Shown here: positions 1 through 64,000 of the stretch, in pieces | How the letters are laid out: each line of letters opens with the position of its first letter | How positions within the stretch are numbered: the first letter of the stretch is position 1 | Assembly (NCBI RefSeq): GCF_916618755.1 | Contig: NZ_CAKAKB010000001.1 | Location: 845,907-909,906, forward strand | Direction: 5' to 3' | DNA: 64,000 nt | Source: Actinotalea sp. Marseille-Q4924 | GTDB lineage: Bacteria > Actinomycetota > Actinomycetes > Actinomycetales > Cellulomonadaceae | Position numbers and translations under genes: made by a program | Notes under the pieces: model-generated | What the model saw: only the letters and a program-made list of their open reading frames with translations | Told to the model about the DNA's origin: nothing | Databases searched by the model: none

Positions 1-1878
1 AGCGCTGCGGTCTGGCGCCCGACGCTGCACGAGGGGTGGGTCGCGGCCCACGTCGTCGCGCTGGTCGTCGTGCTCTACGGCGCCGCCGCAGCCGTCTCGC
101 CGTACCCCCGGGGGACCGTCCCGTGGCGACACGTCGGGATCGCCGCGTACATCGGGGCGACCGGCGAGGTCGACCCGCAGGTGGACGCGTACTTCAACTG
201 GCCCGGCTACTTCGCCCTGCTGGCGTCGTACACCGGCATGGCCGGCCTGGACGACGCCGCAGCGTTGATGAAGTGGGCGCCGGTCGTCAACAACCTGCTC
301 TTCCTCGCACCGCTCCTCGTCATCGCCCGCGTGCTGACCCAGGACCGGCGCGCCGCGTGGTGCGCGTGCGTCCTGTTCGTCCTGGGCAACTGGGTGGACC
401 AGGACTACCTGGCACCTCAGGCGACGGGCTTCTTCCTCTACCTCTGCGTCCTCGCGCTGCTGCTCACCGTGCTCCGCACGCCGGAGCGCGTCCCGCCGCT
501 GCTGATGCGCCTCGTCCCGCGACGGTGGCGACGCCTCCAGCCCGATCCCACGGGCGGCGGGGCGGGACAGCCGGTCGCCGGGACGGAGCACGGGGCGCGC
601 GGGCGCGCCGTGGTCGCCGTCGTCATCATCACGACAGCCGTGACCGCCAGCCACCAGCTCACCCCCTTCGCCCTGCTGTTCGCACTGGTCGCGCTCGCGG
701 TCACGGGGGCGACCGGCGTCCGGGGGCTGCCGTCGGTGGCAGCGCTCATCACGGCCGCGTGGCTCGCCCTGCCGGCCGCGACGTACATGCAGGGCAACTT
801 CGAGGTCCTGCTCGATCAGGTCGGGGACCTGACGGGCGCGACGCAGGGGAACCTCGTCGAGCGGGTGCAGGGGAGTCCTGGGCACCTCCTCGTGGTCAAC
901 GCCCGCCTGCTCTTCAGTGCCGCGCTGTGGGGTCTGGGTGCGGTGGCAGCGCTCCGGGTCTGGCGTCGGGGTGGCCCGTACGTCACGACCATGGCCCTCG
1001 CCGTGGCGCCCGGTCTGCTCTTCCCGCTCCAGAGCTACGGCGGGGAGATGCTGCTGCGCATCTTCCTGTTCTCCCTGCCCTTCACGTGCATGCTCATCGC
1101 AGCGGCGCTCGTGCCCCGTGCTCGGCGGAGCCCGACCACGACGGCCACGACGGCCAAGGCGGTGAGGGGCGCCAAGCGGGCCCATGGCGCCAAGGCGGCG
1201 AAGACCGCCCGGACGGCACCGGGGACCAAGGGAGCCGCGACCGCCACGGGGACCACGGGAGCCACGACCGCCACGGGGGCCAAGGGAGCCGCGACCGCCA
1301 AGGGGGCCAAGCGAGCCGCGACGGCCAAGGGGGCCAAGGCCAGGCCCAGGGCACGGCCCACGACGCCCCCGACGGCGCCCCCGGCCCGCTCGCTGCGGGG
1401 CGCAGCCGTGCTGTTCCTCGTCGCCACACTCGTGCTGGCGCCGGCGTCCGTCCTCGTGCGGTACGGCAACCAGCGGATCGACCAGCGCAGCGCCGCGGAG
1501 GTGCTCGCCGTCCGCGCGCTCTACGAGCGTGCCCCCGAGGGATCGGTGCTCGTGGCGGGCAACGAGAACACCCCGTGGCGTGGCGAGGAGTACGCGGACC
1601 ACCGGCACCTCACGCTCACGCGACTCATCAGGAACGGCGACGTGGCGGACGTCCGCGGACTGCAGGGGCTCATCCACGGCACGCTGACGCGGTCCCGTCC
1701 CACGGGGCTGCTGATCCTGACCCGCCAGAACCGCGACTACGAGGAGCTCCTCGGTCGGCAGGTCCCGTGGACGCTGGCGGAGCTCGAGACCTCCCTGCGC
1801 GCGGACGAGCGCTTCCGCGTCGTCTTCGAGAACGAGGACGCCGTCATCCTGGCTCCTGTCGCGGGGGCGGAGTCATGA
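1..1878 (+). CDS. Multi-pass membrane protein, possibly GT-C-like (5' end outside window)
   Basis: The reading frame is open from base 1, so the true start lies upstream; GTG at 70 is only the first start codon inside the window. The protein has many hydrophobic segments and an extracytoplasmic loop with acidic and aromatic residues (VDAYFNWPGY, about residue 60), the layout of GT-C glycosyltransferases or polysaccharide-assembly membrane proteins. Between the last membrane segments lies a Lys/Ala/Thr/Gly-rich stretch with four 9-residue repeats (bases 1225-1332). A soluble C-terminal domain follows (about residues 490-626). It overlaps the next gene by ATGA. No catalytic residue can be assigned with confidence; the glycosyltransferase idea is inference. 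Confidence 0.75.
   Translation, partial: SAAVWRPTLHEGWVAAHVVALVVVLYGAAAAVSPYPRGTVPWRHVGIAAYIGATGEVDPQVDAYFNWPGYFALLASYTGMAGLDDAAALMKWAPVVNNLLFLAPLLVIARVLTQDRRAAWCACVLFVLGNWVDQDYLAPQATGFFLYLCVLALLLTVLRTPERVPPLLMRLVPRRWRRLQPDPTGGGAGQPVAGTEHGARGRAVVAVVIITTAVTASHQLTPFALLFALVALAVTGATGVRGLPSVAALITAAWLALPAATYMQGNFEVLLDQVGDLTGATQGNLVERVQGSPGHLLVVNARLLFSAALWGLGAVAALRVWRRGGPYVTTMALAVAPGLLFPLQSYGGEMLLRIFLFSLPFTCMLIAAALVPRARRSPTTTATTAKAVRGAKRAHGAKAAKTARTAPGTKGAATATGTTGATTATGAKGAATAKGAKRAATAKGAKARPRARPTTPPTAPPARSLRGAAVLFLVATLVLAPASVLVRYGNQRIDQRSAAEVLAVRALYERAPEGSVLVAGNENTPWRGEEYADHRHLTLTRLIRNGDVADVRGLQGLIHGTLTRSRPTGLLILTRQNRDYEELLGRQVPWTLAELETSLRADERFRVVFENEDAVILAPVAGAES
1225..1332 (+). repeat. Four 27-bp coding repeats (9-residue Lys/Ala/Thr/Gly units)
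   Basis: Four in-frame units start at 1225, 1252, 1279 and 1306 and encode TKGAATATG, TTGATTATG, AKGAATAKG and AKRAATAKG, followed by a decaying Lys/Arg/Pro-rich tail. The composition resembles histone H1-like tails of actinobacterial proteins, but here it is an inter-membrane loop of a membrane protein. The near-identity of units suggests recent slippage or unequal exchange. Confidence 0.85.
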
Positions 1879-2219
1879 CCCGGGCGGAGCGCCGGACCCT
1901 CTGGGTCGTGGGCCTCACCGCCGCCGCCGTCCTCGTCCGGCTGCTCGAGGCCGGTCCGCCCGTGCAGCCGGTCGTCATCGCCGCCTTCCTCCTCGTCGTG
2001 CCCGGTGCATCCCTGGTCGGGGGCGCGCCCGGTTGGTCCTGGCTGCTGTGGGCCACGGCCGTCGTCGCGTGCAGCGTGTCCTTGGTCACCCTCGTCGCCA
2101 CGGGCCTGCTGTACGCCGGCTGGTGGTCCCCCGATCGGGTGCTCGCCGTGCTCGTGGTCGGGTCCTTGATCAGTGCCGCGTCGCACCACCTGAGCCGCCG
2201 ACGAGCGGTCGAGCCGTGA
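1875..2219 (+). CDS. Small membrane protein (114 aa)
   Basis: ATG at 1875 overlaps the TGA of the preceding gene as ATGA, indicating translational coupling. The product has about four hydrophobic segments (starting WVVGLTAAAVLVRLL and VVIAAFLLVVPGASLVGG) and a basic C-terminus (SRRRAVEP). Its stop overlaps the GTG of the next gene. I do not recognise the family. The tight arrangement with the large membrane protein upstream suggests a subunit or accessory of the same surface-glycan machinery. Confidence 0.7.
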   Translation: MTRAERRTLWVVGLTAAAVLVRLLEAGPPVQPVVIAAFLLVVPGASLVGGAPGWSWLLWATAVVACSVSLVTLVATGLLYAGWWSPDRVLAVLVVGSLISAASHHLSRRRAVEP

Positions 2220-2449
2220 GGGACGACGGCGTGGTCCCCGCGCTCAGCGTCCTCCTGGCGCCCGTCGCGACCGTCCTGCTGGGCGTCGCCGTGGTGCTCG
2301 TGATCGTGCTGGTCGTGGTCAGGGAGGTGCTCCGGCTCCACCGGGACCCCCACGAGCAGGTCACCGTGATCCTGACCCGAGCGGTGCGCGCCCTCCTCGT
2401 CGCCGTCATCGTCCTGGTGGCGCTCCGCCTGTTCCTGATCATGCTCTAG
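2216..2449 (+). CDS. Small membrane protein (77 aa)
   Basis: GTG at 2216 overlaps the preceding TGA (GTGA). The protein is two hydrophobic helices (about residues 7-30 and 54-76) joined by a charged loop with LHRDPHEQ. It is the last of three overlapping membrane-protein genes. No family recognised. A 145-base gap with a promoter-like hexamer separates it from the next gene. Confidence 0.6.
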   Translation: MRDDGVVPALSVLLAPVATVLLGVAVVLVIVLVVVREVLRLHRDPHEQVTVILTRAVRALLVAVIVLVALRLFLIML

Positions 2450-2528
2450 CGGTGCCGCGGTCATCGGTGCGGGCCTGCTCGACCGCACCTGGACGGCCCC
2501 GTCGGGGACAGGAGCGACCACCGGTCCC

Positions 2529-2534
2529 TAGGCT
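2529..2534 (+). promoter_or_regulatory. Predicted -10 element TAGGCT
   Basis: TAGGCT matches the actinobacterial TAnnnT -10 pattern and lies about 60 bases before the P-loop kinase start at 2595. This would give a leader of about 55 bases. A five-codon ORF (2581-2598) in that leader ends on the kinase start codon as ATGA. Confidence 0.4.
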
Positions 2535-2594
2535 CTGTGCCGGCGGACGCTGCTGCGCCGTCGCTGCACCGGGCGAGGGCATGGAGACCAGGAC

Positions 2595-3188
2595 ATGACC
2601 GCTGGGAACGACGGGGCGTCGGGTCGGGACCCGTCCCGTGACCTGCACGGGTGCGAGCGGATCCTGGTCCTCGGCCGGACCGGCTCGGGGAAGACGACGC
2701 TCGCGCGCCGGCTGTCCGCGTCCCTCGGCGTCCCGCACGTGGAGCTCGACGCGCTGTTCTTCGGTGCCGACTTCAGCACGGTGCCGCTGCCCGTCCTCCG
2801 CGAGCGGACGAGCGCCGTCATCGCGGGGGAGCGCTGGGTCATCGACGGCAACAAGCGGGCCACGCGGGACCTCGTCTGGCCACGCGCAGACACGGTGGTC
2901 TGGCTCGACTACCCGCTGGTCGTGACCGCGTGGAGGCTCGGCAAGCGGGGGCTCCGCCGGGCCTCCGCGCTGACGGAGCAGGCGGCCGCCGGGGGAGCCA
3001 CGTCGTCGCTGCCCAAGCAGCTCGTCCGAGGTGCACGGGGCGTGCTGACGGCTCTCCGGTCGCACCGTGGGCAGCGGCGCACGTACCTCCGGATGTTCGC
3101 CGAGCCGGAGCACCGGCACCTCGCTGTGGTGCGGCTGCGGTCGCCGCGGGCCACGCAGCGGTGGTACGACCGTGTGAGCTCTGCGTGA
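2595..3188 (+). CDS. P-loop nucleoside/adenylate-kinase-like protein (FlaR/topology-modulation type)
   Basis: A 197-aa cytosolic P-loop protein. Walker A is GRTGSGKTT (residues 27-35), followed by the family pattern GVPHVELDALFFG and later WVIDGNKR and a hydrophobic strand ending in WLDYP, as in small adenylate-kinase-like ATPases often annotated as topology modulation protein. The substrate is unknown. The ATG at 2595 lacks a strong ribosome-binding site. A related gene of the same length class lies at 63241 at the other end of the window, sharing the Walker A, HVE(L/I)DALF and VVRLRS motifs. Confidence 0.75.
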   Translation: MTAGNDGASGRDPSRDLHGCERILVLGRTGSGKTTLARRLSASLGVPHVELDALFFGADFSTVPLPVLRERTSAVIAGERWVIDGNKRATRDLVWPRADTVVWLDYPLVVTAWRLGKRGLRRASALTEQAAAGGATSSLPKQLVRGARGVLTALRSHRGQRRTYLRMFAEPEHRHLAVVRLRSPRATQRWYDRVSSA

Positions 3189-3194
3189 GGCGCG

Positions 3195-3215
3195 GGCCGC
3201 CCGGCCGGCGGCCCT
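3195..3215. terminator. GC hairpin between convergent genes, on a stop codon
   Basis: GGGCCGCC (3195-3202) and GGCGGCCC (3208-3215) form a perfect 8-bp stem with a 5-base loop. The right arm reaches into the TAG stop of the minus-strand gene. There is no T-run, so it is at best an actinobacterial-style terminator acting in both directions. Confidence 0.45.
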
Positions 3216-4224
3216 AGCCGCGGACCCCCAGGCCCTCTGCCAGGGCGGTGACCGCCACGGTCGCGGGCCAGTGGTCCGGCACGGCCCACCGCTGGACCGG
3301 CACGCCGTTCAGTCCGGCACGCAGGATGTCCCGCTCGACGAGCTCCACGGCCCGCAGCTCCGCGTCCCAGGACGCGTCCGTGACCCGGCGGAGCCGCACC
3401 CGCTGCTGCTCCAGGATCTCCTGTGCCGTCCCGACCGCCTCGGGGGTGCTCAGCGGCCCGACGGTGACGTCCGGGACCGCGCCGTCTCGTTCGACGACGA
3501 GGACCCGCACCGCGGGGACCGGTCCGGCGACGGGCGCCGCGCCGAGGTCGCCCCAGGCCAGGGGCAGCGACGGTGCGACGGCGCCGCGGGAGGCCTTCTG
3601 CAGCCAGCCGAGGCCCGTCAGGGCGGCGCGACGGCGAGCCGGGAGCGCGGCCACGGCCCGCGGGGCGGTGAGGCGCAGGTCCGGGTAGACCCGAAGCCGG
3701 CGCGGCCACGGACGGACGGCGCCCGCACGGTCGACGAGGACCTGGTCGTCACCCAGCGCACCGTGCCCGGTGACGAGGGCACGCGCCACCACGGACGTCT
3801 TGCCGGAGCGCGAGCGCCCCAGGACGACGACGGCGCCGTCGTCGTCGGCGAGGGCTGCGGCGGGGAGCAGGACGAGGCCCGCGCGCGCCGCCGCCACGGA
3901 GACGAGCGGCTCGACGACGAAGCCCTGCACGAGCGACAGCGCGAACCGCCGGGGACGGCCGGTGATCGAGACGCGTGCCGTGATGGGGCGTGCGTCGGGG
4001 GCGTCGACGTCGACCGCCCATCGGACGGTCTTGTGGCGGTCGGCGCGGAGCGTCGGAGGAAGGGAGCGCACGAACCGGACGTCGACCAGCACCTCGACGT
4101 CCGGCGCGGCGACGCGTCTCGCGCCGCCGTACTCGGCTGCGAAGTGGTCGCGGGCCGAGCGGGCGCCGGTCACACCGAGGCGGAGCCCCTCGGCCGCCTG
4201 GTAGACGTCCACCTCGGCCGTCAC
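3214..4224 (-). CDS. HPr-kinase-like P-loop protein, second of a pair
   Basis: A 336-aa cytosolic protein with Walker A GRSRSGKTS near residue 134 followed by ALGDDQVLVD, the arrangement in the C-terminal domain of HPr(Ser) kinase/phosphorylase and its relatives. The N-terminal 110 residues resemble the small beta-rich domain seen in HprK-like proteins of peptide and surface-polymer clusters. Its start overlaps the stop of the upstream gene (4221) by ATGA, so the two are co-translated. No HPr or other target is encoded nearby, so the phospho-acceptor is unknown. Confidence 0.6.
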   Translation of the reverse strand: MTAEVDVYQAAEGLRLGVTGARSARDHFAAEYGGARRVAAPDVEVLVDVRFVRSLPPTLRADRHKTVRWAVDVDAPDARPITARVSITGRPRRFALSLVQGFVVEPLVSVAAARAGLVLLPAAALADDDGAVVVLGRSRSGKTSVVARALVTGHGALGDDQVLVDRAGAVRPWPRRLRVYPDLRLTAPRAVAALPARRRAALTGLGWLQKASRGAVAPSLPLAWGDLGAAPVAGPVPAVRVLVVERDGAVPDVTVGPLSTPEAVGTAQEILEQQRVRLRRVTDASWDAELRAVELVERDILRAGLNGVPVQRWAVPDHWPATVAVTALAEGLGVRG

Positions 4225-5360
4225 CGCAGCGCCGCCACGGCCTCGGCGACACGCCGCGGGTCACCGGGGAACGGGCACGTGACCCGGAGCACACGGACGC
4301 CGCCGTCCAGCAGCGCGGTCAGGAACGACTCCTCCTCGGCGACGGCCGCGTCACGGGCGCCGGCCCGTCCGGGCAGGCCCGCGTAGGCCCCTCGCTCCTG
4401 CAGGTCGTAGTACGTGCGTCGCTCGTAGGCCGCCGTCCGTGCGAGCCGCTGGGCGGCCCACTCCGGCGGCGCCTCCTCCGCCCGGACCCGGTCGTCAGCG
4501 CCCGTCAGCAGGACGACGAGCGTGCTCAGCCGGGACCGGCGGCCCGGGTCGTCCGACTGCCCGTACACGGTCCGCAGCTCCGAGGGCGACAGCCCCGCCC
4601 GGTCCCCGAGCTCCACCGCGTGCGCGGCGAGGCCCGAGCCCCGCGCCAGCACACGCACGCCCCGTGCCCGGTCGAGCGCCGGCAGGGCCGTGACCCGGGC
4701 GGCCCGGGCGGCGCCGAGACGCAGGCGGGCGCGGGGCGGCAGGGAGGCGCGCAGCGTGGGCAACGCGGGCAGGACCCAGCCGCGGACCCCGACGCCGACG
4801 GGGAAGGCGGAGACCTGCCCGTCGACGCCCGCCACCGTCCACTTGTCGCTCAGGAAGTGCGCGCCCGCCTCGACCATCGCCAGTGCGACCTCGGTCTTGC
4901 CCGTCTCGGACCAGCCGCTGATCACGGTCGCCTCACCGGCGTCGTCCACCGCCGCACCGTGCAGGGCCACCGACCCGGTGGCCCGCAGGGCCTGGTGCGC
5001 GGCCGGGCGGACGAGCTCTCTCCAGCACGACCGCACGGCGAGCCCGGGCTCGAGGTGCAGGTGGACCGGCGTGGTGCGCGGTGCCGGTACCTGGATCCAG
5101 TGCCCGCCGTACCGCGCGAGCAGCCGGCCGTCCCGGTCGACGGCCGTCGTGAGCCGGTCCTTGGCCGGTCCCTGCACCTCGACGAGCTCGGGTCGGGCCA
5201 GGCGGCCGAGCAGGAGGTCGGGCTCCGAGCCGTTCGGCGGACCGGGCTCGAAGGGGTCGAGCTCCGCCGTGACCGCACGCTGCTGCGCCGGGTCGAGGCC
5301 CTCGGACCGCACGTGCAGGCGGCCGGCGAGGTCCCACGAGGCGCTGGGTCCGCTCTGCAT
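4221..5360 (-). CDS. HPr-kinase-like P-loop protein, first of a pair
   Basis: A 379-aa protein with VALHGAAVDD followed by Walker A GWSETGKTE (about residues 150-158) and FLSDKWT, again the HprK-like core. The C-terminal 100 residues (EEESFLTALLDGGVRVLRVT) look like an accessory domain. The ATG at 5360 lies 7 bases downstream of a TACGCT hexamer on the minus strand (5372-5367), so the mRNA is predicted to be leaderless. It forms a two-gene operon with the related protein downstream. A kinase of a protein or small molecule is likely; the target is not visible. Confidence 0.6.
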   Translation of the reverse strand: MQSGPSASWDLAGRLHVRSEGLDPAQQRAVTAELDPFEPGPPNGSEPDLLLGRLARPELVEVQGPAKDRLTTAVDRDGRLLARYGGHWIQVPAPRTTPVHLHLEPGLAVRSCWRELVRPAAHQALRATGSVALHGAAVDDAGEATVISGWSETGKTEVALAMVEAGAHFLSDKWTVAGVDGQVSAFPVGVGVRGWVLPALPTLRASLPPRARLRLGAARAARVTALPALDRARGVRVLARGSGLAAHAVELGDRAGLSPSELRTVYGQSDDPGRRSRLSTLVVLLTGADDRVRAEEAPPEWAAQRLARTAAYERRTYYDLQERGAYAGLPGRAGARDAAVAEEESFLTALLDGGVRVLRVTCPFPGDPRRVAEAVAALR

Positions 5361-5366
5361 CCTCGG

Positions 5367-5372
5367 AGCGTA
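5367..5372 (-). promoter_or_regulatory. Predicted -10 TACGCT, leaderless promoter
   Basis: On the minus strand TACGCT ends 7 bases before the ATG at 5360, placing the transcription start at the start codon. Confidence 0.5.
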
Positions 5373-5408
5373 GCCGTCGACGGTGCCGGACGATCCGGTG
5401 CCGTTCCG

Positions 5409-5414
5409 TAGCCT
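5409..5414 (+). promoter_or_regulatory. Predicted -10 TAGCCT for nagA
   Basis: TAGCCT lies 34 bases before the nagA GTG, giving a leader of about 27 bases that includes the GGAGG at 5439-5443. Confidence 0.45.
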
Positions 5415-5447
5415 GTCGGCGACGTCCCCGCCGCTCCCGGAGGTCCC

Positions 5448-6650
5448 GTGCCGATCACCGTGGTCTCAGGTCGGCTCGTGCTGCCGACGGGCGTGCTGCC
5501 CGCGGGCGCCGTCGTCGTCGACGGGGAGAGGATCGCCTGGGTAGGGCCGGCGGCGGACCTGCCAGACGCCTTCCGCGTCGCACCGGTGCTCGCGGCCCCG
5601 CCAGGCGGTCACGTCCTGCCCGGCCTGGTCGACCTCCACTGCCACGGCGGGGGAGGGGCGTCGTTCCCCGACGCGGTGGACGCCGAGGAGGCGCTCGTCG
5701 CGGTCCGCGAGCACCGGCGGCACGGGACGACGACGATGCTCGCGTCCCTCGTGACCGCGGCGCCGGCGGACCTGCTGCGGCAGGTCGCACTGCTGTCCGG
5801 GCTGGCTGAGGACGGTGACATCGCCGGCATCCACCTCGAGGGCCCGTTCCTCTCGGTCGCGCGGTGCGGTGCTCAGGACCCCGCCCTGATCCTGCCGCCG
5901 GACGCGGTGCTCACCCGCGCCCTCCTCGAGGCCGGTGGCGGTCACGTGTGCACCATGACGCTCGCCCCGGAGGAGCGCGGTGCGCTGGGCGCCGACGGCG
6001 TCGCGGCAGCCCTGGTCCGCGGCGGCGCGCTGCCCTCGTGGGGTCACACCGACGCCGACCCCGCCGCCGCCGCCCGCGCGCTCGCGGAGTCCCTCCGGCT
6101 CCTCGGCGACCCGGCGGACGCCGGCCGGCGACCCACCGTGACGCACCTCTTCAACGCCATGCGCCCGTGGATGCACCGTGATCCCGGCCCGGCGGGCGAG
6201 CTCCTCGTCGCGGCGCGGGAGGGACGCGCGGTCGTCGAGCTCGTCGGTGACGGCACCCACGTGGACCCCGCGGTGGTCCGCGAGGTGGCGCGATTGGTGG
6301 GCCGGGACGGCGTCGCGCTCGTCACCGATGCGACGGCGGCGGCCGGCATGCCCGACGGCGCCTACCGGCTCGGCTCGCGCGACGTCGTCGTCACGGGCGG
6401 CGTCGCGCGCCTGGCCGGGGGAGGAGCGATCGCCGGAGGTACCGCGCACCTGCTCGACGTCGTTCGCGTGACGGTGGCGGCGGGAGTGCCGCTCGCGGAC
6501 GCGGTGCACATGGCGTCCGCGGTGCCCGCGGCCGTGCTGGGCCTCGGCGACCGTGGGGCCCTCGCGGCTGGTGCCCGCGCCGACGTCGTGCTCACCGACG
6601 CGGACCTGCGTCCGGTCGTCGTGCTCCGGGGCGGCGCGCCCCAGCGCTGA
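5448..6650 (+). CDS. nagA: N-acetylglucosamine-6-phosphate deacetylase
   Basis: Hydrolyses N-acetylglucosamine-6-phosphate to glucosamine-6-phosphate and acetate in amino-sugar catabolism and cell-wall recycling. The 400-aa length is normal for the family. Amidohydrolase features are in order: HxH metal pair DLHCHGG (His64, His66), the metal ligand in IHLEGPF (Glu131), GHTDA, HLFNAM, VGDGTHV, and the catalytic aspartate in VTDATAAAG (Asp294). The start is the GTG at 5448 with GGAGG four bases upstream. It stands alone and has no copy of the LacI-type operator found further right, so it is probably regulated separately from the uronate locus. Confidence 0.93.
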   Translation: MPITVVSGRLVLPTGVLPAGAVVVDGERIAWVGPAADLPDAFRVAPVLAAPPGGHVLPGLVDLHCHGGGGASFPDAVDAEEALVAVREHRRHGTTTMLASLVTAAPADLLRQVALLSGLAEDGDIAGIHLEGPFLSVARCGAQDPALILPPDAVLTRALLEAGGGHVCTMTLAPEERGALGADGVAAALVRGGALPSWGHTDADPAAAARALAESLRLLGDPADAGRRPTVTHLFNAMRPWMHRDPGPAGELLVAAREGRAVVELVGDGTHVDPAVVREVARLVGRDGVALVTDATAAAGMPDGAYRLGSRDVVVTGGVARLAGGGAIAGGTAHLLDVVRVTVAAGVPLADAVHMASAVPAAVLGLGDRGALAAGARADVVLTDADLRPVVVLRGGAPQR

Positions 6651-6687
6651 GGGCCGTCGCGGGCTGCCGGCCCCACCGAGCGGCGCC

Positions 6688-6693
6688 TAGGCT
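6688..6693 (+). promoter_or_regulatory. Predicted -10 TAGGCT, probable leaderless promoter
   Basis: TAGGCT lies 9 bases before the GTG at 6702 and only 3 before the GTG at 6696, which would fall before the expected transcription start. This favours 6702 as the start codon. Confidence 0.45.
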
Positions 6694-6701
6694 CGGTGCC
6701 C

Positions 6702-7517
6702 GTGACCACCGTGAGCTCGACCGCCGTCGGCGAGACCGGCGTCCCCGTGGTGTTCCTCCACGGGCTGTTCGGCCAGGGCCGCAACTTCGCGCAGATCGCC
6801 AAGGACCTGCAGCCCGAGGCGCGGTCGCTGCTCGTCGACCTGCCGAACCACGGCCGCTCCGCGTGGACGGAGCGGTTCGACTACGTCGAGATCGCCGACC
6901 TCGTCGCCGAGCACCTCGCGGCCGGCTTCGCCGCCGACGGGCCCGTGCACGTCGTCGGTCACTCCATGGGCGGCAAGGTCGCCATGGTCCTCGCGCTGCG
7001 CCACCCCCACCTGGTCGACCGGCTCGTCGTCGTCGACATCGCGCCCGCGTCGGGCGGCTCCCTGGGGGAGTTCGAGCACCTGCTCGACAGCCTCGTCGCC
7101 CTCGACCTCTCGACGATCACGCGACGTGGCGACGCCGACGAGCAGCTCGCCGAGCGGGTCGACGACGCCCGCGTCCGCGGCTTCCTCCTGCAGAACCTGC
7201 GTCCCGACGGCGACGGCTTCCGGTGGCGCGCCAACCTGGGCCTCCTGCGCCGCGAGCTGCCGGCCATCGGTGGCTTCCCGGATGTCGGTGACGCCACCTT
7301 CGACCACCCGGTGCTGTGGGTCGCCGGTGAGCGGTCGCCGTACGTGCGCGACGAGCACGGGTCGGTCATGCGCGCGCTGTTCCCGCGCACCACCCTGGTG
7401 ACGGTGCGCGGTGCGGGTCACTGGGTCCACTCGGAGCAGCCGGAGGTCTTCGTCTCCGCGCTGCGCACGTTCCTCCTCGCGGACGCAGCGCGCCCGGCGG
7501 CGACGCCCGACGCGTAG
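6702..7517 (+). CDS. Alpha/beta hydrolase
   Basis: A 271-aa soluble alpha/beta-hydrolase of the YbfF/MhpC type. VVFLHGLFGQGRNF carries the oxyanion HG motif, GHSMGG holds the nucleophile serine, LWVAGERSPYV lies at the acid position and GAGHWVH holds the histidine, so the triad appears intact. It probably cleaves an ester or acyl substrate. A start at GTG 6696 would add two residues; 6702 is chosen because of the -10 hexamer at 6688. It converges on a small membrane protein gene downstream. Confidence 0.85.
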   Translation: MTTVSSTAVGETGVPVVFLHGLFGQGRNFAQIAKDLQPEARSLLVDLPNHGRSAWTERFDYVEIADLVAEHLAAGFAADGPVHVVGHSMGGKVAMVLALRHPHLVDRLVVVDIAPASGGSLGEFEHLLDSLVALDLSTITRRGDADEQLAERVDDARVRGFLLQNLRPDGDGFRWRANLGLLRRELPAIGGFPDVGDATFDHPVLWVAGERSPYVRDEHGSVMRALFPRTTLVTVRGAGHWVHSEQPEVFVSALRTFLLADAARPAATPDA

Positions 7518-7522
7518 GTGGC

Positions 7523-7765
7523 TCAGCCGCCGTCCGCGGCGCGTGATACCGCCACCGCCAGAGCCGCCCCGGCGGCGACGACGCCGAGGACGGCCACGAC
7601 GATCATGGCGACCCGGACCGGGCCGGGTCCGACGACGACGGCGCCGACGCCCGCGAGGACGGAGGCCAGGGCCGTGACGACCACGGCCAGAGCAGCACGG
7701 ACGGGTCCAGGTCTCACGGCGCTCCCCCTGAGCGATGACGGACGGTCGAGCGGGCCGACGTCCAC
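7523..7765 (-). CDS. Small two-helix membrane protein
   Basis: An 80-aa frame with two hydrophobic helices (AALAVVVTALASVLAGVGAVVVG and VAMIVVAVLGVVAAGAALAVA) joined by PGPVR. The first 20 residues are poorly membrane-like and a GTG further in could be the start. No family recognised. It is called on its membrane-protein composition and because it fills the gap between two well-supported genes. Confidence 0.45.
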   Translation of the reverse strand: MDVGPLDRPSSLRGSAVRPGPVRAALAVVVTALASVLAGVGAVVVGPGPVRVAMIVVAVLGVVAAGAALAVAVSRAADGG

Positions 7766-7792
7766 GCACCGCGTCGGCCGGCGCCGCCCACG

Positions 7793-10450
7793 CTAGTCGG
7801 CCACCGCCTCGCGCAGCGCCGCCTCCACGCCCCAGTCCCGGCCCGTGTCGACGTCGCGCTGCCACGCGTCCGCCGGGGTGATGTCGCGGACGGAGTCGAT
7901 CGCGGCCCCGACCCAGGCCGCGTCGACCGGCGCCATCGGCAGGTCGGCCTCCTCGCGCAGGTGGGTCGAGGCGCCGAGCAGTCGCGCGGCCCGGACGGCC
8001 TCCCCGCGCCGCGCCGCCACGACGGCGAACAGGGTGAGCACGTCGACGGTGATCTCCAGGTCGTTGAGCGCCACGGCGCTCGCGGCGTGCTCGCGCAGGT
8101 GGGCGTGGGCCTCGGCGGTCCGGCCGGCCCGCAGGAGGGAGCCCACGAGGTTCACGTGGTCGGCCCCGAGCCCCCACGCGTCCTGCAGCTCCGTGTCCAG
8201 CTCGAGGCACCGGCGCAGGAGCGCGATCGCCTCGTCGTGCCGGCCGTCGTCCGCGGCGAGGAGGGCCAGGTTCGACACGGCGTTCACCTCGTTGCGCGGG
8301 TCGCCTGCCGTGCGCGCCGCCGCGACCGCCTCCTCGGCGACCGCCGTCGCGAGCCGCGGCTCGTCCAGCGCCCGGTGCGCCATGGCGAGGCTGTTGAGCT
8401 CCTTGGAGACCAGCGCGGGGTCGCCGGTGGTCCGGGCGTGCTCCAGGCACACCGTGAGCATGTCCCGGGCGCGCTCGGCGTGACCCTGCTGGAGCACCAG
8501 GACGCCGAGCCCGTGCAGCGCCGTCATGACCTGCGGCGTCCGGCGGGTCCCCGCCGCGTCGACGGCGGTCTGCAGCCAGCGGCGGCCCTCCGCCTGGTAG
8601 CCGCAGCCGTACCAGAACCACGCGAGGTGCTGCACGAGCCGCAGGCCGAGCGCGAGGCGACCCTCGTCGTCGTCCGTCACCGTGGCCGTCCCGGGCCCGA
8701 ACGCCCACGTCAGCACCGAACGGAGGTCGTCCAGGTCCGCCTCGATCCGGTCGCGGGCGGCGAGGTGGTGCTCGCCGCGCAGACCCTCCGCGGCCGCCCT
8801 GGCCAGTCCGACGAAGTGCTCCGCGTGACGGCGGTGCGCCGCCTCGAGCTCGCCCGCGGCCGCGAGGCGCTCGCGCGCGTACCGGCGGATCGTCTGGAGC
8901 ATCCGCGCCCGCGGCTCGCCGTCGGGCCCGTCCCGCACCGTGAGCAGGCTGACGTCTGCCAGCCTGCCGACGACGTCCACGGCGTCCGCCGCGTCGCCGC
9001 CGTCGCCGACGACGGCGGCCACCGCGGCGAGGTCCACCGCGCCCACGCAGACGCCGAGGCGGCGGAAGGCGCGCGCGAGGTCCTCGTCGAGCAGGTCGTG
9101 GCTCCAGTCCAGCGCGGCCCGCAACGTCTGCTGGCGGTCCGGCGCGTCGACCGCCGCGCCGGAGGGCCCCGGCGGGTCCAGGCTCCGGTCCAGCCGGGCC
9201 CTCAGCGCGGCGGGGCCCAGGAGCCGCGTACGGGCCGCCACGAGCTCGATCGCCAGGGGCAGCCCGTCCAGCCGGCGGCAGACCTCGACGACGTCGTCCC
9301 GGTTCTCGTCCGTCAGCGCGAAGCCGGGCCGCACGAGCCGGGCACGCTCGACGAAGAGCCGCACCGCGTCGGACTCGTGGCCGTCGGTCGCGGCAGGAGT
9401 CGTGGGCAGGGGAGGGACCGGCACCTCGCGCTCCGCCGCGAGGTGCAGCGGACGGCGCGACGTGGTGAGCACCCGCACGCCGGTCCCGGCGCCGAGGAGG
9501 GCGCGGACGACCCACGGCGCGTCGGGCAGCTGCTCGAGGTTGTCGAGGACGAGCAGCACCTCCTGGTCGGCGAGGTGCTCCAGGAACGCGGGCGGCGGCT
9601 TGGACTCGCCCGGCACCCCCATGGCGTCCGCGACCGTCGTCCACAGGACGTCGGAGGTCCGCGCCTGCGCCAGCGGCACGAAGTAGACCCCGTCGCGGTA
9701 GTGCTCGTCGACGCGGGCGGCGACGGCGAGCGCCAGACGGGTCTTGCCCGTGCCGGCAGGACCGGTGAGGGTCACGAGCCGCACGTCCGGTGCGGTCAGC
9801 AGGGCAGCCAACGTGCCGAGCTCCTCGGTCCGCCCGACGAGCGAGGTCGCGGGCGTGGGCAGGGTGGACGGGGAGCCGAGGCTCTTGAGGCGGGGGAACG
9901 TCGCCGGCAGCCCGTCGACGCACAGCTGGTGCACGTGCACCGGCTCGGGCAGGTCCTTGAGGCGGTGCGGACCGAGATCCGTGAACCGCACGCCCGGTAC
10001 CGGATGGGCGGCGACGAGGGCGCGGGTCGCGTCAGTGACCACCGACTGCCCGCCGTGCGCGCTCGCCGCCACGCGCGCGGCGCGGTGGACGTCCATGCCG
10101 ACGTACCCGTCCTCGTGCCGGCTCGGCTCGCCGGTGTGCAGACCCATGCGGACCCGCACCGTCTCGCCGTCGGGCCAGTCGGCGCCCGCCAGCTCGAGCT
10201 GGGCGTCCCGCACCGCGCAGACGGCGTCCCGCGCGGAGGGGAAGACGACGAAGAAGCTGTCACCCTCCGTGCCGAGCTCGTGACCGCCCCAGCGGGAGAC
10301 CGCCGACCGCACCAGCCGGCGTTGCGTGGACACCACGTCGGCGTACCGCGCGCCGAGGCGGGCGAGCAGACGGGTCGAGCTCTCGACGTCCGTGAAGAGG
10401 AGCGTGACGGTCCCCGTGGGCAGGTCCGTACCCGTGGGCGACGTCCTCAT
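7793..10450 (-). CDS. Class III nucleotide cyclase - NB-ARC ATPase - TPR signalling protein
   Basis: An 885-aa cytosolic protein. Residues 13-175 are a class III cyclase domain with both metal-binding aspartates (Asp21 in LFTDVESST, Asp64 in EGDSFF) and the VHRAARV motif. Residues 200-520 are a STAND/NB-ARC ATPase with Walker A GPAGTGKTR, Walker B VLLVLDNLEQL and LTTSRRPL. The remainder is helical repeats of TPR type. It probably makes cAMP (or cGMP) in response to a signal bound by the C-terminal repeats. It shares its ATPase and repeat core with the XRE-type regulator at 30739, which has a DNA-binding domain in place of the cyclase. Confidence 0.88.
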   Translation of the reverse strand: MRTSPTGTDLPTGTVTLLFTDVESSTRLLARLGARYADVVSTQRRLVRSAVSRWGGHELGTEGDSFFVVFPSARDAVCAVRDAQLELAGADWPDGETVRVRMGLHTGEPSRHEDGYVGMDVHRAARVAASAHGGQSVVTDATRALVAAHPVPGVRFTDLGPHRLKDLPEPVHVHQLCVDGLPATFPRLKSLGSPSTLPTPATSLVGRTEELGTLAALLTAPDVRLVTLTGPAGTGKTRLALAVAARVDEHYRDGVYFVPLAQARTSDVLWTTVADAMGVPGESKPPPAFLEHLADQEVLLVLDNLEQLPDAPWVVRALLGAGTGVRVLTTSRRPLHLAAEREVPVPPLPTTPAATDGHESDAVRLFVERARLVRPGFALTDENRDDVVEVCRRLDGLPLAIELVAARTRLLGPAALRARLDRSLDPPGPSGAAVDAPDRQQTLRAALDWSHDLLDEDLARAFRRLGVCVGAVDLAAVAAVVGDGGDAADAVDVVGRLADVSLLTVRDGPDGEPRARMLQTIRRYARERLAAAGELEAAHRRHAEHFVGLARAAAEGLRGEHHLAARDRIEADLDDLRSVLTWAFGPGTATVTDDDEGRLALGLRLVQHLAWFWYGCGYQAEGRRWLQTAVDAAGTRRTPQVMTALHGLGVLVLQQGHAERARDMLTVCLEHARTTGDPALVSKELNSLAMAHRALDEPRLATAVAEEAVAAARTAGDPRNEVNAVSNLALLAADDGRHDEAIALLRRCLELDTELQDAWGLGADHVNLVGSLLRAGRTAEAHAHLREHAASAVALNDLEITVDVLTLFAVVAARRGEAVRAARLLGASTHLREEADLPMAPVDAAWVGAAIDSVRDITPADAWQRDVDTGRDWGVEAALREAVAD

Positions 10451-10577
10451 CGCGGGTGCCCCGTTCGCAGCAGGGACGACAGGTCCCCGTCATTCAACAC
10501 GACGGTCGGCGGCAGCGGGAAGGGTCCCGGCGGTCGACCGCCGGACGTCCACCCTGGTCAACGCGTCGCGACGCCCC

Positions 10578-10583
10578 TAGCCT
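10578..10583 (+). promoter_or_regulatory. Predicted -10 TAGCCT
   Basis: TAGCCT lies 71 bases before the small gene at 10654; TGGTCA 17 bases upstream (10555-10560) is a weak -35 candidate. The leader would be about 64 bases. Confidence 0.35.
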
Positions 10584-10653
10584 GGCCGTGCGGCTCCCAC
10601 CGGCGGACCGGCGGGGGCAGCACCCGCCGTCCCGTGCGCAGAGAGGCGCCGTC

Positions 10654-10833
10654 ATGAAGGTCACGATCAGCTCCGACGACAAGCTCGACCGCGTCATCGC
10701 CGTCGTGGAGGCGCTCTACGGCGTGCGGCTCGAGCAGGTCGAGGGCGGTGGCGGCGCTCCCGCGCCGGCCCAGGACCAGACGCACCTGCCCGACGAGGGT
10801 GGCCAGGGCGCGTCGAAGCCGCGGCACGGCTGA
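10654..10833 (+). CDS. Small conserved-looking protein (59 aa)
   Basis: ATG at 10654 is preceded by GAGAGG (10641-10646). The N-terminal 26 residues (start MKVTISSDDK) form an ordered alpha/beta-like segment, and the rest is a Gly/Pro/Gln-rich flexible tail. No family recognised. It stands alone between a divergent cyclase gene and a convergent ABC operon. A nucleic-acid or protein adaptor role is possible but not shown. Confidence 0.6.
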   Translation: MKVTISSDDKLDRVIAVVEALYGVRLEQVEGGGGAPAPAQDQTHLPDEGGQGASKPRHG

Positions 10834-10855
10834 CCGCCCCGCACGACCGGCGCAC

Positions 10856-10903
10856 GACCGGCGCGCCACCTGCGCGTGCCGGACCCGCCGCGACGCGCCG
10901 GTC
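10856..10903. terminator. Weak inverted repeat between convergent genes
   Basis: GACCGGCGCG (10856-10865) and CGCGCCGGTC (10894-10903) are perfect 10-base complements with a 28-base spacer. The right arm overlaps the stop codon of the ABC ATPase. The long loop and lack of a T-run make its role as a terminator uncertain. Confidence 0.3.
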
Positions 10904-11590
10904 AGGTCAGGCGACCGGAGTGCAGCTCCAGCACCCGGTCGGCGCGCTCCGCGATGAGCGGGTCGTGCGTGGTGACGACCGCGGCGGTGCTCCCGGTGCG
11001 CACCAGCGCGACGAGCACCTCCATGACGGCGACGGCGGTCTCGGAGTCCAGCTGCGCCGTCGGCTCGTCCGCCAGCAGCAGGGTGGGCCGCGTCACGAGG
11101 GCCCGGGCCACCGCGACGCGCTGCTGCTGCCCGCCCGACAGCTCGCCCGGGCGCTGGCGCGCGTGGGGCGTGAGGCCGACGGCGTCCAGCGCCGCGGCGA
11201 CCCGCCCCGAGCGCTCCGCAGCACCCACACCCCGCAGCCGCAGCGGCACCTCGACGTTCTCGGCCGCGGAGAGCACCGGCAGCAGGCCGAACGACTGGAA
11301 GACGTACGCGACCCGCTCGCGCCGCAGCCGCAGGAGCTCGCGCTCGGGCAGGGCGCTCACCTCGGTGTCCCCGAGCCGGACGGTCCCGGCGTCGAGCGGT
11401 TCGAGACCGCCGAGGGCGTGCAGCAGCGTCGTCTTGCCCGAGCCCGACCGGCCCCGCACGACGACGAGCTCGCCCGGCCGCGCCACCAGGTCGACGCCGC
11501 GCAGCGCGTGGACGGCGCGCGGGCCCGTGCCGTAGGTCCGGACCAGCCCGGTGGCGTGCAGCTGCTGGGCGGTGACGGGAGGTGCGTCCG

Positions 11591-11594
<4 letters not shown>
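10902..11594 (-). CDS. ABC transporter ATPase (MacB/LolD type)
   Basis: A 230-aa ATP-binding subunit. It has Walker A GRSGSGKTT (residues 48-56), Q-loop VFQSFG, signature LSGGQQQR, Walker B LLLADEP and an H-loop histidine in VTTHDP. It is the last gene of a four-gene minus-strand operon, overlapping the upstream ATPase by four bases. It is expected to energise one or both FtsX-type permeases encoded upstream for export or extraction of lipid-linked or peptide substrates. Confidence 0.92.
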
Positions 11595-12501
<907 letters not shown>

Positions 12502-12505
<4 letters not shown>

Positions 12506-15126
12506 CCTCCCGCTCCCTCCCGCAGCACCCGGACCGGGGACACGCGCTGTGCGCCGGCCACTGCGAGGAGGGCCCCGACGGCGACGACGACGGCGAGCCC
12601 GGCGCCCGCCGCCAGGAGCAGGCCGGGGTCCGCGACGACGGGCGGGTGCTGCGCGGCGCCGGTGAACGGGCGCAGGTCGGCGACACGCAGGACGGCCGAC
12701 GGCAGCACAGCCCCCGCGGCAGCGCCCGCCAGTCCGGCGACGACGACGGGCCCGAGGACCTCCGCGAGGACGAGGCGCCGGTGCACGGGCGTCGGTGCGC
12801 CGAGCGTCGCGAGCATCGCGGCGGTCCGGCCACGCGCGGGGGCGTCGGCCACGAGGAGCAGGGCGAGGACGGCGGCGACCAGCGCGAGGCTGCCGCCGGC
12901 GACGAGCAGCATCGCGGTGCGGACGCCGCTGACCAGCCCGCTGTCGGTGATGCTCGCCGACGCCTGCTCCAGCGTGGTCGCCGTGAGCCGGGCGCCCGTC
13001 GCCGCGACGATCGCCCCGGCGACCCCGTCCGGGTCGGCGTCGCGGTCCAGCCGCACCAGCAGGCGGTCGACGGGCGGCCGCCCCCCGGCGTCGGCCCACG
13101 TGGCGGCGTCCACCACGACCCACCGCGTCCCGGAGCTCACGCCCGGCACGCCGTCGGCGAGGCGCGCGTCCACGGGCAGCGGACCGGCGGGCGCGTCGAC
13201 GGTCACGCCTCCGGTGGGCACGCCCGGGGCGACCAGCGCGACGTCCGAGCCCGTCCCCGGCCCGGCCGGGGCCCCGCCGGGCAGGTCCCGCTGCACGGCC
13301 GCCAGCGCGTCCCCGTCCACGACCCGCACGTCCACGGTGGTGCGGGTGCGGTCGCGGTGGAGCGTGACCGTCCTCGCGTCGGCGACGGTCGCGACGGCGG
13401 CCACGCCGGGCACGGCCGCTGCCGCCGCCACCTGCTCCTCGTCCAGCCCCCGGCCGCCGGCCGAGAAGGCGAGGTCCAGGCGCAGGTCCGCGCCGACGAG
13501 CTGCACGGCGCTGCGCTCGGTGGCCCGCGTCATCGTGGCCACGGCGGTGACGGCCAGGCCGGCCGTGGACACGCCGAGCGTCAGCGCGAGGACCGGGACG
13601 AGCCCCGCGGCGGGTGCGCGCGCCGCTCGGGCGACGCCGAGGAACGTCCCGAGGTCCCGCCGCCCCGCCTCGCGCAGGGCCAGTCCCGCGAGCCACCGGT
13701 AGGCGCGGCGCGCGACCAGCGCCGCGGACATCCCGACGGCGATGGGCAGGACGGTCACCAGCGGGTCGGTCCCGGACGTGGCGGTGAGCGCGACGACCGT
13801 CGCGGCGGGCACCAAAAGCTCGGCGAGCCACGCGCGACGGAGCGGCCGACGGCGGCGCCCGGCGTGCACGCGTGCCGCGACGGCCACCATGAGGACGACG
13901 GCGGCCGGCACCAGGGCCCCCGGCAGCACCAGGTCGGCCGGCTCCGTGCGCCCCGGGACGGCCAGCGCGAGCCCGAGACCGACGGCGGCTCCCGGCGCCA
14001 CCGCGACGAGCGCCTGGACGCCGACGAGGGCGGCGAGCCGCGACGACGACGCCCCTCGCGCGCGCAGCAGCAGCAGGGCCGCGCGGCGGCGGTCCACGGC
14101 GAGGTCGGCGACGAGCCAGAGCACTCCGGCGGCCACGCCGATGAGACCTGCCACCAGCGTGCCGAGGAGGGTCGTCACGGTGCGCTCGCGGCCTGCTGCG
14201 GCGTCGAGCACCGGCAGCAGGTCGGAGCGGAGGCCCGAGGCGGCGCGGATGCCGTCCATCTGCGCTGCGAGGGTCCGGGGCTCGATCTCGCCGACCGCCC
14301 TCGGGTCCACCGGGTACCAGGCGTCGAGCTGGACGCCGCGCGGCACCATGAGGGCGCCCAGGGCCGCCGGGTCGACGTGGCCGACGGCGTGCACGGTCCA
14401 CCCGGCGCTGTCGTCCCGGTCGACGGCGGGCTCGAGCACGCCGGGCAGGTGCTCCCACACGGGCGACGCCGCATCCGCGGCCTCCACCAGCCCGGACAGG
14501 TGGAGCTCGAACGGCGCGTTCACCGGGTCGCGCGACGTGCGGGTCTCGCCCACCTCCCAGCCCATCCAGCGGGCCGTCTCCCCGGTGAGCACGACGTCGA
14601 CGCGGAGCAGGGGTCCCCCGCCACCGCCCGCGCCCGACCCCCCGCCGGCGTCGAGCCACCCGCGGACGTCCGGCGAACGCGGCGGCTCGCCCTCGACCAG
14701 GCGCAGGTCGTCCCCGCGCGGTCCCACGGACAGCGCGACGGTCATGAACGAGACCCCGGTGGAGCGCGGGCCGAGGTCCACGAAGAACGGCGCCCGGGTG
14801 ATCTGGTGCTGGGGCTCGCGCAGGACGGCGGCGAGCGCTGGACCGGCGGGGGCCACCTGCGCGGTGACCCAGCGGTCGGCGGCCTCCATCTCGGCGAGCG
14901 GGTCGTCGAGCGCCGCCACGTGGGTGAGCCGCTGCGGCACCGTGAGCGTGAGGTCCCGCTGCGTCGTGGGCAGCGCCTCCGCGCGGCTGACGAGATCCTC
15001 CCGCAGGAGCCGGTCGAGGGCGCGCGGCCAGCCGACGGTCAGCGCGACGAGGCCCGCGACCACGAGCGCGAGGAGCACCAGGGACCACGCGTCGCCGGAG
15101 AGCTGCCGGCGGAGCACGCGGATCAT
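12502..15126 (-). CDS. FtsX-type ABC permease (874 aa)
   Basis: A large permease with an N-terminal membrane helix (WSLVLLALVVAGLVALTVGW), a periplasm-facing domain of about 300 residues, a central block of membrane helices and a second extracytoplasmic domain with C-terminal helices, the duplicated FtsX/MacB_PCD plan. ATG at 15126 overlaps the previous stop as ATGA, and its own stop overlaps the ATPase start. It pairs with the 1021-aa permease upstream, probably as a heterodimer exporting or extracting a substrate at the membrane. Confidence 0.88.
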
Positions 15127-18100
15127 GCGGGCCCCTCGGCGAGCGGCGAGGCCGTCCGCGCCCGCCGCGCCGTGTCGCGGGCGCCCAGCGCGACGACGAC
15201 CGCGAGCGCGACCGCCGTCGTGCCCAGCCACACGACGAGGGCACCGTGGTCCAGGCTCGGCTCCACCGCCAGGGGCAGGGCACCCGTGTCGAGCGCGTCG
15301 ACGAGGGGCCCCGCCACCAGCGCCGTGAGGGCCCACCCGCCGCCCGCTCCGACGACCGCGGCGGGCACGAGCACCCGCACCTGCTCGGACACGCGCAGCG
15401 CCGCCTGGCCGCGGCCGGGCAGGCCCAGCCCGCGCAGCGCCCCGACCTCCGCGCGGCGCTCGCGGGCGGCCGCGCGCGCCGCGGCGAGCACCCCTGCCGC
15501 GGCGAGGACCACCGTGGCCCAGGTCGCCAGCCGGAACGCGGCCAGCGCCGGCTCGAGGAGGGGCGTCGGCCGGGGCGCGCCCCGCTCCACCCGCGCTGCC
15601 GTGCCCGCCGAGTCCAGGGCTGCCGGGATGCCGGCGTCCGTCGGCCCGGCCGTGGGCCACGCCCAGACCTCGTCCGGCGAAGCGACCGTCGCGCCGGTCC
15701 GCAGCTGCGCGGCCGACCAGGCGTCGGCGTCGGCCAGCAGCGCCACGGGGTCCGTGGAGCCGGGCACGACCGCCACGACGTCGGCGACCGTGACGTCGAT
15801 GCGATGGCCCGGAACGGCGAGGGTCGTCGTGTCCCCTGGCGCCAGGGACAGCGCCCTCGCCAGGGCGCGGCTCGCCACGACCGGCAGCGCCTCCGGCCGG
15901 ACGGCGCCCACCCGCACGACGGTGCCCGCGGCGTCGGCGGGGACGTCGACGGCCACGCCGTCCGCGTCGGCGGTCGCGGCGAGCGGCACGGAGGTGCGGC
16001 CGACGAGCACGCCCTGCCAGCCGTCGGGCACCGCCGGGCCGTCGTCGGTCGCGAGCCCCGTGACGGCCACGCGGTGGCCGCCCGGCTCTGTGACGACCAC
16101 GTCCACGGCGGCGACGGCGGAGGCGCCGTCGGGCAGCGGCCCCACCCAGGTCCCCGCGGCGGTCTGCGGGACGAGCTCGACGCGGACGAGGCCTCCGGGG
16201 GCCGTCCGGACCCACGCCGCGACGGCGTCCGCGCCGGTGTCGGTGCCCGTGCCGCCGGTGACCGTCACCGTCGCCCGGACGTCCGCGGCGTCCGGCGGCA
16301 CCGGCAGCATCGCGTCGACGGCCGGGGCGGCGGGTGGCGCCCCGGACGCCGGACCGGCGGTGCCGGGCAGCAGCGGCCAGGCGTCCTGCGGGAGCGAGAC
16401 CAGCGTGGCGCCCACGGTGCCCAGCGTGACCGCGCGGGAGTGCGCAGGCACGACGGTGGCGCCGGGGTCGGCGGTGGAGGCGGTGGCCAGGGCGGACGTG
16501 AGCGCGTCGGGGTCCTCGAGGACGACGCGCACGTCGGCGCCCGTCTCGACGCGCGACCTCAGGTCCTGCAGGCTCGCCCAGGTGCCGAGGACCCCGGACA
16601 CCACGACGGCCGCGGCGACCGCCAGGGCCGCCGACGACGCGGTCGCGGCGTGCGCGGCCGGTCGCCGCCCGACCTGCTGGGCGGCGAGCACGCCGAGTCC
16701 GGTGCGCCCGGCGGCCCAGCGTCCGCTCGTCCGTGCCACGAGGGGCACCAGGCACGCCGCCAGGAGCGCGACGGCCAGCAGGGCCAGGGGGACCGCTGCT
16801 CCGGCGAGCGGTTCGGGCGCGGCCCGGCCGCCGACGGTGCGCACCGGGGAGCCGAGCGACAGCAGCCGCCACAGGGCGAGGCCTGCCGCGGCGAACGCCA
16901 GGGTGGTCGCCGCGGCCAGCGCCGAGCCCCGCAGCGGCCGGTCCGCCCGGGTGGTCCGGGGCGAGCGCACGACCAGCCACGTGGCGAGGGCGAGCGCGAC
17001 GGTGACGGCGGCGGCCACCCCCGCGAGGGCACCGAGGCCCAGGTCGACGGGGACGCGGCCGGTGCCGCGGAGCGCGACCGCCGCGACACCGGCGCCGAGC
17101 GCCGCACCCACCACGCCGACGACGGCGCCCTCGCTCGCCGCCGCGCCGACCGCGCGGGCACGGGACGCCCCGCGCGAGCGCAGCAGCACGAGCTCGCCCC
17201 GCCTGACCCCGGTGAGCAGACCGGCCAGCTGTCCCAGCACGACGAGGCCCACGAGCACCGCGAGCATCGTGGCGGGCAGCGAGAGCGCCCGCACCGTGCT
17301 CAGCGTCCGGTCCACCCCGGCGAGCGTGGCGTCGAGCCCGTCCGTGGCCAGGACCCCGAGCTCGTCGACCGCGTCGTCGGCCTTGAGCCCGGCGAGCGAG
17401 GCGTCCAGCGCGGTCCGCAGCTCCGGCACCCGGTCGGGGGCGAGCGCCTCGGGGTCCGGCACGACGGTCCAGTGGACGCGGACCGTCGCGGGCACGCGGT
17501 CCAGCACCGCCTCGTCGACCCACACGGCCCCGTCCGCCTCCCCGAACCAGCGCGGGTCCTCCGCGTCGACGGGTCGCCACACCGCGGCGACCACGACCTC
17601 GAGGGGCGTGGCGCGGGGGTTCTCCCCGGTGAGGAGCAGCCGGTCCCCGGGGTCGACCCCCAGCGCGGCGGCCGTGGCCCCGGACACGGTGCCAGGTACG
17701 GCGCCGTCAGCGCCGTCAGCGCCGTCAGCGCCGTCCGTGTCGGCCGTGTCGGCCGTGTCGGGCAGCGCGCCGGCCACCGTCTCCACCTGCGCGGCGAGGT
17801 CCGGCTGGGCAGCGACCACCACCTCCGTGCCGTCGGCGACGGTCACCGGGGTGGACCGCGCGCTGCGCTGGACGACGACGGGGACGTCGGACAGCGTGCG
17901 GTCCAGCACCTGCTCCGCTGCAGCGACCTGCGCGGCGGGGTCCTGCCCGGACCGCGGCGTCGCGAGCTGCACGGCCGCGCCCGTCGGGCCCGCGTCGCGC
18001 AGCGCCGCGGCGAGCCCCGCCTGCGCGGACAGGGCGACGAAGCCGAGCACGGCGACGAGGGTCGCGCTGACCAGCGCGGCCAGCAGGCCCACGAGGGCCA

Positions 18101-18188
18101 GCAGTCCGCTCTGGTCGCGCGCACGACGGCGCAGCAGGCGGGCGAACGTCACGGGAGCGTCCTCGGTCCGGCGGGATGGCGGGGCCAC
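15123..18188 (-). CDS. FtsX-type ABC permease (1021 aa)
   Basis: First gene of the four-gene ABC operon. It has an N-terminal helix (LLALVGLLAALVSATLVAVL), large extracytoplasmic domains and several groups of membrane helices, including the ELVLLRSRGASRAR motif before a helix that is typical of FtsX permeases. The start used is GTG 18188; GTG 18152, which gives a more usual N-terminus (VTFARLLRRRAR), is also possible. A 9-base tandem repeat in the first extracytoplasmic domain (17703-17756) encodes an Asp/Ala/Gly/Thr-rich linker. Confidence 0.86.
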   Translation of the reverse strand: MAPPSRRTEDAPVTFARLLRRRARDQSGLLALVGLLAALVSATLVAVLGFVALSAQAGLAAALRDAGPTGAAVQLATPRSGQDPAAQVAAAEQVLDRTLSDVPVVVQRSARSTPVTVADGTEVVVAAQPDLAAQVETVAGALPDTADTADTDGADGADGADGAVPGTVSGATAAALGVDPGDRLLLTGENPRATPLEVVVAAVWRPVDAEDPRWFGEADGAVWVDEAVLDRVPATVRVHWTVVPDPEALAPDRVPELRTALDASLAGLKADDAVDELGVLATDGLDATLAGVDRTLSTVRALSLPATMLAVLVGLVVLGQLAGLLTGVRRGELVLLRSRGASRARAVGAAASEGAVVGVVGAALGAGVAAVALRGTGRVPVDLGLGALAGVAAAVTVALALATWLVVRSPRTTRADRPLRGSALAAATTLAFAAAGLALWRLLSLGSPVRTVGGRAAPEPLAGAAVPLALLAVALLAACLVPLVARTSGRWAAGRTGLGVLAAQQVGRRPAAHAATASSAALAVAAAVVVSGVLGTWASLQDLRSRVETGADVRVVLEDPDALTSALATASTADPGATVVPAHSRAVTLGTVGATLVSLPQDAWPLLPGTAGPASGAPPAAPAVDAMLPVPPDAADVRATVTVTGGTGTDTGADAVAAWVRTAPGGLVRVELVPQTAAGTWVGPLPDGASAVAAVDVVVTEPGGHRVAVTGLATDDGPAVPDGWQGVLVGRTSVPLAATADADGVAVDVPADAAGTVVRVGAVRPEALPVVASRALARALSLAPGDTTTLAVPGHRIDVTVADVVAVVPGSTDPVALLADADAWSAAQLRTGATVASPDEVWAWPTAGPTDAGIPAALDSAGTAARVERGAPRPTPLLEPALAAFRLATWATVVLAAAGVLAAARAAARERRAEVGALRGLGLPGRGQAALRVSEQVRVLVPAAVVGAGGGWALTALVAGPLVDALDTGALPLAVEPSLDHGALVVWLGTTAVALAVVVALGARDTARRARTASPLAEGPA
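17703..17756 (-). repeat. 9-bp coding tandem repeat in the permease
   Basis: On the plus strand GCCGTCAGC occurs three times without interruption (17703-17729), followed by a variant and two copies of GTCGGCCGT (17739-17756). The protein reads DTADTADTDGADGADGADG, an extracytoplasmic linker. Nine-base units keep frame when copy number changes. Confidence 0.85.
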
Positions 18189-18216
18189 CGCGGGATCCGT
18201 GGTGACCGCTCCGGCG

Positions 18217-18222
18217 ACCGTA
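18217..18222 (-). promoter_or_regulatory. Predicted -10 TACGGT for the ABC operon
   Basis: TACGGT on the minus strand ends 29 bases before the GTG at 18188, giving a leader of about 20 bases for the four-gene operon. Confidence 0.4.
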
Positions 18223-18311
18223 GTGCCCCCGCGGCCGGGTGGGGAGCACCGGCTCCCGAGGCCCGGCCGTCGTGCCCGGTCGACGGCCGGGAGGCCGCGG
18301 ACTGCGGGACG

Positions 18312-18914
18312 TCAGGCGCTCAGCGGGTAGGCCTCGTCCACGTCCAGGTAGACGACGCTGAGGTGCTCCCGCCGGGCCAGCCCTGCCAGCTCCTCGTGGC
18401 CGGGCACCCGCTCCTCCGCGAGCCGCAGCCCGAGCCGTCGCGCGGACGCCCGCGGGGCCTCCTCGTCGAGGAGTGCCTCGTACACCTCGGCGACGGTGTC
18501 CGGGTCCTCGACGAGCTCCGCCCGTGCGGCTCGTCGCACGCCCTTGAGGGTGACCTCGACCTCGGGCCGACCGCGGAGGTTGAGGCGCCAGGGCGAGTCG
18601 GTGACGACCGCGAGGCGCCCGTCGCCGACCGGGTGGTACCCCACCGGGACGTCGTAGACCGCTCCGGTCCGGCGGCCGGTCACGTGCAGCACCAGCAGCG
18701 CGTCGCCGGCCCCGCCCATCCGCCGGGGGGACGCGAGCATCCAGCGGACGACCGGGTTGCTCATCCGGATCATCGCGCGCGGGGGGTGCGCCACCTCGAC
18801 CGCCGGTCGGGTGCCGGGGCCGTGCTGCGGCCGTGCGCGCAGCCGTCGCACGACGGCGGCGAGCGCCACCCCGGTGCCGACGACGAGAGCTGCTGTGCGG
18901 AGCCGAGGGGTCAT
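18312..18914 (-). CDS. F420H2-dependent quinone reductase-like (nitroreductase/deazaflavin family) protein
   Basis: A 200-aa protein with one N-terminal hydrophobic helix (residues 8-22) and then the Ddn-like fold: LHVTGRRTGAVYDVPVGY, WRLNLRGRPEVEVTLKG and a C-terminal VVYLDVDEAYPL. These are hallmarks of the split-barrel deazaflavin-dependent nitroreductase family. Its members use F420H2 to reduce quinones or other hydrophobic acceptors at the membrane; the N-terminal helix fits membrane attachment. The exact substrate cannot be read from sequence. It lies just downstream of the two-component genes on the same strand, separated by 27 bases. Confidence 0.8.
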   Translation of the reverse strand: MTPRLRTAALVVGTGVALAAVVRRLRARPQHGPGTRPAVEVAHPPRAMIRMSNPVVRWMLASPRRMGGAGDALLVLHVTGRRTGAVYDVPVGYHPVGDGRLAVVTDSPWRLNLRGRPEVEVTLKGVRRAARAELVEDPDTVAEVYEALLDEEAPRASARRLGLRLAEERVPGHEELAGLARREHLSVVYLDVDEAYPLSA

Positions 18915-18941
18915 GGCTTCCTCCTGGAGGGGGCGGTGCGG

Positions 18942-19610
18942 TCAGTGGCTTCCCGGGACGACGAGGCCTGCCTCGTACGCCAGCATCACCAGCTGGGCGC
19001 GGTCCCGGGCGTCGAGCTTCATGAGCAGGTTGCTGACGTGCGTCTTCACGGTCCCGTAGCTGACCACGAGGCGCTCCGCGAGCTCGGCGTTGGAGAGGCC
19101 GGCCGCGACGAGCCGCAGCACCTCCACCTCCCGCTCGGTGAGCTGGTCGAACCCCGCGGGCCGGCCGGCCGGTGGCGCCGGGGCGCGGCGGACGAACTCC
19201 TCGACGAGGCGCCGCGTCGCTCCCGGCGAGAGCAGCGCGTCGCCGGCGGCGACGACGCGGATGGCGTGCAGCAGGTCCTCCGGTGCCGTGTCCTTGGGCA
19301 GGAAGCCGCTCGCACCGGCGCGCATCGCGGCGAAGACGTGCTCGTCGAGGTCGAACGTCGTGAGCACGAGGACGCGGGTGCCCGCCGTCTCCGGGTCGAC
19401 CGCGAGCTGCCGCGTGGCGGTCAGGCCGTCGGTGCGCGGCATCCGGATGTCCATGAGCATGACGTCGGGGTGCTCGCGCCGGGCCAGGGCGACCGCCGCG
19501 GTGCCGTCGGCTGCCTCGCCGACCACGTCGATGTCGGGCTCGCTGCGCAGCAGCACGGACAGGCCGCGGCGGACGAGCGCCTCGTCGTCGACCACGGCCA
19601 CCCGGATCAT
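18942..19610 (-). CDS. NarL/LuxR-family response regulator
   Basis: A 222-aa response regulator. The receiver domain has acidic pocket Asp8/Asp9, phospho-acceptor Asp54 in MLMDIRMP, the conserved threonine in VLVLTTFD and the lysine in GFLPKD. A C-terminal LuxR-type HTH begins at LTEREVEVLRLVA. ATG at 19610 overlaps the stop of the histidine kinase gene by ATGA, so they form one operon. Likely targets are the divergent membrane-hydrolase/ABC operon starting at 20968, by analogy with antimicrobial-peptide sensing modules. Confidence 0.92.
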   Translation of the reverse strand: MIRVAVVDDEALVRRGLSVLLRSEPDIDVVGEAADGTAAVALARREHPDVMLMDIRMPRTDGLTATRQLAVDPETAGTRVLVLTTFDLDEHVFAAMRAGASGFLPKDTAPEDLLHAIRVVAAGDALLSPGATRRLVEEFVRRAPAPPAGRPAGFDQLTEREVEVLRLVAAGLSNAELAERLVVSYGTVKTHVSNLLMKLDARDRAQLVMLAYEAGLVVPGSH

Positions 19611-20779
19611 CGGCCCCGCCCTTCCTCGCGCGGCAGGGTGGCGTGCACGCGGTAGCCGCCACCGTCCCGAGGCCCCGCCTCGAGCGTGCCGCCCCAGATC
19701 GCGACCCGTTCCCGCATCCCCAGCTGGCCGTGGCCCCTGCCGTCGCCGTCCTCGGCCGGCCGCGCCACGGGCGGACCGTCGTCGGTCACCTCGACGTCGA
19801 GGGAGTCCGGGCCGTGGGTGATCGTGACGGTGGTGGCGGCGCCGCCGGCGTGGCGCACCACGTTCGTCAGCGACTCCTGCACCAGGCGGTAGGCGGTCAG
19901 GCCGAGCGCCCCCGGGACCGGGCCCGGCGAGCCCACCACCCGCAGCTCCACGGGCACCCCGGCCGCACGCAGCTCCTCGACGAGGTCGTCGACGTCGTCC
20001 AGCCCCGGCTGCGGCCGGTAGCCCTCGCTGTCCGTGCGCAGGGCGCCGAGGATGCGCCGGACCTCGCCGAGCGCCGTCCGGCTGGTCTGCGAGACGGCGA
20101 CGAGGGAGGCGCGCGCCTCGGCCGGGTCGTCGTCGATGACGTGCGCGCCCACCTGCGCCTGGAGCGCGATGACGCCGAGCGAGTGCCCGACGACGTCGTG
20201 GAGCTCCTGGGCGATGCGCAGCCGCTCGTCGCTGATGGCCCGGCGCGCCTCCTCGGCGCGGGCGCGCTCGGCGAGCTCGGCCCGGTCCGCGAGGAGCGCC
20301 GTGGTGCGACGGCGGTCCTGCATGCTGCGGCCGAGCGCGATGGCACCCGCGAAGAGGGCGGCGTTGGTCGCCATCTCGCCGAACTCGGCCTTCTCGGGGG
20401 CCACGACCACGAGGAGGGCCAGCAGCCCGACGACGTACACGGCCGCGAGGACCGTCTGGCGCACGCTGCGCCACGCCGCGACGGTGTACGCCGCCAGGAA
20501 GAGTCCCGAGCCGATGACCGCCGAGGTGTAGCCCTGCGCGAGGACGGCGAGCACGGCGGCCGAGGCGACCACGAGCACCGGCAGGGGGGCCAGGCGCCGC
20601 AGCGCGTACGGGGCGGCGCCGGCCGCGACGAGCAGCAGGTACGTCCGGTCCGGCGGACGCGTCGGGTCGCCGACGGCGGCGGAGACGGCCGCGCCGGTGA
20701 ACAGCAGCGCGGCGAGCACGGCGTCGAGCAGCCAGGGGCGCTCGGTGTCGAGCCGGCGCAGCCGCTCCCACGTCTCCAC
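19607..20779 (-). CDS. NarL-type sensor histidine kinase (HisKA_3)
   Basis: A 390-aa membrane kinase. About five hydrophobic segments span residues 18-150, followed by a short coiled region, the HisKA_3 motif ELHDVVGHSLG with phospho-acceptor His194, and an HATPase domain with NVVRHAGG and GQLGMRERV. There is no large extracellular sensor, as in intramembrane-sensing kinases. GTG 20779 was chosen over upstream starts because TACCGT (20791-20786) ends 7 bases before it, making the transcript leaderless. It overlaps the response-regulator gene by four bases. Confidence 0.92.
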   Translation of the reverse strand: METWERLRRLDTERPWLLDAVLAALLFTGAAVSAAVGDPTRPPDRTYLLLVAAGAAPYALRRLAPLPVLVVASAAVLAVLAQGYTSAVIGSGLFLAAYTVAAWRSVRQTVLAAVYVVGLLALLVVVAPEKAEFGEMATNAALFAGAIALGRSMQDRRRTTALLADRAELAERARAEEARRAISDERLRIAQELHDVVGHSLGVIALQAQVGAHVIDDDPAEARASLVAVSQTSRTALGEVRRILGALRTDSEGYRPQPGLDDVDDLVEELRAAGVPVELRVVGSPGPVPGALGLTAYRLVQESLTNVVRHAGGAATTVTITHGPDSLDVEVTDDGPPVARPAEDGDGRGHGQLGMRERVAIWGGTLEAGPRDGGGYRVHATLPREEGRGR

Positions 20780-20785
20780 GCCTCG

Positions 20786-20791
20786 ACGGTA
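20786..20791 (-). promoter_or_regulatory. Predicted -10 TACCGT, leaderless promoter
   Basis: On the minus strand TACCGT ends 7 bases before the histidine-kinase GTG at 20779. Confidence 0.5.
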
Positions 20792-20967
20792 GCCAGCCGG
20801 GGGGCGCCCAGGCATCGGTCGCAGGACCCAGGGCGGGCTCTGCCTGGCGGCCGACGCGCGCGCGCCGACCCGGCTCCGCTGCTCGCCGAGGTCTGGCCCC
20901 CCGGCCGACGACGGCGGCCCCGGCGATCGCGAGGCTGGTGGTGTTCCCACCCACGAAGGAGCCCACC

Positions 20968-21558
20968 ATGACGATCACCGGGCGACGTCCCCTGAACCGG
21001 ACGGCGCGGCGCGGGTACGTGGCCGCCGCCGTCCTCGCCGTCGTCGGCGTGCTCGGCGCCGGCACCTGGGCCGGCGCGGCCCTGCTCGACCGGCTCGACG
21101 CCCCGACCGGCTTCTCCCGGGCCGTGCCCGGCGACGCGGTGGAGCTCTCCGCCGGTCGCCACGTCCTCTACGTCGAGGGCACCGCTCCCGCGGCGCTCGG
21201 CGGCGTCCGCGTGACGGGTCCCGACGGGGTCGTCCTGGACCTCCGACCTGTCGGCGACGTGCGCTACGACGTCCCCGCCGGCGTGGCCGAGGGCCGCGAC
21301 GACGTCGTCGGGACGGCGGTCGGGGAGCTCCGTGCGACCGAGCCGGGCCCCTACACCCTCGACACGGACGGGTCGGTGCCCGACGGCGTGCGCCTCGCGG
21401 TCGGGGAGGACGTCGCACGCGCGGCCCTGCGGGCCGTCGTGCCCCCTGGCGCCCTCGCCGTCGTGACGGTGGTGGGTGCGATCGCCCTGGCGGCGCGCAC
21501 GGCGAGCCGCACCGCAGACCCCAGCACCACCACCAGCAGGCCGGAGGCCGGACGATGA
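20968..21558 (+). CDS. Membrane protein with extracytoplasmic beta-rich domain
   Basis: A 196-aa protein. ATG 20968 follows AAGGAG with 6-base spacing. An N-terminal helix (about residues 14-38) is followed by a 115-residue extracytoplasmic domain rich in Val/Gly/Asp and a C-terminal helix (LAVVTVVGAIALAARTA). It is the first gene of a four-gene operon (hydrolase, FtsX permease, ATPase) and overlaps the next gene by ATGA. No family recognised; an accessory or sensing subunit of the transporter is likely from context. Confidence 0.7.
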   Translation: MTITGRRPLNRTARRGYVAAAVLAVVGVLGAGTWAGAALLDRLDAPTGFSRAVPGDAVELSAGRHVLYVEGTAPAALGGVRVTGPDGVVLDLRPVGDVRYDVPAGVAEGRDDVVGTAVGELRATEPGPYTLDTDGSVPDGVRLAVGEDVARAALRAVVPPGALAVVTVVGAIALAARTASRTADPSTTTSRPEAGR

Positions 21559-23144
21559 GCAGCACCTGGAGAGCACCTCTCGCCGGGACGACGTCGCGCA
21601 CGGCGGTCGTGCCCCGCCGGGTGACGGTCGTGGCTGCCGCCGCCGTCGTCGTCGCGGCGGGCCTCGGCCTCGGCCTCGTCATGCCGCGCGGACCGATGAC
21701 CACCGGCCAGTCCCTCGCCGCGGTGACCGTGGCGGTCGTCGTCGGGCTCGTCGCCGGCGTGCTGGTGCGCAGCCGCTGGGCGGCGCTCGGGGGTCCGGTG
21801 CTGCTCGCCGGCGTCCTCGAGCTGGTCCGCCTCGGCGAGGAGGGGCCGACCGTGGACGCCCTGCGGTTCGACAGCCTCTACGCGCTCATGGTGATGATCG
21901 CGGGCCGCGGGTTCGACGGTCTCGTCATCCTGCTCCCGATGGCCGTCGCCGCCCTCTGGGGCGCCGCGCTGGCCCGACGCGCGGCCCGGACGCCGCCGGT
22001 CGGCCCGCCGGACGCAGACCCGGCCGTCCGGCCGAGCGGCAGGCGTCGCACCGCCCGGGTGCTGCCCCGCGCGGGGCTCGCGTCGGGCACCGCGGTCGTC
22101 GCCCTCCTGGTCGCCGGGCTCGCGCGTCCCGCGAGCACCGAGCCGGTCGTCGGGCCCGACGGCGAACCGATCGCCGGGAGCATCGCCGAGCTCGTCACGC
22201 TGCCGATCGGCGGTCACGACCAGGGCGTGATGATCCGCGGCGCCGACACCGACGCCCCCGTCCTGCTCTTCCTCGAGGGCGGACCGGGCGGCACGGCGCT
22301 GGGCTCCATGCGGTACGCCGGCCAGGGGCTCGAGCAGTCCTTCGTCGTGGCCACGTGGGACCAGCGGGGCACCGGCCGGTCCGCGGACCAGCGGGCGCCC
22401 CAGTCGACCCTCACCGTCGACCGGCTCGTCGACGACGCGATCGAGGTCGCCGAGCACCTGTGCGACCGGTTCGACGAGGACGGCGTGTACGTCGTCGGCA
22501 GCAGCTGGGGCAGCACCCTCGGCGTCCTGGTCGCGCAGGAACGCCCCGACCTCGTGCGGGCCTACGTGGGCGTCGGCCAGATGGTCAGCCAGGCGCGCAC
22601 GGACGAGATCATGTACGCGGACACCCTCGCGTGGGCCAGGGAAGCCGGCGACGCCGCCATGGCGGCGCGGCTCGAGGAGGTGGGACCCCCGCCCTACGAG
22701 GACGCGCTCACCTACCCGGTCATGCTGACCGGTGACCCGCGGTGGCAGCAGTACCCCACCGGCGACGACCACGACGGGCGGGCCGGCTACCCGCAGAACC
22801 TCTTCGTCGCCGAGTACTCGTTGACCGAGCAGCTCCGCTCCGCCGCGGGCCTCGCGGACACCTTCGCGCTGCTCTACCCGCAGCTGCAGGGCATCGACTT
22901 CCGCGAGCAGGTGCCGCGGCTCGACGTCCCGGTGCACGTCGTCCTGGGCGCCTACGAGGCGCCCGGACGCGCCGACCTCGCCCGCGAGTGGCTCGCGGAC
23001 CTGGACGCCCCGGCGGTCCACGTCGAGACGTGGGACCGGTCCGGTCACACGCCGCACCTCGACGAGCCCGCCCGCTTCGCCGCCTTCATGGCGGACGTGC
23101 ACGACCGGAGCGCCGGGGCCTCCCCGGTCGCCGCGGATCGGTGA
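21555..23144 (+). CDS. Membrane-anchored S33-type alpha/beta hydrolase (proline-iminopeptidase-like)
   Basis: A 529-aa protein. Residues 20-200 hold five or more membrane segments; the rest is an S33-family hydrolase facing outside. LFLEGGPGGTAL is the oxyanion-hole motif, WDQRGTGRS follows, Ser317 in GSSWGS is the nucleophile and His498 in SGHTPHL the base; VVLGAYEAPGR lies at the acid position. The fold cleaves N-terminal residues or small esters/amides. Placement between a two-component system and an FtsX/ATPase pair suggests it processes a peptide or lipid ligand handled by the transporter. Confidence 0.85.
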   Translation: MSSTWRAPLAGTTSRTAVVPRRVTVVAAAAVVVAAGLGLGLVMPRGPMTTGQSLAAVTVAVVVGLVAGVLVRSRWAALGGPVLLAGVLELVRLGEEGPTVDALRFDSLYALMVMIAGRGFDGLVILLPMAVAALWGAALARRAARTPPVGPPDADPAVRPSGRRRTARVLPRAGLASGTAVVALLVAGLARPASTEPVVGPDGEPIAGSIAELVTLPIGGHDQGVMIRGADTDAPVLLFLEGGPGGTALGSMRYAGQGLEQSFVVATWDQRGTGRSADQRAPQSTLTVDRLVDDAIEVAEHLCDRFDEDGVYVVGSSWGSTLGVLVAQERPDLVRAYVGVGQMVSQARTDEIMYADTLAWAREAGDAAMAARLEEVGPPPYEDALTYPVMLTGDPRWQQYPTGDDHDGRAGYPQNLFVAEYSLTEQLRSAAGLADTFALLYPQLQGIDFREQVPRLDVPVHVVLGAYEAPGRADLAREWLADLDAPAVHVETWDRSGHTPHLDEPARFAAFMADVHDRSAGASPVAADR

Positions 23145-25513
23145 GCACCGTGTACACCCGCATGATCGTCCGTGACGTCCGCCGCAACCGGGCCGTCACC
23201 GTCGTGCTCGTCGTCCTCATGGGGCTCTCGGTGCTCCTCGCGGCCGCCAGCGCCGGCACCCTGGCCCGGCTCGTCGGCGCCTCCACGAGCCTCCTGGCCC
23301 AGGCCCGGGCGCCGCACGTCGCGCAGCTCCAGGCCGGGCCGTACGACCCGGCGCAGGTGGACGCCTGGACCGCGACGCGGCCCGAGGTGGAGCACCACCA
23401 GGCCATGCTGCTGCTGGGGATCGACGGAGCGAGCCTCTTCTTCGACGGCGAGCCGCAGACGACGAGCATCCAGCAGAACTCCCTCGTCGTCCCGAACCAG
23501 GAGCGGGACCTGCTCCTGGACCTCGACGACCAGCCGATCACGGAGGTCGAGCGCGGCACGGTCGTGCTCCCGGTCATCTACGAGGTCGAGCAGGGTCTCG
23601 AGGTGGGTGCCCCGGTCGTCATCACCGCGCCGGACGGGTTCCGCGCCGAGCTGGCGATCGCCGGGTTCGCCCGGGACTCGATCATGAACCCCGCGATCAC
23701 GAGCTCCAAGCGGCTCGCGGTGGCCGCGTCGGACCTCGAGGAGATCCGCGCGCACACCGGCGAGGAGGAGCACCTCGTCGAGTTCTGGCTCCACGACCCC
23801 GGTACCCAGATCGCCGGGTTCTCGAAGGCCTACCTGGAGTCGGACATGCCCCAGGCCGGGCAGATGGTCGACTCCGCGACCTTCCAGATGTTCATGATGG
23901 TCGGCGACGGCATGGTCGCCGCCGTGGTCGTCCTCGTCGCGGTCCTGCTGCTCGTCGTCGCGCTCCTGTGCCTGCGGTTCTCGTTCCTCACGGCCGCCGA
24001 GCAGGACTACCGCGAGATCGGTGTGCTCAAGGCGATCGGCGTCCCGCGCCGCGGTGTCCGGCGCCTCTACCTCACGAAGTACACGGCGCTGGCGGCCGTG
24101 TCGGCCGTCCTCGGGCTGGTCGGGGGTCTGGCCCTCACGCCGGTGCTCGCCCGTGACATCACCCGGTACATGGGATCCGTGCCGTCCGTGTGGACCTGGC
24201 TGGTCCCCGTGCTGGCCGCCGGGCTCGTGCTGCTCGCGCTCGTGCTCTTCCTCATGGTGCTGCTGCGGCGCTTCGCCACGGTCAGCGCCGTGACCGCGCT
24301 CCGTGCCGGCGCGACCGGCCCGCAGTCGAAGGCCGGTCGGCTGCGCCTGCACCGGTCACGCCTGCCGGTGCCGCTGCGGCTCGGGGCCATGGACGTCGTC
24401 GGCCGCTGGCCGACGTACCTCCTGCTCCTCGTCGTCTTCGCCGTCAGCACGTTCATCACGATCGTGCCGATCAGCTCGGCGACCACCGCGGGCGCGCCCG
24501 GGTTCATCCACTACATGGGGACGGGCACCGTGGACCTGCGCATCGAGCTCCGGTCCACCGACGGCGACTCCGCGGCGCACTTCGAGCGGATCGTGGATCG
24601 GGTCGCCGCCGACCCGGACGTGGCGACGTCCACGGCGATGGTCACCACCCGCAACGCGTCGGTCGACGCCGACGGCGTCCCCGTGAGCCTCTACGTCGAG
24701 AACGGTGACCACACCCTCCTGCCCCTGACGTACGCCGAGGGGCGGGCCGCGTCGGACGCGTCCGAGATCGCGCTGTCCCTGCTCGCGCTCAACCAGGCCG
24801 GCCGGGAGGTCGGCGAGACCCTGCCCGTCGAGGTCGGCGGGGAGCTGCGCGACCTCACGATCGTCGGTAGCTACCAGGACATCACCAACGGCGGCAAGAC
24901 CGCCAAGTCCGTGCTGCCCACCGACCGGAACGACGTCATGTGGTTCGGGGTCGGCATCAGGCTGAACCCCGGCGTCGACGTCCCGGCCACGGCGGCGGCG
25001 TTCGGCGAGGAGCTGGCTCCCGCCGTGGTCCACGACATCGAGCAGTGGCGCGCGCAGACGCTGGGCCCCATCGCGCAGCGGATGTCGGTCGCCGCAGGGG
25101 TGTCGGCCGTGGTCGCCGTCGTCCTCGTGGGGCTCATGACGGCGCTCTTCACCCGGATGCTCCTCGCCCGGGACGCCGGCCAGATCGCCGTCCAGCGCGC
25201 GCTCGGTGCCGACGACGCGGGCCTGCGGGCCCAGTACGTCACCCGGATGGTGCTGGTGCTCGTCCTGGGCGTCGTCGTCGGCACGATCGCCGCGGTCACC
25301 CTCGGCGAGGCGATGTTCAACCTCATGTTCGGAGGCATGTACGGCGGGATGGAGGCGCTGGGCCGGGGCACCAGCCGCATCGACCTCGTCGTCGACCCGC
25401 TGCTCACCTCCGTGCTGTTGCCGGCAGCCCTCCTGGCCGCGGTCACCGTCGTCACGGTGGCGAGCGCCCGCTCCCTCTCCGACGTCCGCATCTCCACCCT
25501 CACCACCGAGTAG
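23141..25513 (+). CDS. FtsX-type ABC permease (790 aa)
   Basis: GTG at 23141 overlaps the preceding TGA (GTGA). The duplicated MacB/FtsX plan is visible: an N-terminal helix, an extracytoplasmic domain to about residue 250, three helices with the EIGVLKAIGVPRRGVRRLY motif, a further helix, a second extracytoplasmic domain and a C-terminal helix set with IAVQRALGADDAG. It works with the ATPase encoded 10 bases downstream. Context with a two-component system suggests antimicrobial-peptide or lipid-II-cycle defence, which is inference. Confidence 0.9.
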   Translation: MSTVYTRMIVRDVRRNRAVTVVLVVLMGLSVLLAAASAGTLARLVGASTSLLAQARAPHVAQLQAGPYDPAQVDAWTATRPEVEHHQAMLLLGIDGASLFFDGEPQTTSIQQNSLVVPNQERDLLLDLDDQPITEVERGTVVLPVIYEVEQGLEVGAPVVITAPDGFRAELAIAGFARDSIMNPAITSSKRLAVAASDLEEIRAHTGEEEHLVEFWLHDPGTQIAGFSKAYLESDMPQAGQMVDSATFQMFMMVGDGMVAAVVVLVAVLLLVVALLCLRFSFLTAAEQDYREIGVLKAIGVPRRGVRRLYLTKYTALAAVSAVLGLVGGLALTPVLARDITRYMGSVPSVWTWLVPVLAAGLVLLALVLFLMVLLRRFATVSAVTALRAGATGPQSKAGRLRLHRSRLPVPLRLGAMDVVGRWPTYLLLLVVFAVSTFITIVPISSATTAGAPGFIHYMGTGTVDLRIELRSTDGDSAAHFERIVDRVAADPDVATSTAMVTTRNASVDADGVPVSLYVENGDHTLLPLTYAEGRAASDASEIALSLLALNQAGREVGETLPVEVGGELRDLTIVGSYQDITNGGKTAKSVLPTDRNDVMWFGVGIRLNPGVDVPATAAAFGEELAPAVVHDIEQWRAQTLGPIAQRMSVAAGVSAVVAVVLVGLMTALFTRMLLARDAGQIAVQRALGADDAGLRAQYVTRMVLVLVLGVVVGTIAAVTLGEAMFNLMFGGMYGGMEALGRGTSRIDLVVDPLLTSVLLPAALLAAVTVVTVASARSLSDVRISTLTTE

Positions 25514-25523
25514 GACGGCTCCC

Positions 25524-26312
25524 ATGACCACCTCGACCACTGTCCTCGACGCCCGGGGGCTCACCAAGACCTTCGACGGTCGCACCGTCCTGCACGAGGT
25601 GGACCTCCAGGTCCGCGACGGCGAGCTCGTCGCCGTGATGGGTCCGTCCGGCTCGGGGAAGTCGACCCTCCTCTACACGGTCAGCGGGATGGACACGCTG
25701 ACCTCGGGGACGGTCTCGTTCGCCGGGCAGGACCTCGGCTCGCTGAGCCAGAAGCAGCTCGCGCGGCTGAGGCTGACGACCATGGGCTTCGTCTTCCAGC
25801 ACGTGCACCTGCTGAAGAACCTGTGCCTGCTGGACAACGTCGTGCTGCCGGCCTACCTCGCCGGCCTCGCGCCGCGCGAGGAGCTGAACCGGCGGGCGGC
25901 CGGCCTCATGGAGCGCATGGGCGTCGCGGACCTGGCGACCCGGGACGTCTCGGAGGCGTCGGGTGGCCAGCTCCAGCGGATCGGGATCTGCCGGGCCCTC
26001 ATGAACGAGCCGAGCATCGTCCTGGGGGACGAGCCGACCGGAGCGCTCGACTCGGCAGCGGCCGGCGAGGTGCTCGACATCCTGGGCGAGCTCAACGCCG
26101 AGGGGACGACGGTCGTGCTCGTGACCCACGACCCCACGGTGGCCGCGCGCGCCGACCGCGTCCTGTACATGGTCGACGGCCGGATCGTCGCCGACCGGCA
26201 GCAGGGCCGGTACACGGGCGCCGACCGGGAGGGGCGGCACGCGGACGTCACCGCGTGGCTGACCGAGCAGGACCGCCGGCGCACGGAGGCACCGCTCGGC
26301 TCCGTCGTCTGA
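25524..26312 (+). CDS. ABC transporter ATPase (BceA/MacB type)
   Basis: A 262-aa ATPase. Walker A is GPSGSGKST, Walker B VLGDEPTGALD and H-loop VTHDP. The signature reads EASGGQLQR in place of the usual LSGGQxQR, keeping the essential Ser-Gly-Gly. The last 35 residues are a charged tail beyond the usual family end. It is the fourth gene of the operon starting at 20968 and powers the permease at 23141. Confidence 0.92.
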   Translation: MTTSTTVLDARGLTKTFDGRTVLHEVDLQVRDGELVAVMGPSGSGKSTLLYTVSGMDTLTSGTVSFAGQDLGSLSQKQLARLRLTTMGFVFQHVHLLKNLCLLDNVVLPAYLAGLAPREELNRRAAGLMERMGVADLATRDVSEASGGQLQRIGICRALMNEPSIVLGDEPTGALDSAAAGEVLDILGELNAEGTTVVLVTHDPTVAARADRVLYMVDGRIVADRQQGRYTGADREGRHADVTAWLTEQDRRRTEAPLGSVV

Positions 26313-26431
26313 CTCCGCCGCGGCGCCGACGCCCGACCGACCGGGGTGCGCCCGCCCCTCCGCTGGCAGGGCGACCGTCGCGACGTGACGATGAGCACGG
26401 AGTGGACACCCGCCCGCCCGCTGGAGCCGCC

Positions 26432-28426
26432 GTGGAACTGCCTCGGATGGTGCTGGAGGCCTCCGGCCTGCTCGCGGTCGCCGTGCTCGTCGGTGTCGTG
26501 GCGCGCCGGGTGCGCCTGCCGCTCAGCGTGGTCCTCGTCGTCGTCGGGATCGTCGCGGCGGCTGTCGGGATGAGCCCGGGGGTCGGTCGCCTGGAGGGCG
26601 AGGCCTTCGAGCAGGTGGTCCTCTTCCTCTTCCTGCCCGTGCTCGTCTTCGCCGCTGCGCTGGGCATCGACCTGCGGGCCTTCGTGCGCAACCTCGGCGC
26701 GATCCTCGCCCTCGCCGTCCCCGCGTTCCTCCTCTCCGCGGGCGTCGTCGGCCTGGTGCTCCACCAGGCGCTCGGGACGGCGCTCGTCGCCGCCCTGCTC
26801 TTCGGTGCGCTGATCTCGGCGACGGACCCGGTCGCCGTCGTGGCCGTGTTCCGGGAGGTCGGCGTGCCGCGGCGCCTGCTGGCGCTCGTCGAGGGCGAGA
26901 GCCTCCTCAACGACGGCGTCGCCATCGTGCTCTTCGCGATCCTCGTCGACGCGGCCCTCGGCGCACCCGTCAGCGTGGCCGGGGGAGTGACGGACTTCGC
27001 CGTCGTCTTCCTCGGCGGCGCGGCCATCGGCCTCGTTCTGGGTCTCGTGGCTGCCCTGGTGCTGCCGTGGCTTGACCGGCTCTCCGCCGCCGCGCTGTCG
27101 CTCGCCGTCGCGTACGGCGGGTTCGTGCTCGCCGACCACGTGCTCGGCCTCTCCGGGGTCATGGCGACCGCGGCGGCGGGCATGGTGCTGTCTGGCCTGG
27201 CCCCGAGCCGCGCGTCGGCGGAGGTCCGGATGATGTGGGAGGAGCTCTGGGAGGCGCTCGACCACGTCGCGAACGCGTTGCTCTTCCTGCTCATCGGGCT
27301 GGTGATCGGCCCGCGCCTGCTGGGGGAGTACCTCGCGCCCATCCTGCTGGCGGTCGCGGTCGTGGTGGTGACGCGCGCACTGGCCGTCGTGCCGGTCGTC
27401 TGGGCGCTGGAACGGGTCGCGCACATCCCGCGGCTCGGGGGGCGCAACGAGGCCGTGCTCATCTGGGGAGGTCTGCGCGGCGGCGTCGCCCTGGCTCTCG
27501 CCCTCGCACTGCCGGAGGAGCTGGCGGAGCGAGAGCTGCTCGTGGCACTGACCGGCGGGGTCGTCCTCGCGACCCTCCTCATCAACGCCACGACGATCCG
27601 GCCGCTCGTGTCCCGGCTGGGCCTGGACCGGCCGAGCGACGCGGACCGCTACCTCCTGGCGGTCGCGCAGGTGTCCGCCGTGGCGGCCGCGCGGCGTCAG
27701 GCCGACGAGCTCGGCCTGGGCCTCGACCCGGCGATGACGGAGGAGCTGGCCGCCCGCGAGCGGGGCGCCAAGGCCCGGCTCGCCGCCCTCGACATCGCCG
27801 AGGACCAGGCGTACCGGGTGATCGTCGGCCGCGGGCTCCACGTCGAGCGGCGCACCTACCAGGCGCTGAGCGACCAGGGCCTCCTCCCGCCGGCGGTGAC
27901 CCGGACGCTGCTGCGCGAGGTCGACGACGAGATCGACGACCTCGCCCTGCGCGGCAGCGGCCACGAGCTCGGGGCGACCCGGCAGGCGCCGTCCGGGCGG
28001 CTGGAACGGCTCAGCCGCAGGCTGGTGAGCGCGCTGCCCGAGCCGGCGGGCGAGGACCCCGTCGACCTGGCCTACGCCGAGGCGACCGCCCGCCGTCTCG
28101 CCGCCCGCCGCACCGTCCAGGCGCTGGAGGTCTTCGACCACCTCCCGGGGGTCGACCACGCCACGGTGGAGGAGGCCCGCCGGACGGTCACCGGCTGGGA
28201 GGAGGAGGCGATCGCGCGCCTCGACGAGCTGGACGCACGCTCCGGTGCGGACGCCCGTGCCCTGCACCGCGCGCAGGTGCGGACCCTCGCTCAGGCGGCC
28301 GCCCACCGGGAGATGGAGGAGCTGGTCGACAGCGGCCTCCTGCCGGCGGAGGCGCGGGAGACGGCGTCGGGGCCGGAGCCGGAGCAGACGCCGATGGCAC
28401 CACCGTCCCGCGGGCCGAGCGACTGA
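26432..28426 (+). CDS. CPA1-family Na+(K+)/H+ antiporter
   Basis: A 664-aa membrane protein. About twelve helices fill residues 5-400. The CPA1 signatures ISATDPVAVVAVFREVG and EGESLLNDG contain the ion-binding aspartates, and WGGLRGGVALALAL is the second family motif. A 250-residue charged cytosolic tail follows, longer than in minimal NhaP antiporters. It exchanges cytosolic Na+ or K+ for protons. GTG 26432 (GGAG five bases upstream) is used; ATG 26447 is possible. It is monocistronic or read with the gene at 28536. Confidence 0.9.
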   Translation: MELPRMVLEASGLLAVAVLVGVVARRVRLPLSVVLVVVGIVAAAVGMSPGVGRLEGEAFEQVVLFLFLPVLVFAAALGIDLRAFVRNLGAILALAVPAFLLSAGVVGLVLHQALGTALVAALLFGALISATDPVAVVAVFREVGVPRRLLALVEGESLLNDGVAIVLFAILVDAALGAPVSVAGGVTDFAVVFLGGAAIGLVLGLVAALVLPWLDRLSAAALSLAVAYGGFVLADHVLGLSGVMATAAAGMVLSGLAPSRASAEVRMMWEELWEALDHVANALLFLLIGLVIGPRLLGEYLAPILLAVAVVVVTRALAVVPVVWALERVAHIPRLGGRNEAVLIWGGLRGGVALALALALPEELAERELLVALTGGVVLATLLINATTIRPLVSRLGLDRPSDADRYLLAVAQVSAVAAARRQADELGLGLDPAMTEELAARERGAKARLAALDIAEDQAYRVIVGRGLHVERRTYQALSDQGLLPPAVTRTLLREVDDEIDDLALRGSGHELGATRQAPSGRLERLSRRLVSALPEPAGEDPVDLAYAEATARRLAARRTVQALEVFDHLPGVDHATVEEARRTVTGWEEEAIARLDELDARSGADARALHRAQVRTLAQAAAHREMEELVDSGLLPAEARETASGPEPEQTPMAPPSRGPSD

Positions 28427-28535
28427 CGACGTCCCGGAGACCTCGGTGCGCTCGCCGGGACGCGGCCCGCCGGGGGCCCGCGCCGTGGCACCCTGGGCCC
28501 GTGGCCACGCCGACCGTCCCGAACCCGGTCCCGCC

Positions 28536-29879
28536 GTGCTGACGCCCGGCGAGACGCGGTTCGCGCGCTCGGGCCAGGTCGACATCGCCTACCAGGTCGT
28601 CGGGGAGGGTGAGCGCGACCTCCTCGTCGGGATCGGCTGGGTCTCGCACCTGGAGCTCCTCTGGGAGCTGCCCGAGACCGTGCGGTTCCTCGAGCGCCTC
28701 GGCCGCCTCGGCCGGCTCATCCTCTTCGACGCACGCGGCACGGGCCTCAGCGACCGTCCACCGGGGTCGCCCGCCGTCGAGAAGCTCGTGCCCGACGCCC
28801 TGGCGGTGCTCGACGCCGCGGGGAGCGAGCGGGCCGTCGTCGTCGGCTGGCTGGACAAGGCGGCCCTCGCGATGGCGCTGGCCGCGCACCACCCGGAGCG
28901 CGTCGAGGCGCTCGTGCTCGGCGAGGCGAGCGCGAGCATGCTGGCCCGGCCCGGGCACCCGTGGGGGATGGACCCGGCCGACGGCGAGCGCCTCGCCGCG
29001 GCCGTGGAGTCGGGCGCCTGGGGCACCGGCACGCTCCTGCCCTGGATCGCCCCCGGGGTGGCCGGCGACCCTCGGGTCACCGCGTGGTGGCGCCGCTGGG
29101 AGCGCATGTCGGCGACGCCCAACACGGCCGCGGGCCTGCTGCGGACCCTCGTCGACGTGGACCTGCGCCATCTGCTCCCGGCCGTCCGCGCGCCGGCGCT
29201 GCTCGTGCATCGGTCAGGGACGGGCCTCGTCCCCGCGGCGTCGGTCCGCTGGCTCGCCGACGCGCTGCCGGACGCGCGCGTCGTGGAGCTGGACGGGGCG
29301 GACCTGCCGGCGTTCTTCGGCGACACCGACACGCTCATGGACGAGGTCGAGGAGTTCCTCGGCGGTACCCGCACCGGCTCGGACGCCGACCGCCGCGTGC
29401 TGACGATGCTGGTCACGGACGTCGTCGGGTCCACCGAGCAGGCCGCTCGGCTGGGCGACCGGCGGTGGGACGAGCTGCTCGCGTGGCACCACCGCAGGGT
29501 CCGTGCGCTGCTCGCGCGCCACGGCGGGCAGGAGGTCGACACGGCGGGCGACGGGTTCCTCGCCGTGTTCAACCTCCCGAGCCGCGCCGTGACGTGCGCG
29601 CTGGCGATCCGTGACGACCTCGCCGCCGGCGACGTCACGATCCGGGCCGGCGTCCATGCGGGCGAGGTGGTGCGGGGACCGGCCGAGGTCCGCGGTCTGG
29701 CCGTCCATGTCGCGGCACGGGTCGCCTCCTCGGCGGAACCCGGCGAGGTCCGCGCGACCGCCACGGTGCGCGACCTGCTGCTCGGGACCGACCTGCGGTT
29801 CACGGCGCGCGGGACGGCTGAGCTCAAGGGCGTGCCCGGCCGCTGGGGCCTCTACGCGGCCGACGCGCCCGCCCCGTGA
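28536..29879 (+). CDS. Degenerate alpha/beta-hydrolase domain fused to class III nucleotide cyclase
   Basis: A 447-aa protein. Residues 1-280 are an alpha/beta-hydrolase fold, but the nucleophile elbow reads GWLDK (residues 104-108, Leu at the serine position), the acid site has Thr229 in HRSGTG, and the histidine position is Leu257 in GADLPAFFGD. It is therefore probably a ligand-sensing pseudo-enzyme. Residues 288-440 are a cyclase domain with both metal aspartates (Asp295 in VTDVVGST, Asp339 in AGDGFLAVF) and VHVAARV. Mycobacterial Rv1900c has the same domain order. The start GTG 28536 is chosen by domain boundary; in-frame starts exist upstream inside the antiporter gene. Confidence 0.85.
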   Translation: MLTPGETRFARSGQVDIAYQVVGEGERDLLVGIGWVSHLELLWELPETVRFLERLGRLGRLILFDARGTGLSDRPPGSPAVEKLVPDALAVLDAAGSERAVVVGWLDKAALAMALAAHHPERVEALVLGEASASMLARPGHPWGMDPADGERLAAAVESGAWGTGTLLPWIAPGVAGDPRVTAWWRRWERMSATPNTAAGLLRTLVDVDLRHLLPAVRAPALLVHRSGTGLVPAASVRWLADALPDARVVELDGADLPAFFGDTDTLMDEVEEFLGGTRTGSDADRRVLTMLVTDVVGSTEQAARLGDRRWDELLAWHHRRVRALLARHGGQEVDTAGDGFLAVFNLPSRAVTCALAIRDDLAAGDVTIRAGVHAGEVVRGPAEVRGLAVHVAARVASSAEPGEVRATATVRDLLLGTDLRFTARGTAELKGVPGRWGLYAADAPAP

Positions 29880-29888
29880 CGGGCGGGC
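29867..29888. terminator. GC hairpin on a stop codon between convergent genes
   Basis: GCCCGCCC (29867-29874) and GGGCGGGC (29881-29888) pair perfectly; the loop holds the TGA of the cyclase gene. It lies between convergent genes and has no T-run. Confidence 0.5.
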
Positions 29889-29906
29889 GGCGTCGTGGCA
29901 CCCGCC

Positions 29907-30593
29907 TCAGCCTGCGGCGAGCGCGGTGCCGTACACGCGGGCGCGGTGCGCGGCGAACTTCCGGCGTCCCACGGCGAGCCACATCGCGCGCAGCGGCAGG
30001 GGCAGGTTGGACCGCAGCCACTCCGCACGCTGCGCCGGCGGGATGGTCTCGACGATCCACCCCAGGAGGACGATCAGCCGGTCGCGGGGCACCGCGGCCC
30101 GCCCGTGCTCTCCCAGCTGGTCCCACTCGCGCTGGCTGAGCACGCTGGACGCCGCCGGGAGGATGCGGTCCTCCTCCATCCCCAGGTGGGTCAGCAGCGC
30201 CGCCCGGATCTCGTCGAGGACCTCCGCCACGGCCTCCCGGTCCTCCGCCGAGGCGGACCCCTCCCACCCGGGCAGCACCGTGTGCAGCCGCTCGAGGAGC
30301 GTCCCCACCGTCGCGTGCTGCGATCGCATGAGGCCGACGTGCAGGGCGCACGCCGGGGAGCGCTCCTCCAGCTTGTCCCACAGGATGAGGTCCTCGCCGC
30401 GGTGGTGCCCGTGCAGCACATCGGCCATCTCGCGCACGTGCGCGCCGACGACGGCGGCACGGGCACGGTCACCGGCGGCCACGCCGCGCACGAGGACGGG
30501 TGCGTCGACGAACGCGCGGCGGAAGACCTGGTGGATGTGGATCATGTCCGAGGTGTCGCACCCCGGGCGGTCGGTCTGGGACGTGGTGGTCAT
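29907..30593 (-). CDS. Hemerythrin-like domain protein
   Basis: A 228-aa soluble protein. The N-terminal 160 residues are a hemerythrin HHE-type helical bundle, with His residues at IHQVFRR, VLHGHHRGEDLILW and HLGMEEDRILP that can form a di-iron site. The C-terminal part (WDQLGEHGRAAVPRDR onward) resembles the helical tail of actinobacterial hemerythrins. Probable roles are oxygen, nitric-oxide or iron handling. ATG 30593 is preceded by GAGAGG at 6-base spacing. Monocistronic. Confidence 0.85.
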   Translation of the reverse strand: MTTTSQTDRPGCDTSDMIHIHQVFRRAFVDAPVLVRGVAAGDRARAAVVGAHVREMADVLHGHHRGEDLILWDKLEERSPACALHVGLMRSQHATVGTLLERLHTVLPGWEGSASAEDREAVAEVLDEIRAALLTHLGMEEDRILPAASSVLSQREWDQLGEHGRAAVPRDRLIVLLGWIVETIPPAQRAEWLRSNLPLPLRAMWLAVGRRKFAAHRARVYGTALAAG

Positions 30594-30738
30594 GGCGGCC
30601 TCTCGTGGTCTGCGGGGACCGGTCGCGGTCCCGGGACCACTGTCGGGCGCGGCACCGTTCGTCCGACAGGCACAGCGGCCGCTCACCGGCCGCACACCTC
30701 ACGCTCGCCGACGCGACCGCGTCAGGGCGGCGCCCGTC

Positions 30739-33144
30739 TCAGGAGCGTGCGCCGGCCAGCGCGTAGGCCACGGCGTCGTCGGGCTCCAGGACGCGCCCGG
30801 CCGCCGCGGCCGACGTCATCGCCGCCTCGCCGAGCGCGGACCGTGCCGCCGTCTCGGTCCGCTCCCGCAGCGCGGGGTCGGGCAGGTAGTAGCCGTAGAC
30901 CGAGGAACCGACCCGGTCCCGCAGCCCCACGGACGCACCGAGCAGCGTCGCCGCCCGTCCGTGGTCACCGGCTGCGCCCTCGACCACCGCGAGGCTCTCG
31001 AGGAAGTAGGCCAGGTTGGCCAGGTCGCGGGTCTCCTCCGAGAGCGCGATGCCGTCCAGCAGGTGGCAGCGCGCGTCGCCGTGGCGGCCCTCGGCCAGGG
31101 CCGCCTGGACCATCCCGTAGAGCGCGATGTACGTGCTGAGCCGGTCCCCGCGCTGTCGCGCGGACTCCAGGCCGGGCCGGATCTCCTCGACGGCGCCCGA
31201 GGGGTCGCCCCGGAGCAGGCGCACCGTGCCGAGCCACACGTGGCAGAGGGCCACGACCCAGGTGCTGCCCTCCGACCCGGCGCCGAGGTCGATGGTCGTG
31301 CGGAACCAGTGCTCGGCGAGGGGCAGGTCGCCGCGCGCGAGCGCCACGAGTCCGACGCCGGCGGCGGCGCCGGCCCGAGCGGCGACGTCCTCGACGGAGG
31401 CGGACAGGTCCCACGCGGCCGGCCAGGCGGTGCCGGCCGTCCCGAGGTCGCCCTGCGCGAAGGACAGGGCCGCCACCGTGAGCGTGGCGTGCACGCGGTC
31501 CAGGTCCGGCATGGGCAGCAGGAGCGCCGCCTCGGCCAGCCGACGCCCGCGCAGCAGCCGGCCGCGCATCCACCAGTACGTCCACAGCGCCCACACCATC
31601 GACGCCGCCCGGGCGCCGTCGCCGGTCGTGACCCACCACTCGGCCGCGGCGGCGAGGTTGGCGTCGTCCAGCGCGGCCCGCTCGAGCCACCGGACCTGCT
31701 CCTCGCCCTCGTAGTGGGGAGCGGCCTCCACGGCGAACGCGAGGTAGTGCAGCGCGTGGGCGCGGCGCGCGGCGAGCTCCTCCTCGGGCCCGAGCATGGT
31801 GCGCGCGTGCTGCAGGACGGGCTCGAGCATCCCGTAGCGCGTGCCGCGGTGGTCGCCGTTGCGCACCGTGACCAGCGAGTGCTCGACCAGTCGCTCGAGC
31901 GAGCCGACGGCGTCGTCGAGGTCCGCGCCCACGGCCTCGACGGCGTCCAGGCCGCACCCGCCGGAGAACACCGACAGCCGCCGCAGGAGCGTCTGCTCCT
32001 GCGCCCCGAGCAGCCGGTAGCCCCAGTCGAGGGTCGCGCGCATGGTGCGCTGGCGAGCGGGCAGGTCGCTGGCCCCGTCGCGCGTCATGGCGTCGTCGAG
32101 CCGGTCGAGCAGGGAGGGGGCGTCGAGCACCCGCGCCCGGGCCGCCGCGAGCTCCAGCGCGAGCGGGATCCCGGCGAGGCGCCGGCAGATGGCGGCGACC
32201 GCCGCCGCGTCCGCGTCGCGGGTCCCGAACGACGGCGACACCGCCCGGGCGCGCTCGAGCAGGAGCGTCGCAGCGGGCGAGGACGCGAGGAGCTCGGCGT
32301 CCGCGGCCCGCCCGTCCGGCACGGCGAGCGGCTGCACGGCGTACTCGGACTCCCCGCGCAGCCGCAGCGCCGCGCGGCTCGTGGCGAGGACGACGACGCC
32401 CGGGCAGGACCGGAGGATGCGCGCCACCGTTGCGGGGACGTCGCGCAGGTGCTCGAGGTTGTCCAGGACGAGGAGGATCTCGGACGTCGCGAGGTCCGCC
32501 AGGACGCGGTCGTCGGCGTCGGCGGCCTCCACGACCGTGACGCCCACCGACCGGCCGATGGTCGGCACCACGAGAGCCGGGTCGTCGACCGTCGCCAGCG
32601 GGACGAAGGCGACGCCGTCCCGGTGCTCCGCCGCGACCGCCCCGGCAACGGCCAGGGCGAGGCTCGTCTTGCCGACGCCCCCGGTCCCGGTGAGGGTGAC
32701 GAGCCGCGAGGTCGTCCGCCGCAGCAGCGACGTGACGGCGACGACGTCGTGGTCCCGACCGACCAGCGGTGTGACCAGCGCGGGTATCCCGCGGCGTGAG
32801 GCGGGACCGGGCCCTGCGCCCGCGGCGGACGGGGCAGGCGGGCTCGCGGCGTCGTCCCCGTCGGGGCGAGCGCCCCGTGTGCCACCACCGCGGCGCGGGA
32901 CGGCCGCGGTGAGCGAGCGCGTCGCGGCGTCGTCGAGGGCGAGGGCCGCCGCGAGGGAGCGGACGGTGTGGGGGTAGGGCCGCGTCCGGGTCCCGCGCTC
33001 CAGGGCGCTGACGCCGTGGGCGGTCAGCCCGGCGCGCTCGGCGAGCTCCTCCTGGGTCAGGCCGGCCGACTCGCGCAGGCGGCGCAGCAGCGCGCCGAAC
33101 GGCTCCTGAGCCGTCGTCGCAGCGTGGCCACCCTGCACGTGCAC
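30739..33144 (-). CDS. XRE-type HTH - NB-ARC ATPase - TPR transcriptional regulator
   Basis: An 801-aa regulator. Residues 15-75 are a Cro/C1-type HTH (LTQEELAERAGLTAHGVSAL). Residues 130-430 are a STAND ATPase with Walker A GTGGVGKTS, Walker B ILLVLDNLEHL and LATSRAAL; the rest is TPR-like helices. GTG 33144 lies 8 bases after a GATACT hexamer (33157-33152), so the mRNA is predicted leaderless. The gene is divergent from a secreted-protein gene across a 16-base-arm palindrome (33163-33200) that sits at its own -35 region, suggesting autoregulation. The signal ligand is unknown. Confidence 0.85.
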   Translation of the reverse strand: MHVQGGHAATTAQEPFGALLRRLRESAGLTQEELAERAGLTAHGVSALERGTRTRPYPHTVRSLAAALALDDAATRSLTAAVPRRGGGTRGARPDGDDAASPPAPSAAGAGPGPASRRGIPALVTPLVGRDHDVVAVTSLLRRTTSRLVTLTGTGGVGKTSLALAVAGAVAAEHRDGVAFVPLATVDDPALVVPTIGRSVGVTVVEAADADDRVLADLATSEILLVLDNLEHLRDVPATVARILRSCPGVVVLATSRAALRLRGESEYAVQPLAVPDGRAADAELLASSPAATLLLERARAVSPSFGTRDADAAAVAAICRRLAGIPLALELAAARARVLDAPSLLDRLDDAMTRDGASDLPARQRTMRATLDWGYRLLGAQEQTLLRRLSVFSGGCGLDAVEAVGADLDDAVGSLERLVEHSLVTVRNGDHRGTRYGMLEPVLQHARTMLGPEEELAARRAHALHYLAFAVEAAPHYEGEEQVRWLERAALDDANLAAAAEWWVTTGDGARAASMVWALWTYWWMRGRLLRGRRLAEAALLLPMPDLDRVHATLTVAALSFAQGDLGTAGTAWPAAWDLSASVEDVAARAGAAAGVGLVALARGDLPLAEHWFRTTIDLGAGSEGSTWVVALCHVWLGTVRLLRGDPSGAVEEIRPGLESARQRGDRLSTYIALYGMVQAALAEGRHGDARCHLLDGIALSEETRDLANLAYFLESLAVVEGAAGDHGRAATLLGASVGLRDRVGSSVYGYYLPDPALRERTETAARSALGEAAMTSAAAAGRVLEPDDAVAYALAGARS

Positions 33145-33151
33145 GTCGCCG

Positions 33152-33157
33152 AGTATC
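33152..33157 (-). promoter_or_regulatory. Predicted -10 GATACT, leaderless promoter
   Basis: On the minus strand GATACT ends 8 bases before the GTG at 33144. The -35 region would fall at about 33175-33180, inside the palindrome. Confidence 0.4.
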
Positions 33158-33162
33158 GCCCG

Positions 33163-33200
33163 GACACCACCTGCACGGAAGCAACCGTACGGGTGGTGTT
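33163..33200. promoter_or_regulatory. Large imperfect palindrome, probable operator
   Basis: Left arm 33163-33178 and right arm 33185-33200 match as reverse complements at 13 of 16 positions (core ACACCACC / GGTGGTGT), separated by AAGCAA. It sits between divergent start codons at 33144 and 33283 and overlaps the expected -35 region of the XRE-type regulator. An operator for that regulator is the simplest reading. Confidence 0.55.
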
Positions 33201-33282
33201 CGTGGTGGTCCGTCCCGCCAGGGACCAAGGTCCGATGACGACGGCGCGGCAACCCGGCCCGCCTCGAGACAAGGAGCGCCAC

Positions 33283-33714
33283 ATGCTTCGCCCGAAGATC
33301 CTCCCGACGATCGCCCTGACGGCCGGCCTGGTGGTCACCGGCGCCGGTGCCGCCACGGCCCACGAGTGCTACATCGCCCCCAGGTCGGACAAGGGCGACG
33401 CGGGGGCCGACCGCTCCGCGAACTGGTCCACCCTGCACCTGGAGGAGCTGTACCGGACCGCGCACCTCTTCCTCGGCACCGCACCGCTCACCGACGCCCA
33501 GGTCGCGGAGGCCCTCGTGCTCACCGAGGCGCGGGGCATCCCGACGAGCGTCACGCTGTTCGAGCGGTTCACGATCCCGCGCTCGGCCGCCGAATTGGAG
33601 CGCATGTCGGCCAAGTCGTCCGACGGCAAGGGCGTCGACCACTTCTTCGCCGCCTACGGCGACGCCATCATCGGCATCGTCTTCGAGGTCCTGGCGGAGG
33701 ACGCCCCCGCCTGA
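33283..33714 (+). CDS. Secreted protein of unknown function (143 aa)
   Basis: ATG 33283 follows AAGGAG with 6-base spacing. A Sec signal peptide covers residues 1-27 (basic RPK, hydrophobic ALTAGLVVTGAGA, cleavage after ATA just before HECY). The mature part is about 115 residues, mostly helical, with a single Cys near its N-terminus and ending EVLAEDAPA. No family recognised. A 13-bp hairpin follows the gene. It is divergent from the XRE/NB-ARC regulator across a shared palindrome, so it is probably that regulator's target. Confidence 0.75.
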   Translation: MLRPKILPTIALTAGLVVTGAGAATAHECYIAPRSDKGDAGADRSANWSTLHLEELYRTAHLFLGTAPLTDAQVAEALVLTEARGIPTSVTLFERFTIPRSAAELERMSAKSSDGKGVDHFFAAYGDAIIGIVFEVLAEDAPA

Positions 33715-33726
33715 GCGGTCCTCGTC

Positions 33727-33756
33727 GGCGCCCGCCCGGTCACCCGGGCGGGCGCC
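33727..33756. terminator. Strong hairpin terminator
   Basis: GGCGCCCGCCCGG (33727-33739) and CCGGGCGGGCGCC (33744-33756) form a perfect 13-bp stem with a 4-base loop, 13 bases after the stop of the secreted-protein gene. No U-run follows. Confidence 0.6.
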
Positions 33757-33857
33757 GTCGTCGTCCCGCCGGCTCGTGCCCCGGGCCGAGGGTCACCGGT
33801 CACCACCCGGGTCCTTCGGTCCTTCCAGCACAGGGGCACCGGGCAGAGCATGTCCGG

Positions 33858-34244
33858 ATGGAGACCTTCGAGCCTGGTCGTGCCGTCGCCGACCTCCTGA
33901 CCGTCCGCCGCGTGTTCGGCGAGCCCGTGAGCCGGGACGGCGTCACCGTGATCCCCGTCGCGCGGGTGATGGGCGGCAGCGGAGGGGGCTCCGGCAGCGC
34001 GCCCGCCGCGCGTCGGCCCGAGGACGTGACCGACGCCGGGACCGACGGCGGGACCGCCGACGTCGAGTCGTCCGGCTCCGGCGGCGGCGTCGGGATGCGT
34101 GTCACGCCGGTCGGGGTCTACGTCCTGGACGGGTCGCAGGTGACCTGGCAGCCCGCGCTGGACCTGCAGCGGGTCGTCAGCGGCGGCATGGCGCTCGGCG
34201 CCCTGGCGATCCTCACGGTGCTCGTCGGGATCCTGCGGCGCTGA
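33858..34244 (+). CDS. GerW/YtfJ-family protein
   Basis: A 128-aa protein with the Spore_YtfJ (GerW) plan: VFGEPVSRDGVTVIPVARV, a Gly/Ser-rich linker, GVGMRVTPVGVYVLDG and a C-terminal hydrophobic helix (GALAILTVLVGILRR). GerW acts in Bacillus spore germination, but actinobacteria that do not sporulate carry homologues of unknown role. The C-terminal helix suggests membrane attachment. ATG 33858 is used. It is followed after 52 bases by a leaderless TetR-family gene. Confidence 0.75.
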   Translation: METFEPGRAVADLLTVRRVFGEPVSRDGVTVIPVARVMGGSGGGSGSAPAARRPEDVTDAGTDGGTADVESSGSGGGVGMRVTPVGVYVLDGSQVTWQPALDLQRVVSGGMALGALAILTVLVGILRR

Positions 34245-34284
34245 CGGTCGTCCCGGGGGGCGCGGCGGGCGTGGCCCGGGCGGC

Positions 34285-34290
34285 TACGCT
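34285..34290 (+). promoter_or_regulatory. Predicted -10 TACGCT, leaderless promoter
   Basis: TACGCT ends 7 bases before the TetR-family ATG at 34297. The same GGCTACGCT string occurs in the 34-bp repeats at the right end of the window. Confidence 0.55.
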
Positions 34291-34296
34291 CCCGCC

Positions 34297-34887
34297 ATGA
34301 GCGAGCGGATCGACGCCCGCAGGAACCGCCGGCGCATCGTGGTGGCCGCCTCGGAGGTGTTCCGCGAGGAGGGCGTCGGCGCCGCGCTGGACGTCGTGGC
34401 GCGGCGTGCCGGCGTCGGCCGCGGGACCCTCTACCGGCACTTCCCCGACCGCGCGAGCCTGCTCGCGGCGGTGCTCGAGGAGCGCGTCGAGCTGCTCGAG
34501 AGCTTCGCGGCGGAGCACGAGGGCGAGGACCTCCTCGAGCGCCTCGTCGTGGAGATCTCCTGGTACCAGGCCGACATGCCCGGCCTGGTGGCCGCACTCA
34601 ACGCCTCCGCCGTCGACGCCGAGCGCCTCGCGGCGGTCTCGGCACGCACGGTGGCGATGCTGCGTCGCGCGTACGACGACGCCCGCGCTGCCGGGGGTCT
34701 GCGCGAGGACGTCACGCTCGACGACGTGCTGCTCGCGACCGCCATGGTCGGCGGGGTGGCGAGCGCCGCCTCCGCGCCCGGGGGCGGCGTGGGCCGCGCG
34801 CTCCAGCTCGCCTTCCGGGGACTGCGGTCCGAGGGTCGTCTCGCGGCGCCCGTGCCGCCGGCGGAGCTGCGGTCCTCACCGTCCTGA
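34297..34887 (+). CDS. TetR-family transcriptional regulator
   Basis: A 196-aa regulator. The N-terminal HTH (VVAASEVFREEGVGAALDVV, GVGRGTLYRHFPDRASLL) is standard for TetR proteins, and the C-terminal half is the ligand-binding helical domain. The ATG at 34297 coincides with the transcription start predicted from TACGCT. It converges on larC with a 19-base gap and has no copy of the uronate operator, so it is probably unrelated to that regulon. Confidence 0.9.
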   Translation: MSERIDARRNRRRIVVAASEVFREEGVGAALDVVARRAGVGRGTLYRHFPDRASLLAAVLEERVELLESFAAEHEGEDLLERLVVEISWYQADMPGLVAALNASAVDAERLAAVSARTVAMLRRAYDDARAAGGLREDVTLDDVLLATAMVGGVASAASAPGGGVGRALQLAFRGLRSEGRLAAPVPPAELRSSPS

Positions 34888-34906
34888 CCCCGACGCGGCG
34901 AGGTCG

Positions 34907-35737
34907 TCAGGAGCCGCCCGGGTGGCCGTGCTCGTGCGGGTGCCCGTGGCGGTGACCGTCCTCGCGTGCCGGGGCGTCGTCGTGCTGGTGCGCACGGAGC
35001 GGCGCTGCGCCGTCCGGCGCCGTCCCGACGACCACCCGGACGACGTTGGCGCGTCCGGGGGTGTCCTTCGTGCCGGCCCCGATCCCGAACGTCTCCACCC
35101 GCATCCGGGGCAGGGGACCGCCGCGGACCGCGAGCGAGGTGACGAGGGCGACGCCCGTCGGCGTGGCGAGCTCCCCGTCGCCACCCGCCAGCACGTCCCA
35201 GCCCGGCGTGAGCGCGAGCACCGCCGGCGGCGGGACCGGCAGCGTCCCGTGGTGCGCGCGCACGGTGCCCGAGCCGAGCGCGACGGGGGAGACGACGACG
35301 TCGTCCACCTCGAGCGCCGCCACGCCCGCGCAGCACCCCACGACGTCGGCGATGGCGTCCAGCGCCCCGACCTCGTGGAAGTGGACGTCCTCCGGGGGCA
35401 CGCCGTGGACCCGCCCCTCCGCCCCGGCGAGCCGGGCGAACGTGCGCTGGGCGAGGTCGCGGACGTCGTCCGGCAGCGCTGCGGCGGCGAGCATCTCGCG
35501 GACGACCGTCCACGTCCGGTGCGGCGGGTCCGCCACGAGCACCTCGACGTCCACCTTCGCCGCCCGCAGGCCGGCCCGGACGACGTCGGCCCGGACGAGC
35601 CGGACGGAGCCCGGCAGCACGGCGTCGACCGCGTCCTGCAGCCGGGACAGGGGCACACCGGCGTCCACGAGGGCGCCGAGGAGCATGTCACCGGCGACGC
35701 CCGCGGACGCGTCGATCCAGAGCGTCCGCCCCGTCAC
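34907..35737 (-). CDS. larC: Nickel-pincer cofactor biosynthesis protein LarC, N-terminal half only
   Basis: A 276-aa protein. LarC inserts nickel into the pyridinium-dithiocarboxylate mononucleotide made by LarB and LarE. LarC1 features are clear: SAGVAGDMLLGALVDAGV near the N-terminus, VHFHEVGALDAIADVVG and ETFGIGAGTKD. The chain then ends in a His-rich tail (HRHGHPHEHGHPGG) that could bind nickel. The LarC2 half, fused by programmed frameshift in Lactiplantibacillus plantarum or in frame elsewhere, is absent: a convergent TetR gene starts 19 bases on. GTG 35737 overlaps the stop of larA, so the two are co-translated. Confidence 0.85.
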   Translation of the reverse strand: MTGRTLWIDASAGVAGDMLLGALVDAGVPLSRLQDAVDAVLPGSVRLVRADVVRAGLRAAKVDVEVLVADPPHRTWTVVREMLAAAALPDDVRDLAQRTFARLAGAEGRVHGVPPEDVHFHEVGALDAIADVVGCCAGVAALEVDDVVVSPVALGSGTVRAHHGTLPVPPPAVLALTPGWDVLAGGDGELATPTGVALVTSLAVRGGPLPRMRVETFGIGAGTKDTPGRANVVRVVVGTAPDGAAPLRAHQHDDAPAREDGHRHGHPHEHGHPGGS

Positions 35738-37014
35738 GTCGAGGGCAGCGCGCGCAGCCGGTGCAGGACCTCGCCGGCCTGCGGCACGACGAGCGTGTCC
35801 GGGTCCAGCGCCCAGGCCTCGGGGTCGACCGCGGCAGGGTCGAGGTAGTCGAGGTTCACGGAGCGGACCACGTCCTCGGGGATGCCCGTCGCGAGGGTCA
35901 CGGTGACGCGGCACTGCTCGCCGTGCTCGTGGTCGTACGTCCCGGCGCCGCGCAGGTGCGTGGAGTGGGCCAGGTCCCCCCACGGGGTGTCCTTGAAGCG
36001 GTCCCACTGCTTCACGAAGTAGTCGCGGCAGTGGTAGCCGATCCGCGCGATCTCGGGGTGCATCACCGAGATCTCGGTGATGTGCGGCGCGTAGAGGACG
36101 ACCTGCCCGCCGTCGGCGACGACGGGCTCGACCTTGTAGAAGCCCTTCGCGCCGGTCCACATGTCCTCGTACTTCTCCGGCACGAGGGACAGGACCCGCC
36201 GGACGGGTGCATCGAGGTAGCGCACGTGCGTCTCGGCGGAGACGTCGGCGGCCGCGGCCCAGGCCTGCTCGGGCCGGCCGAAGGCGGCGGCGTGCAGCTC
36301 GCCGCTCCCGGACCGGACGACGAGGCACAGCGCGTACCGGTCCCCGGGGACCAGCGAGGCGGCCTCGTCGATGAGCGCGCGGACCGGCGTGATGCCGCGC
36401 GTCCCGATGATCTCCACGCTCGAGATGAGCGCGCCGAGCCAGTGCGAGACGTTGATGACGTCCTTGGCGGAGATGCCGGGGAAGAGGTACTTGTTGCCGC
36501 CGGAGAACCCGACGACCTCGTGCGGGAAGACCGGCCCGAGGACGAGCGTGACGTCGTGCTCGACGACCGCACGGTTGATCCGCACGTCGACGGGTCGGAC
36601 CAGCCGGCCCTCGGACAGCTCGCCGAGTCGCTCCGCCCCGATCGTGCCGACGGACACGAACGTCTCCTCCTGCCACCACTCGTGGTTGAGGACCCGCATG
36701 CCCGGGTAGGTCTCCTCCAGCGCGCCCTCGGTGTAGCCGAGGTGGCGGGCGAGGTCGGACTCGCTCATCGGCTGGTGCGTGCCGAGCGCCACGAGCGCGG
36801 TCAGCTGCGTCACGCGGCCGGAGACGGCCGCGTGGAGGGCGCCGAGCAGGAGCGGAAGGGGGCAGCTGCGCGTCCCGTCCGGCACGACGACGCACAGGCT
36901 CCGGCCGTCCAGCGGCACCTGGGCCAGCTGCTCGGTGACGAAGGAGCGGACGGTGGCCTCGTCGAGCACGGCGGTGGGACCGCCGACCAGGGCAGCGGGC
37001 GGGGGAGTGCTCAT
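35734..37014 (-). CDS. larA: LarA-family nickel-pincer-nucleotide racemase/epimerase (proposed D-mannonate/D-gluconate 2-epimerase)
   Basis: A 426-aa protein. LarA-type enzymes invert a 2-hydroxy acid by hydride transfer to a nickel-pincer cofactor covalently held on a lysine. Matching positions are visible: DGTR (Arg48), GTH (His79), HEVVGFSGGNK with His165 and cofactor Lys175, and SHW with His191; spacing between His165, Lys175 and His191 equals that of His174, Lys184 and His200 in lactate racemase. The later segment reads WTGAKGFYK (Lys290) instead of the lactate-racemase YQxxK, so this is a divergent clade. Published LarA homologues include a D-gluconate 2-epimerase; neighbouring uxuB and gluconokinase point to that reaction. 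Regulated by the operator at 37058. Confidence 0.85.
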   Translation of the reverse strand: MSTPPPAALVGGPTAVLDEATVRSFVTEQLAQVPLDGRSLCVVVPDGTRSCPLPLLLGALHAAVSGRVTQLTALVALGTHQPMSESDLARHLGYTEGALEETYPGMRVLNHEWWQEETFVSVGTIGAERLGELSEGRLVRPVDVRINRAVVEHDVTLVLGPVFPHEVVGFSGGNKYLFPGISAKDVINVSHWLGALISSVEIIGTRGITPVRALIDEAASLVPGDRYALCLVVRSGSGELHAAAFGRPEQAWAAAADVSAETHVRYLDAPVRRVLSLVPEKYEDMWTGAKGFYKVEPVVADGGQVVLYAPHITEISVMHPEIARIGYHCRDYFVKQWDRFKDTPWGDLAHSTHLRGAGTYDHEHGEQCRVTVTLATGIPEDVVRSVNLDYLDPAAVDPEAWALDPDTLVVPQAGEVLHRLRALPST

Positions 37015-37057
37015 GCGCTCACTCTGGGCGGCCCCCGGGCGCGGTGCAAGGGCCTGC

Positions 37058-37081
37058 GGCAACACGTGGCAACCGGTTGTC
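37058..37081. promoter_or_regulatory. LacI-type operator 1 (larA-larC / HAD-GH3)
   Basis: GGCAAC-ACGT-GGCAACCGGTTGTC. A near-perfect palindrome is preceded by a half-site exactly 10 bases upstream. It lies between the divergent starts at 37014 and 37154 and can control both units. Confidence 0.8.
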
Positions 37082-37153
37082 GTCCGGATCGGGCCGGAGC
37101 TTGACTGCAGATCGAGCGCGGCACGACGGCCGCCCCCAGACCCAGGAGACGAC

Positions 37154-38059
37154 GTGGCCCAGGCAGCCCCAGCACCGGCCGACGCGCTGGACGCCTTCCG
37201 GCCGCGGCACGACTTCTTCGTGGGCGTGGACTCCGACGGCTGCGCCTTCGACGCGATGGAGATCAAGCACAAGGAGTGCTTCACCCCCAACACCATCAAG
37301 CACTGGCGGCTGCAGGCGGTCTCGTCCGCCGCCCGCGAGACCGCGGAGTTCGTCAACCTCTACTCCACGCACCGCGGGCTCAACCGCTGGCGCGCCCTGG
37401 TGGAGGTGTTCGACCTGCTGCGTGAGCGGCCCGAGCCGGCGCGGCGCCACGTCGCCGTGCCCGCGGGCGACCGGCTGCGGGAGTTCATCACCTCCGGGAG
37501 GCCGCTGAGCACCGCGGGCCTGCGGGCGTACGCGGCCGAGCACCCCGACCCCGAGCTGGACCAGGCGCTGCGCTGGACCGACGGCGTGGACGCGGCCATC
37601 GCCGACATGGTGACGGGCGTGCCGCCGTTCACGGGCGTCCGGGAGACCCTCGCCCGCGCCGGTGAGCAGGCCGACGTCATGGTCGTGTCCGCGACACCCG
37701 TCGAGGCGCTCGAGCGCGAGTGGGGCGAGCACGGCCTCGCGGAGCTCGTCGACCTCATCGCCGGGCAGGAGATGGGCACCAAGGAGGACCACCTCCGCCA
37801 CGCCGCCGTCGGCCGCTACGACGCGGACCGGGTGCTCCTCGTCGGGGACGCACCGGGGGACCGGGCGGCCGCGGAGACGGCCGGGGTCCTCTTCTACCCG
37901 ATCCTGCCCGGGCGGGAGGACGAGTCCTGGCGCCGCCTGCACGACGAGGCGCTGGACCGCTTCTTCGCCGGGACGTACGCCGGCGCGTACGCCGACGCGC
38001 TGGCCGCCGAGTTCGCCGCCGTCCTGCCCTCGGTGCCCCCGTGGCACGAGCAGCCCTGA
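37154..38059 (+). CDS. HAD-superfamily hydrolase
   Basis: A 301-aa cytosolic HAD phosphatase-type protein. All four motifs are present: motif I GVDSDG (nucleophile Asp26, acid/base Asp28), motif II VVSAT, the lysine in GTKEDH, and motif IV LLVGDAPGD. A helical cap lies between motifs I and II, with the distinctive FDAMEIKHKECF following motif I. The substrate is probably a sugar phosphate, from context. GTG 37154 follows AGGAGA. It is transcribed with the GH3 gene from the promoter region carrying operator 1. Confidence 0.85.
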   Translation: MAQAAPAPADALDAFRPRHDFFVGVDSDGCAFDAMEIKHKECFTPNTIKHWRLQAVSSAARETAEFVNLYSTHRGLNRWRALVEVFDLLRERPEPARRHVAVPAGDRLREFITSGRPLSTAGLRAYAAEHPDPELDQALRWTDGVDAAIADMVTGVPPFTGVRETLARAGEQADVMVVSATPVEALEREWGEHGLAELVDLIAGQEMGTKEDHLRHAAVGRYDADRVLLVGDAPGDRAAAETAGVLFYPILPGREDESWRRLHDEALDRFFAGTYAGAYADALAAEFAAVLPSVPPWHEQP

Positions 38060-38060
38060 C

Positions 38061-38100
38061 CAGGACCGAGCAGCACCGACCAGCACCGACCAGCACCGAC
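38061..38100. repeat. Four 10-bp tandem repeats between HAD and GH3 genes
   Basis: CAGGACCGAG (38061-38070) is followed by three identical copies of CAGCACCGAC (38071-38100). The array starts two bases after the HAD stop codon and ends 26 bases before the GH3 ribosome-binding site. The period is one helical turn. Confidence 0.9.
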
Positions 38101-38139
38101 CACCCCCCGACCACGAGCATCAACCGAAGGAGTTCACGC

Positions 38140-39864
38140 GTGGGTACCACCGTCGACCTGAGGGCCCTGCCCTACCGACTGCCCGACGAGGGTGTCGCGT
38201 GGGTCGAGGAGACCCTCGCCTCGATGAGCGTCGAGGAGAAGGTCGGACAGCTGTTCTTCAACCTCTTCCACTTCGGCGGCGACGCCTTCGGCGGGAACAC
38301 GCTGACGAACGAGGAGATCCTCGCCCGCTACCACATCGGGGGTGCGCGCTACCACGGCGGCAGCGCCGAGCAGGTGCAGGGCCTCATCAACGACCTCCAG
38401 CGCGCGAGCCGCATCCCACTGCTCGTGGCCGCGAACTGCGAGTCGGGCGGCAACGGCGCGTGCGCCGAGGGCACGTACATCGCGACCGGCGCCCAGTCCG
38501 CGGCGAGCGGCGGCGAGGAGGTCCCGTTCCGCACAGGCGTCGTGTCCGCGCGGGAGGCCGGCGCCCTCGGGGTGAACGTCAACTTCGCGCCGATCGTCGA
38601 CATCCTCACCAACTGGCGCAACACCATCGTCAACACGCGCGCCCACGGCACGACCGCAGACGACGTCATCCGGTCGACCGGCGCCAAGGCGCGCGGGATC
38701 CGCTCCGAGTCGGACATGATCGTCTGCATCAAGCACTTCCCCGGTGACGGCACCGAGGAGCGGGACCAGCACCTCGTGCTCGGCGTCAACGAGCTCCAGC
38801 CGCAGGAGTGGGACGAGTCGTTCGGACGGGTGTACCAGCACCACATCGACGAGGGCGTAGAGATGATCATGGCTGGGCACATCGCCCTGCCGCACTACCA
38901 GAAGCTGCTCGACCCCGGCCTCGAGGACGCCGACATCCTGCCGGCGACCCTCGCGCCGGAGCTGCTCCAGGACCTGCTCAAGACGCGCCTCGGGTACAAC
39001 GGGCTGGTCGTCACCGACGCGAGCCACATGCTCGGCATGACGGCGGCGATGCGACGCCAGGACTACGTGCCCCGGGCCATCGCGGCCGGCTGCGACATGT
39101 TCCTGTTCTTCAACGACATCGCCGAGGACTTCGGGTTCATGCTCGACGGCGTCCGGGACGGCGTCATCACCCCGGAACGCCTCGACGACGCGGTCCGGCG
39201 GGTCCTGGGCCTCAAGGCCAAGCTCGACCTCGCCGGCAAGAAGGAGCGGGGCGAGCTGGCCAAGGGTGCCGCGGACCTCGAGGTGATCGGCTGCGAGGAG
39301 CACCTCCGGTGGCGTGCCGAGGCGGCCGACGCGTCCATCACGCTCGTCAAGAACACCCTGGACCAGCTCCCCATCCGCCCCGAGACCCATCGGCGGCTGC
39401 GGCTGTACTACCTGTCGCAGGAGAGCGACGGCATCTACGCGGCCGGCGAGGGCACCCTGGGCACGCTCGTGAGCGAGCTGGAGAGCCGCGGCTTCGAGGT
39501 GACCGTCAACGACGGCGCCTCGCGCGTCAAGGGGCCGACGCTCGCGTACCGCGACGAGGTCGACGCCGCGCTGGTGGTCGCGAACGTCGTGGGCTACGCC
39601 GGCGAGAACAACTACCGGATCCGCTGGAAGGTCGCCATGAGCACCGACGTGCCCTGGTACGTCCACGAGGTGCCGACGGTCATGGTGTCGCTCAACTACA
39701 CGACGCACCTGCACGACGCGACCATGGTCAAGGCCTACATCAACGCGTACCACGACAACCCGGAGGCGATCCGGCAGGTCGTCGACAAGCTCATGGGGGA
39801 GTCGCCGTTCCGGGGCTCGTACGACGACCTCGTGTGGACTGAGAAGTGGCAGGCGCGCCTGTAG
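38140..39864 (+). CDS. Glycoside hydrolase family 3 (NagZ-like beta-hexosaminidase or phosphorylase)
   Basis: A 574-aa protein without signal peptide, so cytosolic. The NagZ-type layout is intact: substrate-binding KHFPG (Lys198-His199), Asp-His acid/base dyad in RDQH (Asp209, His211) at the same spacing as NagZ Asp174/His176, and nucleophile Asp293 in VVTDASHM. A C-terminal GH3_C-like domain follows. Enzymes with this dyad cleave beta-N-acetylhexosaminides, and some, such as Nag3 of Cellulomonas fimi, use phosphate. It probably splits an imported oligosaccharide. GTG 38140 follows GAAGGAG. A perfect hairpin terminator lies downstream. Confidence 0.85.
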   Translation: MGTTVDLRALPYRLPDEGVAWVEETLASMSVEEKVGQLFFNLFHFGGDAFGGNTLTNEEILARYHIGGARYHGGSAEQVQGLINDLQRASRIPLLVAANCESGGNGACAEGTYIATGAQSAASGGEEVPFRTGVVSAREAGALGVNVNFAPIVDILTNWRNTIVNTRAHGTTADDVIRSTGAKARGIRSESDMIVCIKHFPGDGTEERDQHLVLGVNELQPQEWDESFGRVYQHHIDEGVEMIMAGHIALPHYQKLLDPGLEDADILPATLAPELLQDLLKTRLGYNGLVVTDASHMLGMTAAMRRQDYVPRAIAAGCDMFLFFNDIAEDFGFMLDGVRDGVITPERLDDAVRRVLGLKAKLDLAGKKERGELAKGAADLEVIGCEEHLRWRAEAADASITLVKNTLDQLPIRPETHRRLRLYYLSQESDGIYAAGEGTLGTLVSELESRGFEVTVNDGASRVKGPTLAYRDEVDAALVVANVVGYAGENNYRIRWKVAMSTDVPWYVHEVPTVMVSLNYTTHLHDATMVKAYINAYHDNPEAIRQVVDKLMGESPFRGSYDDLVWTEKWQARL

Positions 39865-39892
39865 GAAGGGGCGCTCCAGCAGGGGTGCGAGA

Positions 39893-39925
39893 AGGGGCAC
39901 GGCCACGACGGCCGTGCCCCTCTTT
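39893..39925 (+). terminator. Rho-independent terminator after the GH3 gene
   Basis: AGGGGCACGGCC (39893-39904) and GGCCGTGCCCCT (39910-39921) form a perfect 12-bp stem with a 5-base loop, followed by CTTT. It separates the HAD-GH3 unit from the transporter operon. Confidence 0.8.
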
Positions 39926-39958
39926 CATGCACCTGGGTGCGATGTCAAGGGGTCTGAG

Positions 39959-39982
39959 GGCAACTCTTGGCAACCGGTTGCT
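39959..39982. promoter_or_regulatory. LacI-type operator 2 (ABC importer operon)
   Basis: GGCAAC-TCTT-GGCAACCGGTTGCT, 127 bases before the substrate-binding-protein gene. The half-site plus palindrome spacing is the same as at operator 1. Confidence 0.8.
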
Positions 39983-40108
39983 CCCCGCTGACGACGGACG
40001 CGACCTTAGTCACACCCACCGGCGGGCACGGCCCCCGGAGCCCTCCCCCCGGGCACTGGCAGAACTCCCCCCGTCACAGCACGGCGGGCCCGACAGAAGG
40101 ACACGACG

Positions 40109-41680
40109 ATGACGTCCATCAGGACCTTTGCGCCCGCGGCCATCGCCGCCGTCGCCGCGCTCGCCCTGAGCGCGTGCGGTGGCGGCTCGGCCGCCCCCTC
40201 CACCGACACCCAGGACGGCCAGGAGGCCCAGGCGACCGGTGGCGCCGCCCGCGGCGGCACCCTCACCCTCGGCATCCTGCAGGAGCCGGCGTCCTGGGAC
40301 CCGGCTCAGGCCCACGTCGGGCACATGCTGCAGCCGTTCCAGGCCGCGTACGACACGCTGCTGCTCCGCGAGCCGGACGGCACCCTCGCGCCGATGCTCG
40401 CGACCGAGTGGGGCTACACCGACGACGCGAACACCGTGCTGTCGCTGGACCTGCGCACCGACGTGACCTTCTCCGACGGCGCGCCGTTCGACGCCGCGGC
40501 CGTGGTCGCCAACATCGAGCACTTCAAGGCCGACAACGGGCGCCAGGCGGCGCAGGCCGCCGCCATCTCCACGGTGACCGCGGTCGACGCCGACACGGTC
40601 GAGATCGCCCTGTCCTCCCCGGACCCCGCGATGGAGTACTACCTCAGCCAGGCCCTCGGCCTCATGGGTTCCCCCGCCGCGCTCGGCAGCGACGGGATGG
40701 ACCGGCTCCCCGTCGGCACCGGTCCGTACGTCATGGTCGCCGACCAGTCGGTCGTCGGCTCGCAGTACGTGTTCACCGCGCGGGAGGACTACTGGAACCC
40801 CGAGCTGCAGCGCTGGGACCAGATCACCATGAAGTTCCTCGCCGACGTGACGTCGCGGGTCAACGCCCTCGTCTCGGGCGAGGTCGACGCGGCGCTGCTC
40901 GACGCCACCACGTACCAGCAGGCGGAGGCAGCCGGCAAGGCGCTCGTCGAGTACGGCACCGACTGGCAGGGGCTGCTCCTCATGGACCGCGACGGCGCCT
41001 CCGACGAGGCGCTGGCCGACGTCCGGGTGCGCCAGGCGATCAACCACGCGTTCGACCGCGAGGCGATGCTGGCCCAGATCGGCGGCGGCAAGGGTGAGGT
41101 GACGAGCCAGGTCTTCGGCACGGCGACCGAGGGCTACGACGCCGAGCTCGACGACTACTACGCCTACGACCCGGAGAAGGCCAAGGAGCTCCTGGCCGAG
41201 GCCGGCTACGCCGACGGCCTGACCATCGAGATGCCGGTCATCACCCCCGGCGGCGAGACGATCATGACCTTCGTCACCCAGCAGCTCGCCGACGTCGGCA
41301 TCACGGTCGAGCAGACGTCCGCCCCGGCCGCCGACTACGTCGCCAACCTCGGCCAGGGCACGTGGGGCGCCGCCTGGTTCAGCCTCTTCCAGGGTCCGGA
41401 CTGGGTCGCCGTGCAGCAGATCATCTCCACCGACGCGCTGTACAACCCCTTCGACTCGGCCACGCCCGAGATCGAGGCGGCGATCGAGGTGCTGCGGGCC
41501 GGCGGCGACGACTCCGCGGAGGCGGCCGCCGAGATCAACCGGATCATCACGGAGGAGGCCTGGTTCGCGCCGTGGTTCCGGCCCAGCCAGCTCTACTTCC
41601 ACGACGCGGCCAAGGTCGTCGTGGAGCCGCAGATCCAGATGGCCGTGCCGGCCATCTACAACTACGCGCCGGCCTCCTGA
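40109..41680 (+). CDS. ABC transporter substrate-binding lipoprotein, family 5
   Basis: A 523-aa extracellular lipoprotein. The signal peptide ends in lipobox LSAC (Cys23) followed by a Gly/Ser/Thr linker. The mature part is a family-5 (SBP_bac_5) solute-binding protein: GGTLTLGILQEPASWDPA at the N-terminus, NTVLSLDLRTDVTFSDGAPF, GTGPYVMV and VNALVSGEVDAALLD. Family 5 includes binders of peptides, oligosaccharides and nickel chelates. Operator 2 upstream and the enzyme set suggest a uronate-containing oligosaccharide or glucuronide; a nickel complex for the LarA cofactor is the main alternative. AGAAGGA lies 7 bases before the ATG. Confidence 0.9.
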   Translation: MTSIRTFAPAAIAAVAALALSACGGGSAAPSTDTQDGQEAQATGGAARGGTLTLGILQEPASWDPAQAHVGHMLQPFQAAYDTLLLREPDGTLAPMLATEWGYTDDANTVLSLDLRTDVTFSDGAPFDAAAVVANIEHFKADNGRQAAQAAAISTVTAVDADTVEIALSSPDPAMEYYLSQALGLMGSPAALGSDGMDRLPVGTGPYVMVADQSVVGSQYVFTAREDYWNPELQRWDQITMKFLADVTSRVNALVSGEVDAALLDATTYQQAEAAGKALVEYGTDWQGLLLMDRDGASDEALADVRVRQAINHAFDREAMLAQIGGGKGEVTSQVFGTATEGYDAELDDYYAYDPEKAKELLAEAGYADGLTIEMPVITPGGETIMTFVTQQLADVGITVEQTSAPAADYVANLGQGTWGAAWFSLFQGPDWVAVQQIISTDALYNPFDSATPEIEAAIEVLRAGGDDSAEAAAEINRIITEEAWFAPWFRPSQLYFHDAAKVVVEPQIQMAVPAIYNYAPAS

Positions 41681-41687
41681 GCCGCAC

Positions 41688-41721
41688 GGGTGGGGCGAGG
41701 TCGACCGACCTCGCCCCACCC
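41688..41721 (+). terminator. Intra-operon stem-loop after the binding-protein gene
   Basis: GGGTGGGGCGAGG (41688-41700) pairs perfectly with CCTCGCCCCACCC (41709-41721); the stem can be extended by three pairs. It is followed by a run of C, not T. It lies between the binding-protein gene and the permeases, where such hairpins protect the upstream mRNA or partly stop transcription so that the binding protein is made in excess. Confidence 0.6.
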
Positions 41722-41758
41722 CCCCCACCCACTCCAGCCCACCGTCACGGAGCCCCGC

Positions 41759-42700
41759 ATGCTCGTCATGATCGCCAGGCGTCTGGCCTCGGGTGTCGTC
41801 GTCCTCGCCACCGTCGCCGTCCTCGCCTTCACCATGCTCTACATGAACTCGGGCAACGTCGCCCGCAACATCCTGGGCGACCAGGCCACCGACGAGGCAG
41901 TCGCGCTGAAGCAGGCCCAGCTCGGGCTGGACCAGCCGCTGCTGTCCCGCCTCGGCGACTGGTTCGCCGGCGCGGCCCGCGGCGAGCTGGGCAAGTCCTG
42001 GTTCACCAACGAGGCCGTCATCGACGCGATCGCCTCCAAGCTCCCCGTCACGCTCGCCATGGTGGGCATCGCCATCGTGCTCATCGCCGTCGTCGCCACC
42101 TGGCTCGGTGTCACCGCCGCGGTGCGTCGCGGCTGGGTCGACAGGTTCGTGCAGGTGCTCGCCGTGACCGGCAACTCCGTCCCCGGGTTCATCATCGGCG
42201 TGCTGCTCGCGTGGGCGTTCGCCATCCAGCTCGGCTGGTTCCCGGCGATCTCGACCATCGCACCGGGCGCCGGTGCCTCGGCGTGGGTGATGTCCCTGAC
42301 GCTGCCGATCATCGCCCTGGTGATCAACGGCGTCGCGAGCGCGGCCCAGCAGATCCGCAGCGCGTACATCCGGCAGCTCGAGATGGACTACGTGCGCACG
42401 CTGCGCAGCCGGGGGATCGGCGAGAGCGAGATCCTCGTCAAGCACGTCCTGCGGTCCGCGGCCCCGGCCGGTCTCACCGTGCTCAGCCTCCAGTTCATCG
42501 GCCTCCTCGGTGGTGTGGTCATCATCGAGTCGATCTTCGCCATCCCCGGCCTCGGCCGGCTGGCCGTCACCGCCACGACCCAGAGCGACCTGCCGCTCGT
42601 CATGGGCGTGGTCATCTACACGGTGCTCATCGTCATCGTGGTCAACCTGGCCGTGGACATCGCCAACGGCTGGCTCAACCCGAAGGTGCGTGTGTCATGA
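41759..42700 (+). CDS. ABC transporter permease (DppB/OppB type)
   Basis: A 313-aa membrane protein with six helices. It starts [15 protein letters not shown], and its cytoplasmic EAA-type loop reads [19 protein letters not shown], followed by KHVLRSAAP and [14 protein letters not shown], as in DppB-type permeases. ATG 41759 has CGGAG upstream. Its stop overlaps the start of the next gene as ATGA. It forms the transmembrane channel with the permease half of the following fusion protein. Confidence 0.9.
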
Positions 42701-44523
42701 GCGAGGCGCAGACCCTCACCACCCCCGACCCCGTCGGGGGCGCGGCGGCCCCGGTCGGCCAGACCGGCACCGTCGCGCGGTCGTCGGCCTGGCGCCGGCT
42801 GCTGAAGAACCCCATGGGCGTCGCCGCGATCGTCCTCCTGGCGCTCGCGGGCCTGGCGGCGGTCCTCGCCGACGTCCTGGCCCCGTTCGACCCCAACTTC
42901 GCGGACCTCACGGCGGTCCTGCTCCCGCCGGGCGGCGAGCACCTGCTGAGCACGGACTCCGCGGGCCGCGACATCGCCTCGAGGCTCCTCTTCGGCGCAC
43001 GCGTCACGCTGCTCTCGGCGGCCCTGGCCGCCGGCGTCGCGATCGCCATCGGCCTGCCGTCCGGCCTCGTCGCCGGCTACTACGGCGCCTGGTTCGACGG
43101 CCTGTCCAACTGGTCCACCAACATCCTCATGGCGCTGCCCTCCATGATCGTCCTGCTGGCGGTGCGCGCGGCCATCGGCCCGTCGACGTGGGTCTCGATG
43201 ATCGTGTTCGGCGTGCTGCTCAGCCCGGGCTACTTCCGCCTCACCCGCACCGCCGTGCAGTCCGTCCGCGACGAGCTCTACGTCGACGCCGCGCGCGTCT
43301 CGGGCCTGTCGGACCTGCGGATCATCGGCCGGCACATCTTCACCGTGGTGCGGGCGCCGATCATCATCCAGACCGCGATGGTGTGCGGCATCGCGATCTC
43401 GATCCAGTCCGCGCTCGAGTTCCTCGGGCTGGGCGACCCGACGGTCCCCACGTGGGGCGTCATGGTCAGCGACGGCTTCCGCAACATCTACCGCGAGCCG
43501 CTCAACCTGCTGTGGCCCACGATCGCCATCTCGGTCGTCATCGGCGCGTTCGTCCTGCTCGGCAACGCGCTGCGCGACTCCCTGGAGGACCTCGAGAAGA
43601 CCAAGGAGAAGCGCGCCAAGCCGGCTCGCGGGGCCAAGGTCGCCGCCGTCGAGGTCGGCACCGAGCACCACCTCCTCAAGGTGAGCGGCCTCGCCGTCGC
43701 CTACCCGCAGCCGGGCGGTGGTCGCAAGACCGTCGTCGACGGCGTCTCCTTCCACGTGGACCGCAACGAGGTCGTCGGGATCGTCGGGGAGTCCGGCTCG
43801 GGCAAGTCCCAGACGGCGTTCTCGATCCTCGGGCTGCTCCCGGACAACGCGATCATCGCCGGTGGTGCGATCCAGTTCGACGGGTCCTACCTCGTCGCCC
43901 CCGGCGAGGACGGGGTCAGCCAGAACCGGCTCGCCCCGCTGCGCGGCAAGCGCCTGGCGTACATCCCGCAGGAGCCGATGAGCAACCTGGACCCGGCGTT
44001 CACCATCGGGTCCCAGCTCGCCCGGCCGATGCAGAAGGTGCTGGGGCTGTCCAAGGAGGCGGCGCGCGCCCGTGCGCAGGAGCTGCTGGCCAGCGTCGGC
44101 ATCCCCGACCCGGCCCGCACGATGGAGGCCTACCCGCACGAGATCTCCGGCGGCATGGCGCAGCGCGTGCTCATCGCCGGTGCCATCTCCTGCGACCCCG
44201 ATCTGGTCATCGCCGACGAGCCGACCACGGCCCTGGACGTCACGGTCCAGGCGGAGGTCCTGGACGTGCTCCGCGGGCTGCAGGCCTCACGGGGGATGGG
44301 GATCCTCCTCGTCACCCACAACTTCGGGGTCGTCGCCGACCTCTGCGACCGCGTCGTGGTCATGCAGAACGGCCGGCTCGTCGAGCAGGGCGACGTCCGC
44401 ACGATCCTGCGGTCCCCGAGCCACCCGTACACGCAGATGCTCCTGTCCTCGATGCTCGAGGGCAAGGAGCCCATGACCCGGCTGCTGGGCGAGGTCCCGG
44501 CTGCCCTGGAGGTGGCACGATGA
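42697..44523 (+). CDS. Fused ABC permease (DppC type) and ATPase (DppD type)
   Basis: A 608-aa fusion. Residues 1-295 are a DppC-type permease with N-terminal cytosolic segment, FDPN loop, [15 protein letters not shown] loop [15 protein letters not shown] and ALEFLGLG. A Lys-rich linker (about 295-325) joins it to a DppD-type ATPase: Walker A GESGSGKS (364-371), signature ISGGMAQR, Walker [14 protein letters not shown]-loop VTHNF, and the family's HPYTQMLL tail. The [14 protein letters not shown] segment is normal. The start overlaps the DppB stop, and the end overlaps the next ATPase gene, both as ATGA. Confidence 0.92.
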
Positions 44524-45356
44524 CCGCTCCGGACCTGCTGACGGTCGACGACCTCGTCGTCGAGTACCCGGGCAAGGGCCTGTTCGCCAAGCCGTTCCGC
44601 GTGCTCCACGGCGTCTCCGCCCGCATCGGTCCCGGCGAGACCCTCGGTCTCGTGGGGGAGTCGGGCTCCGGCAAGACGACCCTGGGCCGTGCCGTGCTGG
44701 GGCTCGCGCCGGTGACGGCGGGCCGCATCACCTTCGACGGCAAGGACATCAGCCACGCGTCCCGCCGGGACCGCAGGGCACTGAGCCAGGACCTGCAGGT
44801 GGTCTTCCAGGACCCCTACACGTCCCTCAACCCGTCCCTGACCGTCGGCGACATCCTCTCCGAGCCACTGGGGATCCAGGGCGTCACCGGCCCGCAGGCG
44901 CGGGCCCGCGTCAAGGAGCTCCTCGACCGGGTGCACATGCCGCAGGACGCGATGGGCCGGCTGCCCCGGGAGTTCTCCGGCGGTCAGCGGCAGCGGATCG
45001 CCATCGCGCGGGCGCTGGCGCTGCGGCCCAGGCTCATCGTCTGCGACGAGCCGGTCAGCGCCCTCGACCTGTCGACGCAGGCCCGCGTGCTGGACCTGCT
45101 GCTGGAGATCCAGCAGGCGACGGGTGTCTCCTACCTGTTCGTCTCGCACGACCTGGACGTCGTGCGGCACGTGAGCCACCGTGTCGCGGTCCTCTACAAG
45201 GGCGAGCTCGTGGAGCAGGGACCGGCGCAGAAGGTCACGCAGGACCCGGACCACCCGTACACGCGCCGGCTCCTGCTGGCCTCGCCGGTCCCCGACCCGG
45301 ACCGGCAGGCCGTGCGTCGCGCCGCCCGGCTCGCCGAGGTCGGTGCGGGCGTCTGA
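44520..45356 (+). CDS. ABC transporter ATPase (DppF/OppF type)
   Basis: A 278-aa ATPase. Walker A is GESGSGKTT, Q-loop VFQDPYTSLNP, signature FSGGQRQR, Walker B LIVCDEPVSALD, H-loop VSHDL, and the C-terminus has HPYTRRLLLASPVPDP. It is the partner of the ATPase half of the preceding fusion, so the complex has two different nucleotide-binding sites. It is the last gene of the transporter operon; a perfect 18-bp inverted repeat follows before lacI. Confidence 0.93.
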   Translation: MTAPDLLTVDDLVVEYPGKGLFAKPFRVLHGVSARIGPGETLGLVGESGSGKTTLGRAVLGLAPVTAGRITFDGKDISHASRRDRRALSQDLQVVFQDPYTSLNPSLTVGDILSEPLGIQGVTGPQARARVKELLDRVHMPQDAMGRLPREFSGGQRQRIAIARALALRPRLIVCDEPVSALDLSTQARVLDLLLEIQQATGVSYLFVSHDLDVVRHVSHRVAVLYKGELVEQGPAQKVTQDPDHPYTRRLLLASPVPDPDRQAVRRAARLAEVGAGV

Positions 45357-45380
45357 CGGCGCCCCTCCGCGCGGTGCGTG

Positions 45381-45419
45381 CCGGTTGCCCCGGTCGGGTC
45401 CCCCGACCGGGGCAACCGG
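45381..45419. promoter_or_regulatory. Perfect 18-bp inverted repeat overlapping operator 3
   Basis: CCGGTTGCCCCGGTCGGG (45381-45398) and its exact complement (45402-45419) are separated by TCC. It ends the transporter operon and overlaps operator 3. Both arms contain a CCGGTTGCC half-site, so it may act as terminator, as a paired operator, or both. Confidence 0.65.
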
Positions 45420-45424
45420 TTGCC
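45411..45424. promoter_or_regulatory. LacI-type operator 3 (lacI autoregulation)
   Basis: GGCAACCGGTTGCC, a perfect 14-bp palindrome with a central CG step as LacI-family hinge helices prefer. It lies 20 bases before the -10 of the regulator gene. It lacks the half-site 10 bases upstream found at the other six operators. Confidence 0.85.
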
Positions 45425-45443
45425 GTCGCGGTCGCGCCGTCCC

Positions 45444-45449
45444 TAGGTT
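45444..45449 (+). promoter_or_regulatory. Predicted -10 TAGGTT, leaderless lacI promoter
   Basis: TAGGTT ends 7 bases before the regulator ATG at 45456; operator 3 covers the -35 region. Confidence 0.6.
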
Positions 45450-45455
45450 GAGCCC

Positions 45456-46469
45456 ATGAGCGGTGAGACGCCCCGGCGCTCGCAGCCGACGATCTACGAC
45501 GTCGCCCGGCTCGCCGGCGTGGCGCCGTCCACGGTCTCCCGGGCCTTCGCGCGGCCCGGGCGCGTGAACGCAGACACCGCGCAGCGCATCCGCGAGGCGG
45601 CCGCCCAGCTCGGGTACCGCGCCAACCCGGTGGCGCGCGCCCTGTCCACGTCCCGCACGCGCATGATCGCGCTGATGATCTCGGACGTCACCAACCCCTT
45701 CTACTCGGAGCTCATCCGGGGCGCCCAGCTCGCGGCCTCGCAGGAGGAGTACACGGTCCTGCTCACCGACGCCCGCGAGTCCGACGTCGTCGAGCGCGAG
45801 TCGCTGGAGCGGGTCCTGCCCGTGGTCGAGGGCATCGTCATCGGGAGCTCCCGGATGTCCGACTCCACGCTGCGCGTCATCGCCAAGCAGACCCCGATGA
45901 TCGTGCTCAACCGCCACCTCGCGGGCATCCCCAGCGTCGTCACGGACAACCCCAGGGGGGTGCGGCGGGCGACTGAGCACCTCGGCGAGCTCGGGCACGA
46001 GCACATCACCTACGTCGCCGGGCCGGAGGCGTCCTGGGCCGACGGGATGCGCTGGCGGGCGCTGCGGGAGGCCGGCCACGAGCTGCACCTGCACACCCGT
46101 CGCGTCGGCCCCGTGGCGCCGACGCTCCAGGGCGGACGGGACGCGGCGGCCCTCCTGCGTGCCCACCTCCCCACGGCCGTGATCTGCTACAACGACCTCG
46201 TGGCCATCGGCCTCATGCGGACGCTGGCCGCGGAGGGCATCCGGGTCCCGGAGGACGTCAGCGTCGTCGGCTTCGACAACATCCTTCCGGCCGAGCTCGT
46301 GTCACCCGGTCTGACGACCGTCGCGTCGCCCCTGCGCACGCTCGGCTCGACCGCCGTGGGCAACCTCCTGGCGATCGTCCGGGGGGCCCTGCAGACCACG
46401 GACAAGCCGTTCGTCCTGCCGACGCGCCTCGTCGTCCGCGAGTCCACCGGGCGCTGCCCTCGCCGGTGA
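45456..46469 (+). CDS. LacI-family regulator of the uronate/NPN regulon
   Basis: A 337-aa repressor. The HTH is TIYDVARLAGVAPSTVSRAF, followed by hinge NPVARALSTSRT and a periplasmic-binding-protein-like effector domain (SDVTNPFYSELIRGAQ, VVGFDNI, VASPLRTLG). All seven operators in the region share the palindrome found at its own promoter, so it is the likely regulator of larA-larC, HAD-GH3, the importer, uxaC-uxuB, the two oxidoreductase units and gnd-larE-larB. The inducer is probably a uronate or aldonate intermediate; that is inference. Predicted leaderless. Confidence 0.92.
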   Translation: MSGETPRRSQPTIYDVARLAGVAPSTVSRAFARPGRVNADTAQRIREAAAQLGYRANPVARALSTSRTRMIALMISDVTNPFYSELIRGAQLAASQEEYTVLLTDARESDVVERESLERVLPVVEGIVIGSSRMSDSTLRVIAKQTPMIVLNRHLAGIPSVVTDNPRGVRRATEHLGELGHEHITYVAGPEASWADGMRWRALREAGHELHLHTRRVGPVAPTLQGGRDAAALLRAHLPTAVICYNDLVAIGLMRTLAAEGIRVPEDVSVVGFDNILPAELVSPGLTTVASPLRTLGSTAVGNLLAIVRGALQTTDKPFVLPTRLVVRESTGRCPRR

Positions 46470-46493
46470 GGCAACTACTGGCAACCGATTGCC
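46470..46493. promoter_or_regulatory. LacI-type operator 4 (uxaC-uxuB)
   Basis: GGCAAC-TACT-GGCAACCGATTGCC, starting at the stop codon of lacI. The right half-site contains the predicted -35 of uxaC. Confidence 0.8.
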
Positions 46494-46518
46494 GTCCGTC
46501 GACCGCCGCGCGGACGAT
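46489..46518 (+). promoter_or_regulatory. Predicted uxaC promoter, leaderless
   Basis: -35 TTGCCG (46489-46494) lies inside operator 4; -10 GACGAT (46513-46518) follows after 18 bases, and the uxaC ATG at 46525 is 7 bases further on. Repressor binding would block the -35 directly. Confidence 0.45.
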
Positions 46519-46524
46519 GGCGAC

Positions 46525-47934
46525 ATGGTTCAGCTCCGCCTCCACCCCGACCGCCTCCTGCCGACCGAGCCCGGCGTCCGGGACGTCGCACGCGAGATCT
46601 ACACGGCGGTGAAGGACCTGCCGATCGTGTCCCCGCACGGGCACGTGCCGGCGCGCTGGCTCGCCGACGACGTGGCGTTCGAGGACCCGACGTCCCTGCT
46701 CATCACGCCGGACCACTACGTGACCCGGCTGCTGCACGCACAGGGGGTCCGCCTGGACGACCTCGGCGTGGGCCGCGACGACATGGACGCCGACGCGAGC
46801 CGCGCCGCCTTCCGCGCGCTCTGCGCGCACTGGGACGTCTACCGCGGCACGGTGGTCCGCACCTGGCTCGAGGCCGAGCTGGTCGAGGTCTTCGGCGTCG
46901 ACGTCGTCCCCTCCGCGCACACCGCGGACGCGATCTACGACCGCATCGCGGCCCAGCTCGCGGAGCCGGCCTTCCGCGCCCGTGCGCTCTACGAGCGCTT
47001 CGACATCGAGGTGCTCGCGACGACCGACGACCCGTGCGACGACCTCGCCGACCACCGCCGCCTCGCGGAGGACCCGGCCTGGACCGGCCGCGTCATCCCC
47101 ACGTTCCGCCCCGACCGGTACCTCGAGCCCGCGGCTGAGGGCTGGAACGCCGCCGTCGACACCCTCGGCCGCACGGCCGGCACCGACGTCGACACCTACG
47201 GCGGCTGGGTCGAGGCGATGGAGCTGCGCCGCGCGCACTTCCGGGCCCACGGCGCGACGTCGACGGACCACTCGCACCGCGACGTGCGGGCCGAGCCCCT
47301 GGAGCGCTCGGTCGCCGAGGAGCTCTACCTCCGTGCCCGCAAGGGCGACATCTCCGCGGAGGAGGGCGACGTCCTGCGGCGCGACCTGCTCTTCCAGATG
47401 GCACGCATGGCCGCCGACGACGGCCTGGTCATGACGCTCCACCCGGCCGTGCTGCGCAACCACCACGGCCCGACCCACCGCTCGTACGGGGCCGACGTCG
47501 GCGCGGACATCCCGCTCCAGGTCGAGTTCACGCAGGCGCTGCGCCCGATGCTCGAGGCCTTCGGCACCCACCCCGGCTTCCAGCTCGTGCTGTTCACCCT
47601 GGACGAGACCGTCTACTCGCGGGAGCTCGCGCCGCTGGCGGGCTTCTACCCGTCCGTCTACGTCGGTGCGCCGTGGTGGTTCATCGACGCCCCCGACGCC
47701 ATGCAGCGCTACCGGGCCGCCGTGACCGAGACCGCCGGGTTCACCCGGACCTCGGGCTTCATCGACGACACCCGCGCCTTCCTGTCCATCCCGGCACGGC
47801 ACGACGTCAGCCGTCGCGTCGACGCCGGGTTCCTCGCCCGTCTCGTGGCCGAGCACCGCCTCACGGCGGACGAGGCCGTCGAGACCGCCCACGACCTCGT
47901 CCTCACGAACCCGAAGCGAGCGTTCCGACTGTGA
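46525..47934 (+). CDS. uxaC: Glucuronate (hexuronate) isomerase
   Basis: A 469-aa cytosolic enzyme of normal length. UxaC converts D-glucuronate to D-fructuronate (and galacturonate to tagaturonate). Family features include PIVSPHGHVPARW near the N-terminus, TTDDPCDDLADH, TFRPDRY, GWVEAMELRR, LHPAVLRNHH and GAPWWFIDAP. It is the first catabolic gene after lacI under operator 4 and overlaps uxuB as GTGA. Its presence with uxuB but without uxuA is the key to the proposed pathway. Confidence 0.95.
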   Translation: MVQLRLHPDRLLPTEPGVRDVAREIYTAVKDLPIVSPHGHVPARWLADDVAFEDPTSLLITPDHYVTRLLHAQGVRLDDLGVGRDDMDADASRAAFRALCAHWDVYRGTVVRTWLEAELVEVFGVDVVPSAHTADAIYDRIAAQLAEPAFRARALYERFDIEVLATTDDPCDDLADHRRLAEDPAWTGRVIPTFRPDRYLEPAAEGWNAAVDTLGRTAGTDVDTYGGWVEAMELRRAHFRAHGATSTDHSHRDVRAEPLERSVAEELYLRARKGDISAEEGDVLRRDLLFQMARMAADDGLVMTLHPAVLRNHHGPTHRSYGADVGADIPLQVEFTQALRPMLEAFGTHPGFQLVLFTLDETVYSRELAPLAGFYPSVYVGAPWWFIDAPDAMQRYRAAVTETAGFTRTSGFIDDTRAFLSIPARHDVSRRVDAGFLARLVAEHRLTADEAVETAHDLVLTNPKRAFRL

Positions 47935-49328
47935 CCACCTCCGACACCCGCCCCGCCGTGCGCCTGTCCCGTGCCGCGGGCCTCGGCCGGCCCACCGCGC
48001 CGGTCCGCATCGTGCACCTCGGCCTGGGCAACTTCTTCCGTGCCCACCAGGCCTGGTACACGGAGGCGGCTCCTGACCGCGACCACTGGGGCATCGCCGC
48101 CTTCACGGGCCGGTCGCCGCGGATGGCCGAGGTGCTCGGCGCCCAGGACGGGCTCTACACCCTCGTGACCCGCACGCCCGACGGGCCGCAGGCCGCGGTG
48201 GTGTCCAGCCTGTCCGCGGTGCACGCCTCGTCCGACCACGACGCCTGGCTGGGCTACTGGCGGGACCCCCGCCTCGCGGTGGTCAGCCTGACGATCACCG
48301 AGGCCGGCTACCTGCGCGGCCCCGACGGTCGACTCGACGCGGGGCGGGCGGACGTGGTCGCCGACGTCGCCGCGCTGCGCGCGGACCCCGCCGCACCGGT
48401 GACGACGGGCCCGGCGCGCCTCGTCGCGGGCTTCCTGGCGCGGCGGGCGGCGGACGCGGGCGCGGTGACGCTCCTGCCCTGCGACAACCTCCCGCACAAC
48501 GGCCCCGCGCTGCAGGCTGTCCTGGAGGACCTCGTCGCGCTCGTGGACCCGGGCCTGGCGGACTGGGTCGCGGAGAACGTCGTCGTCGCCAGCACGATGG
48601 TGGACCGGATCACGCCGGCGACGACGGACGAGGACCGGGCGACCGTCCGGGCGCTCACGGGCGTCCTGGACGAGGCCCCCGTCCCGACCGAGCCGTTCTC
48701 CGAGTGGGTCGTCCAGGGCCACTTCCCGCGCGGACGGCCGCGCTGGGAGGACGCCGGTGCGCGGTTCGTCGACGACGTCGCGCCCTTCGAGCAGCGCAAG
48801 CTGTGGCTGCTCAACGGAGCCCACTCGCTCCTGGCCTACGCCGGGGGCGTCGTCGGGCACCGCACCGTGGCCGAGGCGGTCGCCGACCCCGTCGTGCGCG
48901 GCTGGGTCGAGGAGTGGTGGGACGAGGCGGCGTGGCACCTGCCCCTCCCACCCGGCGAGCTGGCGGACTACCGCGAGGCCCTGCTGGCGCGCTTCGGCAA
49001 CGCGGAGATCCGGCACGTGCTCGCGCAGATCGCCGGGGACGGCTCGCAGAAGCTGCCCGTGCGGATCCTGCCGGTCCTGCGCGCCGAGCGGGCGGCGGGG
49101 CGACTGCCCGGCGGAGCGCTGCGGGTGCTCGCCGCGTGGATCGCGCACCTGCGTGGTGCGGGCGTCCCGGTGACCGACGTGCGCCGCGAGGAGCTGGTCG
49201 CGCTCGCGGCGGGCCCGGCCGAGGAGGCTGTTCTCCGCGTGCTCACGGTGCTCGGCCAGGACGTCGCCGACGACCGTCCGGTCGTCGAGGCGGTCACCGA
49301 GCTGGTGCGGGCGACCGAGGCCGGCTGA
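47931..49328 (+). CDS. uxuB: Fructuronate reductase (mannitol dehydrogenase family)
   Basis: A 465-aa NAD-dependent polyol/aldonate dehydrogenase. The nucleotide-binding start VHLGLGNFFRAHQAWY and the catalytic KLWLLNGAHSLLAY (Lys, Asn and His in the family spacing) are present, as is STMVDRITP. Co-translation with UxaC points to reduction of D-fructuronate to D-mannonate; tagaturonate reductase or mannitol dehydrogenase are alternatives within the family. GTG 47931 overlaps the uxaC TGA. A bidirectional hairpin follows. Confidence 0.9.
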   Translation: MTTSDTRPAVRLSRAAGLGRPTAPVRIVHLGLGNFFRAHQAWYTEAAPDRDHWGIAAFTGRSPRMAEVLGAQDGLYTLVTRTPDGPQAAVVSSLSAVHASSDHDAWLGYWRDPRLAVVSLTITEAGYLRGPDGRLDAGRADVVADVAALRADPAAPVTTGPARLVAGFLARRAADAGAVTLLPCDNLPHNGPALQAVLEDLVALVDPGLADWVAENVVVASTMVDRITPATTDEDRATVRALTGVLDEAPVPTEPFSEWVVQGHFPRGRPRWEDAGARFVDDVAPFEQRKLWLLNGAHSLLAYAGGVVGHRTVAEAVADPVVRGWVEEWWDEAAWHLPLPPGELADYREALLARFGNAEIRHVLAQIAGDGSQKLPVRILPVLRAERAAGRLPGGALRVLAAWIAHLRGAGVPVTDVRREELVALAAGPAEEAVLRVLTVLGQDVADDRPVVEAVTELVRATEAG

Positions 49329-49364
49329 GCGCAGGTCGGCACGCCGCGACCGGCTGCCTCGGTG

Positions 49365-49397
49365 AGGGCCGGGTCATCCCGCGGGAGACCCGGCCCT
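49365..49397. terminator. Bidirectional hairpin between convergent genes
   Basis: AGGGCCGGGTC (49365-49375) and GACCCGGCCCT (49387-49397) form a perfect 11-bp stem; the 11-base loop itself contains the palindrome TCCCGCGGGA. It lies 6 bases before the stop of the convergent PQQ-repeat gene and 36 bases after uxuB. Confidence 0.65.
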
Positions 49398-49402
49398 GCC
49401 GA

Positions 49403-50863
49403 TCATCCGAGCCGGGTCATGAGCTCAGGCTGGAGGGCGATGAGCCTGCGGCCGATCTCGAAGTACGCCACGACGTCGCGTGGCCCGGCAGCCGTCCAGC
49501 GGAGCTCTCCGTCGACCACGTCGACCGCCGTGAGCATCGGGCCCCGGATGTCCGCGGTCGGGACGATGACGACGTCACCATCGGTGAGCAGACCGTCGAC
49601 GGTCAGGTCGTGGTCGGCCCGGACGCCACCCGCAGCCGTCCACAGCCGCTCGCCGGTGCTGACGTCGAGGGCGATGAGGTCGCTCCCGTCGGTGGTGATC
49701 AGTCGGTGGTCCAGCAGCACCGCTCCGCTCAGCGGCGTCGCCGCCGCGGTCCACCGGGTCTCGCCGGTCCGGGCGTCCAGCGCGACGATCTCGCCGGTGC
49801 CCGGGGCGGTGAGCAGCGTGCCCGGGGCCGAGCCGTCGTCGACGGCCAGGTAGAGCGGCGGACCGTCGACCGCGAAGCCGTCCCGGCGATCGGAGCCCGA
49901 CACGCTGCCGTACGGGACGTCGGGGTCGGCCCTCGTGCTGCCCGCGACGAACCTGCCGTCCGCGAGGACGGTGACCTCGACCGGTCCGGCGGCGCTCTCG
50001 AGCTCCTCCGCGGGCCACTCCCCGAGGAGCTCTCCGGTCGGGGACAGGGCGATCGCCGTCGGGCCGGTGACCACGACGACGCCGTGCTCGACCTTGAGCG
50101 CCGGCGGGTGCAGCAGCCGTCTGGACACGCTGCCCGGCAGGGGGTGCTCGCTCACGGTCGTCCACCGGACACGGCCGGTCAGCGCGTCCTCGCGCCTGAC
50201 CTCCATGCGCCGGTCGTCGGCGACCGTCGCCAGCGCGACGTCGGCGCCGAGCGCCGTCACGGTGCCGAACGGGTCGTCGAGGTCGCGCTCGCCGACCGTC
50301 TCCCCGGTGTGCGCGTCGAGCACGAGCAGGCGCGTGGCGGACGACGCGGTGGCGGCCAGGCGGCAGGCGACGTGCGTGCTCGGCCCGGTCGGCGCGGCCA
50401 CCTCTGGTCCCAGGGCCAGGCAGCTCACGGCCCCGAAGGTGTGGACGTCCGGCAGCGCGACGTCCCAGCGCTGCTGCCCGGTCACGAGGTCGTTCGCGAC
50501 GAGCCGGAAGGCGTCCCCGCGGGGGAAGAGGCTGACCATGAGGTCGGGTCCGTGCACCGCCGGATGCTGCCAGCCTCCCGGCTGCGTCCACACCTCGCGC
50601 AACGACCCGTCCAGCGGCTCGAGCACGCCCTCCAGGGACGCGAGGCGGGCCGCCCGACCGCGGTCCTGGATGCCGTCGGCCAGCACCGCCACGGCCAGCA
50701 GCAGGCCGAGCCCCGCGGCGGTCAGCCACCGACGGCGCGCCTGTGACGTCGTTCCGGGCCCACCGCCCGGGCGACCGTTCCCGTGCAGCCTCGTCGCCCC
50801 GTGGTAGGTCGGGACGTCACCGTCCACGAGCTCGACATCACGCATGCGGTCGTCGCGCGACAC
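49403..50863 (-). CDS. Membrane-anchored PQQ-repeat beta-propeller protein
   Basis: A 486-aa protein with one membrane helix near residues 45-62 (WLTAAGLGLLLAVAVLA) after a short cytosolic part, then an extracytoplasmic beta-propeller built of PQQ-like repeats (GEIVALDARTGETRWTAA, DLIALDVSTGERLWTAAGG, MLTAVDVVDGELRWTAAGP). Such proteins act as scaffolds or sensors; no PQQ dehydrogenase site is seen. GTG 50863 lies 8 bases after TACCGT (50876-50871), hence leaderless. It has no uronate operator and interrupts the regulon. Confidence 0.8.
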   Translation of the reverse strand: MSRDDRMRDVELVDGDVPTYHGATRLHGNGRPGGGPGTTSQARRRWLTAAGLGLLLAVAVLADGIQDRGRAARLASLEGVLEPLDGSLREVWTQPGGWQHPAVHGPDLMVSLFPRGDAFRLVANDLVTGQQRWDVALPDVHTFGAVSCLALGPEVAAPTGPSTHVACRLAATASSATRLLVLDAHTGETVGERDLDDPFGTVTALGADVALATVADDRRMEVRREDALTGRVRWTTVSEHPLPGSVSRRLLHPPALKVEHGVVVVTGPTAIALSPTGELLGEWPAEELESAAGPVEVTVLADGRFVAGSTRADPDVPYGSVSGSDRRDGFAVDGPPLYLAVDDGSAPGTLLTAPGTGEIVALDARTGETRWTAAATPLSGAVLLDHRLITTDGSDLIALDVSTGERLWTAAGGVRADHDLTVDGLLTDGDVVIVPTADIRGPMLTAVDVVDGELRWTAAGPRDVVAYFEIGRRLIALQPELMTRLG

Positions 50864-50870
50864 CTCTGCC

Positions 50871-50876
50871 ACGGTA
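50871..50876 (-). promoter_or_regulatory. Predicted -10 TACCGT, leaderless promoter
   Basis: On the minus strand TACCGT ends 8 bases before the GTG at 50863, favouring this start over the frame's earlier GTG at 50872, which overlaps the hexamer. Confidence 0.45.
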
Positions 50877-50947
50877 CTCCGGTCCCGGCCGGAAGGATCC
50901 GCCCGCCGCCCGTCCCGTCGGGGTCGCGGTGCAGCGCCCCCGTCCGG

Positions 50948-51808
50948 TCAGAACAGGTGGCCGTACCCGAGCTCCTGCAGGTGGTCGCGGGACATCGCGA
51001 GGGAGTCGAACGGGTCGCGCCCGTAGGTGTCGTCCTGCTCGACGAGCAGGTGCTCCGCCCCACCGGCGAGCGCGGTGTCCACGATCTCCCGCCACGGCAG
51101 GGTGCCCTCGCCCACCTCGGCGAACTGCACGACGCCGTAGAACGCGGACTGGAACCCGGCACCGTCGCCCGCGGCGAGCAGGTCGAGCGCGGACGGGTCC
51201 AGCGGCCCGATGCGGTAGTCCTTGAGGTGCACCAGCCGGGCGCGCCCGGCGTACCGGCGCAGCACGCCGACGGGGTCGTGGCCGCCGCGGTGGACCCAGT
51301 GGACGTCCAGCTCCAGACCGAGCGAGGGCGCCTGCTCCGCGATGACGTCGAGGATCGAGCGGCCGTCCACGCGGGCGAACTCCACGTGGTGGTTGTGGTA
51401 GTAGAGGTCGATGCCTTCCTGGGCGAGGCGCTCGGCGTAGGTGGTGGCGCTCGCGGCGAAGCCCGCGACCCCGCCGGGGGTGACCAGGGCATCCAGGGGC
51501 AGCATCCCGATGCGGACCATCGTGGTGCCGAGCGTGCGGCAGTCCTCGACGATCTTGTCGAGGTCCTCGGCCAGGGTGTCGACGGCCAGCCCCTTGGGTG
51601 CCGTGAGCATGGCGGACAGCGCTGCCACCTCCACGCCGTGGTCGTCCAGACCGCGGCGGATCTCGGCCACGCTCTCCGTCGTCATCGGGACCTGCGAGAG
51701 CTCGACCGACCGGTAGCCGAGGCCGGCGATGCGGCGCAGGGCCTCGTACGGTCCGAGCTGGGCGAACGCGCCCTTGACGGTGCTGGTCTGGACGCCGATG
51801 CGTGCCAC
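50948..51808 (-). CDS. Sugar phosphate isomerase/epimerase-type TIM barrel
   Basis: A 286-aa protein of the AP_endonuc_2 (xylose-isomerase-like) superfamily. Metal-ligand positions are visible in YYHNHHVEF, LELDVHWVHRGG, LVHLKDYR and LLVEQDD. Family members are IolE/IolI-type dehydratases and epimerases or 3-keto-glycoside-processing enzymes. It is third in a minus-strand unit with another TIM barrel and a Gfo/Idh/MocA dehydrogenase. The exact reaction is not determined by the sequence. Confidence 0.82.
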   Translation of the reverse strand: MARIGVQTSTVKGAFAQLGPYEALRRIAGLGYRSVELSQVPMTTESVAEIRRGLDDHGVEVAALSAMLTAPKGLAVDTLAEDLDKIVEDCRTLGTTMVRIGMLPLDALVTPGGVAGFAASATTYAERLAQEGIDLYYHNHHVEFARVDGRSILDVIAEQAPSLGLELDVHWVHRGGHDPVGVLRRYAGRARLVHLKDYRIGPLDPSALDLLAAGDGAGFQSAFYGVVQFAEVGEGTLPWREIVDTALAGGAEHLLVEQDDTYGRDPFDSLAMSRDHLQELGYGHLF

Positions 51809-51852
51809 GGGTTCTCCTCCTGGGTCGGTCGACGCCGGGTCCGGCGGTCGGG

Positions 51853-52920
51853 TCAGAGCGTGATGCGGGTGCCCTCGCGGGCGGAGCGGTACACGGCCCG
51901 CACGAGGCCGACGGCGGCGCGGCCCGCCTCGCCGTCGACGAGCGGCGGCCGGTCCTCGCGGACCGCGTGGACGAGGTCGAGCAGCTGCCGGCGGTGGGCC
52001 TCACCCCATGCGGTCGCCTCGGAGCCGTCCGTCACCCCGCGCTCCGCGGAGCGGGTGCCGCCGGTGGCGACCTGCAGCGCGTCCGTCGTCGGCTGCCCCT
52101 GCTGGACGTCCTGCCCACGGACGGCGAGCAGGGTGACGCAGTCGCCCTCGAGGACGACGGCGCCGTCGGTGCCGTGGAGCGCCAGGCGCGCCGGCAGCCC
52201 CGGGGCGGTCGCCGTGGACGCCATGAGCGTGGCCAGCGTGCCGCCCGCGAAGGTGATGGCGGCGGAGGCGACGTCCTCGACCTCGACCTCGTGCGCGACG
52301 GTCGCGATGGCGCCGTCGACCGACACCGCCGGTCCGCAGGCCCACAGCAGCAGGTCGACGGTGTGGATGCCCTGGTTGATGAGTGCGCCGCCGCCGTCCA
52401 GGGCCCACGTGCCGCGCCAGGCCTCGGCGTCGTAGTACTCCTGGGTGCGGTGCCACGGCACGCGGCAGTCCGCCGCGACGACCCGACCGAGGGCGCCCGA
52501 GGCGAGCACCTCGCGCAGCCGGCGGGTGCCGTCGTCGAACCGGTGCTGGGAGATGACCGCGAGGTGCGTGCCCGAGGTGCGCTGCGCGGCGAGCAGCCGG
52601 TCGCAGGCCTCCTCGGTGACCTCCATGGGCTTCTCGACGACGACGTGCTTGCCCGCCAGCAGCGCCGGCACGCCGACCTCGGCGTGCAGACCGCTCGGGG
52701 TGCACACGCTCACGAGGTCGATCGTGGGGTCCGCGAGCACGTCGGCGTACGGGCGGGCCTCGATCCCGAAGGCGTCCGCCAGAGCAGCGGCCCGCTCCGG
52801 CACGACGTCGGAGCAGGCGACGAGCTCGACGTCGTCCGCCAGGGCGAGGAGGGCACGCGCGTGGGTCGGCGCGATGGTGCCGCAGCCCACGATCGCCGCG
52901 CGCAGCCGCCGCGACGTCAC
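51853..52920 (-). CDS. Gfo/Idh/MocA-family oxidoreductase (355 aa)
   Basis: The N-terminal Rossmann fold begins AAIVGCGTIAPTHARALL. The EKP motif VVVEKPMEV holds the conserved lysine, and the C-terminal domain has GGGALINQGIHTVDLLLW with the conserved aspartate/histidine pair. Such enzymes oxidise or reduce a sugar hydroxyl with NAD(P). GTG 52920 overlaps the stop of the upstream TIM barrel gene (GTGA), and 44 bases separate it from the next TIM barrel gene. Confidence 0.9.
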   Translation of the reverse strand: MTSRRLRAAIVGCGTIAPTHARALLALADDVELVACSDVVPERAAALADAFGIEARPYADVLADPTIDLVSVCTPSGLHAEVGVPALLAGKHVVVEKPMEVTEEACDRLLAAQRTSGTHLAVISQHRFDDGTRRLREVLASGALGRVVAADCRVPWHRTQEYYDAEAWRGTWALDGGGALINQGIHTVDLLLWACGPAVSVDGAIATVAHEVEVEDVASAAITFAGGTLATLMASTATAPGLPARLALHGTDGAVVLEGDCVTLLAVRGQDVQQGQPTTDALQVATGGTRSAERGVTDGSEATAWGEAHRRQLLDLVHAVREDRPPLVDGEAGRAAVGLVRAVYRSAREGTRITL

Positions 52921-53744
52921 CGGTACGTCACCCCTTCGGCGTCCAGGATCGCCATGAAGGCGCGGGTCGCGCGCCGGAAGCCGTCGGGTCCGGAGAAGCC
53001 GCCCAGGTGGTGCGCCTCGGCGAGGTGCGGCTCCATCGAGAAGAACCCGTCGTACCCGTCCTCGCGCAGCGCGCGGACCGTGGCGGGGATGCGGCCGTCG
53101 CCCTCGCCGGCGACGACGACCTTGCCTGAACCGTGCAGGGCGTCCTTGATCTGGATGTAGTCCACGTAGGGGCGCAGCATCGCGTACGCCTCGGGGAACG
53201 GGTCGACGCCCACCTGCACGAAGTTCGCCGGGTCCCACGCGAGCCGCAGGGCGGGGGAGTCGACCGCCGTCACGAGGTCGAGGACGCGCTCGGGGACGTC
53301 CCCGAAGATCGCCTTCTCGTTCTCGTGCAGGAGCACGACGTCGCGCTCGCGGGCCCGGTCGGCCAGGGCCGCCATGCGGCGGACGACCTCGTCACGCACC
53401 GCGTCGGGGCTGTGCTCGGGCCGGAGGAAGAACGAGAAGATGCGGATGTACGGCGCTCCGAGGCGCTCGGCGACGTCCAGGGCCCGGTCCATCCGCACCA
53501 GGTGCGGGTCGAAGGGGTCGTCGACCTGGATCTTGCCGATGGGGGAGCCGATCGAGGAGACCGCCAGGCCGTGGTCCTGCAGCACGGCGGCGGCGCGGTC
53601 GACCTGGGCGTCGTCGAGGTCGAGCACGTTCACGCCCCACGCCGACCGCAGCTCCAGGTGCGTCAGCCCCAGCTCGGTCAGCACGGCGCACTGCGTGGCC
53701 AGGTCGGCGTCGATCTCGTCGGCGAAGCCCGAGAGGGTCCACAT
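52917..53744 (-). CDS. Sugar phosphate isomerase/epimerase-type TIM barrel, first of the unit
   Basis: A 275-aa AP_endonuc_2-type protein. Glu/Asp/Glu metal-ligand positions appear in VVLLHENEKAIFGD, LRLAWDPANF, YIQIKDAL and GFFSMEPHL. It opens a three-gene unit under operator 5, followed by a co-translated Gfo/Idh/MocA dehydrogenase and a second TIM barrel. This trio resembles oxidise-then-isomerise or oxidise-then-eliminate sugar systems. ATG 53744 is chosen by the conserved WTLSGFADEI start; GAGGTG lies upstream. Confidence 0.82.
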   Translation of the reverse strand: MWTLSGFADEIDADLATQCAVLTELGLTHLELRSAWGVNVLDLDDAQVDRAAAVLQDHGLAVSSIGSPIGKIQVDDPFDPHLVRMDRALDVAERLGAPYIRIFSFFLRPEHSPDAVRDEVVRRMAALADRARERDVVLLHENEKAIFGDVPERVLDLVTAVDSPALRLAWDPANFVQVGVDPFPEAYAMLRPYVDYIQIKDALHGSGKVVVAGEGDGRIPATVRALREDGYDGFFSMEPHLAEAHHLGGFSGPDGFRRATRAFMAILDAEGVTYR

Positions 53745-53824
53745 GAGCGTCCTGCACCTCCGTCGCAGCCGTGCGGTGCGACTCACCGCGGGCGCTCCGA
53801 CGCTAGGCAGCGCCAGGACGACGA

Positions 53825-53848
53825 GGCCACCGGTTGCCGTCTGTTGCA
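53825..53848 (-). promoter_or_regulatory. LacI-type operator 5 (TIM barrel/dehydrogenase unit)
   Basis: Read on the minus strand: TGCAAC-AGAC-GGCAACCGGTGGCC. It faces the minus-strand unit starting at 53744. Half-site and palindrome spacing match the plus-strand operators. Confidence 0.7.
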
Positions 53849-53867
53849 GCGCGGTGGCCGGGTCCGT

Positions 53868-53891
53868 GGCAACTGGGGGCAACCGCTGCCG
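53868..53891 (+). promoter_or_regulatory. LacI-type operator 6 (dehydrogenase-MFS-gluconokinase)
   Basis: GGCAAC-TGGG-GGCAACCGCTGCCG, facing the plus-strand unit starting at 53987. It lies 19 bases from operator 5, so the two face outward back to back. Confidence 0.7.
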
Positions 53892-53986
53892 CCCGTGGGC
53901 CCGGTCGTGTGACCGTGACGACTGTCGGCGCTCGGCGTCGGCGGGCCGGCACCATCCGGCCCGGGAGCGTCGCGAGAGGATCAGTG

Positions 53987-55156
53987 ATGTCGGGAACGGT
54001 GCGGCTGGGGATCGTCGGGTTCGGGCAGCAGGGCGGGTTCTACGCCTCGCTCATCGCCCAGGGGATGACCCCGCACGTGGAGCTCGGCGCGATCTGCGAC
54101 ATCGACCCCGAGCGGCGCGCGGCCGCCGCCGCGGCGCACCCGGGCGTCCCGGTGCACGAGGACTACGAGTCGCTGCTCGACAGCGGCGACGTCGACGCGG
54201 TCGTCACCACGGTCCCGCACTACCTGCACCCGGAGATGGGCATCACGGCGCTGCGCCGCGGCGTCCACGCCCTCGTCGAGAAGCCCGCCGGCGTCTACAC
54301 CGCCCAGGTGCAGGAGCTGCTCGACGTGGCGCAGCAGCACCCCGACACGACCTTCGCGATCATGTTCAACCAGCGCATGAACCCGCTGTTCCGCGAGCTG
54401 CACGACATCGTCGCGCGCGGTGAGATCGGCCGGGTGCTGCGCAGCACGTGGACCATCACGACCTGGTGGCGGCCCCAGGGCTACTACGACTCCAGCGACT
54501 GGCGCGCCACCTGGGGTGGCGAAGGCGGCGGCGTGCTGGTCAACCAGGCCCCCCACCAGCTCGACCTGTGGCAGTGGATCTGCGGCGTGCCGACGGCGGT
54601 CGACGCCCGCCTGTCCTACGGCGTCAACCGGGACATCGCCGTCGAGAACGAGGTCACCGCCCTCGTCGACTTCCCCGACGGCGGGACCGGGGTCTTCGTG
54701 ACCTGCACGTACGACATCTCCGGCACCGACCGCCTCGAGATCCTCGGGGACCAGGGCAAGATCGTGGTGGAGGACAGCCGCCGCGCGACGGTCACCCGCC
54801 TGCGCCGGCCCGAGGCCGAGCTCAGCGCCACGATGGGCATGGACGACGTCGTCCGCCTCTTCAAGGGCGAGGTCGACCTCTCGACCCTGTACACCCAGGA
54901 GGTGCTGGAGTTCGAGTCGCCGTTCGGCCGGCAGCACGCCGACGTCCTGGAGAACTTCGCGCAGAGCGTCCTGCACGGCGTCCCCCTCGTGGCCCCCGGC
55001 GCCGACGGCATCCACGGCGTGCGCCTCGCGAACGCGATCCACCTGTCCGCCTGGACCGGGGAGCGTGTCCCGCTCGCGTTCGACGACGCCGAGTACCTGC
55101 GGCTCCTCAACGAGCGCATCCGCGACGAGGGCCGGTTCCCCGAGCGCACCCCGTGA
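53987..55156 (+). CDS. Gfo/Idh/MocA-family oxidoreductase (389 aa)
   Basis: Rossmann start LGIVGFGQQGGFYASL, EKP motif ALVEKPAGV, and C-terminal GGGVLVNQAPHQLDLWQW. The region WTITTWWRPQGYYDSSDW is typical of glycoside-type members. It probably oxidises a sugar or glycoside using NAD(P). ATG 53987 follows GAGAGGA; a GTG one codon earlier is possible. It is co-translated with the MFS gene (GTGA overlap) under operator 6 and is distantly related to the 355-aa dehydrogenase on the other strand. Confidence 0.9.
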   Translation: MSGTVRLGIVGFGQQGGFYASLIAQGMTPHVELGAICDIDPERRAAAAAAHPGVPVHEDYESLLDSGDVDAVVTTVPHYLHPEMGITALRRGVHALVEKPAGVYTAQVQELLDVAQQHPDTTFAIMFNQRMNPLFRELHDIVARGEIGRVLRSTWTITTWWRPQGYYDSSDWRATWGGEGGGVLVNQAPHQLDLWQWICGVPTAVDARLSYGVNRDIAVENEVTALVDFPDGGTGVFVTCTYDISGTDRLEILGDQGKIVVEDSRRATVTRLRRPEAELSATMGMDDVVRLFKGEVDLSTLYTQEVLEFESPFGRQHADVLENFAQSVLHGVPLVAPGADGIHGVRLANAIHLSAWTGERVPLAFDDAEYLRLLNERIRDEGRFPERTP

Positions 55157-56427
55157 ACCGCCGTCGCCCCGGTCCGCACGACGGGCGCGGCGAGCGGATC
55201 TGGACCCGCGACGTCGTGCTCGCGACCGCTGTCAGCATGTGCGTGGCGTTCGTGTTCTTCCTGCTCACCGTCGTCATGGCCGGGTACGCCGGGGAGCGCC
55301 TCGGCGCGTCGGACGGCGTGGCCGGAGCCGCGGTCGGGCTGTTCGTCCTCGGGGCGCTGCTGGCGCGACCGGTCGCCGGTCCGCTCGTCGCCCGGCTCGG
55401 CACGCGGCCGGTCCTGCTCGGAGGCCTGGCGCTGTACCTCCTCGCGGGGCTGGCGTACCTGCCGGCCGACCGGGTCGAGCTGCTGCTCCTCGTCCGCGTC
55501 GTCCACGGCATGGGCATGGGGATCGCGCACACGGCCGTGACGACCACCGTCATGACGGCGCTCCCGGCCACCCGGCGGGCGGAGGGCACCGGCTACTTCT
55601 CCGCGGGCAGCAACGTCGGTGCGGCCCTGGGTCCGCTCGTCGCCCTGACGCTGGGTCGCACCGCCGGCCACGAGGCGGTGTTCTGGCTCGCGGCCGCGGT
55701 GTCCGCGCTGGCGCTCCTCCTGGCCCTGCCGGTGCGCGGTCCCGGACGGATGCCGCCGGCCGCGGGCAGCGCGTGGACGCCCCGGCGGCTGGTCGAGGTG
55801 CGGGTCGTCCCGATCGCCTCGGTGATGCTCCTCGTCGGCGCGGCCTTCGCCGGCGTCCTGACCTACCTGGGCCCCTACGCGGACGAGCGCGGCCTGACCG
55901 CCGCCGCGTCCCTGTTCTTCCTCGTGCACGCGGCGGCGGCCGTCGTCTCCCGACCCCTGGCCGGCCGGCTGCACGACCGGCGCGGCGAGAACGTCGTGCT
56001 CTACCCCGCGTTCGTCTCCATGGCGGCCGGGGCTGTGCTGCTCGCCGTGGCGACCACGCCGACGGCGCTCCTCGTCGCCGCCGCGTGCTTCGGGCTCGGC
56101 ATGGGCACGCTGCAGAGCTCAGCCCAGGCCGTCGCGGTCTCCCTCGTGGAGCCGGCCCGCGTGGGCGTCGCCACGTCGACCTTCTTCCTCCTCCTCGACC
56201 TCGGCACGGGGGCGGCGCCACTCGTCCTCGGCCTCGTCGTCGCCGGCGTGGGGTACGGGCCGATGTACCTGGGCCTCGCGGGCCTCCTGCTCCTCGCCGG
56301 CCTGCAGTACCACCTGCTGCACGGACGCCTCGCGCGCCCGCCCGTGACGCTCACGCGCTCCGCGGTGACGACGGAGGCAGCTCCGACGGCGGGGCGCGAG
56401 CCGCTGCTGGCGGTGCGCCATGACTGA
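55153..56427 (+). CDS. MFS transporter
   Basis: A 424-aa membrane protein with twelve helices. The loop 2-3 motif is RPVAGPLVARLGTRPVL, repeated in the second half as RPLAGRLHDRRGENVVL. It resembles AraJ/YfcJ-like sugar-type MFS proteins. It lies between a sugar oxidoreductase and gluconokinase under operator 6, so import of a uronate or aldonate, or release of a by-product, is likely. GTG 55153 overlaps the preceding TGA, and it overlaps the kinase gene by eight bases. Confidence 0.88.
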   Translation: MNRRRPGPHDGRGERIWTRDVVLATAVSMCVAFVFFLLTVVMAGYAGERLGASDGVAGAAVGLFVLGALLARPVAGPLVARLGTRPVLLGGLALYLLAGLAYLPADRVELLLLVRVVHGMGMGIAHTAVTTTVMTALPATRRAEGTGYFSAGSNVGAALGPLVALTLGRTAGHEAVFWLAAAVSALALLLALPVRGPGRMPPAAGSAWTPRRLVEVRVVPIASVMLLVGAAFAGVLTYLGPYADERGLTAAASLFFLVHAAAAVVSRPLAGRLHDRRGENVVLYPAFVSMAAGAVLLAVATTPTALLVAAACFGLGMGTLQSSAQAVAVSLVEPARVGVATSTFFLLLDLGTGAAPLVLGLVVAGVGYGPMYLGLAGLLLLAGLQYHLLHGRLARPPVTLTRSAVTTEAAPTAGREPLLAVRHD

Positions 56428-58000
56428 CCTCCTTGCCGGGCCCGGCCGCGCCGCCGGGACCCGCGCCGGCATGGGGGTGCTCCTCGGCGTGGACGTCGGG
56501 ACGACCGGCGTGAAGGTCGCGGCCTTCGGCCTGGACGGACCGACCCGGCACGTCGAGGTGTGCGAGTACCCGCTGCTCGAGCCCGCGCCCGGCCACCAGG
56601 TGCAGGACCCGGCCGTGCTCGTCGCGGCCGTGCTCTCCGCGGTCGCGCGCTGCGTCGCCGTCGTCGGCCGCGACGCCGTCGTCGGCGTCTCGCTCAGCAC
56701 CGCGATGCACGGCCTCGTGGGCGTCGCGGCCGACGGCGCCCGGGTGACGCCGCTGCTCACATGGGCCGACGGGCGTGCCGCGGGCGTCGTGGCGGAGCTG
56801 CGCGCGGACGGTGTCGCGGCGGAGCTGCACAGGGTGACGGGTACGCCCGTGCACCCGATGTCGCCGCTGGTCAAGCTCGCCTGGCTGCGCCGGCACGAGG
56901 CGGCCGGCACGGGCCGCGTGACCCGGTGGCTGGACCTCAAGGCGCTCGTCGTCGCGGCGCTCACCGGCGTCGCCGTGACGGACCTGTCGTCCGCGTCCGG
57001 CTCCGGCATGCTCGACATGGCCACGGGGCGCTGGAGCCCCCTCGCCCTCCAGATCGCCGGGGTGTCGTCCGACCGGCTGCCCCCGGTCCTGCCGCCCACC
57101 CATGCGCTGCCCCTCAGCGCCGCCGCGGCGTCGTCGACCGGCTTGCGGGCCGGCACCCCCGTGGTGCTCGGCGCAGCGGACGGCCCTTTGGGCAACGTCG
57201 GGACCGGGGCGGTCGCGCCCTGCTCGCTCGCCCTCTCGCTGGGCACGTCCGGCGCGGTCCGCATGGTCGTGACCGAGCCGCCCCGCGACCTTGACCCCGC
57301 CCTGTTCTGCTACGCGCTCGACGAGGGGTCGTGGGTCGTCGGGGGCGCGGTGAGCAACGGCGGGATCGTCGCGCGGTGGGTCGGGCGGACCCTGATGGGG
57401 CAGGGCTCGCCCGGCGGCACCGGTGACGGCACGGGCGACCCCACCGTCAGCGACGCCGCCGTCCTCGCCCTCGCCGCGACGGCGCCCCCGGGGTCCGACG
57501 GGCTCGTGATGCTCCCGTACCTCCTGCCGGAGCGGTCGCCGCTGTGGGACGCCGACCTCACCGGCGCCTACCTGGGGCTGCGCCGCCGCCACACCGCTGC
57601 GCACCTGGCGCGTGCCGCGCTGGAGGGCGTGGCGATGCAGCTCGGTCTCATCGCGAGCCGCGTCGACGCCGTCCACCCCGTGCAGGACGTCACGGCAACC
57701 GGTGGCACCCTCCGCTCGCCGCTGTGGCGGCACCTCGTCACCGCGGCGCTCGGCAGGCCGATGGCGGTCGTCGGGGCCGCGGAGGGCACCGCCCGCGGGG
57801 CGGCGGCGGTGGGGCTCGTCGGTCTCGGGCTCGCCGCCGGCCTCGGCGAGGCCCTGGACCTGCTGCGTGACCCGCTCGCGTCGTCGCAGCCCGTCCACCC
57901 GGAGCCGGAGCTCGTCGCCGCGGCGGTGGCGACGCGGTCGCGCACCGGCGAGCTGCTGGCGGCCCTCGACGTGGCCCGGGGGCTCTTCCCCGCCCCGTGA
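56420..58000 (+). CDS. gntK: Gluconokinase (FGGY family)
   Basis: A 526-aa sugar kinase of the FGGY family. Phosphate-1 motif DVGTTGVKVAAF, STAMHGL, LTWADGRA, GAADGPLGNVG and GTSGAVRM match GntK-type gluconokinases; xylulokinase is less likely because of the STAMHG and ADGPLGN motifs. It phosphorylates D-gluconate to 6-phosphogluconate, the substrate of the gnd product encoded next. Member of the unit under operator 6. Confidence 0.87.
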   Translation: MTDLLAGPGRAAGTRAGMGVLLGVDVGTTGVKVAAFGLDGPTRHVEVCEYPLLEPAPGHQVQDPAVLVAAVLSAVARCVAVVGRDAVVGVSLSTAMHGLVGVAADGARVTPLLTWADGRAAGVVAELRADGVAAELHRVTGTPVHPMSPLVKLAWLRRHEAAGTGRVTRWLDLKALVVAALTGVAVTDLSSASGSGMLDMATGRWSPLALQIAGVSSDRLPPVLPPTHALPLSAAAASSTGLRAGTPVVLGAADGPLGNVGTGAVAPCSLALSLGTSGAVRMVVTEPPRDLDPALFCYALDEGSWVVGGAVSNGGIVARWVGRTLMGQGSPGGTGDGTGDPTVSDAAVLALAATAPPGSDGLVMLPYLLPERSPLWDADLTGAYLGLRRRHTAAHLARAALEGVAMQLGLIASRVDAVHPVQDVTATGGTLRSPLWRHLVTAALGRPMAVVGAAEGTARGAAAVGLVGLGLAAGLGEALDLLRDPLASSQPVHPEPELVAAAVATRSRTGELLAALDVARGLFPAP

Positions 58001-58018
58001 GCCCCGTGAGCCTCAGGA

Positions 58019-58042
58019 GGCAACGCGTGGCAACCGCTTGCC
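58019..58042. promoter_or_regulatory. LacI-type operator 7 (gnd-larE-larB)
   Basis: GGCAAC-GCGT-GGCAACCGCTTGCC, 62 bases before gnd and just after the gluconokinase stop. It gives the gnd-larE-larB genes their own repressor-controlled promoter. Confidence 0.8.
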
Positions 58043-58103
58043 CCCAGCGCCGCGAACGGCTGGACTGGGCGGGACCAGCTCACGAACACGGAGGTCCAGA
58101 CCC

Positions 58104-59540
58104 ATGTCCGCACGCGCGCAGATCGGTGTCACGGGGTTGGCGGTGATGGGTCGGAATCTGGCTCGGAACTTCGCCCGGAACGGGTTCACGGTGGCGGTGC
58201 ACAACCGTTCGGTGGACAAGATGCGGTCGTTGGTGGCGGATCACGGTGCTGAGGGTGATTTCGTGGGTGCGGAGTCGTTGGAGGAGTTCGTGGCGGCGTT
58301 GGAACGCCCCCGCAAGGTGGTGGTGATGGTGAAGGCCGGTGGGCCGACGGATGCGGTGATCGATGAGCTGGTGCCGTTGCTGGAGGCCGGGGACATCGTG
58401 ATCGATGCGGGGAACGCGCACTTCCCGGACACCATCCGCCGGGAGGCGGCGTTGGCGCAGCACGGACTGCACTTCGTCGGCAGTGGGGTGTCCGGTGGTG
58501 AGGAGGGTGCGCTGCTGGGTCCGTCGATCATGCCGGGGGGGTCGCGGGAGTCCTATGAGACGTTGGGGCCGATCCTGGAGCGGATCTCCGCGAAGGTGGA
58601 CGGGGTCCCGTGCTGCACGTATGTGGGTCCGGATGGTGCGGGGCACTTCGTGAAGATGGTGCACAACGGTATCGAGTACGCGGACATGCAGCTGATCGTG
58701 GAGGCGTACGACCTGCTGCGCCAGGGCCTGGGGGCCAGTGCGGGGGAGATCGGGGAGATCTTCGCGGCGTGGAACACCGGTGACCTGGAGTCGTTCCTGA
58801 TCGAGATCTCCGCGGAGGTGCTGGGTCACACGGACCCGGTGACCGGTGGGGCGTTCGTGGACGTGGTCCTGGACCAGGCCGAGCAGAAGGGCACCGGGCG
58901 GTGGACGGTGCAGAACGGTCTGGACCTGGGCGTCCCGATCACCGGGATCGCCGAGGCCACGTTCGCCCGGGCCCTGTCCGGGTCGGTCCCGCAGCGCGAG
59001 GCCGCGGTGGGGGTGCTGCCGGCTCACGCGGGCACGTGGGAGGTCCCGGACCGGGACGCGTTCGTGGAGAGCGTGCGGCGGGCGTTGTACGCCTCCAAGG
59101 TGGTGGCGTACTCCCAGGGGTTCGACCAGATCGCCGCCGCGTCCGCGGAGTACGGGTGGGACATCGACCGGGGTGCGATGGCGCGGATCTGGCGGGGTGG
59201 GTGCATCATCCGGGCCAGGTTCCTGGACCGGATCACCGAGGCCTACGAGCGCCGCCCGGACCTGCCGTTGCTGCTGGCGGACCCGTACTTCACCGCCGCG
59301 GTCGCCGACGGGGTCCCCGCGTGGCGGTCGGTCGTGGCGTCCGCGGCGTTGAACGGGGTCCCGACCCCGGCGTTCTCCTCCTCCCTGGCCTACTACGACG
59401 CGGTCCGCGCCCAGCGCCTGCCGGCGAACCTCATCCAGGCCCAACGGGACTACTTCGGCGCCCACACCTACCGCCGCACCGACCGCCCCGGCACCTTCCA
59501 CACCCAGTGGACCACCGACCGGACCGAGGTCACGGCGTGA
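58104..59540 (+). CDS. gnd: 6-phosphogluconate dehydrogenase, decarboxylating (NADP type)
   Basis: A 478-aa enzyme converting 6-phosphogluconate to ribulose-5-phosphate, CO2 and NADPH. Nucleotide motif GLAVMGRNLARN, NADP-type HNRS, VGSGVSGGEEGA, catalytic lysine in GHFVKMVHNGIEY and the C-terminal YFGAHTYRR are all present. The first two thirds use many TTG, GGT and G-ending codons, unlike neighbours, which strongly favour C-ending codons; the last 50 codons return to the local pattern. This suggests transfer or gene conversion. GGAGG lies 9 bases before the ATG. It overlaps larE (GTGA). Confidence 0.95.
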   Translation: MSARAQIGVTGLAVMGRNLARNFARNGFTVAVHNRSVDKMRSLVADHGAEGDFVGAESLEEFVAALERPRKVVVMVKAGGPTDAVIDELVPLLEAGDIVIDAGNAHFPDTIRREAALAQHGLHFVGSGVSGGEEGALLGPSIMPGGSRESYETLGPILERISAKVDGVPCCTYVGPDGAGHFVKMVHNGIEYADMQLIVEAYDLLRQGLGASAGEIGEIFAAWNTGDLESFLIEISAEVLGHTDPVTGGAFVDVVLDQAEQKGTGRWTVQNGLDLGVPITGIAEATFARALSGSVPQREAAVGVLPAHAGTWEVPDRDAFVESVRRALYASKVVAYSQGFDQIAAASAEYGWDIDRGAMARIWRGGCIIRARFLDRITEAYERRPDLPLLLADPYFTAAVADGVPAWRSVVASAALNGVPTPAFSSSLAYYDAVRAQRLPANLIQAQRDYFGAHTYRRTDRPGTFHTQWTTDRTEVTA

Positions 59541-60406
59541 CCGTCGGTCACGTGGCCGACCTCGCGCCGGCCGACACCGCCGTCGTCGACCGGGTCGCGG
59601 CGGGGCTCGTCGCGGCCGTCGGCGCCGGCCGCCTGGGCGTGGCGTTCTCCGGGGGCGTCGACTCCTCCGTGCTGCTCGCGCTGGCGGTGCACGCCCTGGG
59701 GGCGGCGCGGGTCGTGGCCGTCCTCGGGGTGTCCCCGAGCCTCGCCGACGACGAGCGGCGGGCGGCCCACGACGTCGCGCGCGTCATCGGTGCCCCCGTC
59801 GTGGAGGTCCGCACCGCCGAGGGCGACGACCCGGACTACCGGCGCAACGGCCCGGACCGCTGCTACTTCTGCAAGCGGGAGCTGTTCGCCACGATCGACC
59901 GCGCGCTCGCGCAGGCGCACGGCCTCACCGCCGTGGCCTACGGGGAGAACGCCGACGACGCCCGCCGCCCCGACCGTCCGGGCAGCCGGGCCGCGTCGGA
60001 GCACGCCGTCCTGCGGCCGCTCGCCGAGGCAGGCCTCGACAAGGCGGCGGTGCGACGCCTCGCGCGTGCCTTCGCGCTGCCGAGCGCCGACAAGCCGGCG
60101 TCGCCGTGCCTGGCGTCGCGCATCCCGCACCATGAGGAGGTCACCCCCGAGAAGCTGGCCCAGGTCGACCGCGCGGAGTCCGCGCTGCGCCGGCTCGGGC
60201 TCGGCGACGTGCGGGTGCGGCACCACGGCGACGTCGCCCGGCTCGAGGTCCCGGTGGAGGACGTCGCGGCCGTCGCCGGCGCGGCCCTGCGCGAGGAGGT
60301 CCTGCGGGCGGTGCGCTCCGCGGGGTTCCGCTTCGTGGCGGTGGACCTCGCGGGCATCCAGTCCGGGGCCTTCACCCTGCCCTTGGTCAGCGCTCGCCAT
60401 GGCTGA
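59537..60406 (+). CDS. larE: Nickel-pincer cofactor sulfur transferase LarE
   Basis: A 289-aa PP-loop protein. LarE adenylates and then adds sulfur to the LarB product. PP-loop SGGVDSS (residues 38-44), RCYFCKREL (Cys109, Cys112), YGENADD and SPCLASR (Cys191) are present. Cys191 matches the sacrificial cysteine of the Lactiplantibacillus plantarum enzyme; together with the CxxC pair it forms the three-cysteine set associated with [4Fe-4S] LarE proteins. GTG 59537 overlaps the gnd stop, so it is co-translated with a sugar enzyme. Confidence 0.92.
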   Translation: MTVGHVADLAPADTAVVDRVAAGLVAAVGAGRLGVAFSGGVDSSVLLALAVHALGAARVVAVLGVSPSLADDERRAAHDVARVIGAPVVEVRTAEGDDPDYRRNGPDRCYFCKRELFATIDRALAQAHGLTAVAYGENADDARRPDRPGSRAASEHAVLRPLAEAGLDKAAVRRLARAFALPSADKPASPCLASRIPHHEEVTPEKLAQVDRAESALRRLGLGDVRVRHHGDVARLEVPVEDVAAVAGAALREEVLRAVRSAGFRFVAVDLAGIQSGAFTLPLVSARHG

Positions 60407-60418
60407 CAGGCTGCCCGC

Positions 60419-61108
60419 ATGACGGCCGACCATCGCGGCTGGGCGCCGCCCGAGGAGCTCGCCGAGTACGCGACCCTCGACCACGATCGACTCGCGCGCC
60501 GCGGGCTCGCCGAGGCGGTGCTGTGCGACGGCAAGACCGTCGAGCACCTCCACGGCATCGCCGGTGAGCTCGTGGCGCGCGAGTCCCGCACCCTCTTCAC
60601 CCGGGTCCGCGAGGACCAGGTCGACGTGCTCCTCAAGGAGCTCCCCGGGGCGACGTACGACCCGCTAGCCCGGCTCGTCGCGTGGCCCGGGGAGCCCCCG
60701 GAGCCGACCGGCGGGCTCGTCGTCGTCGTCGCCGCCGGGACGTCCGACCTGCCGGTGGCGCGGGAGGCCGCTCTGACGGCCCGCCACCTGGGCCGGGAGT
60801 GCCGGACCGTCACCGACGTGGGCGTCGCCGGGCTGCACCGGATCCTCGGGCGGCTCGAGGTGCTGCGCGAGGCGCGCGCCGTCGTCGTCGCCGCGGGGAT
60901 GGACGGCGCCCTGCCGGGCGTGGTGGCCGGCCTCATCTCCGCGCCGGTGATCGCGGTGCCCACCTCCGTCGGCTACGGCGCCGCGTTCGGTGGGCTCGCG
61001 CCCCTGCTCACGATGCTCAACGCGTGCGCGCCGGGGGTCGCGGTCGTCAACATCGACAACGGCTACGGCGCCGGCCACCTCGCCGCGCAGATCGCCGCCC
61101 CGGTCTGA
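60419..61108 (+). CDS. larB: Nickel-pincer cofactor biosynthesis protein LarB
   Basis: A 229-aa protein. LarB carboxylates nicotinic acid adenine dinucleotide and hydrolyses it to the dicarboxylated mononucleotide. The C-terminal PurE-like domain is clear: VVVAAGTSDLPVAREAA, DVGVAGLHRIL, AAGMDGALPGVVAGL and VIAVPTSVGYGA. The N-terminal 100 residues contain the family's VLCDGKTVEHL and TRVRED. It follows larE by 12 bases in the gnd-larE-larB unit. Confidence 0.93.
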   Translation: MTADHRGWAPPEELAEYATLDHDRLARRGLAEAVLCDGKTVEHLHGIAGELVARESRTLFTRVREDQVDVLLKELPGATYDPLARLVAWPGEPPEPTGGLVVVVAAGTSDLPVAREAALTARHLGRECRTVTDVGVAGLHRILGRLEVLREARAVVVAAGMDGALPGVVAGLISAPVIAVPTSVGYGAAFGGLAPLLTMLNACAPGVAVVNIDNGYGAGHLAAQIAAPV

Positions 61109-61209
61109 GCGGCGGTGTCCTGTCCCGGGCTCCCGCCGTCCCCGGGTCGACGCCCAACGGACGGACAGCGAACCGCGCGGTCATGCCGATGACCGTGAGC
61201 AGTCCAAGG

Positions 61210-62028
61210 TCAGCCCCCGACGGTGTCGACCTCGTTGAGAGGGACTCCCTCGACTCGCGTGCCGTCGGCGAGTTCGAGGTCGAAGGAGATCTCGGGGTAC
61301 GGGGACGCTGTCCCGGCCTTGTCCCAAGGCCACCATGCGGCGAACCGTCCCTGGTCGATGCTCGCTTGGACGGGACCTTGCTGCGGGGTGATGACGACGA
61401 TGCCGATGACATCCTCGCCGATGCGTCCGGTGACGATGGAGTGCGCTTCCTCGATGGTGTCAGGACCGGAAGACGGGTCGCTGTAGGAGGAGGTGTCGTA
61501 CATCGTGACGCTGATCGATTCGGGGCCAGGGGCGCTCGCGTCGCGGGCGAACACAGTGGAGACCGCGCCAGTGAGATCACTTCTGGCGAGGCATGCCGAC
61601 TCCAGGCCGCCAGGTCCGTCGCCGACCACCAGCGTGTAGTCGCCGCGCTCCTCGGCAAGCACTGGTTCCAGGTTCGCCGTGGCGGCGTCCTGGCTCCACC
61701 ACTGGGTGCAGGTGCGGGCGCCGGGGCTGTCCGTCGTGAGTGGTTCCCCGGTGGGAAGCGCGGTCCAGGACGCGTAGGCGCTCGGCGGCGACTCGAGCAG
61801 CGACAGAGACAACACGGCAGCGCCGACCGCGGCTGCAGCGATCGGCAGCAGCCGTGCGGCGTGCCGCGGACCGTGCCGTCGAACGGTGGGCGGTTCGTTC
61901 ACGGCCGCGGCGCCGGTGTCGGTGATGCGCTCCAGGTCCGCCTGTGCTCGGGCGGACAGGTCGGGGCGAGCTGGGCCCGCGGGGTCCAGGGTGCGCAGGA
62001 CAGTGTCGAGCTCGTGCGGAGCGCTCAT
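61210..62028 (-). CDS. Single-pass membrane protein, probable anti-sigma factor
   Basis: A 272-aa protein. A cytosolic N-terminus of about 55 residues is followed by one helix (LLPIAAAAVGAAVLSLSLL) and an extracytoplasmic domain with cysteines in ARTCTQWW and ESACLARS. Its ATG overlaps the stop of the sigma-factor gene (ATGA), the usual layout of an anti-sigma partner. It lacks the HxxxCxxC zinc motif. The extracytoplasmic domain is not recognised. Base composition is less GC-rich than the uronate locus. Confidence 0.7.
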   Translation of the reverse strand: MSAPHELDTVLRTLDPAGPARPDLSARAQADLERITDTGAAAVNEPPTVRRHGPRHAARLLPIAAAAVGAAVLSLSLLESPPSAYASWTALPTGEPLTTDSPGARTCTQWWSQDAATANLEPVLAEERGDYTLVVGDGPGGLESACLARSDLTGAVSTVFARDASAPGPESISVTMYDTSSYSDPSSGPDTIEEAHSIVTGRIGEDVIGIVVITPQQGPVQASIDQGRFAAWWPWDKAGTASPYPEISFDLELADGTRVEGVPLNEVDTVGG

Positions 62029-62594
62029 CGTCGGACTCCTTCCAAGCCGGGCAGCGCCCGCAGTGGCGCAGACCGGGTCGTGATGGACAGGTGCGCGCGC
62101 AGGACGCGGCGGGCACGGGACAGCCTGAGACGGAACGCTGTAGGGCTGATCCCGAGCACCTCGGCGGCCTGCGTCGATGTCAGTCCGTCCCAGACCGCGA
62201 GGGCGAGCGCCTCCTGATGCACGGCGCTCAAGCGCTGCCAAGCCCGGGTCAGGTCCACCCGTGCTGCGACCAGTTCCGGCGTGTCGTCGGCCGCAAGCTC
62301 GTTGCCGCTGCCCACTGCTGCACTCGCGATCCGGACAGCCAACGCCTGACGGCGCCGGTCACCGCGATGCCCGTTGGCCAGCACCTTGTAGGCGACGCCG
62401 AACAGCCATGCGCGCTGCTCGTCGCCACTGGCTGGAAGCTCGCCGACCCGGCGCCACGCCACGAGGAACACCTCGGCTGCCACATCCTCCGCACCCGAAG
62501 GAGCACAACGACGCTGCACGAACCGCAGCACGTCGTCGTAGGTCGCCGCGTAGACCTGCCTGAAGGTTACCTCGCTCGGCGTAGTCGGCGTCAT
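62025..62594 (-). CDS. ECF-type RNA polymerase sigma factor
   Basis: A 189-aa sigma-70 family protein. Region 2 lies at about residues 8-70 (VLRFVQRRC, EDVAAEVFLVAWRRV, RAWLFGVAYKVL) and region 4 at about 115-170 (HQEALALAVWDGLTSTQAAEVLGISP, shown in part: LTSTQAAEVLGIS). It is co-translated with the membrane protein downstream, its probable anti-sigma factor. ATG 62594 has only a weak G-rich ribosome-binding site. Confidence 0.88.
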   Translation of the reverse strand: MTPTTPSEVTFRQVYAATYDDVLRFVQRRCAPSGAEDVAAEVFLVAWRRVGELPASGDEQRAWLFGVAYKVLANGHRGDRRRQALAVRIASAAVGSGNELAADDTPELVAARVDLTRAWQRLSAVHQEALALAVWDGLTSTQAAEVLGISPTAFRLRLSRARRVLRAHLSITTRSAPLRALPGLEGVRR

Positions 62595-62681
62595 ACCCCC
62601 ACCATGTCCGGCACACCCGCGAGTGTGTCGCGACTCGACCGCACGATGGGCAGCAGTCCGCCCTGGCCCCATCCGCTCATG

Positions 62682-62749
62682 CCGCACCGAGGGCGGCTGC
62701 GCTCGCCCGGATCTGCCGCACCGAGGGCGGCTACGCTCGCCCGGATCTG
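62682..62749. repeat. 34-bp tandem repeat, two copies
   Basis: Two adjacent 34-base units (62682-62715 and 62716-62749) differ at one position (GGCTGCGCT versus GGCTACGCT). They have CCGCACCGAG where the array at 63836 has CCGGACCGAG. They lie in the gap between the sigma-factor gene and the next gene. The 62595-62681 remainder of the gap shows nothing I can assign. Confidence 0.9.
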
Positions 62750-62769
62750 CCGCCGTCGGGACGGCCGCC

Positions 62770-63135
62770 TTACGGACCGACGGTGTTCACGGTCAGCGAC
62801 GCCGCCGCCGGCAACTCCGCATCGCCCTCACCGAAGACCAGTTGCAGGCAGTACGGCGCACCGTCGCTGTCGACGAACAGGATGACGTCCCGGCTGAAGT
62901 CATCTGTCGATGCGTCGACCACCGGCCAGTGCTCGCGGAACGCCCTGACGAACTGGATGCTCGGACAGCAGTCCCACTCGACGTGCACCAGAAGGCTCTC
63001 GACAGAGTCCCTTAGCTGCTCGACACCGGGCAGATGGACGTGCAAGAGGGCGTCGAGAACGTCGCGCTCTCGAGGCGTGAGAGGGCGGGGCACGTCCAGC
63101 ACGCGGTCACCCTTCGGATCACTGATGTGGCTCAC
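62770..63135 (-). CDS. Unknown protein (121 aa)
   Basis: No family recognised. The protein has a PLTPRERDVLDALLHVHLPG helix pair, then RDSVESLLVHVEWDCCPSI and an Ile/Leu/Val-rich sheet-like segment (VILFVDSDGAPYCLQLVFG), the look of a small alpha/beta immunity-type or SMI1-like protein. GTG 63135 is chosen because CATTAT (63147-63142) ends 7 bases before it; ATG 63165 or 63183 would add an unlikely N-terminus. Base composition is lower in GC than most of the window. Confidence 0.55.
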   Translation of the reverse strand: MSHISDPKGDRVLDVPRPLTPRERDVLDALLHVHLPGVEQLRDSVESLLVHVEWDCCPSIQFVRAFREHWPVVDASTDDFSRDVILFVDSDGAPYCLQLVFGEGDAELPAAASLTVNTVGP

Positions 63136-63141
63136 GCGCCG

Positions 63142-63147
63142 ATAATG
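63142..63147 (-). promoter_or_regulatory. Predicted -10 CATTAT, leaderless promoter
   Basis: On the minus strand CATTAT ends 7 bases before the GTG at 63135. Confidence 0.35.
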
Positions 63148-63228
63148 GCTTACACCCTCGCTCATGCCGCGAACAAGCGTCATCCGTCGTCTCGATGGCC
63201 GGCAGACCAGTGTTCAACTGGTCGACCG

Positions 63229-63234
63229 TAGGCT
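63229..63234 (+). promoter_or_regulatory. Predicted -10 TAGGCT, leaderless promoter
   Basis: TAGGCT ends 7 bases before the ATG at 63241 of the P-loop kinase gene. Confidence 0.5.
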
Positions 63235-63240
63235 GGATGT

Positions 63241-63819
63241 ATGCCGTTGTGGGGTCCCTCCGATGCTCTCGGGCATCGACCTCAGCGCGTGCTCGTGACC
63301 GGGACCTCTGGATCAGGCAAGACGCAGCTGGCGGCCCGAATCGCCACCGTGCTGGAGGTGCCGCACGTGGAGATAGACGCGCTCTTCCACGGCCCAGCCT
63401 GGAGCCCGCGCCCCTCTTTCGAGCAAGACGTCCACCGTTTCAGCAACGAGCCCGCATGGGTCACGGAGTGGCAGTACAGCTCAGTGCGGGCGCACCTCGC
63501 TGAGCGTGCTGACCTGATGATCTGGCTCGACCTACCCAGGCATCTGGTCATGCGTCAGGTGGCCAACCGCACCCTTACCCGTCGGCTGCGCCGTGAGCCA
63601 CTTTGGAATGGCAACATCGAGCCGCCCCTCCGGACGTTCTTCACCGACTCCGAACACATTGTGCGCTGGGCGTGGCGCACCCACCGCAAGACCGCGGAAC
63701 GCGTTGCGCATCTGCTCGACCAGAACCCCTCGTTCATCGTCGTCCGGCTACGTAGTCACGACGAGGCGGACGCCTGGCTGAGCGGCCCGCTGCGCCACTC
63801 CAGACGCCAGGGACTCTGA
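63241..63819 (+). CDS. P-loop nucleoside/adenylate-kinase-like protein, second copy of the family
   Basis: A 192-aa protein with Walker A GTSGSGKTQ (residues 21-29), VPHVEIDALFHGPAW, and LMIWLDLPRHLVMRQV, the same family as the protein at 2595. Here the region after the Walker A carries WVTEWQYSSVRAHLAERAD instead of the WVIDGNK segment of the other copy. The substrate is unknown. The start coincides with the transcription start predicted from TAGGCT. The 34-bp repeat array begins 16 bases after its stop. Confidence 0.78.
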   Translation: MPLWGPSDALGHRPQRVLVTGTSGSGKTQLAARIATVLEVPHVEIDALFHGPAWSPRPSFEQDVHRFSNEPAWVTEWQYSSVRAHLAERADLMIWLDLPRHLVMRQVANRTLTRRLRREPLWNGNIEPPLRTFFTDSEHIVRWAWRTHRKTAERVAHLLDQNPSFIVVRLRSHDEADAWLSGPLRHSRRQGL

Positions 63820-63835
63820 CAACCGCGCGGTCATG

Positions 63836-64000
63836 CCGGACCGAGGGCGGCTACGCTCGCCCGGATCTGCCGGACCGAGGGCGGCTACGCTCGCCCGGAT
63901 CTGCCGGACCGAGGGCGGCTACGCTCGCCCGGATCTGCCGGACCGAGGGCGGCTACGCTCGCCCGGATCTGCCGGACCGAGGGCGGCTACGCTCGCCCGG
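63836..64000. repeat. 34-bp tandem repeat array, at least five copies, running off the window
   Basis: Units start at 63836, 63870, 63904, 63938 and 63972 and are identical as far as the window shows (the last is cut at 29 bases). Each unit holds CCGAGGGCGG, the promoter-like GGCTACGCT, CGCCCGGATC and a short GGGCG/CGCCC inverted repeat. The 18 bases at 63821-63838 (AACCGCGCGGTCATGCCG) also occur at 61171-61188. There are no unique spacers, so it is not a CRISPR array. Confidence 0.95.

What the first reader, a model, noticed from the sequence alone, without database searches (positions are those of the whole stretch)
34907..61108. Proposed new glucuronate pathway: nickel-pincer epimerase replaces mannonate dehydratase
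The locus encodes UxaC (glucuronate to fructuronate) and UxuB (fructuronate to mannonate) but no UxuA, KDG kinase or KDPG aldolase. It does encode a LarA-family epimerase, gluconokinase and 6-phosphogluconate dehydrogenase. A C2 epimerisation of D-mannonate to D-gluconate joins the two halves exactly and sends glucuronate carbon into the pentose phosphate pathway with NADPH yield. Seen directly: the gene set, LarA residues His165, Lys175 and His191, and shared operators. Known: LarA-family enzymes epimerise 2-hydroxy acids, and a D-gluconate 2-epimerase has been reported among them. Inference: the joined pathway.
Basis: partly seen in the sequence, partly recalled or inferred. Interest (0 to 1): 0.93.

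Follow-up and report, generated by a model that had tools for sequence, protein, structure and literature searches.

The report
Nickel enzyme reroutes glucuronate breakdown
This actinobacterium lacks both known kinds of mannonate dehydratase and instead carries a gene cluster, marked by one repeated operator sequence, whose nickel-cofactor enzyme is predicted to turn mannonate into gluconate, so that glucuronate would likely be broken down through the pentose phosphate pathway.

Summary
The gene set is real: UxaC, a UxuB-like reductase, a gluconokinase-like FGGY kinase, Gnd, a LarA-family epimerase and LarB/LarC/LarE in one 26-kb locus. The 99.99%-complete genome has no UxuA and no ManD; its one KDPG aldolase adjoins galactonate dehydratase elsewhere. 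A palindrome (GGCAACCGGTTGCC, up to 1 mismatch) occurs 7 times in the genome, 6 of them here; the 7th heads a unit with a glucuronide-transporter-like gene.
LarA has the catalytic residues and the E-V/W signature of D-mannonate/D-gluconate epimerases; its best solved relative is GntE2 (4NAR). In a 344-genome class sample, LarA of this type goes with UxaC (14 of 17) and never with UxuA (0 of 17).
New here: the sister LarA group 18, left untested by its describers, is fused to a gluconokinase in other phyla, which predicts its reaction; and the locus gnd matches a second genomic gnd at 1434 of 1437 bases.
The route itself is not new: it was proposed for Thermotoga in 2012, and the epimerase activity was shown in 2020. 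What is new is a UxuA-less actinobacterial version, support for the role of the actinobacterial LarA group, and the fusion. No reaction was tested.

The parts
34907..35737 (-). larC (LarC1 half only, with a His-rich C-terminal tail; no LarC2 domain)
   Evidence: Pfam Ni_insertion 1-235 of 375; TIGR00299 over cut-off; LarC2 query finds no match here
35734..37014 (-). larA homologue, predicted D-mannonate/D-gluconate 2-epimerase; overlaps larC by 4 bases
   Evidence: only Lar_N match in the genome; best PDB match 4NAR; E-V/W signature
37068..37081 (.). predicted LacI operator between larA and the HAD/GH3 genes
37154..38059 (+). HAD-like hydrolase (weak match), role unknown
   Evidence: 20.2 bits, under the cut-off of 23.8; frame read
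38140..39864 (+). glycoside hydrolase family 3
   Evidence: Pfam PF00933
39969..39982 (.). predicted LacI operator upstream of the ABC transporter
40109..45356 (+). SBP_bac_5-type ABC transporter: binding protein, permease, one frame holding permease plus ATPase, second ATPase; substrate not resolved
   Evidence: Pfam; PDB matches of the binding protein mixed: peptide, nickel, sugar
45411..45424 (.). perfect predicted operator upstream of lacI
45456..46469 (+). LacI-family regulator
   Evidence: Pfam LacI plus Peripla_BP
46480..46493 (.). predicted LacI operator upstream of uxaC
46525..47934 (+). uxaC, glucuronate isomerase
   Evidence: NCBIfam equivalog over cut-off
47931..49328 (+). uxuB-like mannitol-dehydrogenase-family reductase, predicted fructuronate reductase
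   Evidence: best PDB match 4im7 YdfI, 244 bits against 231 for a mannitol dehydrogenase; 36% identical to E. coli UxuB; cut-offs not reached
50948..53744 (-). two TIM-barrel sugar isomerase-like genes around one GFO/IDH/MocA oxidoreductase; role unknown
   Evidence: Pfam
53825..53838 (.). predicted LacI operator in the divergent TIM/GFO promoter region
53987..56427 (+). GFO/IDH/MocA oxidoreductase and MFS transporter
   Evidence: Pfam
56420..58000 (+). FGGY kinase, predicted gluconokinase
   Evidence: best NCBIfam model TIGR01314 317 bits, under cut-off; best PDB match 3gbt gluconate kinase, 270 bits against 140 for the next
58029..58042 (.). predicted LacI operator upstream of gnd
58104..59540 (+). 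gnd, 6-phosphogluconate dehydrogenase; 3 of 1437 bases differ from the second gnd at C3:740 kb
   Evidence: NCBIfam over cut-off
59537..60406 (+). larE, sulfur transferase of nickel-pincer cofactor synthesis
   Evidence: TIGR00268 over cut-off
60419..61108 (+). larB, carboxylase of nickel-pincer cofactor synthesis
   Evidence: NF033503 over cut-off

Best explanation
The locus likely encodes a glucuronate-degrading pathway in which a nickel-pincer (LarA-family) enzyme, predicted to flip C2 of D-mannonate to give D-gluconate, stands in for the mannonate dehydratase UxuA that the genome lacks. Predicted steps: glucuronide is imported and cleaved; UxaC isomerises D-glucuronate to D-fructuronate; the UxuB-like enzyme reduces it to D-mannonate; LarA, loaded with a cofactor made by LarB, LarC and LarE, epimerises it to D-gluconate; the FGGY kinase makes 6-phosphogluconate; Gnd oxidises and decarboxylates it to ribulose-5-phosphate. 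Shown: gene identities, absence of UxuA and ManD, shared operator sequence, conserved neighbourhoods, active-site residues. Inferred: every reaction, the binding of LacI to the operators, and the order epimerase before kinase.
For: No UxuA in the genome. The three MR_MLE-family matches are galactonate dehydratase, MenC and enolase, so no ManD. One operator: 6 of 7 genomic sites lie in the locus; the 7th heads an apparent unit of a cytidylate-kinase-like gene, a symporter whose best model is the E. coli glucuronide transporter (391 bits, cut-off 528) and a GH3 gene. LarA: catalytic and cofactor residues complete, loop E166-V167 and W286 as in the mannonate-active groups; 11 of 12 comparison LarAs read F at the loop and 10 of 12 read Y in place of W (signature from PMC7583248). 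Class sample of 344 genomes: UxaC in 14 of 17 LarA genomes against 38 of 327 others; UxuA in 0 of 17. Of 44 searched genomes whose larA locus holds uxaC, 41 lack UxuA. Of 80 larA loci, 45 hold uxaC, 47 uxuB, 17 gntK and 10 gnd; all 17 gntK loci also hold uxaC. UxuA, KdgK, Eda/DgoA or Edd homologues appear in 3 of 80 larA loci, none of which holds uxaC, but in 5 of 8 regions around uxaC of UxuA genomes (4 of 8 without counting UxuA itself), and none of those 8 has gntK or gnd. The sister LarA group 18 is fused to gluconokinase in other phyla.
Against: No reaction was measured. C. glutamicum GntE1, the tested enzyme of what is probably the same group, has a KM of 120 mM for D-mannonate, and its authors suspected another native substrate. 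The UxuB-like gene and the kinase fall under the curated cut-offs, and the UxuB-like gene scores higher with a D-arabinitol dehydrogenase model. 36 of 80 larA loci have neither uxaC nor uxuB within 5 kb; contig ends explain few, since 28 of the 64 loci with 5 kb on both sides lack them. 3 of 17 LarA genomes in the class sample lack UxaC, and 3 of 44 relatives also have a UxuA-family protein. Among UxaC genomes the exclusion of LarA and UxuA is modest (0 of 14 against 11 of 38, Fisher p 0.025, relatedness not corrected). gntK is seen in only 17 of 80 larA loci, two of them weak (36% and 27% identity). Saccharobesus litoralis, which has the fusion, also has a mannonate dehydratase gene (PMC7953866 passage), so there the epimerase is added, not substituted. 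KDG kinase, Edd and gluconate dehydratase were not searched in the own genome.
Confidence: 0.84

Rival explanations
1. Same pathway, other order: the kinase phosphorylates D-mannonate and LarA epimerises 6-phospho-D-mannonate to 6-phosphogluconate, as shown with cell extracts of Lactobacillus suebicus.
For: Those two activities were demonstrated in L. suebicus, genes unknown (PMC6978723 abstract and passages). The very high KM of GntE1 for free mannonate would fit. The kinase is under the gluconokinase cut-off.
Against: GntE1, GntE2 and LarAH15 act on unphosphorylated D-mannonate in vitro (PMC7583248, PMC11770544). In other phyla the partner is a GntK/IdnK-type gluconokinase over its cut-off, another kinase family: two unrelated gluconokinase-type kinases paired with LarA favour gluconate as the kinase substrate.
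Confidence: 0.1
2. LarA works on an aldarate or another uronic-acid derivative (for example D-glucarate to D-mannarate, as suggested for GntE1), beside a separate fate of mannonate.
For: Suggested by the discoverers from the high KM and the uronic-acid gene context of group 19 (PMC7583248 discussion passage).
Against: The genome has no glucarate-dehydratase-type enzyme among its three MR_MLE matches; UxaC and UxuB make mannonate, not aldarates; no known mannonate dehydratase would take it further; the kinase and Gnd fit gluconate.
Confidence: 0.05
3. Canonical route with an unrecognised mannonate dehydratase: mannonate goes to KDG and then to the genome's single KDPG aldolase; LarA serves something else.
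For: A KDPG/KDPGal aldolase exists at C6. 27 of 52 UxaC genomes of the class sample have neither LarA of this type nor UxuA over its cut-off, so other solutions exist. KDG kinase was not searched.
Against: The aldolase adjoins galactonate dehydratase, so it most likely belongs to galactonate breakdown; neither known mannonate dehydratase family is present; the larA, uxaC and gnd-larE-larB units carry the same operator.
Confidence: 0.05

Closest known systems
Thermotoga maritima UxaR-regulated gnd-uxaRED-gntEK hexuronate genes (Rodionova et al. 2012, not held; PMC3750489 passages; PMC6978723 passages)
   Same: Uronate isomerase, fructuronate reductase, LarA-family GntE, gluconokinase and Gnd in one hexuronate network; mannonate proposed to enter pentose phosphate metabolism through gluconate.
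   Different: Thermotoga also keeps a kdgA-kdgK-uxuB-uxuA operon under UxaR and has UxaE for galacturonate, and its uxaC is assigned to another regulator (KdgR); here UxuA is absent, the regulator is LacI-type and NPN-cofactor genes lie in the cluster.
LarAH19/GntE1 of Corynebacterium glutamicum and LarAH20/GntE2 of T. maritima (PMC7583248, passages and sections 7 and 8)
   Same: LarA-family enzymes with the hexonate signature, shown to convert D-mannonate to D-gluconate; GntE2 (4NAR) is the best solved relative; group 19 has a uronic-acid gene context.
   Different: GntE1's native substrate was left open; the present locus supplies the missing neighbours and argues for mannonate. Direct identity to GntE1 was not measured here.
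LarAH group 18, NCBIfam NF052594 'putative hexonate epimerase'
   Same: Best NCBIfam model for the window LarA (152 bits); same E-V/W signature; the other half of the hexonate-type branch in the tree.
   Different: Window LarA is far under the cut-off of 500. Group 18 members elsewhere are fused to a GntK/IdnK-type gluconokinase.
Lactobacillus suebicus galacturonate pathway (PMC6978723, abstract and passages)
   Same: Isomerase-route top half joined to 6-phosphogluconate metabolism; redox-neutral.
   Different: There mannonate kinase acts first and 6-phosphomannonate is epimerised; genes not identified.
Canonical E. coli UxaC-UxuB-UxuA-KdgK-Eda pathway
   Same: First two steps.
   Different: Mannonate dehydratase is absent; no KDG kinase or KDPG aldolase was found in the locus.

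Membership tests
D-mannonate/D-gluconate 2-epimerases of the LarA superfamily (GntE) | LarA N-terminal domain | tested here: met
   PF09861, 76.5 bits over cut-off 23.3, single match in the genome
D-mannonate/D-gluconate 2-epimerases of the LarA superfamily (GntE) | Residues equivalent to LarA D72, R75, H108, H174, K184, H200, K298 | tested here: met
   D46, R49, H80, H165, K175, H191, K290 (residue list from PMC7583248)
D-mannonate/D-gluconate 2-epimerases of the LarA superfamily (GntE) | Loop E-V/S after the catalytic His and W in alpha-11 | tested here: met
   E166-V167 and W286 (signature). Of the 12 comparison rows 10 read F-F or F-M with Y, L156 reads F-V with W, and L146 has the signature itself. 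The alpha-14 feature was not checked.
D-mannonate/D-gluconate 2-epimerases of the LarA superfamily (GntE) | Measured epimerase activity | not testable with these tools
   needs purified holo-enzyme
LarAH group 19 (C. glutamicum GntE1) | Sequence clustering with GntE1 | not tested
   GntE1 sequence not obtained (not among the 120 listed hits or)
LarAH group 18 (NF052594) | Score over the NCBIfam cut-off | tested here: not met
   152.2 against 500
Canonical UxuA-type glucuronate pathway | Mannonate dehydratase (UxuA or ManD) | tested here: not met
Canonical UxuA-type glucuronate pathway | KDG kinase | not tested
   not searched in the genome; none among the Pfam matches of the locus
Thermotoga-type GntE-GntK-Gnd route | Uronate isomerase, epimerase, gluconokinase and Gnd in one regulated set | tested here: met
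   genes, kinase under its equivalog cut-off; shared operator; regulator binding itself is inferred
UxuB fructuronate reductase | Curated-level match | tested here: inconclusive
   family domains met, 36% identity to E. coli UxuB, cut-off not met and D-arabinitol dehydrogenase model scores higher

The most novel reading that the evidence does not exclude
A nickel-pincer bypass of the Entner-Doudoroff half of uronic acid breakdown is a widespread pathway. In Actinomycetota a LarA enzyme has displaced UxuA next to uxaC. In Gammaproteobacteria, Verrucomicrobiota and Lentisphaerota LarAH group 18, left untested by its describers, is fused to a gluconokinase, giving a bifunctional enzyme that turns mannonate straight into 6-phosphogluconate. 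This settles the physiological substrate of two orphan nickel-enzyme groups.
Probability: 0.7. Interest if true: 0.78.

Novelty: new variant of a known kind. Interest (0 to 1): 0.63.

Why it matters
Two groups of nickel-pincer enzymes (18 and, probably, 19) have had no settled physiological substrate. A UxuA-less genome with a one-operator locus, the pairing with uxaC in many actinobacterial genera, and gluconokinase fusions in other phyla all point to D-mannonate/D-gluconate. The route would send uronic acids into pentose phosphates with balanced redox cofactors, which matters for pectin and hemicellulose bioconversion. It would also make nickel supply a condition for growth on glucuronate, which is easy to test.

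Tried and rejected
Structure prediction of LarA from the 16-row alignment was poor (mean pLDDT 60.5, residues 264-426 mostly under 50), so no fold search was made. The ABC transporter could not be assigned: PDB matches mix peptide, nickel and sugar binders; a nickel importer is possible but unproven. C. glutamicum GntE1 was not among the 120 listed hits of either LarA search. The positional operator list (30 sites in 22 of 89 loci) kept only some central tetranucleotides; the full count there is 48 sites against a mean of 2.2 for 199 shuffled palindromes, 2 of which reached 48 or more. The aldarate reading and the hidden-dehydratase reading were weighed and put low (see rivals). Literature searches for a LarA-gluconokinase link or a LarA-uxaC link found no paper with both terms in the held library, which lacks most subscription papers. 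Rows dropped before counts: 13 of 30 LarA matches (E 1e-23 or weaker) were left out as other LarA groups; of these, 9 genomes were looked at, 8 lacking the hexonate signature and one (G376) having it; 4 (G118, G167, G185, G313) were not looked at. In one search, 2 of 19 UxuA matches were under the cut-off and left out. The three class searches each report 344 genomes under the same handles and are taken to be the same set. The E. coli queries (E up to 1e-8) can miss distant KdgK or Edd proteins.
Full report
The observation. The window lies at C1:845907-909906 of a 3.64-Mb genome (6 contigs, 99.99% complete) with 74.9% G+C in the window. Its LarA is closest to those of Actinotalea and Cellulomonas, so the host is taken to be an actinobacterium. 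Family searches and frame reading place larC, larA, an HAD-like gene, a GH3 gene, an SBP_bac_5-type ABC transporter, lacI, uxaC, a uxuB-like gene, TIM-barrel and GFO/IDH/MocA genes, an MFS gene, an FGGY kinase, gnd, larE and larB between 34907 and 61108. A PQQ-repeat protein at 49403-50872(-) interrupts the set. larA/larC, uxaC/uxuB and gnd/larE overlap by 4 bases (coordinates), as translationally coupled genes do. The frames scanned in the locus gave no UxuA, KDG kinase or KDPG aldolase match.

Is the missing step missing from the genome? UxuA (PF03786) has no match, while the same search rings in 5 of 14 control genomes, E. coli and B. subtilis among them. The other mannonate dehydratase family, ManD, belongs to the MR_MLE superfamily: its C-terminal domain gives three matches, which are galactonate dehydratase (580 bits over 311), o-succinylbenzoate synthase and enolase. 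A KDPG-aldolase-family gene exists but directly follows the galactonate dehydratase, so it most likely serves galactonate.

One operator. A 14-base palindrome, GGCAACCGGTTGCC, with at most one mismatch, occurs at 7 places in the whole genome: 6 in this locus, at 37068, 39969, 45411, 46480, 53825 and 58029, each just upstream of a gene start (coordinates). The seventh lies at C3:699312. It stands about 100 bases before a cytidylate-kinase-like gene, which is followed at once by a GPH-family symporter whose best model is the E. coli glucuronide transporter (391 bits, cut-off 528) and then by a GH3 gene. Thus larA-larC, uxaC-uxuB, the GFO-MFS-kinase unit and gnd-larE-larB carry the same predicted operator as a unit with a glucuronide-type transporter. 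The palindrome also recurs in relatives: 48 sites in 89 loci against a mean of 2.2 for 199 shuffled palindromes, though 2 of the 199 reached that count. That LacI binds these sites is inferred.

The epimerase. The window LarA is the only Lar_N match of the genome. Its best solved relative is 4NAR (201 bits; next 34 bits), which PMC7583248 identifies as GntE2 of T. maritima, a D-mannonate to D-gluconate epimerase (passages, and sections 7 and 8, read). Residues D46, R49, H80, H165, K175, H191 and K290 match the catalytic and cofactor residues listed there. Loop residues E166-V167 and W286 match the signature that the paper gives for groups 18, 19 and 20. Of 12 other LarA proteins fetched for comparison, 10 read F-F or F-M with Y, one (L156) F-V with W, and one (L146) turned out to carry the hexonate signature itself. 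In a 57-row tree the signature proteins form one side of a branch with support 100/100; its two halves are the actinobacterial set (88/98) and a set of 28 that holds all the kinase-fused proteins (100/99). The window protein is far under the group-18 cut-off (152 against 500). It is probably group 19, that of C. glutamicum GntE1, but the GntE1 sequence was not obtained and this was not tested. In the control list C. glutamicum rings for UxaC and LarC but not for UxuA; it did not ring for Lar_N either, so that control genome lacks GntE1 or that search missed it.

Phylogenetic profile. In 344 genomes drawn from the class (completeness floor of 90 asked for), UxaC occurs in 52, LarA of the window's type (E below 1e-160) in 17 (13 weaker LarA matches left out), and UxuA over its cut-off in 17 (2 weaker ones left out). 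LarA goes with UxaC: 14 of 17 against 38 of 327 (Fisher p 3e-10; without the own genome 13 of 16, p 1.6e-9). LarA never goes with UxuA: 0 of 17. Within the 52 UxaC genomes, 14 have LarA, 11 have UxuA, none has both, and 27 have neither (p 0.025). Relatedness is not corrected for. One further UxaC genome (G376) holds a group-18 LarA (585 bits), which the count leaves out; the 19-kb stretch around it shows no uxaC, gluconokinase or gnd homologue. In 7 of the 14 genomes the uxaC and larA matches lie 162 to 315 bases apart, in 3 (the own genome among them) 5 to 10 kb apart, and in 4 they are far apart or on other contigs. In two UxuA genomes (G086, G095) uxuA sits directly beside uxaC instead.

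Neighbourhoods. All 17 gntK loci hold uxaC; 15 of the kinases are 48 to 61% identical to the window's, two only 36 and 27%; 19 of the 45 uxaC loci have gntK or gnd. Within 5 kb of larA, 44 of 80 have uxaC or uxuB and 36 have neither; among the 64 loci with at least 5 kb on both sides the numbers are 36 and 28. Homologues of E. coli UxuA, KdgK, Eda or Edd, or of the own DgoA, were found in 3 of the 80 loci, none of which holds uxaC. In 8 regions around uxaC of UxuA genomes such a homologue appears in 5 (in 4 if UxuA itself is not counted), and neither gntK nor gnd in any. UxuA was searched in 44 genomes whose larA locus holds uxaC (45 loci given, one genome not held): 41 lack it.

A gene fusion in other phyla. 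The plasmid of Saccharobesus litoralis CCB-QB4 encodes one protein with a GntK/IdnK-type gluconokinase domain (180 bits over 114) followed by a group-18 LarA (619 bits over 500). It lies among a LacI regulator, a larE-like gene (30% identity), larB, a tagaturonate epimerase gene, gnd and uxaC. Catenovulum adriaticum has the same two genes side by side, overlapping by one base, with larC, a larE-like gene, larB and uxaC nearby. Of the 120 best relatives of the fusion protein, 18 carry both domains by precomputed Pfam; source names among these are Saccharobesus, Opitutus and Lentisphaeria. Three fused proteins were scanned and all three pass both cut-offs. The fusion label changes 5 times on the tree, at least 4 times by its well-supported branches, so fusion or splitting recurred. 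Group 18 was only hypothesised to act on a hexonate (PMC7583248). A covalently attached gluconokinase predicts that the hexonate pair is mannonate/gluconate. Some databases already call such proteins 'D-mannonate epimerase' (names), so the name is not new; I found no paper in the held library that has both gluconokinase and lactate racemase or both uxaC and lactate racemase. S. litoralis also has a mannonate dehydratase gene (PMC7953866 passage), so in that species the epimerase does not replace it.

Two further oddities. First, the locus gnd and a second gnd at C3:740 kb differ at 3 of 1437 bases; the match covers the coding sequence with one base before and three after, and the flanks are unrelated; a third, partial 6PGD match lies at C1:23.6 kb. 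Gene conversion that keeps a dedicated and a general copy alike, or a recent copy, would explain this. Second, the locus LarC has only the LarC1 half, with an HFHEV motif and a His-rich tail, while a second LarC gene at C2 keeps the LarC2 half and lacks that motif (my reading of the sequence; the motif is recalled). LarC2-domain matches occur in 32 of 91 relatives' loci searched, but not in the window nor in the closest relative L020. Nickel insertion may thus be split over two unlinked half-working genes here.

What is known and what is not. Rodionova et al. 2012 proposed mannonate epimerisation to gluconate and entry into the pentose phosphate pathway for T. maritima (paper not held; read through PMC6978723 and PMC7583248 passages; operons described in PMC3750489 passages). 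The activity was shown for GntE1 and GntE2 in 2020 and for LarAH15 in 2024 (PMC7583248, PMC11770544, passages). A cousin route with the kinase first was shown in L. suebicus extracts (PMC6978723, abstract and passages). The locus is therefore a new variant of a known kind: a UxuA-less, LacI-associated, actinobacterial form. The added values are the physiological context for the actinobacterial LarA group and the fusion evidence for group 18. The weakest links are the UxuB-like gene and the kinase, both under curated cut-offs, the high KM of GntE1, and the untested order of epimerase and kinase.

Noticed in passing
58104-59540 and L142:4707-6143 (C3:740 kb): Two gnd genes in the genome differ at 3 of 1437 bases, the match ending at the coding sequence borders with unrelated flanks: looks like gene conversion or a very recent copy recruited into the regulon.
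   Followed up: partly
34907-35737 and L141:6971-8362 (C2): LarC appears split over two unlinked genes: the locus copy keeps the LarC1 half, the C2 copy keeps LarC2 and lacks the HFHEV motif of LarC1; 32 of 91 relatives' loci have a LarC2 domain near larA.
   Followed up: partly
L143:9527-11296 (Saccharobesus litoralis plasmid): Gluconokinase-LarA fusion protein, seen in 18 of the 120 best relatives; source names include Saccharobesus, Opitutus and Lentisphaeria.
   Followed up: yes
L019:4813-4826 onward (C3:699312): Seventh genomic copy of the operator, heading a cytidylate-kinase-like gene, a glucuronide-transporter-like GPH symporter and a GH3 gene, so the regulon reaches outside the window.
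   Followed up: partly
50948-55156: Two xylose-isomerase-like TIM-barrel genes and two GFO/IDH/MocA oxidoreductases at a shared operator; TIM1 homologues recur in 10 and GFO2 homologues in 14 of 80 larA loci. A role in opening glucuronides through a keto intermediate is possible.
   Followed up: no
L143:12834-13517 and L144:13736-14422: Membrane genes with weak matches, under the cut-off, to the NicO nickel-transport family close to larB in the marine gluconokinase-LarA clusters; possible nickel transporters.
   Followed up: no
class sample, 27 of 52 UxaC genomes: More than half of the UxaC genomes of the class sample have neither the window-type LarA nor UxuA over its cut-off, so other uronate routes remain to be named.
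   Followed up: no
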